From positions 1 through 39,361 of the forward strand of contig JALORE010000034.1 of NCBI GenBank assembly GCA_025459125.1: a stretch of 39,361 nt of DNA. The letters run 5' to 3'. Below, piece by piece: positions 1 through 39,361 of the stretch (positions are counted from its first letter, which is position 1; each line of letters starts with the position of its first letter). The DNA comes from Planctomycetota bacterium (GTDB lineage: Bacteria; Planctomycetota; Phycisphaerae; Sedimentisphaerales; Anaerobacaceae). Under the pieces are notes generated by a model that saw nothing but the letters and a program-made list of their open reading frames with translations, did no database searches and was not told the DNA's origin. Made by a program: the position numbers and the translations under genes.

Positions 1-118
1 GAGCCTGCCGTAACTCCTGGAGAGCCATCTCCGCGTGCATTTGCCCCGTGCGCCGGCGGATTCGCTCCCGGCTTTCCGGAGACATCCTTTCCACGAGATT
101 CTTGAACGGCTTAGCCAT
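1..118 (-). CDS. XRE/HigA-type antitoxin-like regulator, partial (N-terminus only)
   Basis: The reverse strand opens with ATG at 118-116 and reads 39 codons before leaving the window. The residues begin MAKPFKNLVERMSPES and continue with an Arg-rich stretch and an EMALQELRQA segment. This layout (MSPE, charged helix, LxELRQA just before the helix-turn-helix) is typical of HigA/XRE antitoxins that act as DNA-binding autoregulators. The helix-turn-helix itself would lie outside the window. The start overlaps the TAA of the upstream small ORF (TAATG), which suggests translational coupling and a two-gene operon. The family call rests on N-terminal resemblance only. Confidence 0.6.
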   Translation of the reverse strand, partial: MAKPFKNLVERMSPESRERIRRRTGQMHAEMALQELRQA

Positions 119-312
119 TACTCAACGTTCCAGACCTTCTCCCAATCGACGCCGGGGTAGTCTCACAGCGCCCGCGCTGGGCGGATCACTCTCTCGCGGA
201 TATACCAGTGCACGGTTGTTTCCAGTGTTGTCACCAGGGGCTCTGCCTGCGGCCCCCCGAGGTTTTCCGCTTTCGCCAATAGCATGGCCGGCGAGTAGGA
301 AGATGGGCACAT
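118..312 (-). pseudogene. Small ORF upstream of the XRE gene, interrupted by in-frame TGA
   Basis: ATG at 312-310 opens a frame of 49 codons that meets TGA at 165-163. The same frame then continues as DYPGVDWEKVWNVE to a TAA at 120-118, which overlaps the next gene's ATG. The continuation looks protein-like and the coupled TAATG overlap argues that the original gene was about 64 codons long. TGA may derive from CGA (Arg) by one C-to-T change. I do not recognise the product. Its position before an antitoxin-like gene would fit a toxin, but it does not resemble RelE/HigB or Gp49 proteins that I know. It could also be a sequencing error. Confidence 0.4.
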
Positions 313-722
313 TTCCGTGATGCTCTCTTGGCGTTCTTTGCGTCTTGGCGCGAGAACAGGCCTTCGTGGCGGCCGCAGGCCGGGCGGCGTCCGCTGGGGT
401 TGAACCGGGACTCCCCAGCCGGGGGCGGCTGAGCTACTGTCGTTCGCCCGCCAGGATGGGTGGGCCGACGCCGGAGAATTTATGCGTCCTTTTAGATTTT
501 TTATCAACATACAAGAATCAAGAAACGTCTTTATACAGGTAGGCGGTAGCCGGTAGTCAGTAGTCGGTTGCTGGACGGCGGTACGAACAGAAGCCAAGAA
601 GCGGCGGCCTGTGGCCGGTTGTCCGTGGGAAGAGCGATGTACGAGCAAAGCCAATTCCCGCAGGCGAAATATCCCAGAATTCCAGTAGTCTATCATTCCA
701 CGATTCCAATCCGATACCTTCC

Positions 723-996
723 GTGCCAAACAAACCCAATTTGGCGGGGCCGCGTGCGAGTGACAAGTGCGGTTGAAAAAGAGGGTTACGGGCGTTTCAG
801 GGGGTCTGGATTCTGGGAAAAACAAAGCCAAAAGGGAACAGGCAGTTGGAAGACTAATTGTGCGAAACAAACCCAATTTTTCGGAGCCCGGTTCGAGTTA
901 CAAGTGATGTGGGCAGAATGGGTTATGGCAATATCAGGGGGTCTGCGGGCCAGAAAAAACAAAGCCAATTCGAGAGGTTTCAGGTGGCAAGACAGG
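723..996. repeat. Imperfect tandem repeat, two units of ~137 bp
   Basis: Unit one (723-859) and unit two (860-996) both begin GTGCNAAACAAACCCAATTT, both contain a CAGGGGGTCTG block and both end near ACAAAGCCAA. The offset between the GTGC starts is exactly 137 bases. Similarity is interrupted by substitutions and a few small gaps. In the forward frames the repeat encodes CxTNPI/KQTQF-like peptides, which I know from spurious planctomycete 'hypothetical proteins'. Confidence 0.65.
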
Positions 997-1017
997 CGAG
1001 GCCGGAGCCTGGATACC

Positions 1018-1076
1018 CTACCATTCCACTATTCCATCATTCCACGGTTCCATCATTCCACCGCCCTACCATTCCA
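1018..1076. repeat. CATTCCA low-complexity repeat
   Basis: The stretch repeats ACCATTCCA, ATCATTCCA and close variants at least six times. A shorter relative is at 690-712. No coding signal is seen. Confidence 0.6.
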
Positions 1077-1096
1077 ATCCGGAGCCGGTTGTTCCT

Positions 1097-1124
1097 TTGC
1101 CTTGGGGCGGGAATCTGCTATCTT
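1097..1124 (+). promoter_or_regulatory. Possible sigma70-type promoter for the arabinofuranosidase gene
   Basis: TTGCCT (1097-1102) and TATCTT (1119-1124) are separated by 16 bases, about 57 bases upstream of the start codon. The match is moderate and the spacing is short. Confidence 0.3.
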
Positions 1125-1180
1125 GGGGCCGTGACAGAACGCCCGTCGGGTGGTAGATCGGTTTTGGCACAGGAGGCATC

Positions 1181-3232
1181 ATGACTATGTCGCGCATCAT
1201 CTTGGTCGCTACCCTCACAGTTGGCATCGTCCCGGCGGCATATGGGGCCGCAACGATCCGTGTCGTACCGGTGCCGCCGACGGCGGCGACGAACGACTTC
1301 TATGTGGGCAACCAGCCGCCGCTGGCGCCCAGCCCGCTGCTGAAGCTGCCCATCGGAGCGATCAAGCCTACGGGCTGGCTGCACCGGCAGATCGAGCTGC
1401 AGGCGGACGGCTTCTCGGGCCGGCTGGGGGAGATCAGCCGGTTCCTCAAGAAAGAGGGCAATGCCTGGCTCGCGGCAGATGGTCAGGGCCACAGCCCCTG
1501 GGAGGAGCTGCCCTACTGGCTCAAAGGCTTTGGGGACATGGGTTATGTTCTCGGGGAGAAGCGGATCATCGAGGAGGCCAAGGTCTGGATCGAGGCCATC
1601 CTCAACAGCCGCCAGTCGGATGGCTGGTTCGGACCGCTGCCCAACAAGACCGGCGAGCGCGACAAGAAGATGATCCCGGACCTGTGGCCGAACATGGTGG
1701 CGCTCAACGCGCTGCAGTCCTACTATGAGTACACGGGGGACACGCGCGTGCTGGAGCTGATGCAGTCGTACTTCCAGTGGGAGATGACCGTGCCGGAGGA
1801 GAAGTTCCTCGAGCCCTTCTGGCAGCAGCAGCGGGCCAGCGACAACCTGGCCAGTGTCTACTGGCTCTACAACCGCACGGGCCAGGAGTTCCTGCTGCAA
1901 CTGGCCGAGAAGATCCACCGCAATACCGCCGACTGGACCGAAACGGTCCCGAGCTGGCACAACGTGAATATCGCGCAGTGCTTCCGCGCCCCGGCCGTCT
2001 ATTACCAGCAGACGAAGGACCCCTACTTTCTCCAGGCGACCGATCGCAACTACAACATGATCTGGGGCGTCTACGGCCAGGTGCCCGGCGGCATGTTCGG
2101 CGGCGATGAGAACTGCCGGCGCGGCTATTACGGCCCCCGCCAGGGCATTGAGACCTGCGCCTCCGTCGAGTTCATGCTCTCGTGCGAGATGCTGCTCAAG
2201 ATCGCGGGCGACCTGGTCTGGGCGGACCGCTGCGAGGACGTGGCGTTCAACACCTTCCCGCCCGCCCTGACGGCGGATCTGAAGGCCCTGCACTACATCG
2301 TCAGTCCGAACGCCTGCCAGCTCGACAACAAGAACAAGTCACCCGGAATCCAGAATAAGGGGGACATGCTCTCCTACAATCCGCACAGCTACCGCTGCTG
2401 CCAGCACAACGTGGCGCACGGCTGGCCGTATTTTGCGGAGCACCTGTGGATGGCGACGCCCGACAACGGCCTGGCGGCGGTCTTCTACGCCGCGTCCGAG
2501 GTCACCGCCCGGGTGGGCGACGGCCGAAAGGTGACAATCCAGACGAAGACGCGCTATCCCTTCGAGGAGACGATCCGGTTCACGATCAGCGCCGCCGAGC
2601 CGGTGCCGTTCCCGCTCTATCTGCGGATCCCCGGCTGGTGCACGCGGCCGGCCCTGCGGATGGACGGCAAGCGGATGCCGATCTACGCCGAGCCGCGGAG
2701 CTTCCTCGTCATCGACCGCTCCTGGAAGGACGGCGACAGCCTCGAGCTGTCGCTGCCGATGGACTTGAAGCTGCGTTACTGGCTGCGCAACGGCAACAGC
2801 GTCTCGGTCTATCGTGGTCCGCTGGCCTATTCGCTCCAGATCGGCGAGAAGTACGTCCGCTCGGGCGGCACCGACGCGTGGCCCGCTTTCGAGGTCTTCC
2901 CGACCACCGCCTGGAATTACGGCCTGATCATCGATGCCGACAGGCCCCTGTACCAGCAGCTCGAGGTCCGCAAGCGGAGCTGGCGCCGGGACAACCAGCC
3001 CTTCGAAGCGACCGCGGCACCGATCGAGATCAAAGTCAAGGCGAAGAAGATCCCCAACTGGCAGCCGGATCGGTTGGGCCTGATCGGCGAGGTTCAGCCC
3101 AGCCCGGTCCAATCCCAGGAGCCGGTCGAGACGGTCACCCTGATTCCGATGGGCGCTGCGCGGCTGCGGATCTCGGCCTTCCCGTGGATCGGCGAGGGCG
3201 CGAACGTGCACGAGTGGCAACCGCCGCGCTGA
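1181..3232 (+). CDS. Secreted GH127/DUF1680-type beta-L-arabinofuranosidase
   Basis: A 683-residue protein of the glycoside hydrolase 127 (DUF1680) family, which removes beta-L-arabinofuranosyl residues from plant glycans or glycoproteins. AGGAGG at 1171-1176 fixes the ATG at 1181. A hydrophobic N-terminus ending near AAYGA looks like a Sec signal peptide, so the enzyme probably acts outside the cytoplasm. An (alpha/alpha)-barrel region spans roughly residues 45-430. Residues E324 and C326 (IETC) and C406-C407 (RCCQHN) match the Glu/Cys/Cys/Cys zinc site of the family, in which one cysteine of the CC pair is the nucleophile. E310 in GGDE is a candidate acid/base. A beta-sandwich tail follows to the end. 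Related DUF1680 enzymes (GH146 and others) cannot be separated by eye. The gene seems monocistronic. Confidence 0.85.
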   Translation: MTMSRIILVATLTVGIVPAAYGAATIRVVPVPPTAATNDFYVGNQPPLAPSPLLKLPIGAIKPTGWLHRQIELQADGFSGRLGEISRFLKKEGNAWLAADGQGHSPWEELPYWLKGFGDMGYVLGEKRIIEEAKVWIEAILNSRQSDGWFGPLPNKTGERDKKMIPDLWPNMVALNALQSYYEYTGDTRVLELMQSYFQWEMTVPEEKFLEPFWQQQRASDNLASVYWLYNRTGQEFLLQLAEKIHRNTADWTETVPSWHNVNIAQCFRAPAVYYQQTKDPYFLQATDRNYNMIWGVYGQVPGGMFGGDENCRRGYYGPRQGIETCASVEFMLSCEMLLKIAGDLVWADRCEDVAFNTFPPALTADLKALHYIVSPNACQLDNKNKSPGIQNKGDMLSYNPHSYRCCQHNVAHGWPYFAEHLWMATPDNGLAAVFYAASEVTARVGDGRKVTIQTKTRYPFEETIRFTISAAEPVPFPLYLRIPGWCTRPALRMDGKRMPIYAEPRSFLVIDRSWKDGDSLELSLPMDLKLRYWLRNGNSVSVYRGPLAYSLQIGEKYVRSGGTDAWPAFEVFPTTAWNYGLIIDADRPLYQQLEVRKRSWRRDNQPFEATAAPIEIKVKAKKIPNWQPDRLGLIGEVQPSPVQSQEPVETVTLIPMGAARLRISAFPWIGEGANVHEWQPPR

Positions 3233-3279
3233 GAGCCTCTGACAGAACGAAGAACGGAGTAGAAACCACCCGCATGGTA

Positions 3280-3590
3280 TCAGGGGCTCTCTGCTTGTTG
3301 CGTGGACTGAGTAACCGGCGGGCGAAGTTGCCCGTGGCGCACCACGCGCCGCCCGAAACGGTAGAGGTTGATGACCAGGGGAACGACGCTCAGGAACAGC
3401 AGCGCGGTGGTCGCTTGCACCACGCGCAGCACCCCCCGGGCGTCCTGCTGCTCGAGAGAGCGGACTCCCCGCGGCAGCGCCCACTGGATCAGCACCGCCC
3501 TACGACCAGGCTCAGGATCAAGCCCACCAGGATCCAGGCCCGAAGCCGCCGGTCCGGCGGGAGCACCCGCGGTTGCTCGCTGTCTTTCAT
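3280..3590 (-). pseudogene. Small two-helix membrane protein, frameshifted
   Basis: On the reverse strand, ATG at 3590-3588 opens a frame with a charged N-terminus and a hydrophobic helix (AWILVGLILSLVVG) that stops at TGA near 3491. A second frame begins at that point with VLIQWALPRGVRSLEQQ, contains another hydrophobic helix (TALLFLSVVPLVI) and ends at TGA 3282-3280. Adding one G to the GGG run near 3500 joins both into one smooth protein of about 103 residues with two membrane spans. I do not recognise the family. The break is either a real frameshift or a homopolymer error. Confidence 0.5.
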
Positions 3591-3634
3591 CGCTTCTGCC
3601 TGTAACAACGCCGTCGGCCGGCTCGTAGAATGGG

Positions 3635-3663
3635 TTGAAACCATCTCTGTGGGAGTGTATCTA
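3635..3663 (+). promoter_or_regulatory. Sigma70-type promoter for the SEC-C gene
   Basis: TTGAAA (3635-3640), a 17-base spacer and TATCTA (3658-3663). The -10 box overlaps the upstream in-frame ATG at 3663, so transcription would start after that codon. This favours translation from ATG 3714. Confidence 0.5.
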
Positions 3664-3713
3664 TGGAGTCGTCGGGCGCCAAGACGGCCCCGCATAAGGA
3701 AAGGGTCGATGCG

Positions 3714-5162
3714 ATGAACAATGAATCCTCCCCACTGCCCTGGGACGAGCTGCGGCGCACGGAGGGCGACATTCCCTGGGCGGCGATGCGGACGTTCGCG
3801 GCGGCGCTGCCGACGGACCCCACGCTCGTGGACGAACTCTTCGATGCGTACAACGTGACGTTCGATGCGTTATCCGGGCCGGTGGACAACGCGGACCTCT
3901 GTGTACCGGCGATCTTCGCCTTGGCGGCCCCGCAACTCGATGACGAGCAGCGGCGCCGGATCGGATCGTTCCTGATCGACAGGCTGGTTGCCGCCGGACG
4001 TGAGGACGCCGATGTGGCCATGGAGGTCCTCACGGCGGCCGCCGGCACGCTGGGGCCGGCCGTTGTACCGGCTGTTCTCGACGCAATCGCCCGCGAGCCC
4101 GATACCCGGGGCGCGTGGCTGTTCCTGTGGAGTTTGACCAAGCTGGCCGCCCGGAGCGAAGACCAGGACCTGCGCAGCCGGGTCATCCAGGTCTGCGTCC
4201 AACTGCTCGAAAAGGCCGACCGGGGCGAAGTCGATCAGGATGATGCCGGCCACGCCGCCTGGACGCTCGCCCTGCTCGGGGCCGCCGAGTACACGAGCCT
4301 GCTGCAACGTGTGCAGGAGAAAGCCCAGGGTGTGTTCTGGGGCGACGAGTATGAAGAGGCCGTGAAGTGGATGCGGGGCGAGCGGGATTTCACGCCGCCC
4401 CACGAGTTGTGGGAAGAGCCGGTCGAGCAGTGGCTGACGCCGCGCTGGGGCGAGGGCGAGGAGTGGCCCGACGTGGAGGAAGAACACGACGAGGAAGAAG
4501 AAAACCCGCACGAGGCGTACGCTCAACTCATCGCCCGGACGTTCGTCACCTCACCCGTGGCGGCCGGGCTGCCGCCCGATCTCCTGGGCCAGGCCCACCT
4601 GGTGGCTCATGACCTGGTAAGCCTTTCGCTCAGATTCCTCGGCAAGCAGCCGCGTGAATGGGATGAGGCCGTCCTGCGTGAGCTGCTGCTGAATCTCGTG
4701 CCGCGCGATACGCCGGCGGACCGGCAACAGCTTCAGAAGATCATCCCCATCACGGAGGCGTTCCTGTACTGGCTGGGATCGGAGGGCCTGCTGGCCGACG
4801 CACAGGAACTGGCGGCCGCGGTTCGCTCGTGGAGCGACCAACTCGTGGCGGCGGGCCTGGATCGGAAGAACTGGGGACCGGTCAAGACGTTCTTGATGAC
4901 GGCCCAAGAAGCCGGCCCGGGCGCGCTGACCGAAGAGCATCTCCGGGCGGTCTTCACGGCGCAAATCGAAGCGGCCGCCCAGGCCCTGGCCGAGCTCCCG
5001 GAGGTCGTGGAGCCGGCGCCCGCGGCGCCGGAGGAGCCGCCGATTCCCATCCGGGAGCGTTCGTCCCAGCCCGGGCGCAACGATCCCTGCTACTGCGGCA
5101 GCGGCCGGAAGTACAAGAAATGCCACGGCCGCCCCGAAGCCCAGCAGAGCTCAAATCTCTGA
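3714..5162 (+). CDS. SEC-C metal-binding motif protein with helical-repeat N-terminus
   Basis: A 482-residue cytoplasmic protein. I chose ATG 3714 because AAGGAAAGG lies 8 bases upstream and because a promoter -10 box overlaps the alternative ATG at 3663. Residues 1-230 are Ala/Leu-rich helices of HEAT-like character. A very acidic linker (EEEHDEEEEN region) lies near residues 245-268, followed by more helices. An Ala/Pro-rich hinge leads to the C-terminal SEC-C motif GRNDPCYCGSGRKYKKCHG, with C459, C461, C470 and H471 as zinc ligands. SEC-C is the zinc motif of SecA tails and occurs on many otherwise unrelated proteins, so the function is unknown. It ends 24 bases from the convergent PEP-CTERM gene. 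Confidence 0.75.
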   Translation: MNNESSPLPWDELRRTEGDIPWAAMRTFAAALPTDPTLVDELFDAYNVTFDALSGPVDNADLCVPAIFALAAPQLDDEQRRRIGSFLIDRLVAAGREDADVAMEVLTAAAGTLGPAVVPAVLDAIAREPDTRGAWLFLWSLTKLAARSEDQDLRSRVIQVCVQLLEKADRGEVDQDDAGHAAWTLALLGAAEYTSLLQRVQEKAQGVFWGDEYEEAVKWMRGERDFTPPHELWEEPVEQWLTPRWGEGEEWPDVEEEHDEEEENPHEAYAQLIARTFVTSPVAAGLPPDLLGQAHLVAHDLVSLSLRFLGKQPREWDEAVLRELLLNLVPRDTPADRQQLQKIIPITEAFLYWLGSEGLLADAQELAAAVRSWSDQLVAAGLDRKNWGPVKTFLMTAQEAGPGALTEEHLRAVFTAQIEAAAQALAELPEVVEPAPAAPEEPPIPIRERSSQPGRNDPCYCGSGRKYKKCHGRPEAQQSSNL

Positions 5163-5186
5163 GCAGACCGAGTCCGATCCGCGGGA

Positions 5187-5993
5187 TTAGAGCGTCCTGC
5201 GCCGGCGCAGCCAGGCGATAACGCCGGCCCCAATGCTACCCAGCACCAGGGCGCCCGGCGCCGGGATCACCGTACCGCCGGTGGTGTAATGGAAGATGTT
5301 CTCCCACACGATGGCGTTGTTGCTCCCGGCGATCGGGCTGACAGAGTCGCCCGAGCTATCCCAGGCGTCCATGTCCGTCAGGAACACCACCCGGCCGGCG
5401 CCGTAGGCAGTGACGGCCAGGGCCACCTCGCTGGGATTGGTGCTGTGGACGCCGAGGCCCGTCCCACCCAAGACGCTCGCGGAGTACACCTAGTCATATG
5501 TCGTCACGGACCCCGCCGGGCCATTCCAGATCGAATGGGGGATGGTCATGTTCACCGGCGACGCTGTACCCGCCGGGCCAAAAGGACCTGGGTTGTAAGC
5601 CGCGCCGAAGGCCGCCGCCAGCGGATCCGCGGCCGGATAGAAGCTGTCCCAGTCGCGCTGCATGACCAAGCCGCCGCCGGCACTCACGAACGCCTGGATG
5701 TCCGAGATCTCCTGGGCGGAGAACGCGACGTCGACCGCGCCGGTGTACAACACACGCGCGCCGGCGATATTCGCGGCGGTGAACGCCGGCGTCGTCCCAA
5801 TGGTGAAACCTGCCGCCTGGAGCACGCCCGTGGCATCCGACATGGCGGCGCCCGTCAGGTACCGGTCGCCCCCGCCCTCATTCTCATCGCCGGTTCGACT
5901 CGCGTCCAGCGACAGGATCACGGTAGCGGATGCCGTGGAAAACGGTACCCCCGCGATCGCCAATACCCCCAAAAACACCATTGTCCGTCTCAT
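5187..5993 (-). pseudogene. PEP-CTERM-type secreted protein split by an in-frame TAG
   Basis: ATG at 5993, with AGGAGG just upstream, opens a protein with a signal peptide (ending near STASA) and a ThuA/glutamine-amidotransferase-like fold: an ILSLDASR start, a 'tracker' segment (GARVLYTGAVDVAFS) and FVSAGGGLVMQRDW. The frame meets TAG at 5492-5490 and continues without shift for 100 codons (VYSASVLGGTG, GRVVFLTDMDAWDS) to a C-terminal PAPGALVLGSIGAG plus helix plus RRRR tail. That tail is the PEP-CTERM/exosortase sorting signal, so the mature product should be exported and anchored. TAG probably replaces CAG (Gln). Total length without the stop would be 267 residues. It is broken as sequenced, or a single-base error. 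Confidence 0.7.
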
Positions 5994-6328
5994 CGTCCTC
6001 CTCCTCGACCAAGATCACCCGAACCGGTGTCCGACGGCGCGCCTATCCCTTGCGCCCACCTCGCCACGCGCGAGGTCCCGGCCCACCGGGCAGTTGCCGA
6101 CCTGCACACGCAACGCCCACTCGCAAGAGCGCTCCCCGTGACGGCGCACCACGTCCTGCGATATGATTCCACCCAAAGTCCTTTTCAGGCATGAGACGTG
6201 AAGCTCCGTTTTCCGGATCCATCCAGCGCCTCTATCCTACACGGTGACGAACGGGAAAGTCAAGATAGATCCAGAATATACCCGCGAGGGCCAAAAGGGC
6301 TGAGGTCCGCCTCCATCTTACTAGCACG

Positions 6329-6365
6329 GGGGATGGTTCTTCTGCGACGGCGAAGAACCATCCCC
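6329..6365. repeat. Perfect 14-bp inverted repeat (hairpin element)
   Basis: GGGGATGGTTCTTC (6329-6342) pairs perfectly with GAAGAACCATCCCC (6352-6365) across a 9-base loop. There is no T-run on either side, so it is more likely a dispersed palindromic element than an intrinsic terminator. The rest of 5994-6473 shows no gene. Confidence 0.7.
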
Positions 6366-6473
6366 ACGGTTCGCTTGCCACTGCCACCCGCGGCGGCGGA
6401 ACAAGGCCGGACACCCCGGTCGAGCCCCCCCCCGCTGCCGCTCATGCGCAATCCGAAACAGAGGGCCCCGGCC

Positions 6474-7226
6474 TTACTCCGTGACTTTGCCGGTGGCGGC
6501 CCACTCGGTGCCGCGGATGATGATCTTCTGGACGTTGGGGGTTATCAGGGCCTTGCGGTCGTGGCCGTAGGCGTTGTGGACGACGCGCCCCGAGCCGTAG
6601 CTCTTCACAAACACGAGCGGTTCGGTCTTCTTGCTCCAGTCGGAGTCGGCGGTGACCAGGACCTGGATGTCCTCGTTGCCCTGAAGCTTGGCGTAGAGCT
6701 CGTCATCGGTGGTGAAGTTGCTCAGGCCCTTGGTGATCGGATGTTCCTGATCGACAATCTTGGACTCGAAGACACTGCGGGGGCCATGGCCGGAGGTCTT
6801 CATCACCCACTTGCGGCCGCAGAGCTTGCCGAACTGGTCCCACTCCGGGAACGAGGCGGTCGCCAGGTGCTGGACGAAGAAGCCCTTGCCGCTCTTGACG
6901 TAGTTCAGCAGGTTCTCCTGGGCCTGGGCGGGCAAGCTGCGCTTCTCGGCGGCGTATTTGGCGGTGTAGATCGTGAAGACGATCGCGTCATAGCCCTTCA
7001 GGGCCGTCGCGGATTCGAGAATCAGCGGGTCCTCACTGACCTTGACGTCGAATTTGCCCGAGCCGACGAGGATCTCGCGGGTCGTCTCGGAGATCTCCCG
7101 CCAGGGATGCGCCCCGACATCGTCGCCGGTGATCAACAGGACCTTGATCGGGGCCGGCTTCTTGGGGGCCGCCGCACCCATGCAGAGCAGGACCGCCACT
7201 ACTTCTCCTTTGCACTTGCGATTCAT
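6474..7226 (-). CDS. ThuA-like domain secreted protein
   Basis: A 250-residue protein with a ThuA-like (class I glutamine amidotransferase-type) fold, found in trehalose-utilisation proteins and in many planctomycete sugar-related proteins of unknown activity. Recognisable parts are IKVLLITGDDVGAHPW, GYDAIVFTIYTAKY, LLNYVKSGKGFFVQHLATASF, EHPITKGL and the C-terminal GRVVHNAYGHD. The N-terminus is basic then hydrophobic and may be a short signal peptide, which supports ATG 7226. A GTG at 7199 preceded by AAAGGAG is an alternative start that would shorten the charged region. No catalytic Cys-His-Glu triad is evident. A good promoter lies immediately upstream, and there is no obvious operon partner. 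Confidence 0.8.
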   Translation of the reverse strand: MNRKCKGEVVAVLLCMGAAAPKKPAPIKVLLITGDDVGAHPWREISETTREILVGSGKFDVKVSEDPLILESATALKGYDAIVFTIYTAKYAAEKRSLPAQAQENLLNYVKSGKGFFVQHLATASFPEWDQFGKLCGRKWVMKTSGHGPRSVFESKIVDQEHPITKGLSNFTTDDELYAKLQGNEDIQVLVTADSDWSKKTEPLVFVKSYGSGRVVHNAYGHDRKALITPNVQKIIIRGTEWAATGKVTE

Positions 7227-7255
7227 GATTTAAGATTGACGATTCGAACAGAGAC

Positions 7256-7284
7256 AGGATACGGCGTGACGGCGCTGCCGTCAA
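7256..7284 (-). promoter_or_regulatory. Sigma70-type promoter for the ThuA-like gene
   Basis: On the reverse strand, TTGACG (7284-7279), 17 bases, then TATCCT (7261-7256). The predicted start site is roughly 25 bases before ATG 7226. Confidence 0.55.
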
Positions 7285-7321
7285 CCGCCGGGGGCCTTCA
7301 TGCAGATGAGACAAATAGCTT

Positions 7322-7350
7322 TTGGCACAGAAAGGGGAATGGGCTACATT
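7322..7350 (+). promoter_or_regulatory. Possible promoter upstream of dprA
   Basis: TTGGCA (7322-7327), 17 bases, then TACATT (7345-7350). It is about 175 bases before dprA, and a palindromic repeat element lies in the resulting leader. Confidence 0.35.
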
Positions 7351-7358
7351 TGGAAGAA

Positions 7359-7438
7359 GGTAGGATGAGCTTGGGACCGTGCGGGGGATACCCCAAGGGC
7401 TGCACCACGGAACCGCATGGGCTAAAGCCCATCCTACA
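7359..7438. repeat. Palindromic repeat element copy 1 (TAGGATGGGCT family)
   Basis: The left arm GGTAGGATGAGCTT (7359-7372) is diverged. The right arm, GCATGGGCTAAAGCCCATCC plus TACA, is at 7415-7438. The internal sequence resembles the copy at 8810-8927 (TGCGG..GGATACCCCAAGGGCTGC against GCGGCGGGTACTCCGATGGCTGC). Confidence 0.65.
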
Positions 7439-7463
7439 CGCTATCCGGGCTGAGGGAAGAATC

Positions 7464-7482
7464 GTAGAATGTCCCCTTTTCC
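7464..7482. repeat. Half-site of the 19445-19507 hairpin family
   Basis: GTAGAATGTCCCCTTTTCC is identical over 19 bases to 19495-19513, where it is part of a 20-bp perfect inverted repeat. Only one arm is present here, just upstream of dprA. Confidence 0.55.
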
Positions 7483-7524
7483 TCCCGCCGCGGGAATAAC
7501 AAGGGGCGACAGTGGAGAGGAGCA

Positions 7525-8679
7525 ATGGCGCAGGTTCCGGAGAATTCGAAGGAGATCGAGCTGTGGCTCAAGCTGATCCGGGCGGATGAGGTCGGGCCGG
7601 TGACGTTTGGCCGGCTGCTGCAGCGCTTCGGGTCGGTTGAGGCGGTCCTGGGGACTTCGGTCAGCGGGCTGATGAAGGTCGAAGGGATCGGGGCCAAGAC
7701 CGCCGAGCGGATCGCGGCCAGCCGGGACAAGTTCGACAGCGCCGCCGAGGTGGACCGAGCCGACAAGCTGGGCGTCTGGATCGTTCACATGGAGGACCCC
7801 CGCTATCCGCCGGCACTACGGAAGATCTATGACCCGCCGCCGGTGCTGTACATCAAGGGTACCCTGGACCGGGCGGACAACCTGGCCATCGGGATCGTGG
7901 GATGCCGCCGGTGCAGCCTCTACGGGCAGGAACAGGCGTCGCGTCTGGCGCATCTGCTGGCCGCGGCGGGTTTTACGATCGTTTCGGGCATGGCCCGCGG
8001 GATCGATACCGCCGCTCATACCGGGGCGCTGGCCGCGCAGGCCCGGACCCTGGCGGTGCAGGGTTGCGGCTTGTCGCGCGTCTTTCCGCCGGAGAACGCC
8101 AAGCTCTTCGAGCTTATCAGTGCTTCCGGGGCCTGCATTTCCGAACTGCCGACCAGGGCGGAACCCCTGGCGGAGAACTTCCCGCCGCGCAACCGCATCA
8201 TCGCAGGCCTGTCCCTCGGGACCATTGTCATCGAGGCCAGCCTGCGATCCGGCGCCATGATCACCGCCCAGGCCGCCCTGGAGAGCAACCGCGAGGTCAT
8301 GGCAGTACCGGGCAAGATCGATTCCCCCTTGAGCCAGGGTCCCCACCACCTGATCAAGCAGGGCGCCAAGCTCGTCGAGACGGTCGAGGATGTCATGGAG
8401 GCCCTGGGCTACGTGGGCGAGCAACTCAAGGACCAGACGGCACTTACAGCTCAAGAGACCACCGCGCAGGTGGAGACGCCGCTGTTCGAAGCGACCCGGT
8501 TCAATCTCAAGGGCCACGAGAAGACCGTGTACGAGGCCCTGGGCAAAGAGCCCCTGCATATCGACCAGATCATCGCCGACACGAATCTGCCGGCCGGGGC
8601 GGTTAACGCCGCCGTCATGTCCCTGCGTCTGAAAGGCCTGATCAAGCAACTGCCCGGCAACCTCTTTTCCAAACGCTAA
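7525..8679 (+). CDS. dprA: DNA-processing protein DprA (Smf)
   Basis: A 384-residue DprA/Smf, which binds incoming single-stranded DNA during natural transformation and loads RecA. GAGAGGAGC precedes ATG 7525. Helix-hairpin-helix-like motifs lie in the first 75 residues (GRLLQRFGS, VEGIGAKTAERI). The Rossmann-like core carries IGIVGCRRCSLYG, SGMARGIDTAAHTGAL (about 154-169), FPPRNRIIAGLS, SGAMITAQAALE and GPHHLIKQGAKL. A winged-helix C-terminal domain follows (ALGKEPLHIDQII, VMSLRLKGLIKQLPG). Length and motif order are normal. The usual GCGLDxxYP appears as GCGLSRVFP. It stands alone, with no other competence gene nearby. Confidence 0.95.
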   Translation: MAQVPENSKEIELWLKLIRADEVGPVTFGRLLQRFGSVEAVLGTSVSGLMKVEGIGAKTAERIAASRDKFDSAAEVDRADKLGVWIVHMEDPRYPPALRKIYDPPPVLYIKGTLDRADNLAIGIVGCRRCSLYGQEQASRLAHLLAAAGFTIVSGMARGIDTAAHTGALAAQARTLAVQGCGLSRVFPPENAKLFELISASGACISELPTRAEPLAENFPPRNRIIAGLSLGTIVIEASLRSGAMITAQAALESNREVMAVPGKIDSPLSQGPHHLIKQGAKLVETVEDVMEALGYVGEQLKDQTALTAQETTAQVETPLFEATRFNLKGHEKTVYEALGKEPLHIDQIIADTNLPAGAVNAAVMSLRLKGLIKQLPGNLFSKR

Positions 8680-8809
8680 GTCACGTCCGCAGGGCGACTT
8701 GCGGTCCCAGGCACTCTTCCTCCGAGGACTGGTTCAATCTGGCTCCGATCGGGGTAACACCGCGATGCCACCCCGGCGTGTTACGCGGCCTTGAACCATG
8801 CCCCCTCCG

Positions 8810-8927
8810 ATGTAGGATGGGCTTCAGCCCATGCGGCGGGTACTCCGATGGCTGCCCTGCGGAGCCGCTGCATGCTCAACGGCATATCTGGCTGCATGTC
8901 CAGCATGGGCTAAAGCCCATCCTACAT
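8810..8927. repeat. Palindromic repeat element copy 2, MITE-like arms
   Basis: The left arm (8810-8834, starting ATGTAGGATGGGCTTC) and the right arm (8903-8927, starting GCATGGGCTAAAGCCC) are reverse complements at 24 of 25 positions and flank 68 bases of non-coding sequence. Each arm is itself a small palindrome (ATGGGCT/AGCCCAT). This looks like a non-autonomous mobile or REP-like element. Confidence 0.75.
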
Positions 8928-9046
8928 GCTCTGTGGTGATGAATCATCAGGCGGTAGTCGGTTGAAAGGCAGTTGCCAGTTGGCGGTTCTCAGTTCGGAA
9001 TCTGCGGCAATCGGTGTAATCTGGGGCTGGGAATACGGTCGAAACC

Positions 9047-9073
9047 GCATGGGATGAAGCCCATCCTGCATGC
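9047..9073. repeat. Palindromic repeat family, single arm
   Basis: GCATGGGATGAAGCCCATCC followed by TGCATGC is a diverged single arm of the element at 8810-8927. There is no partner arm nearby. Confidence 0.6.
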
Positions 9074-9149
9074 TCGGCGTCCTCGGCGATTGAGCACCTT
9101 AGGTCCTGAGTGGCGATACCTTCATACCGCCAGACCGCCCAGCTCCTTG

Positions 9150-9257
9150 AAGATCGTCAAAGGAAAACGTTGACGATCTTGACGATCTTCGCGTTTTTCG
9201 CGTGATTTCGGCCCTTTGCGGGTGGAAAGATCGTCAACTCGGGAGCTTGACGATCTT
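9150..9257. repeat. Two matched 11-bp inverted repeats, AAGATCGTCAA/TTGACGATCTT
   Basis: AAGATCGTCAA (9150-9160) pairs perfectly with TTGACGATCTT (9170-9180), and AAGATCGTCAA (9227-9237) with TTGACGATCTT (9247-9257). Both loops are exactly 9 bases with different sequence, and the pairs are 77 bases apart. A fifth, overlapping TTGACGATCTT is at 9179-9189. No gene is evident from 8680 to 9644 other than these repeats. Confidence 0.75.
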
Positions 9258-9271
9258 CTCCGGCGGCCGCC

Positions 9272-9311
9272 AAGACCGCCATGTTTTCTGGTTGGCGGTG
9301 TTGGCGGTCTT
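9272..9311. repeat. 10-bp inverted repeat AAGACCGCCA/TGGCGGTCTT
   Basis: The arms at 9272-9281 and 9302-9311 are perfect complements. A further TTGGCGGTG copy lies between them, so alternative pairings are possible. This continues the palindrome-rich stretch that starts at 9150. Confidence 0.55.
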
Positions 9312-9438
9312 CAGAGAATTGGGCCCCAAACGGGGGTGCCGGCGCCAGTACCATAGCACTCGTGGCGGTCCTCGTGGGGCGTGAATGCCCGCTACATGCC
9401 GACCGCACCCCTTTTGCTTTATAGAAAGGTATAGAGCG

Positions 9439-9467
9439 TTGACAATAGCACGGTCCGGGGCTATTAT
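9439..9467 (+). promoter_or_regulatory. Near-consensus sigma70 promoter for the pseudopilin-like gene
   Basis: TTGACA (9439-9444), exactly 17 bases, then TATTAT (9462-9467). It is the best promoter match in the window. The leader to ATG 9645 would be about 170 bases. Confidence 0.65.
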
Positions 9468-9644
9468 CAGACGTGACGACGCATGGCGTAGAGTGCCTCA
9501 GATAACCTCAGCAGCCATACCGGCCTTCGAGCGATAGGCCCCGGCATGGCGGGAGCAGACCTTCGGATGGAGGCGGCACGGACAGGATGTTGGAGCCACG
9601 AATCCTGGGGGAGTGCTGTAAGTCTTTTCGAGTTGGAGCTTTGC

Positions 9645-10457
9645 ATGCGTTCGCATCGTCGGCGGAAACTGACGCGGCACGCCGCATTTACCCTGATCGA
9701 GTTGCTGGTGGTGATCTCCATCATCGCCCTCTTGATGGCGATCCTGATGCCGGCGCTGCAGCGGGTGCGAAAGCAGGCCCAAGCCGTCACGTGCCAATCC
9801 AACCTCAAACAGATGGGCTTGGCGTTCTCCATGTACACCAACGATAACAACGGCTACTTCCACCAGGAGGAGGGCAGCGATCCCCAGGATAGCTGGGTGC
9901 CGGCGATGCGGCCCTACTACAGTCACGAGCCCAAAATTCGCGCCTGCCCGGCCACAACCAAGTTCTACAGTGACGGCGTCACAGGCCCGCTCGTCGGCTG
10001 GGGCGTCTACGGCCAGGGCACCATCCCCAGCGTCCCGAATTTCGCGGTCTGGGGCGACTACGGCAGCTTCGGCCTCAACGGTTGGGTCGCCAACGACACC
10101 GGCGGCATGCACGCGAACAAGAACTGGCGGTCGATCCACGTCCAGGGTGGCTTTGAGATCCCGGTGTTTGTCGATTGCCAGTGGGTGGATGGGCTGCCCG
10201 AGCCGTACGACAACCCGCCGGACTTCGACGGCCAGTGTCACTGGCAATGGTCCGGCAACGCGATGCGGAGCTTCTGCATCAACCGCCATAATGGCTTTGT
10301 CAACGGCGTCTTTCTCGACCTGTCCGTTCGGCCGATCGGCCTGAAAGAACTGTGGGAACTGCACTGGCACCGGCAATGGCCCAAGGACCGCGCCGCGGCG
10401 CATATGCCGGTGTGGCCCCAGTGGATGCGCAGTTTCCGGGAGTATGCGTCTTTTTGA
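9645..10457 (+). CDS. Type II secretion pseudopilin-like protein with H-X9-D tail
   Basis: A 270-residue protein with an N-terminal prepilin cleavage/methylation signal ([18 protein letters not shown]) and one membrane helix. Prepilin peptidase should process it, and it would sit in a pseudopilus or the inner membrane. I chose ATG 9645 because GGAG lies 7 bases upstream and the short basic leader is normal for prepilins; ATG 9546 would add 33 residues of poor composition. The globular part has the [21 protein letters not shown] segment common to the planctomycete family. Its tail [23 protein letters not shown] matches the 'H-X9-DG' motif except that the final Gly is Leu. Planctomycetes carry many such paralogues and the substrate is unknown. 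Confidence 0.8.
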
Positions 10458-10662
10458 CCGGACCAGGTTAGGGGACGACGGCCACTGTCAGCCCCGGGAC
10501 GGAAACGGGTCGCGACGACGTGCGTTGCGCCCAACGGAGAAGGTGTGACAATATTATAGAAGTGGATGCGCAAAAACCGATTTCGGTGTGCAATCGGCAG
10601 GAAAGCTGGCCGATAATCATGGGGCAAGTCACGCGACTTCGAGCAGTGCAGGAGAATCAAGC

Positions 10663-12468
10663 ATGGGCACGAAGAGGACGTTCATCATCGCGACACTGGT
10701 GCTCGCCGGCACGGCGGGCCTGACTCTGGGGGACGTGGTCACCGGGCTGTTGGGCCATTGGCCTCTGGATGGGGATGCCACAGACCTTTCGGGCAACGGT
10801 CATGAGGGTACCCTGATGGGCGACGCCCACTTCAGCACCGACGGGGTGTTCGCCGGGGCGCTTGCCCTGGATGGCGACGGCGACTTCGTCGAGATGCGCG
10901 GGTACCAGGGCCCCATGAAAAGCCCCTGGACTCTCGCCTGTTGGGTCCAGACCACCGGCGCCGGCGATATGGACATCCTGAGCTGGGGCACCGAGGGCGG
11001 CGGCCTGAAGGTCGAGTTTCGCTTCAACGCCGGCCGGCTGCGCATCGAGCACGGCAACGGCAATATCCGCGGCAACACCGTCATCAACGATGGGGAATGG
11101 CACCATGGTGTAGCCCAACTGCCGGCGGGGGGCGTTATCAAGGATGTCCTCTTCTACCTGGATGGCAAGCCCTTGGCCCTTTTTGCAACGATCGGCAACG
11201 GCAACAACCCCTTCAACACTACGCCGGGGATCGACTTCAACATCGGGCGCAGCGGCCCCCTGTCCGGCCGGTATTTCCAAGGCCAGATCGACGACGTGCG
11301 TGTCTACGACCGGCTCCTGAGCGCGGAGGAGATCGGGCAACTGGTCGTCCGGCCCCAGGCCCATGCGCCCAAGCCGGCCAACGGCGCGGTGGGTGTCGAG
11401 GTGCCGCTGCTGCAATGGACCGCCGGCGACGGCGCGGCGCTCCACACGGTGTACCTGGGAACCAGCCCCGATCTGACGGAGGCCGACCGCGTCGCCGAGC
11501 GCCTGCCGGCGGCAGTCTATTACCATGCGCCCGGCCTGCAGCCGGGAACCACTTACTACTGGCGGGTGGACGAGATCGAAGCCGATTTGGCCACCGTTCA
11601 CACGGGCGCCGTCTGGAGCTTCGTGACGCAGGATATTAAAGCCTACGGCCCAAGTCCCGCGGAGGGCGACAATCGCGTCACGACCGCCCCCGTGCTGACG
11701 TGGCTGCCGGGTCGAGCCGCCCTGGAACACCACGTCTACTTCGGCGCTAGCCGGGAGGCCGTGGCCCAGGGTACCCCCGCTACGGACAAGGGCGTGATCA
11801 AAGAGACGTCCTTCACCCCGGGCGAGCTGCAAAGCGCCACCACCTACTACTGGCGCGTGGATGAAGTGGTCGCCGGCGGCGTGATCCAGATGGGGGCCGT
11901 CTGGAGTTTCACCACGATCCTCGCCATCGACGATTTCGAGAGCTACACCGACGACGAAGGCAACCGCATCTACGAAACCTGGATCGACGGCTGGACCAAC
12001 GGCACCGGCTCGACGGTCGGTTACACGGTGGCTCCCTTCGCCGAACAGAAGACCGTTCACGGTGGCAAACAGGCCCTGCCTCTGGACTACAACAACCTTC
12101 ACGCCCCCTACTACAGCGAAGCCGAGCGTCAGTTCGCCCCCACCCAGGACTGGACAATCAACGGCCTGGATACGTTGGTCGTCTATCTCCGCGGTCGGGC
12201 GACGAACGGACCCGCGCGGGTGTATCTGATCGTAAAGGACACGTCCAACCGCACTGCCACCGTGAGCCACCCCGACTCGGCCGTGGTCACGGTCGGGAAA
12301 TGGGTCGAGTGGCAGATCGCCCTGGGCGATCTGACCGGCGTGAACGCGGCGCGGATCAAGCAGATCGTCCTCGGCATCGGCGATAAAACGGCATCCGCGC
12401 CGGGCGCCGCGGGATTGATTCTTGTGGATGATTTCTACGTCTTTCGGGCCGCCCCCGCCCAGAACTGA
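10663..12468 (+). CDS. Secreted modular protein: LamG - Fn3-like x2 - DDFESY C-module
   Basis: A 601-residue protein with a signal peptide (about residues 1-24). ATG 10663 is chosen because GGAGAA lies 8 bases upstream; the longer reading from 10588 puts non-signal sequence in front. A LamG/concanavalin-like domain spans about 28-225 (LLGHWPLDGDATDLSGN, IDDVRVYDRLLSAEEI). Two Fn3-like modules follow, each with YYWRVDE and VWSF landmarks (WRVDE near 300 and 397). A C-terminal module (about 418-601) starts DDFESYTDDEGNRIYETW, carries a GGKQ..P.DYNN segment and ends with a beta-sandwich-like LTGVNAARIKQIVLGIG. In this gene the C-module is uninterrupted. It probably binds glycans outside the cytoplasm. 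It is the first of three similar genes spaced 81 and 91 bases apart, probably one transcript. Confidence 0.75.
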   Translation: MGTKRTFIIATLVLAGTAGLTLGDVVTGLLGHWPLDGDATDLSGNGHEGTLMGDAHFSTDGVFAGALALDGDGDFVEMRGYQGPMKSPWTLACWVQTTGAGDMDILSWGTEGGGLKVEFRFNAGRLRIEHGNGNIRGNTVINDGEWHHGVAQLPAGGVIKDVLFYLDGKPLALFATIGNGNNPFNTTPGIDFNIGRSGPLSGRYFQGQIDDVRVYDRLLSAEEIGQLVVRPQAHAPKPANGAVGVEVPLLQWTAGDGAALHTVYLGTSPDLTEADRVAERLPAAVYYHAPGLQPGTTYYWRVDEIEADLATVHTGAVWSFVTQDIKAYGPSPAEGDNRVTTAPVLTWLPGRAALEHHVYFGASREAVAQGTPATDKGVIKETSFTPGELQSATTYYWRVDEVVAGGVIQMGAVWSFTTILAIDDFESYTDDEGNRIYETWIDGWTNGTGSTVGYTVAPFAEQKTVHGGKQALPLDYNNLHAPYYSEAERQFAPTQDWTINGLDTLVVYLRGRATNGPARVYLIVKDTSNRTATVSHPDSAVVTVGKWVEWQIALGDLTGVNAARIKQIVLGIGDKTASAPGAAGLILVDDFYVFRAAPAQN

Positions 12469-12549
12469 GCGGCGGGCCGCGGGAGTCCCGGAGGGCGTGT
12501 GCACTTGTGAGGCCGAAGTCTGCGGCATTCTATTGAAGGAGGACAACGC

Positions 12550-15500
12550 ATGTGTAGGAGAATGGCTTTCATCGTGGCCGTTGTGCTGGTGCTGAGCATG
12601 GCTTTCCCCGCCCCGGCGGGCCAACTGGGGTATTGGGCTTTCGATGACGGCACCGGGACAACCGCCCGGGACAGTTCCGCCAACAAGAACGACGGGCGGC
12701 TGGTGGGCGGGCCCGTCTGGGTGGACGGCAAGTTCGGCAAGGCCCTCCAATTCGATGGCGTGGACGATTTCGTGGAAGTGCCGCACAACGCCAAGCTGAT
12801 CCCCACCACCGGGAAGGCCACGGTGTCCGTGTGGATCAACGCCAAACGCCACACCGGTCCCGGGGGCGGTACATGGCAAGGCATCCTGGCGAAAGGCGGA
12901 GCGCCGCGCCTTTATAACCTGTACACGCACGCCAATCGGGTCCTCCACTTCAGCACCGGAGTGAGCGGCGCGTACGTGGGGAGTCTGAGCACGGGCGAAG
13001 TCCCTCTGAACGAGTGGGTCCATGTCGCGGTCGTCGTCGATGGCCGGCATCTGTACTACCTCAACGGGGAGCCGGCCGGCGTTGCCGGGGAAGGAGCGAC
13101 TGTTCCCTCCGGCGGGACCGCCAACCTGACGATCGGGCTGACCACGAGCGGCGAGGCCAACTACTTCCTGGGCCTGATCGACGAGGCGCGAGTGTACGAC
13201 CTCGCCCTCACCGAGGTTCAGATCAAGGGGCTCACCAACGGCATCGCGCCCACCTGGCCCAAGGCGAGGAATCCCAACCCGGCCAACGGAACCGTCGGGG
13301 TCATGACGCCGTTGTTCCAGTGGGAACCCGGCGACGGCGCCCTGTTCCACGATGTCTACTTCGGCACCACGCCGGAGTTGACCGAGGCGAACCGCGTCGC
13401 CACGCGGCTGCCGATGGCCATGTACTGGCACGTGCCCGGCCTGGAGTCGGGCGTGAAGTACTACTGGCGCGTGGACGAAGTGGCGGCGGACCTGACGGTA
13501 ACTACCGGCGACGTTTGGAGTTTCACCGCAGCGCCGCTCAAGGCTCACACGCCCAGTCCCGCCGATGGGGCTCGGAACGTACCCCTCGATGCCAAGCTTG
13601 CCTGGTCGATAGGAAGCGGCGCGATTTCGCACGACGTGTACTTCGGCACCAGCCGTGACGACGTGGCCGCCGGCACCGGCGGGACGGCCAAGGGCAACCG
13701 GCCCGGCACGACCTTCGATCCCGGCGCGCTGGCCGGAGACACCACGTACTTCTGGCGCATCGACGAGACCCAGGCCGGCGGCAACAAGGTCACAGGTGAC
13801 ATCTGGAGCTTCCGGACACTGCCCAACCTGCCGATTTCCGACCCGAACCTCGTGGGCTGGTGGAAGCTGGACGAGGAGGCCGGAACCTTCGTGCTGGATT
13901 CCTCCGGTTACGCGAACCACGGCACCTTGCGGAGCAGTCCGCAGTGGGTCCCCGGCCATGACGGCGGCGCCCTGCAGTTGGACGGCGTGGATGACTACGC
14001 CGAAATCCCGCACCATGCCACCCTGACCGTGACCACGGAAGTGGCGGTGATGGCCTGGATCAATCCGCGGAGCCTGGTCGCGCAGTATCAGGGCGTTGTC
14101 GCCAAGGGCAATACCATCCGCTCCTACAGTCTGTACCTGCAAAGCAACGGTACGTTCCACTTCAGCACGACGTCGGCCGGCGCTTATGTGGGCTCCTCGA
14201 GCACCGGTACGGTGAAAGCCAACGAGTGGTCACATATCTGTGCCATGGTCGAGGGAGGCTCGCATTACTACTTCATCAACGGCGAGCCCGCCGGCACCGG
14301 TGGCAGCGGCATCAACCTGCCCGGCGCCTCCGACACGTGGACCGTGCGCATCGGCAATACCCAGGAAGGCGGACGTTGCTTCAGCGGAACCATCGACGAT
14401 GCCCGCGTGTACAAGGCCGCCCTGACCCTGGCAGAACTCAAGGAGGCCATGCAGGGCGATCCCTCCCGGGCCCGGGATCCGCAGCCGCCCCACCAGGCGG
14501 TCGTGGACATTGTCCATGCCGAGGCCCTGGGCTGGACGGCCGGCAAGACAGCCGCCAAGCACGATGTCTACTTCGGCGCGGACAAAGCCGCGGTCGAGAC
14601 GGCGGACACGACATCCCCCGTCTACAAGGGCCGGCAGACGGAGACCAGCTTCGCCCTGGCGGGCCTGGTCCAATTTGGCGGCGGCGTCTACTTCTGGCGG
14701 ATCGATGAGGTCGAAGCGGACGGCGTGACCGTCCACAAGGGCGCGGTCTGGACGTTCACCGTTCCCGCCGCTCTGATCGTCGACGACATGGAGAGCTACA
14801 CCGACGACGAAGGCAATCGCATCTATGAAATTTGGACTGACGGCTGGACCAACAAGACCGGCTCGATCGTGGGCAATCTCGTCGCACCCTTCGCGGAACG
14901 CACCATCGTCCATGGCGGCAAGCAGTCGATGCCCATGGACTACAACAACACCAAGACCCCGTTCTACAGCGAAGCCGAGTTGGCGTTCGCGCCGGTGCAG
15001 AACTGGACCAACCACGGCGTCACGGACCTGAGCCTGTGGTTCCGCGGCAACCCTCTGCGTTTCGTGGATAAGGGCGATGGCGCGTTCACGGTCGGCGCTT
15101 CCGGCCACGACATCTGGGACAATGCCGACGACTTCCGCCTGGTCTACAAGCGGCTGGCCGGCAACGGCTCGATCACGGTCAAGGTCGAAAGCCTGGTCAA
15201 TACCAACGCCTGGGCCAAGGCCGGCGTCATGATCCGCGAGAACCTCACGGCCGGTTCGATGATGGCCTACATGATCGTCAGTTGGAGCAGCGGCGTCTCG
15301 TTCGGCTGGCGGCAGGTCGCCGATGGAGCGTGCGGCAGCGCCACGCAGGCGAACGTCGCCGCACCGCAGTGGGTGAAGCTGACCCGCACGGGCAACGCTT
15401 TCACCGCCCAATACTCCGCCGACGGCAAGACCTGGATCGACATCAAGGACGCCGCCGGCAAGGCCGTCTCGACGACGATCCTGATGGGCGCCAACGTCTA

Positions 15501-15879
15501 CATCGGTCTGTGCACGACCAGCCACAACGCGGCCGCCACGACCACCGCCCAGTACAGCGGTGCCGCGACCACGGGCGGTGTCACCGGCGCCTGGCAGGAA
15601 ACCTGGATCGGCGACGATCCGGATCGCGCCAACGGCACGGCCGGTCTGTACGTGGCGGTCGAGGACAGTGCCGGCAAGGTGGCGGTGGCGACTCATCCCG
15701 ATCCGGCGGCCGTGAACGTAACCGCCTGGACCGAGTGGAAGGTCCCACTGAGCAGCCTGACCGGCGTGAACCTGACCCGAATCAAAACGCTGTATGTCGG
15801 CGTGGGCGACCGGAAGAATCCAGTCCCGGACGGCTCGGGCCGCATCTACATCGACGATATCCGGCTGACCAAACCGTGA
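12550..15879 (+). CDS. Secreted modular protein: LamG - Fn3-like x2 - LamG - Fn3-like - split C-module
   Basis: A 1109-residue protein with AGGAGG before ATG 12550 and a signal peptide. Modules in order are LamG (about 27-225), Fn3-like (WRVDE near 306), Fn3-like (WRIDE near 402), second LamG (about 430-630, NLVGWWKLDEEAG to IDDARVYK), third Fn3-like (WRIDE near 717), then the DDMESYTDDEGN C-module. The C-module is split: after LWFRGN (near 835) a 180-residue concanavalin-like domain of DUF1349 type is inserted (GHDIWDNADDF, WAKAGVMIREN, WVKLTRTGN). The C-module then resumes at GTAGLYVAVEDSAGK and ends IYIDDIRLTKP. No anchor or sorting tail is seen. A carbohydrate-binding or adhesion role is inferred from the domains. 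Confidence 0.75.
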   Translation: MCRRMAFIVAVVLVLSMAFPAPAGQLGYWAFDDGTGTTARDSSANKNDGRLVGGPVWVDGKFGKALQFDGVDDFVEVPHNAKLIPTTGKATVSVWINAKRHTGPGGGTWQGILAKGGAPRLYNLYTHANRVLHFSTGVSGAYVGSLSTGEVPLNEWVHVAVVVDGRHLYYLNGEPAGVAGEGATVPSGGTANLTIGLTTSGEANYFLGLIDEARVYDLALTEVQIKGLTNGIAPTWPKARNPNPANGTVGVMTPLFQWEPGDGALFHDVYFGTTPELTEANRVATRLPMAMYWHVPGLESGVKYYWRVDEVAADLTVTTGDVWSFTAAPLKAHTPSPADGARNVPLDAKLAWSIGSGAISHDVYFGTSRDDVAAGTGGTAKGNRPGTTFDPGALAGDTTYFWRIDETQAGGNKVTGDIWSFRTLPNLPISDPNLVGWWKLDEEAGTFVLDSSGYANHGTLRSSPQWVPGHDGGALQLDGVDDYAEIPHHATLTVTTEVAVMAWINPRSLVAQYQGVVAKGNTIRSYSLYLQSNGTFHFSTTSAGAYVGSSSTGTVKANEWSHICAMVEGGSHYYFINGEPAGTGGSGINLPGASDTWTVRIGNTQEGGRCFSGTIDDARVYKAALTLAELKEAMQGDPSRARDPQPPHQAVVDIVHAEALGWTAGKTAAKHDVYFGADKAAVETADTTSPVYKGRQTETSFALAGLVQFGGGVYFWRIDEVEADGVTVHKGAVWTFTVPAALIVDDMESYTDDEGNRIYEIWTDGWTNKTGSIVGNLVAPFAERTIVHGGKQSMPMDYNNTKTPFYSEAELAFAPVQNWTNHGVTDLSLWFRGNPLRFVDKGDGAFTVGASGHDIWDNADDFRLVYKRLAGNGSITVKVESLVNTNAWAKAGVMIRENLTAGSMMAYMIVSWSSGVSFGWRQVADGACGSATQANVAAPQWVKLTRTGNAFTAQYSADGKTWIDIKDAAGKAVSTTILMGANVYIGLCTTSHNAAATTTAQYSGAATTGGVTGAWQETWIGDDPDRANGTAGLYVAVEDSAGKVAVATHPDPAAVNVTAWTEWKVPLSSLTGVNLTRIKTLYVGVGDRKNPVPDGSGRIYIDDIRLTKP

Positions 15880-15970
15880 GGGTCGATGATTTTTGATTGA
15901 TGATTTGCCGTGCATACGGCGACAGCAGATCCTAGATCCTGCGAACGATTCGACGTGAAGGAGGAATGTA

Positions 15971-18900
15971 ATGAAATGGTGGAATGGTGTGTTGGTACCG
16001 ATCGTGGTGCTGGCCCTGATGCAGGGCAACGCGGCCTATGGGGCTTTTGATCCGCTCCAGGACCCCGCGTTGATCGGGTGGTGGAAGTGCGATGAGGGCC
16101 AGGGCAACGTCGTTGCCGACGCCTCGGCGGCTCATCACGACGGGACGTTCGTGGATGGCAACCCCGCGTGGGTCCCCGGCGCCGTGGGCAATGCGATCGA
16201 CTTGATCGATCCCACGCTGGTCGAAGTGCCTCCCATGGGACTGACGCTGACGGAGGCCACGATAATCGGCTGGGTCCTGCCCCACGGCCCCCAGGTGCGG
16301 TGGGCCTCCATCATCATGCACCGCGGCCCCGGCCCGGCCCACGGGTTCAACCTGACGGAAACGCGGCAACTGGCCTACCACTGGAATGGCCTGGCCACCA
16401 CGTATAACTTCCGCGGCAATGCGTACTATGTCAACGATGAATGGACGCACTGCGCGTTGACGATCGAGCCCACCAAGGCGACGTTCTACGTCAATGGCGT
16501 GGAGGCCGCCGTCAATGCCATCGCGCACACCGCGGCGACCTGGGACGGTCGGGTGTGGTTCGGCGGCGACCGCACCTACACCGGCACGCGCCACATCAAA
16601 GGCGCCCTGGACGAGATCCTGTTCTTCCGGCGGGCCCTGACGGCGGCGGAGATCAAATCCCTGGTCCCGCCCAAGCTCAAGGCGACCAAGCCCAGCCCGG
16701 CCGACGGCGCCACCAATATCACGATGCCGCTGCTGCAATGGACGGCCGGCGAGATGGCGGTCTTCCACAACGTCTATCTCGGCACGACCCCGCAGTTGAC
16801 GGAAGCCCATCTCGTGGGCAAGAGCCAGCCGTTCGCCATGCTGTACTACCTGCAGGGCTTTGCCCCGGGCACCACCTACTACTGGCGGGTGGATGAGATC
16901 ACCGCGGCCGGCGTCGTCACGACCGGCGATGTCTGGCGCTTCACGACCGCCGCAGTCACGGCCACGCAGCCGGTGCCGCCGGATGGCGCCGCGTATGTCA
17001 CGACCAGCGCGACCCTGTCGTGGACCGCGGGGCAGAACGCCGTGATGCACGATGTCTACGTCGGCGCCAATCGCGCCGACGTCGAGAGCGGCGCGGCCGG
17101 CGCGTTCAAGGGCAAACAGGCCACCACCAGTCTGCAACTGGATGGACTGGCCCGTGGCACGACGTATTACTGGCGGGTGGACGAGGTGGCGGTGAACGGC
17201 AGCAAGGTCGCGGGCCCGGTTTGGAGCTTCACGACGCGACCGGTCATCGCCAAGCCCGATCCGGACTTCGTCGGCTGGTGGAAACTGGAGAATGAAGGCT
17301 CCGGCGCCGCCATCGACTACTCCGGCAACGACCGCGATGGCATCCTGATGGGCGGTCCGCAGTGGGTGGACGGGTACCTGGGCGGCGCCCTCAAGGTCGA
17401 CGGCGTCGATGATTACGTCGAAACCAACTATGCCCAGGATCTGGCGAAGTGGACGGTCTGCACCTGGGTGATGAGCCCGGCGGCACCGGCCGCCACCGCG
17501 GCGACCGGTCCGGTCCATCGCGAGAAGAATTTCCAGATCAACTGGAACCACGGTACCGCCGCGGACCGCGGCGCCGCCGGTCTGCGCGTTGGCGGAACCT
17601 GGTCGTTCGCCAGTTTCGGAACCCTGTCCGCAAACACCTGGTATCACCTGGCCGCGAGCTTCGATGGCACAACGCTCAAGGCGTACACCAACGGGGTGTT
17701 GATCACCACGACGCCGGTGTCGGGCGTACCCGATGCCGAAGTCGGCACGCTGAAGTTCGGACGCCATTCAACCACCGCGACAAATTTCTTCGCCGGCACG
17801 ATCGACGATGTCCGGGTTTACGGGCGGGCCCTGACCGACGAGGAGATCAAGAAGGCGATGCAGGGCGACCCGCTCCTGGCCTCGAATCCGCAACCCGCGC
17901 ACGGCGTCAGCGTCGATATCCAGAACGTGGCCGACCTGGCCTGGACGGCGGGCGAAGGAGCGGCCCAGCACGATGTCTATTTCGGCAAGGACCTGGCGGC
18001 GGTGAAAGCGGCCAGCCCGACTTCGCCCGAATACAAAGGCCGGCAGGCCGGCACGAGTTTCTCCCTGGCCGGACTGGTCGAGATCGGCGGCGGCTCCTAC
18101 TTCTGGCGGATCGATGAAGTTGCGGCCGACGGCACCATCCATAAGGGCAGTGTCTGGACGTTTACGATTCCCGGCTACCTGATCGTGGATGAGTTCGAGA
18201 GCTATACCGATGATGAGGGCAACCGCATCTACGAGACCTGGGAGGACGGCTGGGTCAACGGGACCGGCTCGGTGGTCGGCAACCTCCAGGCCCCCTTTGC
18301 CGAGCGGACGGTCATCCACGGCGGCAAGCAGGCCATGCCCATGGACTACAACAACGCCAAGACGCCCTTCTACAGCGAAGCGTCCCAGACCTTCGCGCCG
18401 GTGCGGAACTGGACCGACTATGGCGTGACCGACCTGAGCCTCTGGTTCCGCGGTAACCCGGTCCGCTTCGTGGACAAGGGCAACGGCGCCTTTACCGTCG
18501 GCGCTTCCGGCCATGACATCTGGGACAACGCCGACGACTTCCGCTTCGTCTGGAAGCGGTTGGCCGGCGATGGCTCGATCGTGGTCAAGGTCGAGAGCAT
18601 CGGGAACACCAACGGCTGGGCCAAGGCCGGCGTGATGATCCGCGAAAACCTGACCGCCGGCTCGACCATGGCGTACATGATCCAGAGCGTCGCCAGCGGC
18701 GTCTCGTTCGGTTGGCGGCAGATCGCCGACGGCACCTGCGGCAGCTCTACCCAGGCAGGCATTATGGCACCGCAGTGGGTGAAGCTGACCCGCAAGGGCA
18801 ATGCCTTCACCGCGCAGTACTCCGCCGACGACAAGACCTGGACCGACGTCAAGGACGCCACCAGCGGCCAACCCGTCTCCACCACGATCCTGATGGGAGC

Positions 18901-19285
18901 CAGTATCTACATCGGTCTGTGCACGACCAGCCACAACGCGACCGCCACGACGACGGCACAATACTCCGGTGCCGCGACCACCGGCGGTGTCACCGGCGCC
19001 TGGCAGGAGACCTGGATCGGCGATGATCGGGACCTCACCAATGGAGCCGCCAGCCTGTACCTGGTCGTCGAGGACAGCGCCGGCGAGAGCGTCGTGGTGA
19101 CTCATCCCGATCCGGCGGCGGTGAACGTGGCCGCCTGGACCGAGTGGAAGGTCCCGCTGAGCAGCCTGACCGGGGTGAACCTCGCCCGGGTCAAGATGCT
19201 GTACCTCGGCGTGGGCGACCGGAAGAACCCCGTCCCGGACGGCACCGGCCGCATATACATCGACGACATCCGCGTCGGCAAGTAA
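15971..19285 (+). CDS. Secreted modular protein, paralogue of the 12550 gene
   Basis: A 1104-residue protein with AGGAGG before ATG 15971 and a signal peptide ending near AAYGA. The module order equals that of the preceding gene: LamG (about 30-230), two Fn3-like modules (WRVDE near 304 and 401), LamG (about 428-630), Fn3-like (WRIDE near 712), and a C-module from DEFESYTDDEGN near 740 split by the DUF1349-like domain (about 836-1012). The C-terminal third is closely similar to 14790-15879 at DNA level, with many third-position changes. The first LamG domains are much less alike. This suggests an old tandem duplication with conserved C-termini and divergent binding heads. A strong terminator follows. 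Confidence 0.75.
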   Translation: MKWWNGVLVPIVVLALMQGNAAYGAFDPLQDPALIGWWKCDEGQGNVVADASAAHHDGTFVDGNPAWVPGAVGNAIDLIDPTLVEVPPMGLTLTEATIIGWVLPHGPQVRWASIIMHRGPGPAHGFNLTETRQLAYHWNGLATTYNFRGNAYYVNDEWTHCALTIEPTKATFYVNGVEAAVNAIAHTAATWDGRVWFGGDRTYTGTRHIKGALDEILFFRRALTAAEIKSLVPPKLKATKPSPADGATNITMPLLQWTAGEMAVFHNVYLGTTPQLTEAHLVGKSQPFAMLYYLQGFAPGTTYYWRVDEITAAGVVTTGDVWRFTTAAVTATQPVPPDGAAYVTTSATLSWTAGQNAVMHDVYVGANRADVESGAAGAFKGKQATTSLQLDGLARGTTYYWRVDEVAVNGSKVAGPVWSFTTRPVIAKPDPDFVGWWKLENEGSGAAIDYSGNDRDGILMGGPQWVDGYLGGALKVDGVDDYVETNYAQDLAKWTVCTWVMSPAAPAATAATGPVHREKNFQINWNHGTAADRGAAGLRVGGTWSFASFGTLSANTWYHLAASFDGTTLKAYTNGVLITTTPVSGVPDAEVGTLKFGRHSTTATNFFAGTIDDVRVYGRALTDEEIKKAMQGDPLLASNPQPAHGVSVDIQNVADLAWTAGEGAAQHDVYFGKDLAAVKAASPTSPEYKGRQAGTSFSLAGLVEIGGGSYFWRIDEVAADGTIHKGSVWTFTIPGYLIVDEFESYTDDEGNRIYETWEDGWVNGTGSVVGNLQAPFAERTVIHGGKQAMPMDYNNAKTPFYSEASQTFAPVRNWTDYGVTDLSLWFRGNPVRFVDKGNGAFTVGASGHDIWDNADDFRFVWKRLAGDGSIVVKVESIGNTNGWAKAGVMIRENLTAGSTMAYMIQSVASGVSFGWRQIADGTCGSSTQAGIMAPQWVKLTRKGNAFTAQYSADDKTWTDVKDATSGQPVSTTILMGASIYIGLCTTSHNATATTTAQYSGAATTGGVTGAWQETWIGDDRDLTNGAASLYLVVEDSAGESVVVTHPDPAAVNVAAWTEWKVPLSSLTGVNLARVKMLYLGVGDRKNPVPDGTGRIYIDDIRVGK

Positions 19286-19369
19286 CGACTTACGATGGAC
19301 GATTCGCGATGCCTCGCCCGAAGCGGCGCCGGCCCGCGCAGACAGCCAATCGCAAGTCCGGAATCGAAT

Positions 19370-19409
19370 CCGAGGCCCGCGTCCCCGTGACGCGGGCCTC
19401 GGCCTTTTT
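19370..19409 (+). terminator. Intrinsic terminator after the three-gene LamG cluster
   Basis: CCGAGGCCCGCGTC (19370-19383) pairs perfectly with GACGCGGGCCTCGG (19389-19402) over a 5-base loop, followed by CCTTTTTC. Confidence 0.85.
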
Positions 19410-19444
19410 CCGGAGCCGGCCCGTCCCCCCCCCGCCGCGTGGGC

Positions 19445-19507
19445 GGGGACATTCTACTTTTTCAGTCAGCCCTGACAACAGGAGGGATGAAAAAGTAGAA
19501 TGTCCCC
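19445..19507. repeat. Perfect 20-bp inverted repeat element
   Basis: The arm at 19445-19464 (GGGGACATTCTACTTTTTCA) is the exact reverse complement of 19488-19507. The 23-base loop contains a smaller GTCAG/CTGAC stem. A 19-base part of the right arm recurs at 7464-7482. This resembles the REP-like elements scattered through planctomycete genomes. Confidence 0.8.
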
Positions 19508-19621
19508 TTTTCCCCAACCCGGCCATGGCCTTGGGCTTCTTGGCATGCGGGCCTTGGTGTCGGCCCGGGTGCGCAGCGTCCTCGCGATTCATACGGATCG
19601 CGCCTGAGAATCTCGTAACGT

Positions 19622-19658
19622 GGGTGGCAGCGGCAAGCTGCGCTTGCCGCTGCCACCC
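19622..19658. repeat. Perfect 17-bp inverted repeat with 3-base loop
   Basis: GGGTGGCAGCGGCAAGC (19622-19638), TGC, GCTTGCCGCTGCCACCC (19642-19658). There is no T-tract, so it is a palindromic element rather than a terminator. The stretch 19286-19812 otherwise has no gene. Confidence 0.75.
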
Positions 19659-19747
19659 GGAATCCGGCTCAGGTGCGCGAGGAACTCAGTCGTAATCGGT
19701 ATCAGGCCAGAGCGAGGGCCAGGCGTCGGTGAGCACCCACCGTAGAC

Positions 19748-19776
19748 TTGAAGCGCCGCCGATTCTCTGGCAGAAT
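19748..19776 (+). promoter_or_regulatory. Possible promoter for the sigma factor gene
   Basis: TTGAAG (19748-19753), 17 bases, then CAGAAT (19771-19776), 36 bases before ATG 19813. Confidence 0.4.
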
Positions 19777-19812
19777 GGTCCCAGCGACGGAACACAACGC
19801 CGGGGAGTCGGC

Positions 19813-20442
19813 ATGAGTGATGTCACGCGCATCTTGAATGCGATGGAACAGGGGAATGCGAGGGTCACGGACGAGCTCTTGCCCTTGGTCTACGAAGAGC
19901 TGCGTGTTCTCGCCGCCCAGAAACTCTCGCACGAGCCTCCCGGGCAGACACTCCAGGCAACGGCCCTCGTGCATGAAGCCTATTTGCGCTTGGTGGGTTC
20001 GCAAGACCGGAGCTGGAAGAGCCGGGCCTACTTCTTCGGGGCGGCCGCCGAGGCCATGCGGCGAATTCTGGTGGAGCATGCCCGGCGCAAGCAGCGGCCG
20101 AAGCATGGGCGGGATTTCCAGAGAGTGGAGCTCAACGACGAGCACCTGTTGGTTGAGATGCCCTGCTCAAATGGCATGATGAAGCGGGCGACTTCCTGGA
20201 GACCCCGGCTCTGGGTCCAAGCCTGGCCGGTGAGGCTCCTGCCGTGGCCGAAGTTCCCGGCGCCATCATCGGGCGGTACAAGCTCCTGGAGAAGATCGGC
20301 GAAGGCGGCATGGCGGTGGTCTATATGGCTGAGCAGGAGCAGCCCATCCGCCGCAAGGTGGCTCTCAAGATCATCAAATTGGGTATGGACACCCGCCAGG
20401 TCATCGCCCGTTTCGAAGCCGAGCGTCAGGCTTTGGCCCTGA
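19813..20442 (+). CDS. Truncated ECF-type RNA polymerase sigma factor (region 2 only), likely broken
   Basis: From ATG 19813 the first ~118 residues match the planctomycete ECF-like sigma family (TIGR02999 type): [82 protein letters not shown]. This is sigma region 2. The expected region 4 (about 60 residues with a helix-turn-helix) is absent. After EMPC (codon at 20164) the frame runs through the kinase gene out of phase as Arg/Trp/Ser-rich nonsense to a stop at 20442. The change occurs where kinase-like sequence begins in another frame, so a deletion has joined the two genes. Without region 4 it is unlikely to recognise -35 elements. Normally this sigma is co-transcribed with the kinase that follows. 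Confidence 0.75.
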
Positions 20443-23400
20443 TGGATCACCCCAGTATCGCCAAGGTTCTCGATGCCGGAGCCACCGAGACGGGAAGACC
20501 TTACTTCGTCATGGAACTGGTCCAGGGGATCTCCATCACCGAGTACTGCGAGAAGAATAGCCTGAGCACCAAGGACCGATTGACGCTGTTTCTCCAGGTC
20601 TGCCATGCCGTGCAGCACGCGCACCAGAAGGGCATCATCCACCGGGATCTCAAGCCCTCCAATGTCATGGTTACGCACCACGATGGCAAGCCTGTGCCCA
20701 AGGTCATCGACTTCGGCATCGCCAAGGCGACCAACCAGAAGCTGACGGAAAAGACGCTCTTTACCCGCTATGCCCACCTGATCGGCACTCCCGCCTACAT
20801 GAGTCCGGAGCAGGCGGAATTGAGCGATCTGGACATCGACACCCGCTCGGATATCTACTCGTTGGGCGTTTTGCTCTATGAACTGCTGACCGGGACCACG
20901 CCCTTCAGTGAAGAAGAACTGCGCCAAGCCGGTTACCTCGAGATGCAGCGGGTGATCCGGGAACAAGAGCCGGTGAAGCCCTCCACCCGGATCAAGACCG
21001 CTCTTCGTGGGGCGAGCGTCCCCGCTCGCCCAAAGACGTTGTGCGGGGACGCACGACCTACGAAGACGTTCACGGGCGGGACGCCCGTGCTCCGGGAGGT
21101 CCGGGGCGATCTGGACTGGATTGTGATGAAGTCCCTGGAGAAAGATCGTGTCCGGCGGTACGAGACGGCCAGCAGTCTGGCCGAAGACATCCGCCGGCAT
21201 CTGGAACATGAGCCGGTCCTGGCCCGGGGCCCCGGCGCCGCGTACCGCCTGCATAAGTTCCTCCGCCGCCACCGGGTCCAAACCCTCATCGGGCTGACGG
21301 CGGCCATCCTGATGGCCATTGCCGCCGTTGTCCTTCTCCAATGGAGCCGGGACCGCCAGCGGCTGGCCGAGGCGGCAGGCATCCAGCATCAGGTCCAAGC
21401 CTTGCAGGACAGGGAAATCCTGTCCCAAGCCCGTAAACAGTATGCCCAAGGGCAGCGTGAAACCGCCCTCAAGACCATCCAACGCATCTTCGCCAGCCCG
21501 CACGCGGGAGGCGAAGCGCGGTTCCTCGGCGCCGGCATCCTCGCCGAGGACGGCCGAGCCAAGGAGGCGATGGCCCTGCTGGATGAACTGGTGGGTGAAC
21601 GCGCGGAGATCGCCGGAGCGGCCCATGCGCTACTGGCCCGCGTCCTCTGGGAGAGTCAATCGGCGAAGGGCGAGAAGTCGCAAGAGATCGAGGAACACCG
21701 TCGCCAAGCCGAGGCCCTGCTGCCGGAGACCGCGGAGGCCTATTTCCTGCGGGCCATGACCGCCGTGACCATCAAAGAGCAGCTTGCCTTTCTCGACCAG
21801 GCCCTGCAACTGGCTTCTCGTGATCCCGACCCGTTGAACCCGATCAACTATGAATCCCACCGGCTGCGGGCGTTCCTCTATTACGCGTCGCGGAAATACG
21901 AGAGGGCCGAGCGTGACGCGTTTGCCATGACCATTCTGCGGCCGCGCGACCCACTGGGGTACTCCCTGCGGGCACTGGCTCTGCGCGAATCAGGCCAGTA
22001 CCAAGAGGCGATAGCGGCGTATGACGGCGCACTGACACTGGTACAGAAGGACGACCCGCAGTATTTCGACCTGACTGCCCAGCGTGTGGAGACCCTGCTA
22101 CGGATGGGGAGCCATCGACCGGCCCTCGCGGCCGCGCAGGAGGCGCTGCGGTTCTGGCCCGATCGCCCGATCTTTGAGTATGACCTTTTCGCGGCCCACA
22201 CCGCCCTCGGTGACTACGAGGCGGCCGCGGCCCTCTTTGCGCGGATCACCAGTCCCGGCCCGGAAGCGCGGCGCCCCTTCGAGAACTGGTGCGCGAAGTA
22301 CATCTTCGACAGCCTCCAGGCGGGGCGCCCCTGGCATCCGGCGGACCGCACGCCCGGGGGCGCGGCCTTCCTGCCGCTGGTGGAGGCCGAGGAAACCTAC
22401 CAGCATCTGGCGGCCAAGGCCAAGCGCGTGATCGCCGATGGCTTTGCGGCGCGCTGGTCGGCGGATGGGAAGAAGTTGGCTCTTAGCATGGGATTCCCGG
22501 GCAACAACGGCGTGGCGGTGTACGATCCTGCCACGGGCGAGACGGAGTTGCTCCTGGTCCCCGGCAGGGCTCCAGCCTGGTCACCCGATGGGCGGTATAT
22601 CGCCTTTGGCCGCGACTGCCAGGCCCTGCGGGTCCCGGAATTCGCCACCGCCGAGCGCCAGTCGAAGCCGCGTCCGCAGGTGGAGGAAGAGGTCTGGGTC
22701 ATGAAGGCGGATGGGACCGGGCCCCGCCGTCTGGCGCGGGGCGGCTCGCCCTCCTGGAGCCAGGATTCCCAGGGCGTCTACTATCACTCCCGTGGGGACA
22801 ATGCCCTCTATTCGATCGCCGTCGAAGGCCCGGACGCCACTGGCAAACGAATCATGGCGTGCTCCAATCCCTGGCCCTCGGTGTCGCCGGACGGCCAACG
22901 GGTGGCCTATCTGGAGACCGGTCTGCTCAAGGTGCAGGACTTGGCTTCTGGGACGCTCGTGGCCCAGTGGCCGGCACCGCCCGGCACCTGGGGCGGGGCG
23001 GCCTGGTCGCCTGCCGGTCGTGAACTGTGTATGGGGGCCAATGCCGGCGCCGAGAACCGGATGGGGCTGTGGGTCTACCGCCTCGGCGCCAGCGAACCGC
23101 TTAAGATCCTGGACAGTCACATCGCGGCCGCTGCCTGGGCCCCGGACGGGACAAAGCTTGTCTTTCATTTGGAGGCGCCGTACTTCGAGATCTGGACCGC
23201 CGACTTGGACCCGAAAGTCTCGACCATTGAGACCCTGGGTCCCGCACAGACGATCAACGAACACTTCCGCGACATGGTGACCCTGTACACCCGGCGGATC
23301 AAAGCTGATCCGCTGGATGCCTCCGCTTACGCCAAGCGCGCCGGGTACTACGATGCCTTGCACAACCGAGCAGAAGTCAACGCCGACATGCGGCGCTGGT

Positions 23401-25430
23401 CCGCCCTAGCCAACCACGGCATATCGGTGGGTTGGAGGTTCGGCCGGGCAAGGACCCTCATGCGCAGCATCGCCGGCCCATTGGGTTATCAACTCGTGGT
23501 CTTCCTGGAAAGACAGGAAGACGGGATGGAACAACTACGTATTGCCTGCGGGCAGAAGGGAAGGTGTGAGATGAGAGTGTTTGAAATTCCGATGTTGGCC
23601 ATATCCCTGTTAGGGCTGAGTCTGCTTTCAGGCCTGGACACGCCGGTCGCACACGCCGATTTCGCCTTCGGGGAACTGGTGGAGGTTCATACGGCCTTGC
23701 CGTTCCTCACCGGGGAAACCTTTGTGAGCTGCTTCTCCTCGGACGACCGGGAGATGTTCCTCATGTCGGACCGCGGCGGGGGACAGGGCGGCTTCGATCT
23801 CTGGGTGTCCAAACGGGCTTCAGCCGATGCCGACTGGGGCCCGCCCGCGAATCTCGGACCTGTCGTCAACAGTGCGAAGGGGGACTACATCCCATCGCTC
23901 TCCGCCGACGGTCTTGAGCTGTATTTCGCCTCCGACCGGTCCGGCAACAATGATATCTATTTGGCCAGACGTGCGACCCCAACCAGCCCGTGGGGTCCAC
24001 CGACCAGTCTCGGCCCCAACGTGAACAGCACGGCGCTCGAGTATGCTCCTTCGGTGTCGTCGGATGGCTTGGAGCTCTACTTCCAGTCGGGACGCCCCGG
24101 TGGATATGGCCGCTGGGATTTGTACGTCAGCAAGCGTGCGACCCGGAACGATCCCTGGGGCAATCCGGTCAATCTCGGCGCCGCGGTGAATAGTCCGGCC
24201 GATGAGGCGGGTACCTGGTTCTCGCCGGACGGGCTGGTCCTCATCTTCCAGGACGGCGCTACTCCTCGGCCCGGCGGCTATGGCAGCGGGGACCTGTGGA
24301 TGACGAGGCGGGCCAGCCGCTCGGCTCCCTGGGAGCCGGCGGTGAATCTGGGACCCGTTGTCAACGGACCGACCAGGGATTGCCTGGCTTGCTTCGCTGC
24401 CGATGGCTCCGCCCTGTACTTCGTGAACGACATCGGCTACTGGAAGGCCCCGATCCTCCCCATCCTGGACTTCAATAGCGACGGCAAGGTCGATGCGAAA
24501 GACCTTCTGTTGATGACACAACACTGGGGCGAGAACGATCCCCGCTATGATGTCGGCCCCTTTGCCTGGGGCGACGGCATCGTGGACGCGCAGGACTGGG
24601 TGGTCCTCGTAGAGGCCATCGGGGGATCCGGCTTCGGTCTCGATCCCAAACCGTATGCGGCAGAGGTCCCGCGCGACGTGGTCCTGACCTGGACGCCGGT
24701 TCCGTTTTCCCCAAGCTATGACGTCTACTTCGGGACCTCCCAGGCGGCGGTCAACAGCGCCAACCGAGCCAATCCCCAAGGAGTCCTGGTCAGCCAAGGA
24801 CAGACTGCGCCTCTGTACCAGCCCACCGGGTCTCTGGAATACAACGGAGTCTATTACTGGCGTATCGATTTCGTGACGTCCGGTCCGACTCCCACCATCT
24901 ACCAGGGACCGGTCCTGCGCTTCACGACCGAAGCATTTGCCTATCCGATCCAGAATGTCACCGCCAAGGCCTCGAGCGTGCAAGGCACCATGGGGCCGGA
25001 CAAGACGGTCGACGGCTCCGGACTCGACCAGAACGACGGCCACTGTGCGGAAGGGAAGGATATGTGGCTCAGCACAGGAGTGTCGCCCCACTGGATTCAG
25101 TACCAGTTCGACAAGGTCTATGCCTTGCACGAATTGTGGGTGTGGAACTCGAACTCAGCGGTCGAGCCTTTTATCGGCTTTGGGGCCAAGACCGTCAAGA
25201 TCGAATACTCCCTTGATGGCACGACGTGGACCGCGCTGGCCAATGTGCCGGAGTTTGCCCGGGCACCCGGTAAGTCCGGCTATGTCCACAACACCACCGT
25301 CAGCTTCGGTGGAATCTCAGCCAGGTACGTCAAGCTGACCATCGAGAGAGGCTGGGGCACCACACCCTCCGTCGGCTTGAGCGAGGTGCGATTCTTCTAC
25401 ATCCCGACCGCTTCAGCGCCCAAGCCGTGA
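20244..25430 (+). CDS. Transmembrane Ser/Thr protein kinase with TPR and WD40/TolB-like sensor, read through into a secreted protein
   Basis: An open frame of 1728 codons from GTG 20244. The kinase domain (about 9-330) has the glycine loop [10 protein letters not shown] (18-27), Lys42 in VALK, catalytic H133-R-D-L-K, D156-F-G and [12 protein letters not shown], so it should be active. A membrane helix is near 347-367, then TPR-like helices (about 390-690) and beta-propeller repeats ([30 protein letters not shown]; about 730-990). Three oddities: there is no ribosome site or normal N-terminus (kinase-like sequence extends upstream to 20160 without a start); residues about 255-285 are encoded by palindromic repeat DNA; and near codon 1110 the frame enters a new signal peptide. 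The natural kinase product probably ends near 23570 but lacks a stop. Family relatives phosphorylate unknown targets. Confidence 0.8.
21010..21089. repeat. Palindromic repeat DNA inside the kinase coding sequence
   Basis: GGGCGAGCG (21010-21018) pairs with CGCTCGCCC (21023-21031), and CACGGGCG (21071-21078) with CGCCCGTG (21082-21089). A GTGCG/CGCAC stem lies between, with two AAGACGTT copies. This looks like intergenic REP-like sequence, yet it is translated in frame as [20 protein letters not shown]-type residues between VKPSTR and [11 protein letters not shown]. Confidence 0.7.
23571..25430 (+). CDS. Secreted PD40/dockerin-like/F5/8C protein, in frame with and downstream of the kinase
   Basis: ATG 23571 is preceded by AAGGGAAGGTGTGAG, a plausible ribosome site, and opens a clear signal peptide ([20 protein letters not shown], cleavage near AHA). 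It therefore probably makes a separate 619-residue exported protein. Four PD40/WD40-like repeats (NLGPVVNS..., [13 protein letters not shown] type) span about 44-286. A dockerin-like pair follows near 300-345 ([24 protein letters not shown]). One YYWRID Fn3-like module (about 360-455) links it to the neighbouring secreted proteins. The C-terminus is an F5/8C (discoidin-like) domain (about 457-617, [17 protein letters not shown] to [11 protein letters not shown]). It is probably a glycan-binding exported protein. A hairpin terminator follows. Confidence 0.7.
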
Positions 25431-25465
25431 AGTTAGGTCTTCATGACCTGGTGCGAAAGAGAGGA

Positions 25466-25499
25466 GGGCCGGTGGTACCGGAGACCGCCGGCCCTTTCT
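25466..25499 (+). terminator. Probable terminator after the kinase/PD40 ORF
   Basis: GGGCCGGTGGT (25466-25476) pairs with ACCGCCGGCCC (25484-25494), with one G-T wobble and a 7-base loop, followed by TTTCTC. Confidence 0.65.
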
Positions 25500-25655
25500 C
25501 GTCATGTCTGCACGTCAAAGCACTGTGTGACAAGCACTTACAAGCCAGAGTCCGGACCGCGGTTCCTGCGGACCGCCCCTGCGGCTGACGTAAGCGGCGG
25601 CCCCAGGGACGTGGGCTCCGTCTCCGGGAAAACACCCGTCCGGGAGAAATTCTCG

Positions 25656-25685
25656 TTGGCACGGGGGCCCCGTCCGTGCTATACT
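25656..25685 (+). promoter_or_regulatory. Promoter upstream of the 25809 gene
   Basis: TTGGCA (25656-25661), 18 bases, then TATACT (25680-25685). The paralogue at 28453 has TTGGCA, 18 bases, TACACT at the equivalent place, which supports both. From 25500 to 25808 nothing else is seen. Confidence 0.55.
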
Positions 25686-25808
25686 CTATATACCTGTAAG
25701 TAGGCCTGTGACTTTTCATTCCGCAGAAACATAGGGCGTAATGGTCCTCGGTCACACGGTGTGTGGCGAGGGCAGGGTTATTTCATGCATCTGGGAAGGA
25801 GGATTGTC

Positions 25809-28148
25809 ATGTGTAGAAGACTCGTTTTGTGGTGTTGCTGCGCGATGGTCCTGGGCTGGGTCGGCTCGCAGGCGTTTGGCGCGACGCTCGACCTGCAGAT
25901 CAAGGACGGCCTGGACGATGCCGAGGAACATCTGGCCGACGGCAGCATGGACATCGACAGCACCGACCTGGAGTTCCCCTATGAGGATAACGGTACTCCT
26001 TCCGCGACCGACCCGCAGTTGAACATTTTCCGGTTCAACGTCGCGTTGCCCAAGGGTGCGGTCGTCACCAAGGCATACCTGGAGGTCGAGCAGGACGAGA
26101 CCAAGGGCAATGACAAGCCGGTCAACGTCATCATCGAAGGCCAGCTCACGCCCGATGCCCCGGCCGTCAAGAACGTGGCCAAGAACCTTTCCGGCCGCGC
26201 GCCCTGGACCGTGGCGAAGGTGAAATGGACGGTTCCCATGGGCGGCAAGAACAATGACAAGTTCCAGAGCCCCGACCTGTCGGCGATTCTCACCGAGATT
26301 CTCGCCCAGGACGGTTGGGCCAGTGGCAACGCCCTGCTGTTGGCGATCCGTGATGATCCCGACAGCCCGTCGACGGGTCTGCGCTGCGTCGAATCGGTCG
26401 AAGGCGAAGCCACCGCTGCGCCGAAGCTGCATATCGAGGCGGTCGTCGCCAAGGCCACGAACCCCGACCCGAAGAACGGTGCCGTGGATGTGACCTCGGC
26501 ACTGCTGGTGTGGACGGCCGGTGACAATGCGGTGGCCCACAACGTCTACTTCGGCACTACGGCTACGCTCGGGGCGGCCGAGTTGGTTTCCCCCGGCATG
26601 CCGGCGCCCATGTATTACCACGTGGCGGGCCTGACGCCGGGCGCGACCTACTACTGGCGGGTCGATGAGATCGCCGTGGATGGCACGATCACGCCGGGCG
26701 ATGTCTGGAGCTTCAGCGTGATGCCCGTGGCCGCGTCCTCGCCGTCGCCGGCCGACGGCGCTGTCTGGCAAAGAAGTGACACGACGATCAGTTGGAAGGC
26801 GGGCGCCGGGGCGGTTTCGCACAAGGTGTACGGCGGCAACGATAAGGCCGCGGTGACGGCCGGCGATGCCGGCACGCTCCTGGCCACCCAGGCGGAAACT
26901 TCCTTCGTAGTAGGCAAGCTGGCTCCCCTCACGGTCTTCTACTGGAAGGTCGATGAGGTCGATGCCGCGGGTGCGGTGGTTCCGGGCCCGGTCTGGACCA
27001 TCAACGTGGCCGGGATGAACACCGGAAGCTGGAAGACCGCCGCGGCGGCCGCTACCCCCGGCTTCCTCGCCACCTATGTCAAGAACGGCACCTATGACAT
27101 CGGGACCTTCGGCGGCGAAATGACCTATGAATTCGTCGTGCGCAGCAATCCGGATGAGAAGATGACCAGTATGGCCCTGATCGGCCGGATGGACTTCGGC
27201 GACACCAAGATGGGGCTCAAGTACGAGCAGTGGAACAACACCAAGCACTACGGTGCCACCGCCTTCGGCGTGAAGGATTATGATTACGGCGTCGCCAACG
27301 CCCCGGGCGAGTATACGCATCTGATCTTTGTGGCCAGCACCGCCGGCAAGAAGACCGATCTCTACGTCAATGGCGTTCTCAAAGGCAGTGTCCCGGTCGC
27401 GGTCATCCTGTCGGGCCAGGTCGGCATCGGCCGCGCCATCCGGCAGAACGGCACGTTCGTCGACGACTTCGACGGCAAGATCTTGGGCGTGGCGATCTAT
27501 GACCGCATCCTGACCGACGCCGAGATCACGGCGAACTCGACCGCCTTCCTCCAGGGCGGACCGGAAGCAGTCAGTCTCACCCTCGTGATCGGCAACGGCG
27601 CCGACGATGCCGAAGAGCACCTCGCCGCCAATATGGACGTCGGCAGCAGCGACCTGGAAATACCCTATGAAGACGCCGGGACGCCCAGTTCCACGGACGA
27701 GCAGCTCACGTGCCTGCGGTACCTCGTCCCGCTGGCCAAGGGTGCCCAGATCACGAAGGCTTCCGTGGAGTTCACCTGCGATGAGACCAAAGACGGTTCC
27801 AAGCCGGTGAACCTCATTATCGAAGGCCAACTGGCGCTCAACCCGCCGGCCTTCACCACCGATGCCAAGAATCTGACCGGTCGTGCCCCGTGGACCAAAG
27901 CTCAGGTCCCGTGGGCCGTGGAGAATTGGACGGCGGTTGGCCAGAAGTCCACGACCGCGGACATCGCCGCCATCATCCAGGAATTGGTCAACCAGGACGG
28001 CTGGGCCAGCGGCAACGCCATGGTGTTGGCGTTCCGCGACGACAAGGCCAACCCCTCGACCGGCCAGCGCTGCGCTGACGCTTACGAGGATGGGCCGGCC
28101 CTGGCGCCCGTACTCCACATCGAGGCCCTCCTGCCTTGGGCTCCGTAA
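25809..28148 (+). CDS. Secreted modular protein: DDAEEHL - Fn3-like x2 - LamG - DDAEEHL
   Basis: A 779-residue protein. ATG 25809 follows AGGAGG, and the leader plus first codons are identical to those of the 28453 gene; starting at 25761 would spoil the signal peptide. After the signal (1-24) comes a domain of about 185 residues (DDAEEHLADGSMDIDSTDLE, KGAVVTKAYLEVEQDETKG, ILAQDGWASGNALLLAIRD, LHIEAVV). I know this beta-sandwich-like domain from exported proteins but cannot name it. Two Fn3-like modules (WRVDE near 283, WKVDE near 379) and a LamG-like domain (about 400-590) follow. A second copy of the first domain forms the C-terminus (DDAEEHLAANMDVGSSDLE to LHIEALL). Having one domain at both ends is unusual. 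The function is unknown, probably extracellular binding. Confidence 0.72.
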   Translation: MCRRLVLWCCCAMVLGWVGSQAFGATLDLQIKDGLDDAEEHLADGSMDIDSTDLEFPYEDNGTPSATDPQLNIFRFNVALPKGAVVTKAYLEVEQDETKGNDKPVNVIIEGQLTPDAPAVKNVAKNLSGRAPWTVAKVKWTVPMGGKNNDKFQSPDLSAILTEILAQDGWASGNALLLAIRDDPDSPSTGLRCVESVEGEATAAPKLHIEAVVAKATNPDPKNGAVDVTSALLVWTAGDNAVAHNVYFGTTATLGAAELVSPGMPAPMYYHVAGLTPGATYYWRVDEIAVDGTITPGDVWSFSVMPVAASSPSPADGAVWQRSDTTISWKAGAGAVSHKVYGGNDKAAVTAGDAGTLLATQAETSFVVGKLAPLTVFYWKVDEVDAAGAVVPGPVWTINVAGMNTGSWKTAAAAATPGFLATYVKNGTYDIGTFGGEMTYEFVVRSNPDEKMTSMALIGRMDFGDTKMGLKYEQWNNTKHYGATAFGVKDYDYGVANAPGEYTHLIFVASTAGKKTDLYVNGVLKGSVPVAVILSGQVGIGRAIRQNGTFVDDFDGKILGVAIYDRILTDAEITANSTAFLQGGPEAVSLTLVIGNGADDAEEHLAANMDVGSSDLEIPYEDAGTPSSTDEQLTCLRYLVPLAKGAQITKASVEFTCDETKDGSKPVNLIIEGQLALNPPAFTTDAKNLTGRAPWTKAQVPWAVENWTAVGQKSTTADIAAIIQELVNQDGWASGNAMVLAFRDDKANPSTGQRCADAYEDGPALAPVLHIEALLPWAP

Positions 28149-28204
28149 GATCTGGCGTGGGACGGTGGTAGCGCGATGACGGCTGTATCCGTCGAAAGAT
28201 ACGA

Positions 28205-28243
28205 AGGCAGGACCCGGGTGATCTGCTCATCCGGGTCCTGCCT
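28205..28243 (+). terminator. Hairpin after the 25809 gene
   Basis: AGGCAGGACCCGG (28205-28217) pairs perfectly with CCGGGTCCTGCCT (28231-28243). The inner loop can pair further. There is no clear T-tract, so it may be a weak terminator or a 3'-end stabilising hairpin. Confidence 0.5.
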
Positions 28244-28313
28244 ATGCTTCACAGGGTGAGAGCAGTATTCCTGGACCTGTCCGGGCAAGACCACAGTTCC
28301 CCGGGAATTCCGG

Positions 28314-28343
28314 TTGGCATTCATGCTCCTTGTATGTTACACT
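28314..28343 (+). promoter_or_regulatory. Promoter upstream of the 28453 gene
   Basis: TTGGCA (28314-28319), 18 bases, then TACACT (28338-28343), matching the arrangement before the 25809 paralogue. Confidence 0.55.
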
Positions 28344-28452
28344 TTACAGACCTGTAGGTTTTCATTTCCGACAACACGGTTGGTGACCCGTCACGTCACA
28401 GGGTGTGTGGCCCGAAAGCGGTCATCCAGTGCATCTTTGAAGGAGGATTGTC

Positions 28453-31400
28453 ATGTGTAGAAGACTCGTTTTGTGGTGTTGCCTCGCGGCGACGCTGGGC
28501 TTCGTCGGCTCCCAGGCGTTCGGTGCGACGCTCGACCTGCGGATTACCAACGGTGCGAACGATGCCGAGGAACATCTGGCCGACGGCAGTATGGACGTCA
28601 CCAGCACCGACCTGGAGTTCCCCTACGAGGATAATGGGAACCCCTCCGCGACCGATCTGCAGTTGAATGTCCTGCGGTTCAATGTCGCGCTGCCCAAGGG
28701 CGCGGTGGTCACCAAGGCGTACCTGGAACTCGAGCAGGACGAGACCAAGGGCAACGACAAGCCGGTTAACGTCATCATCGACGGCCAGCTCACGCTCAAC
28801 GCACCGGCGATCACCAGCGCAGCCCGGAACCTTTCGAGCCGGACTCCCTGGACGGCGGCAAATGTGAAGTGGACCGTTCCCACGGGCATGAAGAATGACC
28901 AGAAGTTCCAGAGCCCTGACATTACGGCCATCCTCACGGAGATCATCAACCAGGACGGCTGGGTAAGCGGTAACGCCCTGCTCTTAGCCATCCGGGACGA
29001 CCCCGAGAACCCATCGAAGGGTCTGCGCTGCGTGGAGTCGGTCGAAGGCGAAGCCACCGCCGCCCCGCTGCTGCACATCGAAGCGGTCGTGGCCAAAGCC
29101 ACGAACCCGGACCCGAAGAATGGTGCGACCGAAGTGACCTCGCCGCTGTTCCAGTGGACGGCCGGCGACACCGCCGTCACGCACAAGATCTACATGGGCA
29201 CCAGCCCGACGATCACCGAAGCGGATCTGGTTTCCCCCGGCATGCCGGCGCCGATGTATTTCCACGTCGCGGGCCTGACGCCGGGCGCGACCTACTATTG
29301 GCGCGTCGATGAAGTCGCCCTCGATGGCACCGTCACGGTGGGCGATGTCTGGAGCTTCAGCGTGATGCCCCTGACCGCCCACTTCCCGACCCCGGCCGAT
29401 GGGGCCACCAATATCGCGACCGCGGGCCAGTTGAAGTGGTCCGCCGGGCAGGACGCGATCGCGCACATGGTCTACCTGAGCAGCGATAAGGCCGCTGTCA
29501 CCTCCGGCGCCGTCAGCGTTCAAGTGGCCGCGGGCACCGATCTGACCTACAACTTCACCGGCCTGCAGCCGTTCACCACCTATTACTGGCGCGTGGACGA
29601 GGTCACCAGCATGGGCCAGACCGTGGCCGGCCCGGTTTGGAGCTTCAGCACCGTCAGCTACCTGTCCCTGGCAGACGCCGCGGTCACGCTGAACTACAAC
29701 AACAGCGCTGCGCCGTTCTTCACGGAGACGGTGCTGACGGGCGCCACGGACTGGACCGCGTACGGGCTCTCGGATCTGATCGTGCAGTTCACGGGTCGCG
29801 CCGGCCCCTCCGGCGGCCTGACCTATGACGCGTCGAATCAGACCTACACCCTGACCGGCTCCGGCACGGATATCTGGAACAACAGCGATCAATTCCACTA
29901 TGCGTATAAGACCCTCAGCGGCGACGGCACGATGGTCGCCCGGGTCACCACCATCGGAGCCGGCGCCAACACGTGGGCCAAGGGCGGTGTCATGATCCGC
30001 CAGAGCCTCGCGGCCGGCTCGACCCATGCCTACATGCCTCTCACCGCCAACAGCGATGGGACGGCCGGCAACGGCGCCAGCTTCCAGCGGCGGCTCGCGG
30101 CCGACGGAGCCTCGTCGAACAGCGATTCCGGCGTGAAGATCGTGCCCCCGTACTGGGTGAAGATCGAGCGCAAGGGCGCGGACTTCTCCGGCTTCGTTTC
30201 CCCGGACGGCCAGACGTGGACCCAGATCGGCACGGCACAGACGATTGCCATGGCGGACCCGGTCCTGATCGGCCTGGCGGTGACCTCGCATGATGCGGCC
30301 ACGCAGCGGACCTTCACGTTCGACGGCGTCGCCACCACGGGCAACGTCGCGCCGGACGGCCCCTTCTCGGCCTGGGACGACATCGGCCTGGCCAGCAACG
30401 ATCCGCAGCCGATCTTTGCGGCGGTGGAGGATGCGGCGGGCAAACAGGCCGTCGTCGCCTTCGGCGATCCGGCCGCCACGCAGATTGCCCAACCCTGGAC
30501 CTGGAAGATCCCGCTCAGCGCCTTCGCCGGCGTGGACCTCAAGACCGTCGCCAAGCTGCATCTCGGCGTGGGTGATCTCCTGAACCCGGTCGCGGGCGGC
30601 AGCGGCGTCGTGACGTTCAACAGCGTCCGCGTGGTCCGGCCGGTCGTTCTGGCCAAAGGCGCCGATGTGACTGCTCCGGACGACAACGTCCTGGGTGTTC
30701 CCAACAACAAGAACTGGCCGGCGGCGGAGCCCCCCTGGCTGGCGATCGACGACAAGACCGGCACCAAGTTCCTGCACTTCAACGGCAAGACGGAGCCCGT
30801 CGGGTTCCAGGTGCAGGTCCTGGCCGGGCCGACCATCGTCACCGGGCTGAGCCTTACGACCGCCAACGACGCGGTCGAGCGCGACCCGGTTGCCTTCGAG
30901 CTGTCCGGCTCGAACGACGGCTTTGCGGGCCCCTGGACGCTGATCGCCAAGGGCGACATCGCGGACTTCGCCGGCGCGACGGCCTGGGAGCGCTTCACGA
31001 AGAATACGACGCCGATCACGTTCCCGAACAAGGTTGCGTACAAGTTCTACCAGGTGCTGTTCACCGCGGTCCGCGACCCGGCGGCGGCCAACAGCATGCA
31101 GATCGGCGAAGTCGAGCTGCTCAACGGCGGCCCGAACGTCATCTGGGTGTCCGATGCCTATGACGACAAGAAAGACGGCGTCCGCGATGACGAGGCCTGG
31201 GTGGGCTTCCTGGCCTCTCAGGGCTTCAATGTCGACTACCGGATGGGCGCGGCGCTCGGCAACGGGTACTGGCGCGTGCTGGACCAGGCCAAGATCGACG
31301 CGTTGAATGCCGCCGACCTGATCATCTTCAGCCGCAACCTCAACAGCGGCGACTACAACAACAGCAATGAGCGGAATCAGTGGAACGGCATCAAGGCCCC

Positions 31401-31833
31401 GCTGCTCTCGCTGGCCATGCACCAGCTCCGGAGCAGCCATTGGAAGTGGTTCAATACCACGACCATCAACGCGACGGTTCCGGTGATGAAACCGGTCGAC
31501 GTGGCGAATGCCGCGTTTACCGGGGTGACGCTCGACGCGAACGGTCAGATCCAGGCCCTCGCCGCCGGCATGAGTTCCTCGTTCCCGGGCGTTAAGGATG
31601 CCGGCAACGGCACCGTGATCGCCACCCGGGCCGACACCGGCGACGTGTGGATCGCCTCGTGGGCGGCAGGCACCGAGTTCTACGCGGGCTCGGGGCAGAT
31701 CCCCGCAGGGCCCCGCGTGTTCTTTGCCGGCGCCACCCAGGAGACGGTACCGACGATCGGCCGCGGTGAGCTCAACCTCACCGACAGCGGCCAGGCCGTG
31801 TTCCTCAATGTCGTGGACACGCTGCTGCCGTAA
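28453..31833 (+). CDS. Secreted modular protein: DDAEEHL - Fn3-like x2 - truncated split C-module - F5/8C-like - ThuA-like
   Basis: A 1126-residue protein with AGGAGG before ATG 28453 and a signal peptide. Residues 25-210 are the DDAEEHL domain, followed by two Fn3-like modules (WRVDE near 283 and 379, the same spacing as the 25809 gene). The C-module follows, but its DDFESY...HGG half is missing: it starts at LNYNNSAAPFFTET (near 411). It is split by the DUF1349-like domain (about 453-640, GTDIWNNSDQF, WAKGGVMIRQSL) and resumes at FAAVEDAAGK. Then come an F5/8C-like region (about 735-890, WLAIDDKTGTKFL to IGEVELLNG) and a ThuA/amidotransferase-like C-terminus (about 895-1126, VIWVSDAYDDKKDG, ADLIIFSRN). 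Probably exported; activity unknown. Confidence 0.72.
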   Translation: MCRRLVLWCCLAATLGFVGSQAFGATLDLRITNGANDAEEHLADGSMDVTSTDLEFPYEDNGNPSATDLQLNVLRFNVALPKGAVVTKAYLELEQDETKGNDKPVNVIIDGQLTLNAPAITSAARNLSSRTPWTAANVKWTVPTGMKNDQKFQSPDITAILTEIINQDGWVSGNALLLAIRDDPENPSKGLRCVESVEGEATAAPLLHIEAVVAKATNPDPKNGATEVTSPLFQWTAGDTAVTHKIYMGTSPTITEADLVSPGMPAPMYFHVAGLTPGATYYWRVDEVALDGTVTVGDVWSFSVMPLTAHFPTPADGATNIATAGQLKWSAGQDAIAHMVYLSSDKAAVTSGAVSVQVAAGTDLTYNFTGLQPFTTYYWRVDEVTSMGQTVAGPVWSFSTVSYLSLADAAVTLNYNNSAAPFFTETVLTGATDWTAYGLSDLIVQFTGRAGPSGGLTYDASNQTYTLTGSGTDIWNNSDQFHYAYKTLSGDGTMVARVTTIGAGANTWAKGGVMIRQSLAAGSTHAYMPLTANSDGTAGNGASFQRRLAADGASSNSDSGVKIVPPYWVKIERKGADFSGFVSPDGQTWTQIGTAQTIAMADPVLIGLAVTSHDAATQRTFTFDGVATTGNVAPDGPFSAWDDIGLASNDPQPIFAAVEDAAGKQAVVAFGDPAATQIAQPWTWKIPLSAFAGVDLKTVAKLHLGVGDLLNPVAGGSGVVTFNSVRVVRPVVLAKGADVTAPDDNVLGVPNNKNWPAAEPPWLAIDDKTGTKFLHFNGKTEPVGFQVQVLAGPTIVTGLSLTTANDAVERDPVAFELSGSNDGFAGPWTLIAKGDIADFAGATAWERFTKNTTPITFPNKVAYKFYQVLFTAVRDPAAANSMQIGEVELLNGGPNVIWVSDAYDDKKDGVRDDEAWVGFLASQGFNVDYRMGAALGNGYWRVLDQAKIDALNAADLIIFSRNLNSGDYNNSNERNQWNGIKAPLLSLAMHQLRSSHWKWFNTTTINATVPVMKPVDVANAAFTGVTLDANGQIQALAAGMSSSFPGVKDAGNGTVIATRADTGDVWIASWAAGTEFYAGSGQIPAGPRVFFAGATQETVPTIGRGELNLTDSGQAVFLNVVDTLLP

Positions 31834-31880
31834 ATCGTCGGCTACGATTCCCTGGTAGATTCCGGGGAATTGCGACTGCC

Positions 31881-31917
31881 AAAGGGCCGTGGGCGCTGCT
31901 CACGGCCCTTTCCTTGT
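31881..31917 (+). terminator. Intrinsic terminator after the 28453 gene
   Basis: AAAGGGCCGTG (31881-31891) pairs perfectly with CACGGCCCTTT (31901-31911), followed by CCTTGT. Confidence 0.7.
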
Positions 31918-31984
31918 AAGGCGGCATTTGCGTGTCATCATCACAAAAAGGTCTCCGTCCCAGACCTAAATAACGGATTCGGGG

Positions 31985-32014
31985 TAGGCGCAGGCCCGGC
32001 CGATGTGCTAAAGT
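31985..32014 (+). promoter_or_regulatory. Possible promoter upstream of the 32281 gene
   Basis: TAGGCG (31985-31990), 18 bases, then TAAAGT (32009-32014). It is weaker than, but laid out like, the promoters before the two paralogues. It would give a leader of about 260 bases. The rest of 31918-32280 shows nothing else but the ribosome site AGGAGG before 32281. Confidence 0.3.
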
Positions 32015-32280
32015 ATAGGCAGGCTCGTGTCAGCCGCCTATCGGACCTGTACCTTCTTACGCCGCACCCTGTGGCCGGTTGATGCCGCGGTCGTGCCAGA
32101 TCAACAACGGGAGGATGGAAGCGCCCACGTGGCTTGGGCCAAGCATTTCTCGACATGCACAGCGACTCGTCCGCGCCGCCATCTTCGGTTGACGCGCGCT
32201 GGTCACTGATGAGTAGAAGAAAGTGGATCGGCGCCGCGCCGGGACATGATTCATCACTGCATCATTGAAGGAGGACTTTC

Positions 32281-34020
32281 ATGGGTAAGAAGCTCGTTTC
32301 TCTGTTGTGTGTGGGACTGGGGCTGGTCGTGCTGACCGCACCGACGGCACAGTGTATGAACGTCGACGTCCGCATCGCCAGCGGCAATGACGATGCCGAA
32401 GAACACTTGGCCGCCGGCGACATGGATATCGGCAGCACGGACCTGGAGTTGCCCTATGAGGACGACGGCACTCCCAGTGCCACAGATGATCAACTGACGG
32501 GCCTGCGCTTCACGGTGCCGGTACCCAAGGGCGCCCAGATCCTCAAGGCGTACCTGGAATTCGAGATGGATGAGACCAAGGGCAACACCAAGCCTGTGAA
32601 CTTGGTCATTGAGGGACAGCTAACCGCAAACGCACGGGCGATCACCGCCGCCACCGGCGACCTCACCGGTCGGACCCCGTGGACTGATGCGCAGGTGAAG
32701 TGGACCGTCCCAACCGGGTTAGCGGTGGATGCGAAGTTCCGCAGCCCGGACATCTCCGCCATCATCAAAGAGATCATCAGCCAGAACGGCTGGGTCGCCG
32801 GCAATGCCCTTATGATTGCCGTCCGCGACGACAAGAGCGCTCCGTCCACGGGCCTGCGGTGCGTGGAAGCCTACGACGGTGAGCCGACGGCGGCGCCGTT
32901 GCTGCATCTCGAGGTCTTCAATCCCACGGCGCACACGCCGAACCCAGCCGATGGCACCCTGGGCGTCTTCATGCCCCTGTTCACGTGGATGGCCGGGGAC
33001 GGCGCGATGTTCCACAGCGTCTATCTGGGCAAGACGCCGGAGTTGACGGAGGCCGACTGCGTTGCGAAGAACCAGTATCCGACCATGTACTATCACGTGC
33101 TCGGTCTGGAACCCGGCGTCCAGTACTATTGGCGCGTGGATGAGACCGATGTCACCGGGAAGATCACGACCGGCCCCGTCTGGACCTTCGTCGCGCAGGC
33201 CGACACGGCTTACTATCCGACGCCCGCCAACGGCTCGACGGATGTCTCGCCGAGCGCGGCGCTGACCTGGCAGCCCGGCTTGGGCGTCATCAAGCATCAC
33301 GTGTACTTCGGGAACAGCCTTGACGCCGTCACACAGGGCGCCGCGGGCACCGACAAAGGCGAAACCCCGGATCCGACCTTCAAGCCGACGGCTCTCGAGC
33401 CGGTTACGACCTACTACTGGCGGGTGGACGAGATCGGGCTGGGCGGCGCCGTCAAGACCGGTCCCGTCTGGAGCTTCACCACCTACCTGCCGGTGGACGA
33501 CTTCGAAAGCTACACGGACAATGAAGGCGGCCGCATCTACGAGACGTGGATCGACGGCTGGACCAACAACACCGGCTCGACGGTAGGAAATACGACAGCC
33601 CCCTTCGCCGAGCAGACGATCGTCCGCAGCGGCAAGCAGTCCATGCCCATGGACTACAACAACGCGCGGACGCCCTTCTACAGCGAGGCCGAGCGAGAGT
33701 TCGCCGCCACGCAGAACTGGACGGTCGGGGGATTGGCCGACCTGAAGCTGGATTTCCGTGGCAGTTCCCGCAATGGCGCCGGGGCCTTGTACGTTGTCGT
33801 CGCGGACAGCAGCGGCAAGAGCGTCGTCGTTACTCACGCGGATACCGCCGCCGTCACCGCTCCCGTTTGGACCCCGTGGAAGATCCCGCTCAGCAGCCTT
33901 ACCGGCGTGAATCTGAGCCGGGTCAAGAAGATCTCCATCGGGGTGGGCAACCGGCAGAACCCCGCCGCGGGGGGAACCGGACGAATCTACATCGATGAGA
34001 TTCGGGTAACAAAGCCCTGA
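32281..34020 (+). CDS. Secreted modular protein: DDAEEHL - Fn3-like x2 - intact C-module
   Basis: A 579-residue protein with AGGAGG before ATG 32281 and a signal peptide (about 1-25). The DDAEEHL domain spans about 26-208 (GNDDAEEHLAAGDMDIGSTDLE, IISQNGWVAGNALMIAVRDD). Two Fn3-like modules have WRVDE near 284 and 380, the same spacing as in the 25809 and 28453 genes. The C-module (about 403-579) starts VDDFESYTDNEGGRIYETW, has GGLADLKLDFRG joined directly to SSRNGAGALYVVVADSSGK with no nested domain, and ends IYIDEIRVTKP. It combines the N-terminal type of its upstream neighbours with the C-terminal type of the 10663 gene, which suggests module recombination. Probably exported; ligand unknown. 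Confidence 0.75.
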   Translation: MGKKLVSLLCVGLGLVVLTAPTAQCMNVDVRIASGNDDAEEHLAAGDMDIGSTDLELPYEDDGTPSATDDQLTGLRFTVPVPKGAQILKAYLEFEMDETKGNTKPVNLVIEGQLTANARAITAATGDLTGRTPWTDAQVKWTVPTGLAVDAKFRSPDISAIIKEIISQNGWVAGNALMIAVRDDKSAPSTGLRCVEAYDGEPTAAPLLHLEVFNPTAHTPNPADGTLGVFMPLFTWMAGDGAMFHSVYLGKTPELTEADCVAKNQYPTMYYHVLGLEPGVQYYWRVDETDVTGKITTGPVWTFVAQADTAYYPTPANGSTDVSPSAALTWQPGLGVIKHHVYFGNSLDAVTQGAAGTDKGETPDPTFKPTALEPVTTYYWRVDEIGLGGAVKTGPVWSFTTYLPVDDFESYTDNEGGRIYETWIDGWTNNTGSTVGNTTAPFAEQTIVRSGKQSMPMDYNNARTPFYSEAEREFAATQNWTVGGLADLKLDFRGSSRNGAGALYVVVADSSGKSVVVTHADTAAVTAPVWTPWKIPLSSLTGVNLSRVKKISIGVGNRQNPAAGGTGRIYIDEIRVTKP

Positions 34021-34073
34021 ATAAACATATCTTCTTGCTGCTACTAAGCTTATCGCAAGAAGAAGGAATCGCC

Positions 34074-34107
34074 GACGGCCCCGGCACCGCGCCGGGGCCG
34101 TCTTTTT
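34074..34107 (+). terminator. Strong intrinsic terminator after the 32281 gene
   Basis: GACGGCCCCGGC (34074-34085) pairs perfectly with GCCGGGGCCGTC (34091-34102) over a 5-base loop, followed by TTTTT. Confidence 0.88.
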
Positions 34108-34289
34108 GCGCTCATTTCGCCTCTCCCCGCCCGCCCGCCGGGGGCGTGCTGCAATAAACTTGGCAGTCCGTGCGTCTTTGTTTTAAGAAATCAGCAAAAT
34201 ACTGAGGGCTTTTTTGGGCAAACAAACAGGGCGTACCGCGAAACTCCTCTAATAAGTTGAAGGAATGCCCTAATAATACGTAGTACCAG

Positions 34290-34318
34290 TTGACGGCGAG
34301 TATGTGATTTGCTAACAT
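34290..34318 (+). promoter_or_regulatory. Sigma70-type promoter for folC
   Basis: TTGACG (34290-34295), 17 bases, then TAACAT (34313-34318). The predicted transcription start is within a few bases of ATG 34328. Confidence 0.6.
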
Positions 34319-34327
34319 GGCGGTTTC

Positions 34328-35761
34328 ATGGCCAAGACAATAAGGACAACTGGAAAGAAGCAGACTCGAAGAAGTTCTTCCAAAGTCGCACCGGTCAAAG
34401 CCAGGAAGGCTTTCAGCAACTACAAGGAAGCGCTCGCCTATCTCCTGGATCGAACCGATTACGAGAAGGAAGAGCACGTACGCTACAACGGCTCAACGTT
34501 CAGCCTGGAACGGATGGAGAGACTGCTGTCTCTTCTGGGCGATCCCCATACGAAGATCAGCACGGTTCATATTGCCGGCACCAAGGGCAAGGGTTCCACG
34601 GCCACCATGCTGGCCAAGATGCTCGAGGCCAACGGTTACACGGTCGGTCTGTACACCTCGCCCCACGTGGTCCATCTCCACGAGCGAATCGTGGTCAACT
34701 CGCGGATGATCAGCGAAGCCGAGATGCTGGCGATGATGAATCGGCTGTACGGCCCGATCGAGAAGTTGAGCAAGGACGATCCGCCGACTTTCTTCGAAAT
34801 CATGACGGCGCTGGCATTTACGTACTTTGCGGACCGCCAGATCGACATCGGCGTCATTGAAACCGGGCTCGGAGGGCGGCTGGACAGCACCAACGTCATC
34901 CAGCCCAAGGTGGTGGGCATCACCAGCCTGAGCATCGACCATCGCCGACAGCTCGGCGATACGCTCGATCTGATTGCCAAAGAGAAAGCGGGCGTCTTCA
35001 AACGCGGCATCCCGGCTGTCACGGTCCAGCAGGACCCCCTCGCGATGAACGTGTTGCGAGCCCAGGCGCTGGCAATGAAAACCCCCCTGAGCGTTACCGG
35101 CAGTGATATCGACTTCTCGTACCGTTTCGAGACCTCGCGGGAGCACGGCCCGCACACCCGGATCTGCCTGTCCACCCCGACCAGCAAGTTCGAGCACCTG
35201 CGCGTGCCCTTACACGGCCGGCACCAGGCCATCAATTGCGGCTTGGCTCTGGCTCTGCTCGACAAGCTCAAGGCCGCCGGTTACCAGATCGACAACGAGA
35301 AGTCCGCGGAAGGCCTCAGCAGCGTCAGTCTGGCCGGGCGCATGGAGATGATCTGCCAGGACCCTCGCGTGATGATCGACGGCGCCCACAATGCCGCCAG
35401 CATCCGCGCCTTGATCCACGCCATCGGGCAGAACATCCCCTACGACTCGATGGTCATGATCTTCGGGTGTAACAACGACAAAGATATCCCCGGCATGCTG
35501 GCGGAGCTCCAATACGGCGCCGACAAGGTGATCTTCACCCGCAGCAACTCGGTTAAGGCCATGTCTCCACAGGAGTTAGCAGATACCTACACCGAGCTGT
35601 GCGGCAAGATGTGCCAAGTCGCCAACACCCTGGGCGAAGCCCTCCAACTGGCTCGCAGCGCCGTCGGCAGGGAGGACCTGATCTGCATCACCGGCAGCTT
35701 CTACCTCATCGGCATGGCCAAAGTCCGCTTCCAGCCCCACTCCGTCCCGGTCGCCTCCTGA
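34328..35761 (+). CDS. folC: Folylpolyglutamate synthase / dihydrofolate synthase FolC
   Basis: A 477-residue Mur-ligase-fold enzyme that joins glutamate to dihydropteroate or folates in the cytoplasm. Motifs are the P-loop GTKGKGSTATM (from about 84), LYTSPHVVHLHERI, ETGLGGRLDSTN, SIDHRRQLGDTLDLIAKEKAGVFK and DGAHN (351-355). An N-terminal extension of about 30 residues rich in Lys/Arg precedes the usual start (NYKEALAYLLDR), and no later in-frame ATG is suitable. There is no ribosome site before ATG 34328, but a good promoter ends 10 bases upstream, so the mRNA may be leaderless. The gene is followed by the convergent DHFR-like gene. FolC is chosen over MurE/MurF from the TKGKGST and DGAHN forms. 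Confidence 0.93.
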   Translation: MAKTIRTTGKKQTRRSSSKVAPVKARKAFSNYKEALAYLLDRTDYEKEEHVRYNGSTFSLERMERLLSLLGDPHTKISTVHIAGTKGKGSTATMLAKMLEANGYTVGLYTSPHVVHLHERIVVNSRMISEAEMLAMMNRLYGPIEKLSKDDPPTFFEIMTALAFTYFADRQIDIGVIETGLGGRLDSTNVIQPKVVGITSLSIDHRRQLGDTLDLIAKEKAGVFKRGIPAVTVQQDPLAMNVLRAQALAMKTPLSVTGSDIDFSYRFETSREHGPHTRICLSTPTSKFEHLRVPLHGRHQAINCGLALALLDKLKAAGYQIDNEKSAEGLSSVSLAGRMEMICQDPRVMIDGAHNAASIRALIHAIGQNIPYDSMVMIFGCNNDKDIPGMLAELQYGADKVIFTRSNSVKAMSPQELADTYTELCGKMCQVANTLGEALQLARSAVGREDLICITGSFYLIGMAKVRFQPHSVPVAS

Positions 35762-35867
35762 TCCAACCTCGCCGGCGGTGAGTTTGCGGTCGTTGCTCCC
35801 GGACTTGCGGGTAAGCGCCTCGGATGCTCCCGGCCTGAAGAACGAACGCGGCGGCGACACCTGCGTG

Positions 35868-36440
35868 TCAGCCGGCACCAGTTCTCCCGGATCTTGGCAG
35901 CTCGTAGCGCAACTCCGCGAAGGTTGTCCCGAATTGATGTACGGAGACCAGACGCAGTGGTGGGCTCGTGACACGGCGCGGAAACAGTTGCCTGCCTTGC
36001 CCCAACGTCACGGAACCGACCTGGACAATGACTTCGTCCAACAGGCCGGCGTCGCAGAACTGCCCGGCGAGGTCCCCGCCGCCAACGATCCAGATGTTTT
36101 TCAGACCGGCGGCGGCGCGCATTTGCGCGTGGACCGGTCGAACGTCTCCTCGGACGAGGCGGATATCGGCTCCCCCGAGCAAAGGAAGCACCCGACGGGA
36201 GAATACCCAGGTGGGCTGGGAGTACGGCCAGGAGGCGCCCATCTCGGCCGCAACTTGGTCTGCATGCCGGAGCATCCACTCGTAGGTCGCCGAGCCCATG
36301 GCCAGCGCCCCGACCTCCGCGATGAACGAGGGGTAGCTTGTGTCGCTGGGGTTTCCCAGCGGGAACAGCCAGTCCGACGAGTCATCTTTTGTCGCAATGA
36401 AGCCGTCGAGACTTGTGGCTGTGTAGTATTGAGTCTTCAT
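35868..36440 (-). CDS. Dihydrofolate reductase / RibD C-terminal family protein
   Basis: A 190-residue NADPH-dependent reductase-fold protein. ATG 36440 is chosen because AAGGAGA lies upstream and the residues start MKTQYYTATSLDGFIA, the usual family N-terminus; the longer reading from 36485 adds 15 atypical residues. Landmarks are SLDGFIA, LAMGSATYEWML, WVFSRR, NIWIVGGGDLAGQF (nucleotide-binding loop) and VGSVTLGQGRQLFPR. The family includes DHFR-like and riboflavin-pathway-like reductases, and many single-gene members are of unknown substrate. It converges on folC, so a folate link is possible but not shown. The region 36441-36664 between it and rhaB contains a divergent promoter. Confidence 0.85.
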   Translation of the reverse strand: MKTQYYTATSLDGFIATKDDSSDWLFPLGNPSDTSYPSFIAEVGALAMGSATYEWMLRHADQVAAEMGASWPYSQPTWVFSRRVLPLLGGADIRLVRGDVRPVHAQMRAAAGLKNIWIVGGGDLAGQFCDAGLLDEVIVQVGSVTLGQGRQLFPRRVTSPPLRLVSVHQFGTTFAELRYELPRSGRTGAG

Positions 36441-36566
36441 GGCAGTTTCTCCTTCCCCTGACGCCAAGACGATACCGTGCCGCATCGGTCAAGACAAGAG
36501 AGAGACCGGCTCATCCGGCTCTTGCGGGTCTGACCTGCGGCACTTGGTGCAGGGCGGGTTTTATGG

Positions 36567-36595
36567 TTGACGATCCCCCGATCGGGCCGTTTAAT
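36567..36595 (+). promoter_or_regulatory. Sigma70-type promoter for rhaB
   Basis: TTGACG (36567-36572), 17 bases, then TTTAAT (36590-36595). The leader to ATG 36665 would be about 60 bases. A CCCGATCGGG palindrome lies in the spacer and could be an operator. Confidence 0.55.
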
Positions 36596-36664
36596 CTCTT
36601 TCGCGCGTGCCATCTGTGCACACCTGAGGGCACAGGAGACCTGATTGTGACAAAGGAGCAGGCG

Positions 36665-38140
36665 ATGGCGAAAAATGCCAACTATATCGCGGTGGACCTG
36701 GGAGCGGAAAGCGGCCGGGTGATGCTGGGGCGGATCGCCGACGGTCGCTTGACTCTCGAACAGATTCATCGCTTCGGCAACGGCCCTGTGCCGGAGCAAG
36801 GCACCCTGCGCTGGGACTTTCAGAAGCTTCTGTCGGAGATTAAAACGGGTATTGGCCAAGCCGCCAAGGCTGCTGACGGCAAGGTCGCCGGGATTGGCGT
36901 CGATACCTGGGGTGTCGATTTTGGCTTGCTCGGGGCTGACGGGAAGCTCCTGGAAGCCCCCTACCACTACCGCGACAGCCGGACCAACGGCATGATGGAC
37001 AAGGCCTTTGCCCTCATGCCCAAGCGGCGCGTCTATGAGAATACCGGCATCCAGTTCATGCAGCTCAATTCGCTGTACCAGGTCCTGGCCATGCGGCTGG
37101 GGAATTCTGCCGTGCTGGCGAAGACCGACCGGCTGCTGTTCATGGCCGATCTGATTTCCTATTTCCTGTGCGGCCAGGCCTTCGGGGAGTACACGCTGGC
37201 CAGCACCTCCCAGATGATGGACATGAAGACCGGCCAATGGTCTCCGCCGATCTTCGAGGAGTTGGGCCTGCCACTGAAGATCATGCCGAAGGTCACGATG
37301 CCGGGGGTCGTGGTCGGCAAGCTGACGAACGATGTGGCCCAGGAGATCGGCTGCGGCAAGATCCCGGTGATTGCGGTCGGCTCGCACGATACCGCGTCGG
37401 CAGTCCTGGGCGTCCCCGCGCGCGGCGACCGGTGGGCGTACCTGTCTTCGGGCACGTGGAGCCTCATGGGCGTCGAGCTGCCCCAGGCCATTGTCAACGA
37501 CAAGACCTTCCAGTACGAGTTCACCAACGAGGGTGGTGTCGAGAACACGATCCGCCTCTTGAAGAATATCATGGGGCTGTGGCTGGTCCAGGAATGCAAG
37601 CGCCAGTGGCAGCGGGAGGGCCAGGACCTCGCCTATGGCGAGTTGGCACAAATGGCGGCGCAGGCCAAGCCGTTCTTCGGCTACATCAACTGCGACAACA
37701 GCGACTTCCTCGCCCCGGGCGATATGCCGGCACGGATCAACAAGTGCCTGACGGAAACCGGCCAGAAGCCCGCGCAGGACAAAGGCCAAATGGTCCGCCT
37801 GGTCCTGGAGAGCCTGGCCCTGAAGTACCGCCGGGTGCTCAACGCGATCGAGGATGTCACCGGCAGCACGATCGACGTCCTGCACATCGTCGGCGGCGGG
37901 ATTCAGAATGAACTGCTCTGCCAGTTCACCGCCGACGCCACCGGCCGCAAGGTGATCACCGGCCCCACTGAGGCGACCGCCAGCGGCAACATCCTGATGC
38001 AGGCCAAGGCCGCCGGACAACTCCGGAGCATAGACGAAGCCCGGGAAGTCGTCCGCAATTCGTTCGAGCTGAAGGAATATCAACCCCAGAACACGGCCCG
38101 GTGGGAGAAGCAGTACCACAGATTCGCCGCCGGCGGATGA
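36665..38140 (+). CDS. rhaB: Rhamnulokinase RhaB
   Basis: A 491-residue FGGY-family sugar kinase that phosphorylates L-rhamnulose to L-rhamnulose 1-phosphate in rhamnose catabolism. ATG 36665 has AAGGAG 7 bases upstream; the open frame back to 36413 lacks any such signal and overlaps the divergent gene. Landmarks are VDLGAESGRVMLG (N-terminal phosphate loop), GVDTWGVDFGLLG, HYRDSRTNGMMD, QLNSLYQVL, GSHDTASAVLGVP, YLSSGTWSLMGVE, GGGIQNELLCQFTADATGR and ATASGNILMQA. The length is close to the usual 489. Rhamnose isomerase and aldolase genes are not in the window. The PHP gene follows after 120 bases that contain a palindromic element. Confidence 0.93.
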   Translation: MAKNANYIAVDLGAESGRVMLGRIADGRLTLEQIHRFGNGPVPEQGTLRWDFQKLLSEIKTGIGQAAKAADGKVAGIGVDTWGVDFGLLGADGKLLEAPYHYRDSRTNGMMDKAFALMPKRRVYENTGIQFMQLNSLYQVLAMRLGNSAVLAKTDRLLFMADLISYFLCGQAFGEYTLASTSQMMDMKTGQWSPPIFEELGLPLKIMPKVTMPGVVVGKLTNDVAQEIGCGKIPVIAVGSHDTASAVLGVPARGDRWAYLSSGTWSLMGVELPQAIVNDKTFQYEFTNEGGVENTIRLLKNIMGLWLVQECKRQWQREGQDLAYGELAQMAAQAKPFFGYINCDNSDFLAPGDMPARINKCLTETGQKPAQDKGQMVRLVLESLALKYRRVLNAIEDVTGSTIDVLHIVGGGIQNELLCQFTADATGRKVITGPTEATASGNILMQAKAAGQLRSIDEAREVVRNSFELKEYQPQNTARWEKQYHRFAAGG

Positions 38141-38150
38141 GAAGCAATCC

Positions 38151-38224
38151 ATGTAGGATGGGCTTCAGCCCATGCTGTCTTACTCGGCACGCGGTTTTCC
38201 GCATGGACTGAAGCCCATCCTACA
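38151..38224. repeat. Palindromic repeat element copy 3 (TAGGATGGGCT family)
   Basis: The left arm 38151-38175 is identical over 25 bases to the left arm of the element at 8810-8834. The right arm 38201-38224 begins GCATGGACTGAAGCCCATCC. The internal spacer (25 bases) is much shorter than in the 8810 copy. It lies between rhaB and the PHP gene and ends 36 bases before the latter's start. Confidence 0.75.
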
Positions 38225-38260
38225 CAACCACACATACGCGGAGGATAGGAGATAGCGACC

Positions 38261-39361
38261 TTGATTGAGCAACTCGAGCAGCAGTTGGACAGCTTCGACG
38301 CCGGTGAGCGCCGGCAGGCGTTGGCAATCCTGCTGGAGAAGGTGAAAGCCGGTGAGATCACACTGCCCGAGACCGGGCGCTTCGTGAATCTGCATTGCCA
38401 CACGTTCTTTTCGTACAACACCTACGGTTACTCGCCGACGAAATTCGCCTGGCTGGCCCGCAAGGCGGGTCTGGCGGTCGTGGGGACGACCGACTTCGAC
38501 GTACTGGATGCCCTGGACGAATTTCGCGCAGCGTGTCGACTGCTGGGCCTGAGAGGCTGCTGCGGCCTGGAGACGCGGGTCTACGTCCCGGAGTTCGCGA
38601 CGCGGGTCATCAACTCGCCGGGCGAGCCGGGGATCTCCTATCACATGGGCGTCGGCTTCCCCAGTGCGAAGGTGCCGGCCTCGCAGCGCAAGTTCCTCCA
38701 GAGCCTCAAGGAGACCGCCCAGAAGCGCAACCGCGACCTGATGCAGCGGGTCAACCACTACCTCAGTCCCATCGAGCTGGACTACGAGCGGGACGTGCTG
38801 ACGCTGACGCCCGCGGGCAACGCCACGGAGCGGCACATGTGCCTGGCCTATGCCCACCAGGCCCGAGACCATTTCGGCGCGACCTCGGACGAGCTGGCGG
38901 CCTTCTGGTCGCAGAAGCTGGGCACCGACGCGAAGAAGCTCGGCCTGCCCGCAGGGCGCGACCTGCTCAACACGATCCGCGCGAAGACGATGAAACGCGG
39001 CGGCGTCGGCTACGTCCAGCCGGACAGCGGCTCATTCCCCCTGATGGCCGATACGAACCACTTCATCCTGGCCGCCGGCGGGATGCCGGTCCACACCTGG
39101 CTCGACGGCACCAGCGACGGCGAGCAGGCCATCGAGGAGCTTCTGGACGTGGCAATGAGCACGGGCGCGGTCGCGCTCAATGTCATCCCGGACCGCAACT
39201 ATACGCCGGGATCGCAGGACCAGAAAGTCAAGAACCTCTACCATGTCGTCGAGGTGGCGCAGAAGCGGCATCTCGTGGTGGTCGAAGGCACCGAGATGAA
39301 CAGTCCCGGCCAGAAGTTCGTCGACGACTTCACTACCCAGGAGCTGGCCCCTCTGCTGCCG
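38261..39361 (+). CDS. PHP-domain protein, TTG start, runs off the window end
   Basis: An open frame of 367 codons reaches the window edge with no stop. I chose TTG 38261 because AGGAGA (38248-38252) lies about 8 bases upstream and the frame reads LIEQLEQQLDSFDAGERRQA. After a helical leader comes the PHP metal motif FVNLHCHTFFSYNTYGYSP (H45, H47), then GLAVVGTTDFDVLDALDEF, a GLETRVYVPEFATR segment and NHFILAAGGMPVHTWLDG. PHP proteins are metal-dependent phosphoesterases or their relatives, and the substrate here is unknown. Placement behind rhaB could mean a role in rhamnose phosphate metabolism, which is inference only. The C-terminus is outside the window. Confidence 0.8.
   Translation, partial: MIEQLEQQLDSFDAGERRQALAILLEKVKAGEITLPETGRFVNLHCHTFFSYNTYGYSPTKFAWLARKAGLAVVGTTDFDVLDALDEFRAACRLLGLRGCCGLETRVYVPEFATRVINSPGEPGISYHMGVGFPSAKVPASQRKFLQSLKETAQKRNRDLMQRVNHYLSPIELDYERDVLTLTPAGNATERHMCLAYAHQARDHFGATSDELAAFWSQKLGTDAKKLGLPAGRDLLNTIRAKTMKRGGVGYVQPDSGSFPLMADTNHFILAAGGMPVHTWLDGTSDGEQAIEELLDVAMSTGAVALNVIPDRNYTPGSQDQKVKNLYHVVEVAQKRHLVVVEGTEMNSPGQKFVDDFTTQELAPLLP

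Follow-up and report, generated by a model that had tools for sequence, protein, structure and literature searches.

Probable exchange of heads and tails in a genome-wide family of putative glycan-binding proteins of a planctomycete

An array of seven modular genes lies in a 39,361-nucleotide stretch of planctomycete DNA, the whole of which is termed the window here. Rather than forming a special locus, the array is one outpost of a genome-wide family. We consider it probable that this family is secreted and glycan-binding, and that its heads and tails have been exchanged between paralogues at the B modules.

In the fetched parts of the same genome, 121 open frames carry B, C or E modules, with 225 B modules among them, and members are spread over 78 fetched stretches besides the window. 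These frames come from stretches in which 150 of 227 and 150 of 164 candidates were scored, so that family size is in places given as at least the stated number, and broken genes count twice. A scan of genome contigs with alignment A3 gave 318 matches, and the best 80 of these (76 loci) were used; M7 alone as the query found no relative. A preliminary description proposed that the locus itself creates diversity around a fixed B-B core. The window holds only 7 of the 121 frames and 15 of the 225 B modules, which argues against this role, and a fixed core is not supported either: 57 of the 121 frames have B-F-B and 34 have B-B.

The locus and its seven genes

Open-frame analysis confirmed M1 to M7 in the window, together with the following features:

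10663..12468, plus strand: M1, secreted-type, L-B-B-C (B-B 11362-11919, C 11926-12441)
12550..15879, plus strand: M2, L-B-B-L-B-C(D) (B-B 13264-13824)
14779-15054 and 15544-15876, plus strand: halves of C in M2, with D between them
15971..19285, plus strand: M3, L-B-B-L-B-C(D) (B-B 16685-17242, third B 17861-18166)
18185-18460 and 18953-19282, plus strand: halves of C in M3
19370..19402, plus strand: strong terminator-like hairpin after M3 (14 pairs, 12 G-C)
20244..25430, plus strand: M4, one open frame (F5/8C at 24936-25427)
25656..25685, plus strand: promoter-like site before M5 (ATG 25809), from a sequence scan
25809..28148, plus strand: M5, E-B-B-L-E (E 25887-26441, B-B 26454-27002, second E 27582-28133)
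28314-28343, plus strand: promoter-like site before M6, similar to the one before M5
28453..31833, plus strand: M6, E-B-B-C'(D)-F-G (E 28531-29085, B-B 29098-29655)
about 30652-31134 and 31135-31830, plus strand: F and G, respectively, of M6
32281..34020, plus strand: M7, E-B-B-C (E 32356-32925, B-B 32929-33483, C 33490-34017)
34074..34102, plus strand: strong terminator-like hairpin after M7 (12 pairs, 11 G-C)

A motif count in the window gives 15 B modules across the seven proteins, and this number, the number of proteins and the module orders all agree with the preliminary description. WRVDE motifs are likewise found at residues of about 283 and 379 in M5, M6 and M7, with the second motif of M5 reading WKVDE. 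The M5 frame opens at 25761, and its start, from which these residues are numbered, is more likely ATG 25809. The scanned stretch contains 13 terminator-like sites, compared with a mean of 10.8 in shuffles, and 6 promoter-like sites, compared with a mean of 2.4. Secretion of the family proteins is suggested by signal peptides, which were judged by eye. By Pfam, no catalytic domain scores above cut-off in M1 to M3 or M5 to M7, and no translocator domain is found in M1 to M7. PHROGs matches were obtained for M2 only. A pseudopilin-like gene lies directly upstream of the array.

Module identities

Pfam supports the LamG label in four proteins, with Laminin_G_3 (PF13385) scores of 67.9 (M1), 155.9 (M2), 143.5 (M3) and 47.2 bits (M5) and a cut-off of 27.6. 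The B module reaches at best 21.5 bits against fn3 (in M3; cut-off 25), and weakly matches related N-terminal domains such as Pur_ac_phosph_N. The F5/8C-like assignment of F holds for M4, which scores 46.1 bits against PF00754 (cut-off 28.2), and falls short for M6 (16.5 bits). The two F modules, from which the F profile was built, have no similarity by BLASTP; thus, the B-F-B calls rest on M4-type matches, Pfam-checked in the two members scanned (L032, 42.1 bits; L039, 45.5 bits). D scores 20.3-29.6 bits against DUF1349 (PF07081), below the cut-off of 32.4.

The C modules of M1 and M7 have no Pfam CBM match, and one C relative, L148, scores 26.1 bits against CBM30 (cut-off 27). Likewise, E has no Pfam CBM match up to E 10 in the library searched, which may lack a CBM96 model. 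Profiles of E, C and B-B-C found no convincing match among PDB sequences. The label of ThuA-like for the G module of M6 was not borne out: G has no PF06283 match up to E 10 and no similarity to a genuine ThuA gene (6474-7226, minus strand), although the two may share a fold.

Elsewhere in the family, 58 regions lack an assigned module. A first scan took in 47 of them (37 leading, 5 middle and 5 tail) and a second one all 42 leading regions, so that coverage extended to 5 of the 9 middle and 5 of the 7 tail regions. Among the 42 leading regions, some of which are stubs of overlapping frames, Pfam assigns CBM_4_9 in five, LamG in three, PD40 in two, dockerin in two, and CBM9, PA14 and GLEYA in one each; most have no match. 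Among the 47 regions of all three kinds, CBM_4_9 is found in 7, PA14 in 6 and GLEYA in 4. One family member carries three fasciclin domains.

Predicted folds of the C and E modules

Fold prediction covered C and E, and the models of these modules from M7 have pLDDT values of 91.9 and 91.3, respectively. C is predicted to form a beta-sandwich (Foldseek E value 2.9e-7). A VIA fold comparison, made as a second look in which a family may be missing from the listing, relates the C model to CBM11 (Z 15.2, rmsd 2.3, 141 of 176 residues) and CBM30 (Z 12.9), at about 13-18% identity. The top Foldseek match of C is a virus turret protein, and the model also resembles the flagellar sheath protein FlaA1. 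The two best matches of E are a chondroitin-sulfate CBM (8wab; Z 14.0 over 162 residues, Foldseek E value 7.4e-7) and an alginate CBM96 (7vbo; Z 12.8 over 157 residues, Foldseek E value 7.1e-6), at 14-21% identity. The next 20 are TGF-beta, BMP and activin prodomains (Z 8.8-10.7). For CBM96, one report describes a basic groove with Lys/Arg residues and Tyr159 (PMC9971899).

For both modules, therefore, the fold suggests glycan binding though no Pfam family reaches its cut-off, which lends support to the carbohydrate-binding role first guessed at. Proteins of the M1 to M3 and M5 to M7 types are best read as putative non-catalytic glycan-binding proteins on an Fn3-like stalk, with glycan binding predicted from the modeled folds. 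Whereas C shares its fold with CBM11 and CBM30, it is attached to no enzyme, and the E proteins lack a recognised enzyme domain despite the fold that E shares with CBM96 and the chondroitin-sulfate CBMs. Such proteins may act in polysaccharide capture or adherence.

Exchange of heads and tails

The sharpest evidence comes from M5, M6 and their orthologues in a sister species, G002. Left of residue 339, 70 of 75 informative sites group the sequences by genome, 4 by orthologue and 1 otherwise; right of it, all 93 sites group them by orthologue (0/93/0). The heads have therefore been exchanged between paralogues, with the break placed as follows (permutation p 0.0002):

26718..26729, plus strand: recombination break in M5 between head and tail, at the B1/B2 border, from informative sites

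Protein identities follow the same division. M5 and M6 are 80% identical in the head and 29% in the rest, and their G002 counterparts, G002e3 and G002e4, 82% and 33%. Between orthologues, the values are 53% (head) and 71% (rest) for M5/G002e3 and 54% and 83% for M6/G002e4. The likeness of M5 and M6 extends over the signal peptide and 60 bp upstream, where they are 77% identical. Two other E-type quartets break less cleanly, at the E/B1 border. Quartets other than M5/M6 are less sharply divided in general (for example, 33/5 left and 6/38 right, or 38/2 left and 14/30 right), and one breaks inside E.

Trees of E and B2 from 12 E-headed proteins conflict strongly, so that the modules do not all follow one gene tree. 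In approximately unbiased (AU) tests of clades picked after the identities were known, every one of the four orthologue clades is rejected by the E data (p at most 0.00107), and every one of the five same-genome clades by the B2 data (p at most 4.4e-5), from an alignment of only about 99 columns. Stars were missing from three of the five same-genome groups on E and, on B2, from one of the four orthologue groups. C93 (L102), a weak match in C75 (L098), broken frames of G003 (in L142), a protein of G015 (L147) and E matches of other families were not part of these trees.

Similar signs are seen in the L-headed genes. One gene, G002b, is M2-like up to residue 372 (98 versus 27 sites) and M3-like beyond it (149 versus 49). 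M3 and M2 are 80-84% alike in C and D, compared with 31% in the first L. Although L1, B2 and L2 of M2 group with the same-locus genes of G005 and G006, its D rejects this grouping (p 4.6e-7); tests of the C module were mostly not significant in this comparison, from which a frame-broken gene (L031) was left out. Genome-wide, L-head identity is uncorrelated with identity of D (r -0.01, n 21) or of the last B (r -0.05, n 50), with weak controls for the B comparisons (split-half agreement 0.15-0.30). Against full independence stand head versus C1 (r 0.21), first versus last B (r 0.68) and C1 versus D (agreement 0.33).

These conflicting module trees and sharp breaks identify a mosaic, recombining paralogue family. 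Module swapping, as first proposed, thus holds: module borders recombine, and heads and tails have separate histories. That swapping here creates diversity is not supported. Although L heads are diverse, swapping of E heads has made those of neighbouring genes alike, which homogenises the heads of one genome and does not diversify them. This grouping of heads by genome is strong in two species (G000 and G002) and weaker in a third (G003).

Nothing indicates that the process is still running. Of 12 matches of at least 84% over 150 bp, 10 come from frames that overlap or adjoin on one piece of DNA. Distinct family genes are joined by only two: L043 and L087 match over the whole gene at 85%, and L052 and L105 share 185 bp. 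At nine overlapping-frame spots, no homopolymers of 6 or more and no short repeats were found, so about five broken-looking members seem to reflect decay or assembly errors. By reading, neither a recombinase gene nor a silent cassette was recognised in the window. With almost no near-identical tracts and no slippage repeats at these spots, there is no sign of a dedicated, ongoing or phase-variable exchange mechanism.

The locus in sister species

The locus is flanked by dprA and folC, and sister species hold different family sets between these genes, so other orders at this position, which the preliminary description suggested seeking, do exist. Seven folC contigs were fetched, dprA was reached in five, and all five have at least one family gene between:

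G008: one LBBC
G002: LBBC, LBBLBC(D), LBBC
G005 and G006: one LBBLBC(D) each
G032: one L-B-F-B-C-L

The comparison was made without G003, which has no full folC match, and without G001 and G004, whose contigs end near folC. Gene order at both window ends agrees with G002. Orthologues of matching order are found in G002, G003 or both for M5 (where contig ends interrupt them), M6 (with L145 as the G002 orthologue of its tail), M7 and the C78 gene. Wide scatter of identical architectures, which had been named as evidence against the preliminary proposal, is thus partly present, within the genus, for M5, M6 and M7.

Origin and function of the mosaic

At the head of a typical family protein would stand a lectin- or CBM-like module (LamG, E, CBM4/9 or others, with many heads unassigned). 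Its stalk would consist of Fn3-like B modules, arranged as B-B or, with a discoidin-like F in between, as B-F-B. The tail would frequently start with a CBM11-like C, which may hold an inserted DUF1349-like D. Tandem duplication would multiply the genes, and homologous recombination in or beside the conserved B modules, by gene conversion or unequal crossing-over, would then swap heads and tails between paralogues. Gene conversion may be the route. It is also conceivable, though rather unlikely, that gene conversion keeps the E heads alike for docking on the cell's own surface or matrix glycan and that the tails diverge for outside polymers. If so, the proteins would be interchangeable adaptors, assembled at the B-module joints, in which the plug is specific to the species and the grips vary.

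It is possible, though doubtful, that the proteins are instead structural, forming an S-layer-like coat, a filament or a cell-cell matrix, with CBM-like folds serving protein-protein or self-glycan contacts and not the capture of nutrients. The lack of catalytic domains, the adjoining pseudopilin-like gene, the fasciclin-bearing member and the likeness of C to turret and sheath proteins and of E to growth-factor prodomains would all suit such a role. However, carbohydrate-binding modules make up most of the best matches of C and the two best of E, and several assigned heads and middles of other members belong to CBM or lectin families.

Exchange between paralogues also has competitors. Birth-and-death evolution, in which lineage-specific rates or selection on E heads made same-genome heads alike, would explain why M5, M6, M7 and the C78 gene keep partly stable architectures and why recent tracts are almost absent. 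We find it unlikely, because the E data reject every orthologue clade, rates alone would hardly turn 70:4 informative sites into 0:93 across a single module border, and the likeness of M5 and M6 includes the signal peptide and upstream DNA. All genomes compared are fragmented assemblies, the G002 contigs have about 2x coverage, and exact words common to paralogues reach 42 nt, so a slight chance remains that assemblers produced chimeric contigs between paralogues in low-coverage metagenomes. Such an artefact is distinctly unlikely, since two genomes show the head pattern strongly and a third more weakly, the longest words shared by M5 and M6 and by G002e3 and G002e4 occur within the heads or ahead of them, away from the break, and both window ends agree with G002 in gene order. 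The combinatorial orders, the receptor-like kinase within the array and the single shared syntenic locus could instead recall a cassette-exchange locus, programmed or phase-variable, under the control of the M4 kinase. This is very improbable given the dispersal of members over so many stretches, the homogenised E heads, the lack of a recognised recombinase or silent cassette in the window and of slippage repeats at the nine spots, and the distribution of M4 described below.

Exchange of heads and tails between paralogues, the reading we prefer, has relatives among known systems. Passenger subdomains of the Ag43 autotransporters of Escherichia coli, secreted adhesins that are often present in several copies per strain, are shuffled into classes (PMC10058404). 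Ag43 is an autotransporter with a translocator, whereas the family here, of about 120 frames, is built of CBM-, lectin-, Fn3- and discoidin-like modules that are separate domains. In Porphyromonas gingivalis, rearrangement of adhesin domains and allelic exchange in Kgp and other surface proteins give a mosaic discordant with strain phylogeny (PMC5266723). That exchange is between strains of one species; here the partners are paralogues of a single genome, and heads group by genome. For the same phylum, PMC8567305 cites Mahajan et al. 2020b for duplication and domain shuffling as important sources of innovation and for new domain combinations in general, unlike the single exchanges placed at module borders in one family here.

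Gene gain and divergence are the usual explanation for lectin and CBM repertoires in bacteria. In this planctomycete genus, modules would be exchanged one by one among about 120 frames, and the breaks can be assigned to module joints. A few parts would then suffice for a bacterium to rebuild an extensive set of surface proteins, and the remodelling of such repertoires becomes a directly testable question. In the literature searched, we found no description of exchanges placed at module borders in one such family.

The M4 kinase fusion

The preliminary description counted six secreted proteins, which stand, and a PD40 protein with a separate sensor kinase, which are in fact the same open frame, M4. 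This protein of 1728 amino acids consists of a Ser/Thr kinase, TPR, PD40, a hydrophobic segment, PD40, a dockerin that scores below the Pfam cut-off, B and F. The hydrophobic segment, at about 23571, is signal-peptide-like. No kinase match to M4 of at least 80 bits occurs at the locus in the five sister loci compared. A piece spanning the kinase/PD40 junction matches 48 genome places, many in the PD40 part only, and M4-type fusions of kinase and PD40 are found again in other genomes.

Composition of the modular array

Seven open frames, M1 to M7, occupy positions 10663-34020 (+). They combine LamG (L), Fn3-like (B), CBM11-like (C), DUF1349-like (D, inserted in C), F5/8C-like (F), E and G modules. 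The frames, their module orders and the 15 B modules given in the preliminary description are borne out by frame reading and a motif count.

Module orders of the seven frames
M1: L-B-B-C
M2 and M3: L-B-B-L-B-C(D)
M4 (20244-25430): kinase...PD40-dockerin-B-F
M5: E-B-B-L-E
M6: E-B-B-C'(D)-F-G
M7: E-B-B-C

Pfam searches confirmed LamG in M1, M2, M3 and M5, and F5/8C, PD40 and protein kinase domains in M4. The dockerin (19.6; cut-off 22.9) and D, as DUF1349, fell below threshold, and no Pfam family scored above cut-off for B, C, E or G. No catalytic domain exceeded its cut-off in M1-M3 or M5-M7; the LamG stretches of M3 gave sub-threshold matches to 3keto-disac_hyd (16.9; cut-off 26.8) and a sialidase N-terminal domain (12.6; cut-off 26). 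Module position varies: G is a tail in M6, yet lies ahead of the B core in fetched stretches L072 and L057; E serves as both head and tail within M5; and L can occupy head, middle or tail position.

The kinase and the PD40 protein had been described as separate, but M4 is a single frame that holds both. It comprises a Ser/Thr kinase, TPR, two PD40 regions flanking a signal-peptide-like segment, dockerin, B and F (see also stretches L224 and L226). The same set of kinase, TPR and two PD40 parts is seen within single frames (1347-1834 aa) in sister genomes G002 (two frames), G003 and G008 and at other places in the own genome, so M4 looks like a genuine receptor-like fusion. Both G002 frames end in the same B-F tail as M4. 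Some genomes match the second half of M4 in separate short frames.

Heads follow the genome and tails the orthologue

The E-headed genes were compared among the own genome (G000), G002 and G003, the genes of the latter two being numbered e1 to e4. Module-wise identities show that heads go with the genome and tails with the orthologue. M6 and its G002 orthologue are 80-88% identical in C', D, Ct, F and G versus 53% in E, whereas M5 and M6 share 80% identity in E and 39% in B2, and G002e3 and G002e4 share 88% and 42%. A codon-level comparison is consistent with these values. Scans of informative sites located the breaks, each with a permutation p of 0.0002, the lowest value that 5000 shuffles can give; C78 is an own-genome match of the E query.

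Break positions (sites as same-genome/orthologue/other, left; right of break)
M5/M6 vs G002e3/e4: after M5-frame residue 339, the B1/B2 border (B1 247-342, B2 340-438); 70/4/1; 0/93/0
The same with G003e2 for G002e3: unchanged; 38/2/4; 0/87/0
M7/C78 vs G002e2/e1: after 225, at or near the E/B1 border; 33/5/2; 6/38/0
G003e4/e1 vs G002e2/e1: after 219, at or near the E/B1 border; 38/2/3; 14/30/3
M7/C78 vs the G003 pair: after 191, within E; 15/3/0; 6/34/3

AU tests, on clades chosen after the identities were known, rejected all four orthologue clades with E data (p 1.1e-4, 1.8e-5, 2.5e-6 and 1.1e-3) and all five same-genome clades with B2 data (largest p 4.4e-5). Support in the E tree was 100/99 for both M5+M6 and G002e3+e4; the other three same-genome groups were unstarred, as was the M7 orthologue clade in the B2 tree. 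The likeness of M5 and M6 extends over the signal peptide and ~60 bp upstream, where both carry a promoter-like site.

Fourfold-site identity of the heads (M5/M6 0.71; G002e3/e4 0.67) equals or exceeds that between G000 and G002 in folC (0.66), dprA (0.59) and rhaB (0.66), which suggests that these two exchanges are of about the age of the species split or younger. G003e1/e4 (0.61), G002e1/e2 (0.63) and M7/C78 (0.52) give no comparably clear sign of youth.

Swapping had been proposed as a maker of diversity. In the E cluster it is the reverse: exchange there is homogenising. The exchange seen here is specific to module borders and is apparently slow. Earlier papers already describe shuffling of bacterial adhesins (PMC10058404; PMC5266723) and domain shuffling in Planctomycetes (PMC8567305); the literature searched gave no account of heads being made alike at module joints within a CBM-like family this large.

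Exchange among L-headed genes

The first 372 residues of the G002 gene termed G002b resemble M2 (98 to 27 sites), the rest M3 (149 to 49). Its L1 is closest to own-genome gene C442 (support 90), and the pair falls within a clade (97) that takes in M2, G005 and G006; placing this L1 with M3 is rejected (p 0.0098). For L2 and for B2-L2-B3, G002b joins M3 at support 100. In L1 (support 93, unstarred) and B2-L2-B3 (99), M2 falls with G005 and G006. Because D rejects this grouping (p 4.6e-7), the D module of M2 was probably replaced. Tests of the C-module tree on L-type genes were mostly non-significant.

Genome-wide, L-head identity shows no relation to that of D or of the first or last B, and a weak one to that of C; identities of first and last B correlate at r 0.68.

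L head compared with other modules (r; nearest-neighbour agreement; split-half controls)
D: -0.01; 5% (n=21); 39% and 49%
Last B: -0.05; 4% (n=50); 45% and 15%
First B: 0.03; 12% (n=57); 44% and 16%
C: 0.21; 2% (n=48); 35% and 17%

Distribution of the family

Within the own genome (7.59 Mb, 527 contigs), the B-B query gave at least 152 matches (150 of 227 candidates scored) and the C query at least 148 (150 of 164). The E query gave seven: four in the window, C78 (71%), C93 (49%) and C75 (weak). Fetched stretches hold 121 frames that carry at least one of B, C and E, and the B modules number 225; seven frames are inside the window and the remainder on 78 other stretches. The 121 include pieces of broken genes, so the gene number in these stretches is somewhat lower, and genes beyond the scored candidates would raise the total. 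Family genes in L031, L038, L061, L073 and L074 appear broken into overlapping frames, with no slippage repeats seen there.

The mosaic family first described is real and its kind was guessed well, but neither a special single locus nor a fixed B-B core is borne out: the window locus is one of many, and B-F-B cores (57 of 121 frames) outnumber B-B cores (34). Heads on the latter are L (22), E (4), F (1), D (1) and six without assignment; tails include C, L-B-C(D), B-C, L, L-E and C(D)-F-G. The C query matched 44 of 61 genomes searched, with at least 51 places in each of the nine genus members, where scoring stopped near 57. One relative (L190) lies on a contig labelled Verrucomicrobia (RA.bin27), the sole such label among the best 76 loci.

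Seven folC contigs were fetched, of which five extend to dprA, the other gene flanking the array.

Contents of the dprA-folC interval
G008: one L-B-B-C
G002: L-B-B-C, L-B-B-L-B-C(D), L-B-B-C
G005 and G006: one L-B-B-L-B-C(D) each
G032 (another genus): L-B-F-B-C-L

None of the five loci compared has a counterpart of block M4-M7 between dprA and folC. Orthologues with E heads sit on other contigs (G002 L144, L145 and L146; G003 L142 and L143).

Predicted folds

Models of C (pLDDT 91.9) and E (91.3) were compared with known folds. The matches of C include CBM11 (Z 15.2; rmsd 2.3 over 141 residues), CBM30 and the N-terminal domains of agarases; a virus turret protein likewise ranks high. For E the two leading matches are a CBM that binds chondroitin sulfate (Z 14.0 over 162 residues) and alginate-binding CBM96 (Z 12.8 over 157 residues), with TGF-beta-family prodomains behind both (Z up to 10.7). 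A common fold proves no function, so C and E are putative glycan-binding modules.

Among 42 leading regions of other members that had no module assigned, Pfam gave matches to CBM_4_9 (5), LamG (3), PD40 (2), dockerin (2), and CBM9, PA14, GLEYA, 3keto-disac_hyd and TS_C (one each). A set of 47 such regions including middles and tails gave CBM_4_9 (7), PA14 (6), GLEYA (4) and fasciclin (1). Because PA14 numbers six in this set versus one among leading regions, it seems to lie mostly in middles or tails. One member (L059:4538-6049) has three fasciclin domains as its tail.

Neighborhood of the array

Features flanking the array
1181-3232: GH127-type beta-L-arabinofuranosidase adjoining the locus; 77-80% matches in G002, G006 and G008
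6474-7226 (-): true ThuA-family gene
9546-10457: pseudopilin-like gene (N_methyl; DUF1559 below cut-off), directly upstream of the array
8815-8834 and 38156-38175 (+): REP-like palindromic repeat, exact copies
7415-7434, 8903-8922, 9047-9066 and 38201-38220 (-): the same repeat, one mismatch

The pseudopilin-like gene is in the same place in G002 and G008, with no match there in G005 and G006. The repeat has 129 genome copies at one mismatch or fewer (reversed control, 0), and several listed copies form inverted pairs ~50 bp apart.

What the first reader, a model, noticed from the sequence alone, without database searches (positions are those of the whole stretch)
15050..15620. A whole concanavalin-like domain nested inside the conserved C-module
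In the 10663 and 32281 genes the C-module reads straight through (LDFRG then SSRNGAGALYVVV). In the 12550 and 15971 genes the same point (LWFRGN) is interrupted by ~180 residues with DUF1349-like features (GHDIWDNADDF, WAKAGVMIREN), after which the C-module resumes (GTAGLYVAVEDSAGK). Paralogues with and without the nested domain in one locus let the insertion point be read directly.
Basis: seen in the sequence. Interest (0 to 1): 0.62.

Follow-up and report, generated by a model that had tools for sequence, protein, structure and literature searches.

The report
Lectin domain nested inside another lectin
In this planctomycete bacterium, a roughly 190-residue lectin-like domain sits inside one loop of another sugar-binding-type domain; about half of some 100 related proteins in the genome carry it, a few carry an unrelated carbohydrate-binding domain in the same loop, and some relatives look as if they lost it and kept scars.

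Summary
The C-module of the 12550 and 15971 products is a CBM11-like jelly roll. The loop between its strands 85-91 and 101-107 is interrupted by a 191-192-residue DUF1349/Ree1/CBM66-like sandwich (15058-15630; 18464-19039). AlphaFold models show one continuous host sandwich with and without the guest. The window's genome holds 54 uninterrupted and 43 guest-bearing C-modules; wider sampling gives 175 uninterrupted, 133 guest-bearing and 3 others, always at the same loop. The others carry a complete, unrelated CBM9_1 domain there (found in four species in all). Tandem C-modules in another species keep linker scars that fit guest loss. The guest is under purifying selection and co-diverges with its host; 65 sampled guests form one clade apart from 31 free relatives. 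Domain insertion is common, and CBMs inside enzymes are known. What is unusual is a lectin-type sandwich inside a lectin-type sandwich at one re-used socket, with natural with/without/other-guest/scar series. Sugar binding is inferred, not shown.

The parts
14773..15057 (+). Host jelly roll of the 12550 product, first part (N-half and entry linker NPL)
   Evidence: Alignment with uninterrupted paralogues; AF2 strands 2-91
15058..15630 (+). Guest: 191-residue DUF1349/Ree1/CBM66-like beta-sandwich nested in the 12550 host
   Evidence: Pfam DUF1349 E 2.6e-5, below gathering; fold match 3mep Z 19.7, 2.1 A over 160; borders from conserved N96/N287
15631..15876 (+). Host jelly roll of the 12550 product, second part
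18179..18463 (+). Host jelly roll of the 15971 product, first part
18464..19039 (+). Guest domain nested in the 15971 host (85% identical to the 12550 guest; dN/dS 0.22)
19040..19282 (+). Host jelly roll of the 15971 product, second part
29662..29817 (+). Truncated host first part in the 28453 gene (first ~45 residues of the module absent)
29818..30396 (+).
   Evidence: Pfam DUF1349 E 6.7e-7; own-genome search; outside the main nested clade in the guest tree
30397..30642 (+). Host second part in the 28453 gene
   Evidence: C-half profile E 5e-21
11920..12465 (+). Uninterrupted C-module of the 10663 product; loop RATNGPAR at 12196-12219 is the empty socket
33487..34017 (+). Uninterrupted C-module of the 32281 product; loop SSRNGAGA at 33763-33786 is the empty socket

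Best explanation
The C-module is a CBM11-like jelly-roll domain of secreted, multi-lectin surface or extracellular proteins. One loop of it (between strands 85-91 and 101-107) is a socket. In an ancestor of this planctomycete family a free DUF1349-type concanavalin-like sandwich was inserted in frame into this loop, between positions 95 and 96. Host and guest each keep their own fold, joined by two linkers, so that the guest projects from one loop of the host. The nested unit was then multiplied by gene duplication and inherited as a unit. In some lineages the guest was deleted again, leaving linker scars, and in another paralogue lineage the same socket received an unrelated CBM9_1 domain. 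Most likely function (inferred): a two-tethered, orientation-fixed pair of sugar-binding sandwiches at the tip of an array of LamG, fn3 and F5/8-type domains, for adhesion to or capture of polysaccharides. SHOWN: nesting, site, folds by model, spread, co-divergence, purifying selection, second guest. INFERRED: single origin of the main guest, loss by deletion, ligand binding, orientation effect.
For: Nesting in frame at one loop: 54 plain, 43 guest-bearing and 1 CBM9 copy with full N-half in the own genome; 175/133/3 over all loci. Folds: (CBM11 6r31 Z 15.8, 2.1 A over 140, 18% identity). The guest exists free in many Planctomycetota (matches in 32 of 294 genomes; none of the 29 loci fetched from other genomes has a C-module) and four times in the own genome. 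The plain host also occurs in other families of the order, where only plain copies were seen, so plain is likely ancestral. 65 nested guests from three genera form one branch (SH-aLRT 88) apart from 31 free ones. Guest and host distances correlate about as well as the host halves do with each other: r 0.42 and 0.54 against 0.46. dN/dS is 0.22 guest, 0.14 N-half, 0.24 C-half. Of 22 columns conserved in free guests, 21 have the same commonest residue in nested ones. Host polar and aromatic residues are equally conserved with and without guest. CBM9_1 at the same loop: E 2.9e-43, 1.2e-41, 1.5e-38, and a fourth species by sequence. Scars: loop YTGTGSWQAAAAGMTMPNAPAS scores 17.4 bits against the guest exit profile, more than any other plain loop or any of 1000 shuffles (max 11.2), and the nearest listed relatives of these hosts outside their own group of six are nested. 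Domain company is LamG, F5/8, CBM4_9 and fn3, with no catalytic domain found in those scanned.
Against: No binding data and no coordinates of a cleft were available. The own-genome host tree does not show nested hosts as one clade (5 changes; AU p 0.04 for one clade), so losses, recombination between paralogues or more than one gain are needed. The guest clade rests on SH-aLRT 88 in a quick tree. The D-type guest falls outside it and may be a separate gain. The relative orientation of host and guest in the model was not assessed (no PAE returned).
Confidence: 0.78

Rival explanations
1. The guest is structural only: a spacer or stabilising knob without ligand, tolerated because the loop points away from the host core.
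For: The loop tolerates 6-22 residues, ~190-209 residues with the DUF1349-like guest or ~210 with CBM9, so it is permissive; about half of the paralogues do without a guest.
Against: 21 of 22 columns conserved in free guests keep the same commonest residue in nested guests, and dN/dS is 0.22; the fold neighbours include CBM66 and lectins; the second guest is a named carbohydrate-binding family.
Confidence: 0.25
2. The nested form is ancestral and the uninterrupted C-modules are all products of guest loss.
For: Some uninterrupted copies sit within nested groups in the host tree and some carry linker scars.
Against: Outside the family (f4, f7 of the same order) only uninterrupted C-modules were seen; the deepest branches of the midpoint-rooted tree are uninterrupted; most plain loops have 6-9 residues without scar.
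Confidence: 0.1
3. N-half, insert and C-half are three independent tandem domains, and the uninterrupted paralogues are a fusion of the outer two.
For: None found.
Against: The uninterrupted form is one 177-residue jelly roll at pLDDT 97.8. The nested model has the same strands and aligns to single jelly-roll domains across the insert.
Confidence: 0.02
4. The insert is a mobile element of its own (intein-like, or a domain cassette that still moves between hosts).
For: Two different guests occupy one site, and nested hosts are scattered in the host tree.
Against: Guest and host co-diverge about as much as the host halves do; the guest matches a lectin-type fold and no intein or mobile-element family.
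Confidence: 0.03

Closest known systems
GH10 xylanases with CBM4 (or CBM22, unclassified) inserted in the beta3/alpha3 loop (Xyn10C, Pm25; PMC7848910)
   Same: Carbohydrate-binding domains inserted in one permissive loop of a host, with different guests at the same loop in different proteins
   Different: The host there is a catalytic TIM barrel; here the host is itself a carbohydrate-binding-type jelly roll, and with/without/other-guest versions coexist as paralogues in one genome
SusG alpha-amylase with CBM58 inserted in domain B (cited in PMC7848910)
   Same: A nested CBM thought to act independently of its host
   Different: Enzyme host, single protein, no paralogue series known to me
CBM11 of Clostridium thermocellum Lic26A-Cel5E (6r31, 1v0a)
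   Same: Fold of the host module: Z 15.8, 2.1 A over 140 residues
   Different: 18% identity; the Pfam CBM_11 model does not recognise the family (1 of 45 members, E 0.048)
DUF1349 / Ree1-type proteins (3mep ECA2234, 3o12 yeast protein) and CBM66
   Same: Fold of the guest: Z 19.7, 18.7 and 14.4
   Different: Those are not nested in a jelly roll, as far as I know

Membership tests
Discontinuous domain insertion (A1-B-A2) | The host exists uninterrupted elsewhere and the two halves form one fold | tested here: met
   175 uninterrupted copies; models and alignments across the insert
Discontinuous domain insertion (A1-B-A2) | The guest exists as an independent domain elsewhere | tested here: met
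   Matches in 32 of 294 genomes (own included); none of the 29 fetched loci of other genomes has a C-module; four free copies in the own genome
DUF1349 (PF07081) for the guest | Sequence match at or above the Pfam gathering score of 32.4 bits | tested here: inconclusive
   Window copies score 20.3-29.6 bits; 41 of 45 nested modules match at E up to 0.1, best 5.8e-9; paralogue L089 reaches 34.3
DUF1349 (PF07081) for the guest | Ree1/ECA2234-type fold | tested here: met
   3mep Z 19.7, 3o12 Z 18.7
CBM11 for the host | Sequence recognised as CBM_11 | tested here: not met
   1 of 45 members, E 0.048; hence not filed as CBM11
CBM11 for the host | Jelly-roll fold of the CBM11/CBM30/CBM22 kind | tested here: met
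   6r31 Z 15.8; CBM30 and CBM22 lower
CBM11 for the host | Binding of beta-1,3-1,4-glucan in the cleft | not testable with these tools
   Needs protein
CBM9 (PF06452) for the second guest | Full-length match above the gathering score of 23.4 bits | tested here: met
   148.4 bits, positions 1-183 of 185; two further species

The most novel reading that the evidence does not exclude
The C-module is a natural plug-in chassis: one loop of a CBM11-like jelly roll acts as a socket that has gained at least two unrelated carbohydrate-binding-type domains (DUF1349-like, CBM9, perhaps a second DUF1349 event) and lost them again with scars, within one family of planctomycetes that keeps dozens of with, without and other-guest paralogues per genome as a diversifying glycan-binding repertoire.
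Probability: 0.45. Interest if true: 0.65.

Novelty: new variant of a known kind. Interest (0 to 1): 0.5.

Why it matters
Domain insertions are common (about 20% of multidomain proteins, PMC13114784, abstract), but the event itself is rarely visible. Here one genome holds ~100 paralogues with the socket empty or filled with one of two unrelated guests, and relatives hold loops with apparent deletion scars. That makes gain, spread and loss of a nested domain readable at residue level, and gives ready matched pairs to test what two-point tethering does for glycan binding. The socket is also a naturally tried insertion site for protein engineering. The host module, present in about 100 copies per genome, has no Pfam model.

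Tried and rejected
Three tandem domains: rejected by the models. Mobile or intein-like element: no family match, and co-divergence with the host. Further guest types: none seen beyond the DUF1349-like and CBM9 domains in the loci classified; N-half and C-half hit positions of three more genomes were only looked over by eye, so rarer guests are not excluded. One host clade for all nested copies: weakly rejected (AU p 0.04). Sequence relatives with a solved structure for the guest: none significant; for the host only BDI_3064 (E 1.2e-4). Rfam: nothing in the window. Literature searches found no paper on DUF1349 nesting or on a CBM inside a CBM; the library holds open-access papers only. Alignment A1 included a wrongly framed row and was not used.

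Full report
OBSERVATION. The 10663 and 32281 products carry an uninterrupted module of ~177 residues. The 12550 and 15971 products carry the same module split after LWFRGNP and resumed at N-G-x-A-x-LYV. The Asn before GAGALYV (plain residue 96) is nearly invariant in both forms, which fixes the insert of 12550 at 191 codons, nt 15058-15630, and that of 15971 at 18464-19039. A third nested copy (28453 gene, guest 29818-30396) was missed; its host lacks the first ~45 residues.

FOLD. An AF2 model of the uninterrupted module (32281; 45 aligned relatives) has pLDDT 97.8 and pTM 0.92. Its best solved neighbours are CBM11 (Z 15.8, 2.1 A, 140 residues, 18% identity), the N-terminal domain of an exo-beta-agarase, and, lower, CBM30 and CBM22. 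The nested 12550 module has pLDDT 94.1 and pTM 0.81, and its host strands are the same ones, shifted by 191 after the insert: E292-298, E303-307, E320-325, E337-345 and E355-366, against E101-107, E112-116, E129-134, E146-154 and E164-175 in the plain form. Single jelly-roll domains align across the insert with as many residues as in the plain model (8qpg_TA 140 residues in both; 4xup_B 145). The insert (94-269) matches 3mep Z 19.7, 3o12 Z 18.7, GH43 C-terminal domains Z ~15-16 and CBM66 Z 14.4.

HOW COMMON. In the own genome (7.6 Mb, 527 contigs) the guest occurs 50 times and the C-module about 100 times. Of 98 full-length N-halves, 54 are plain, 43 nested and 1 has another insert. Genomes of the same genus hold 33-98 N-half matches each and one of another genus (G015) 95; in a sample of 392 genomes of the phylum only five besides the own, all of the same order, have a match. 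Nested copies also occur in G015 and G017, other genera of the family, at the same loop, with gaps of 191-208 residues; the fetched copies from other families of the order are plain. Over all loci collected up to there are 175 plain, 133 nested and 3 others.

SECOND GUEST. The 'others' hold a complete CBM9_1 domain (PF06452, E 2.9e-43, 1-183 of 185) between the same two halves of the C-module, in L042, L128 and L167, plus L318 from a fourth genome. Positions suggest one more in G002 (C164). CBM9 also occurs un-nested in these genomes. So the socket has taken two unrelated domains.

HISTORY. In a guest tree, 65 nested guests from three genera form one branch (SH-aLRT 88) and 31 free domains lie outside it; the D-type guest of the 28453 gene and L074 also lie outside. 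This fits one gain for the main guest and leaves open a second gain for the D-type. Guest and host distances correlate (r 0.42 with the N-half, 0.54 with the C-half, against 0.46 between the halves), so the nested unit is inherited together. The host tree needs five changes for the nested label, and one nested clade is weakly rejected (AU p 0.04). Losses can explain this: one plain copy (L047) lies inside a well supported nested group, and tandem C-modules in G008 have long loops. One of these, YTGTGSWQAAAAGMTMPNAPAS, resembles the guest's exit segment (17.4 bits against at most 11.2 for 1000 shuffles), and another, YPAPTSAGAQSTSPRYNVPAR, resembles the entry NPAPTS and exit NSPAYN of the nested relative L264. 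The nearest listed hosts outside their own group are nested. Loss by in-frame deletion is therefore inferred, not proven.

FUNCTION. The genes encode a signal-peptide-like N-terminus (read from sequence) followed by LamG, fn3-like, F5/8, CBM4_9 and similar sandwiches; no catalytic domain was found in those scanned. The C-module lies within 25 residues of the stop in 99 of 123 nested and 113 of 175 plain copies (contig ends included). The guest is under purifying selection (dN/dS 0.22), and 21 of the 22 columns conserved in free relatives keep their commonest residue; host polar and aromatic residues are equally conserved in both forms. The most likely reading is a secreted or surface glycan-binding protein whose terminal module displays two sugar-binding sandwiches held by two linkers. 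Ligands are unknown.

KNOWN OR NEW. Insertions occur in about 20% of multidomain proteins (PMC13114784). GH10 xylanases accept CBM4, CBM22 or other CBMs in one loop, and SusG has CBM58 in domain B (PMC7848910). The present case differs in that the host is itself a carbohydrate-binding-type jelly roll without a Pfam model and that empty, filled, differently filled and scarred sockets exist among close relatives. I rate it as a new variant of a known kind.

Noticed in passing
28453-31833 (+), guest 29818-30396: Third nested copy in the window: host lacks its first ~45 residues, guest is of a divergent type shared with L074 and lies outside the main nested clade.
   Followed up: partly
L248, L249, L250 (genome G008): Single proteins with two tandem C-modules whose loops are 14-22 residues long and look like scars of guest deletion.
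   Followed up: partly
20244-25430 (+): One reading frame joins a Ser/Thr kinase (Pkinase E 2e-45), TPRs, PD40 propeller repeats and an F5/8 type C domain; a fusion of signalling and lectin parts, or two genes run together by an error.
   Followed up: no
19729-20442 (+): ECF sigma factor (PF07638, E 2e-36) directly upstream of and overlapping the kinase frame.
   Followed up: no
25761, 28453 and 32281 genes, N-terminal ~200 residues: A shared domain (..DDAEEHL...DLEFPYEDNGTPSATD..) without a Pfam match at E 0.01, apparently twice in the 25761 product.
   Followed up: no
L239 (genome G015, contig C278): Open frame of 4962 residues that contains an uninterrupted C-module.
   Followed up: no
1181-3232 and 36413-38140 (+): GH127 beta-L-arabinofuranosidase and a FGGY sugar kinase lie on either side of the lectin gene array, a carbohydrate-use setting.
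   Followed up: no
host module model of 33487-34017: The turret protein of Haloferax tailed virus 1 (8qpg_TA) is among the closest solved folds to the C-module (Z 14.8).
   Followed up: no
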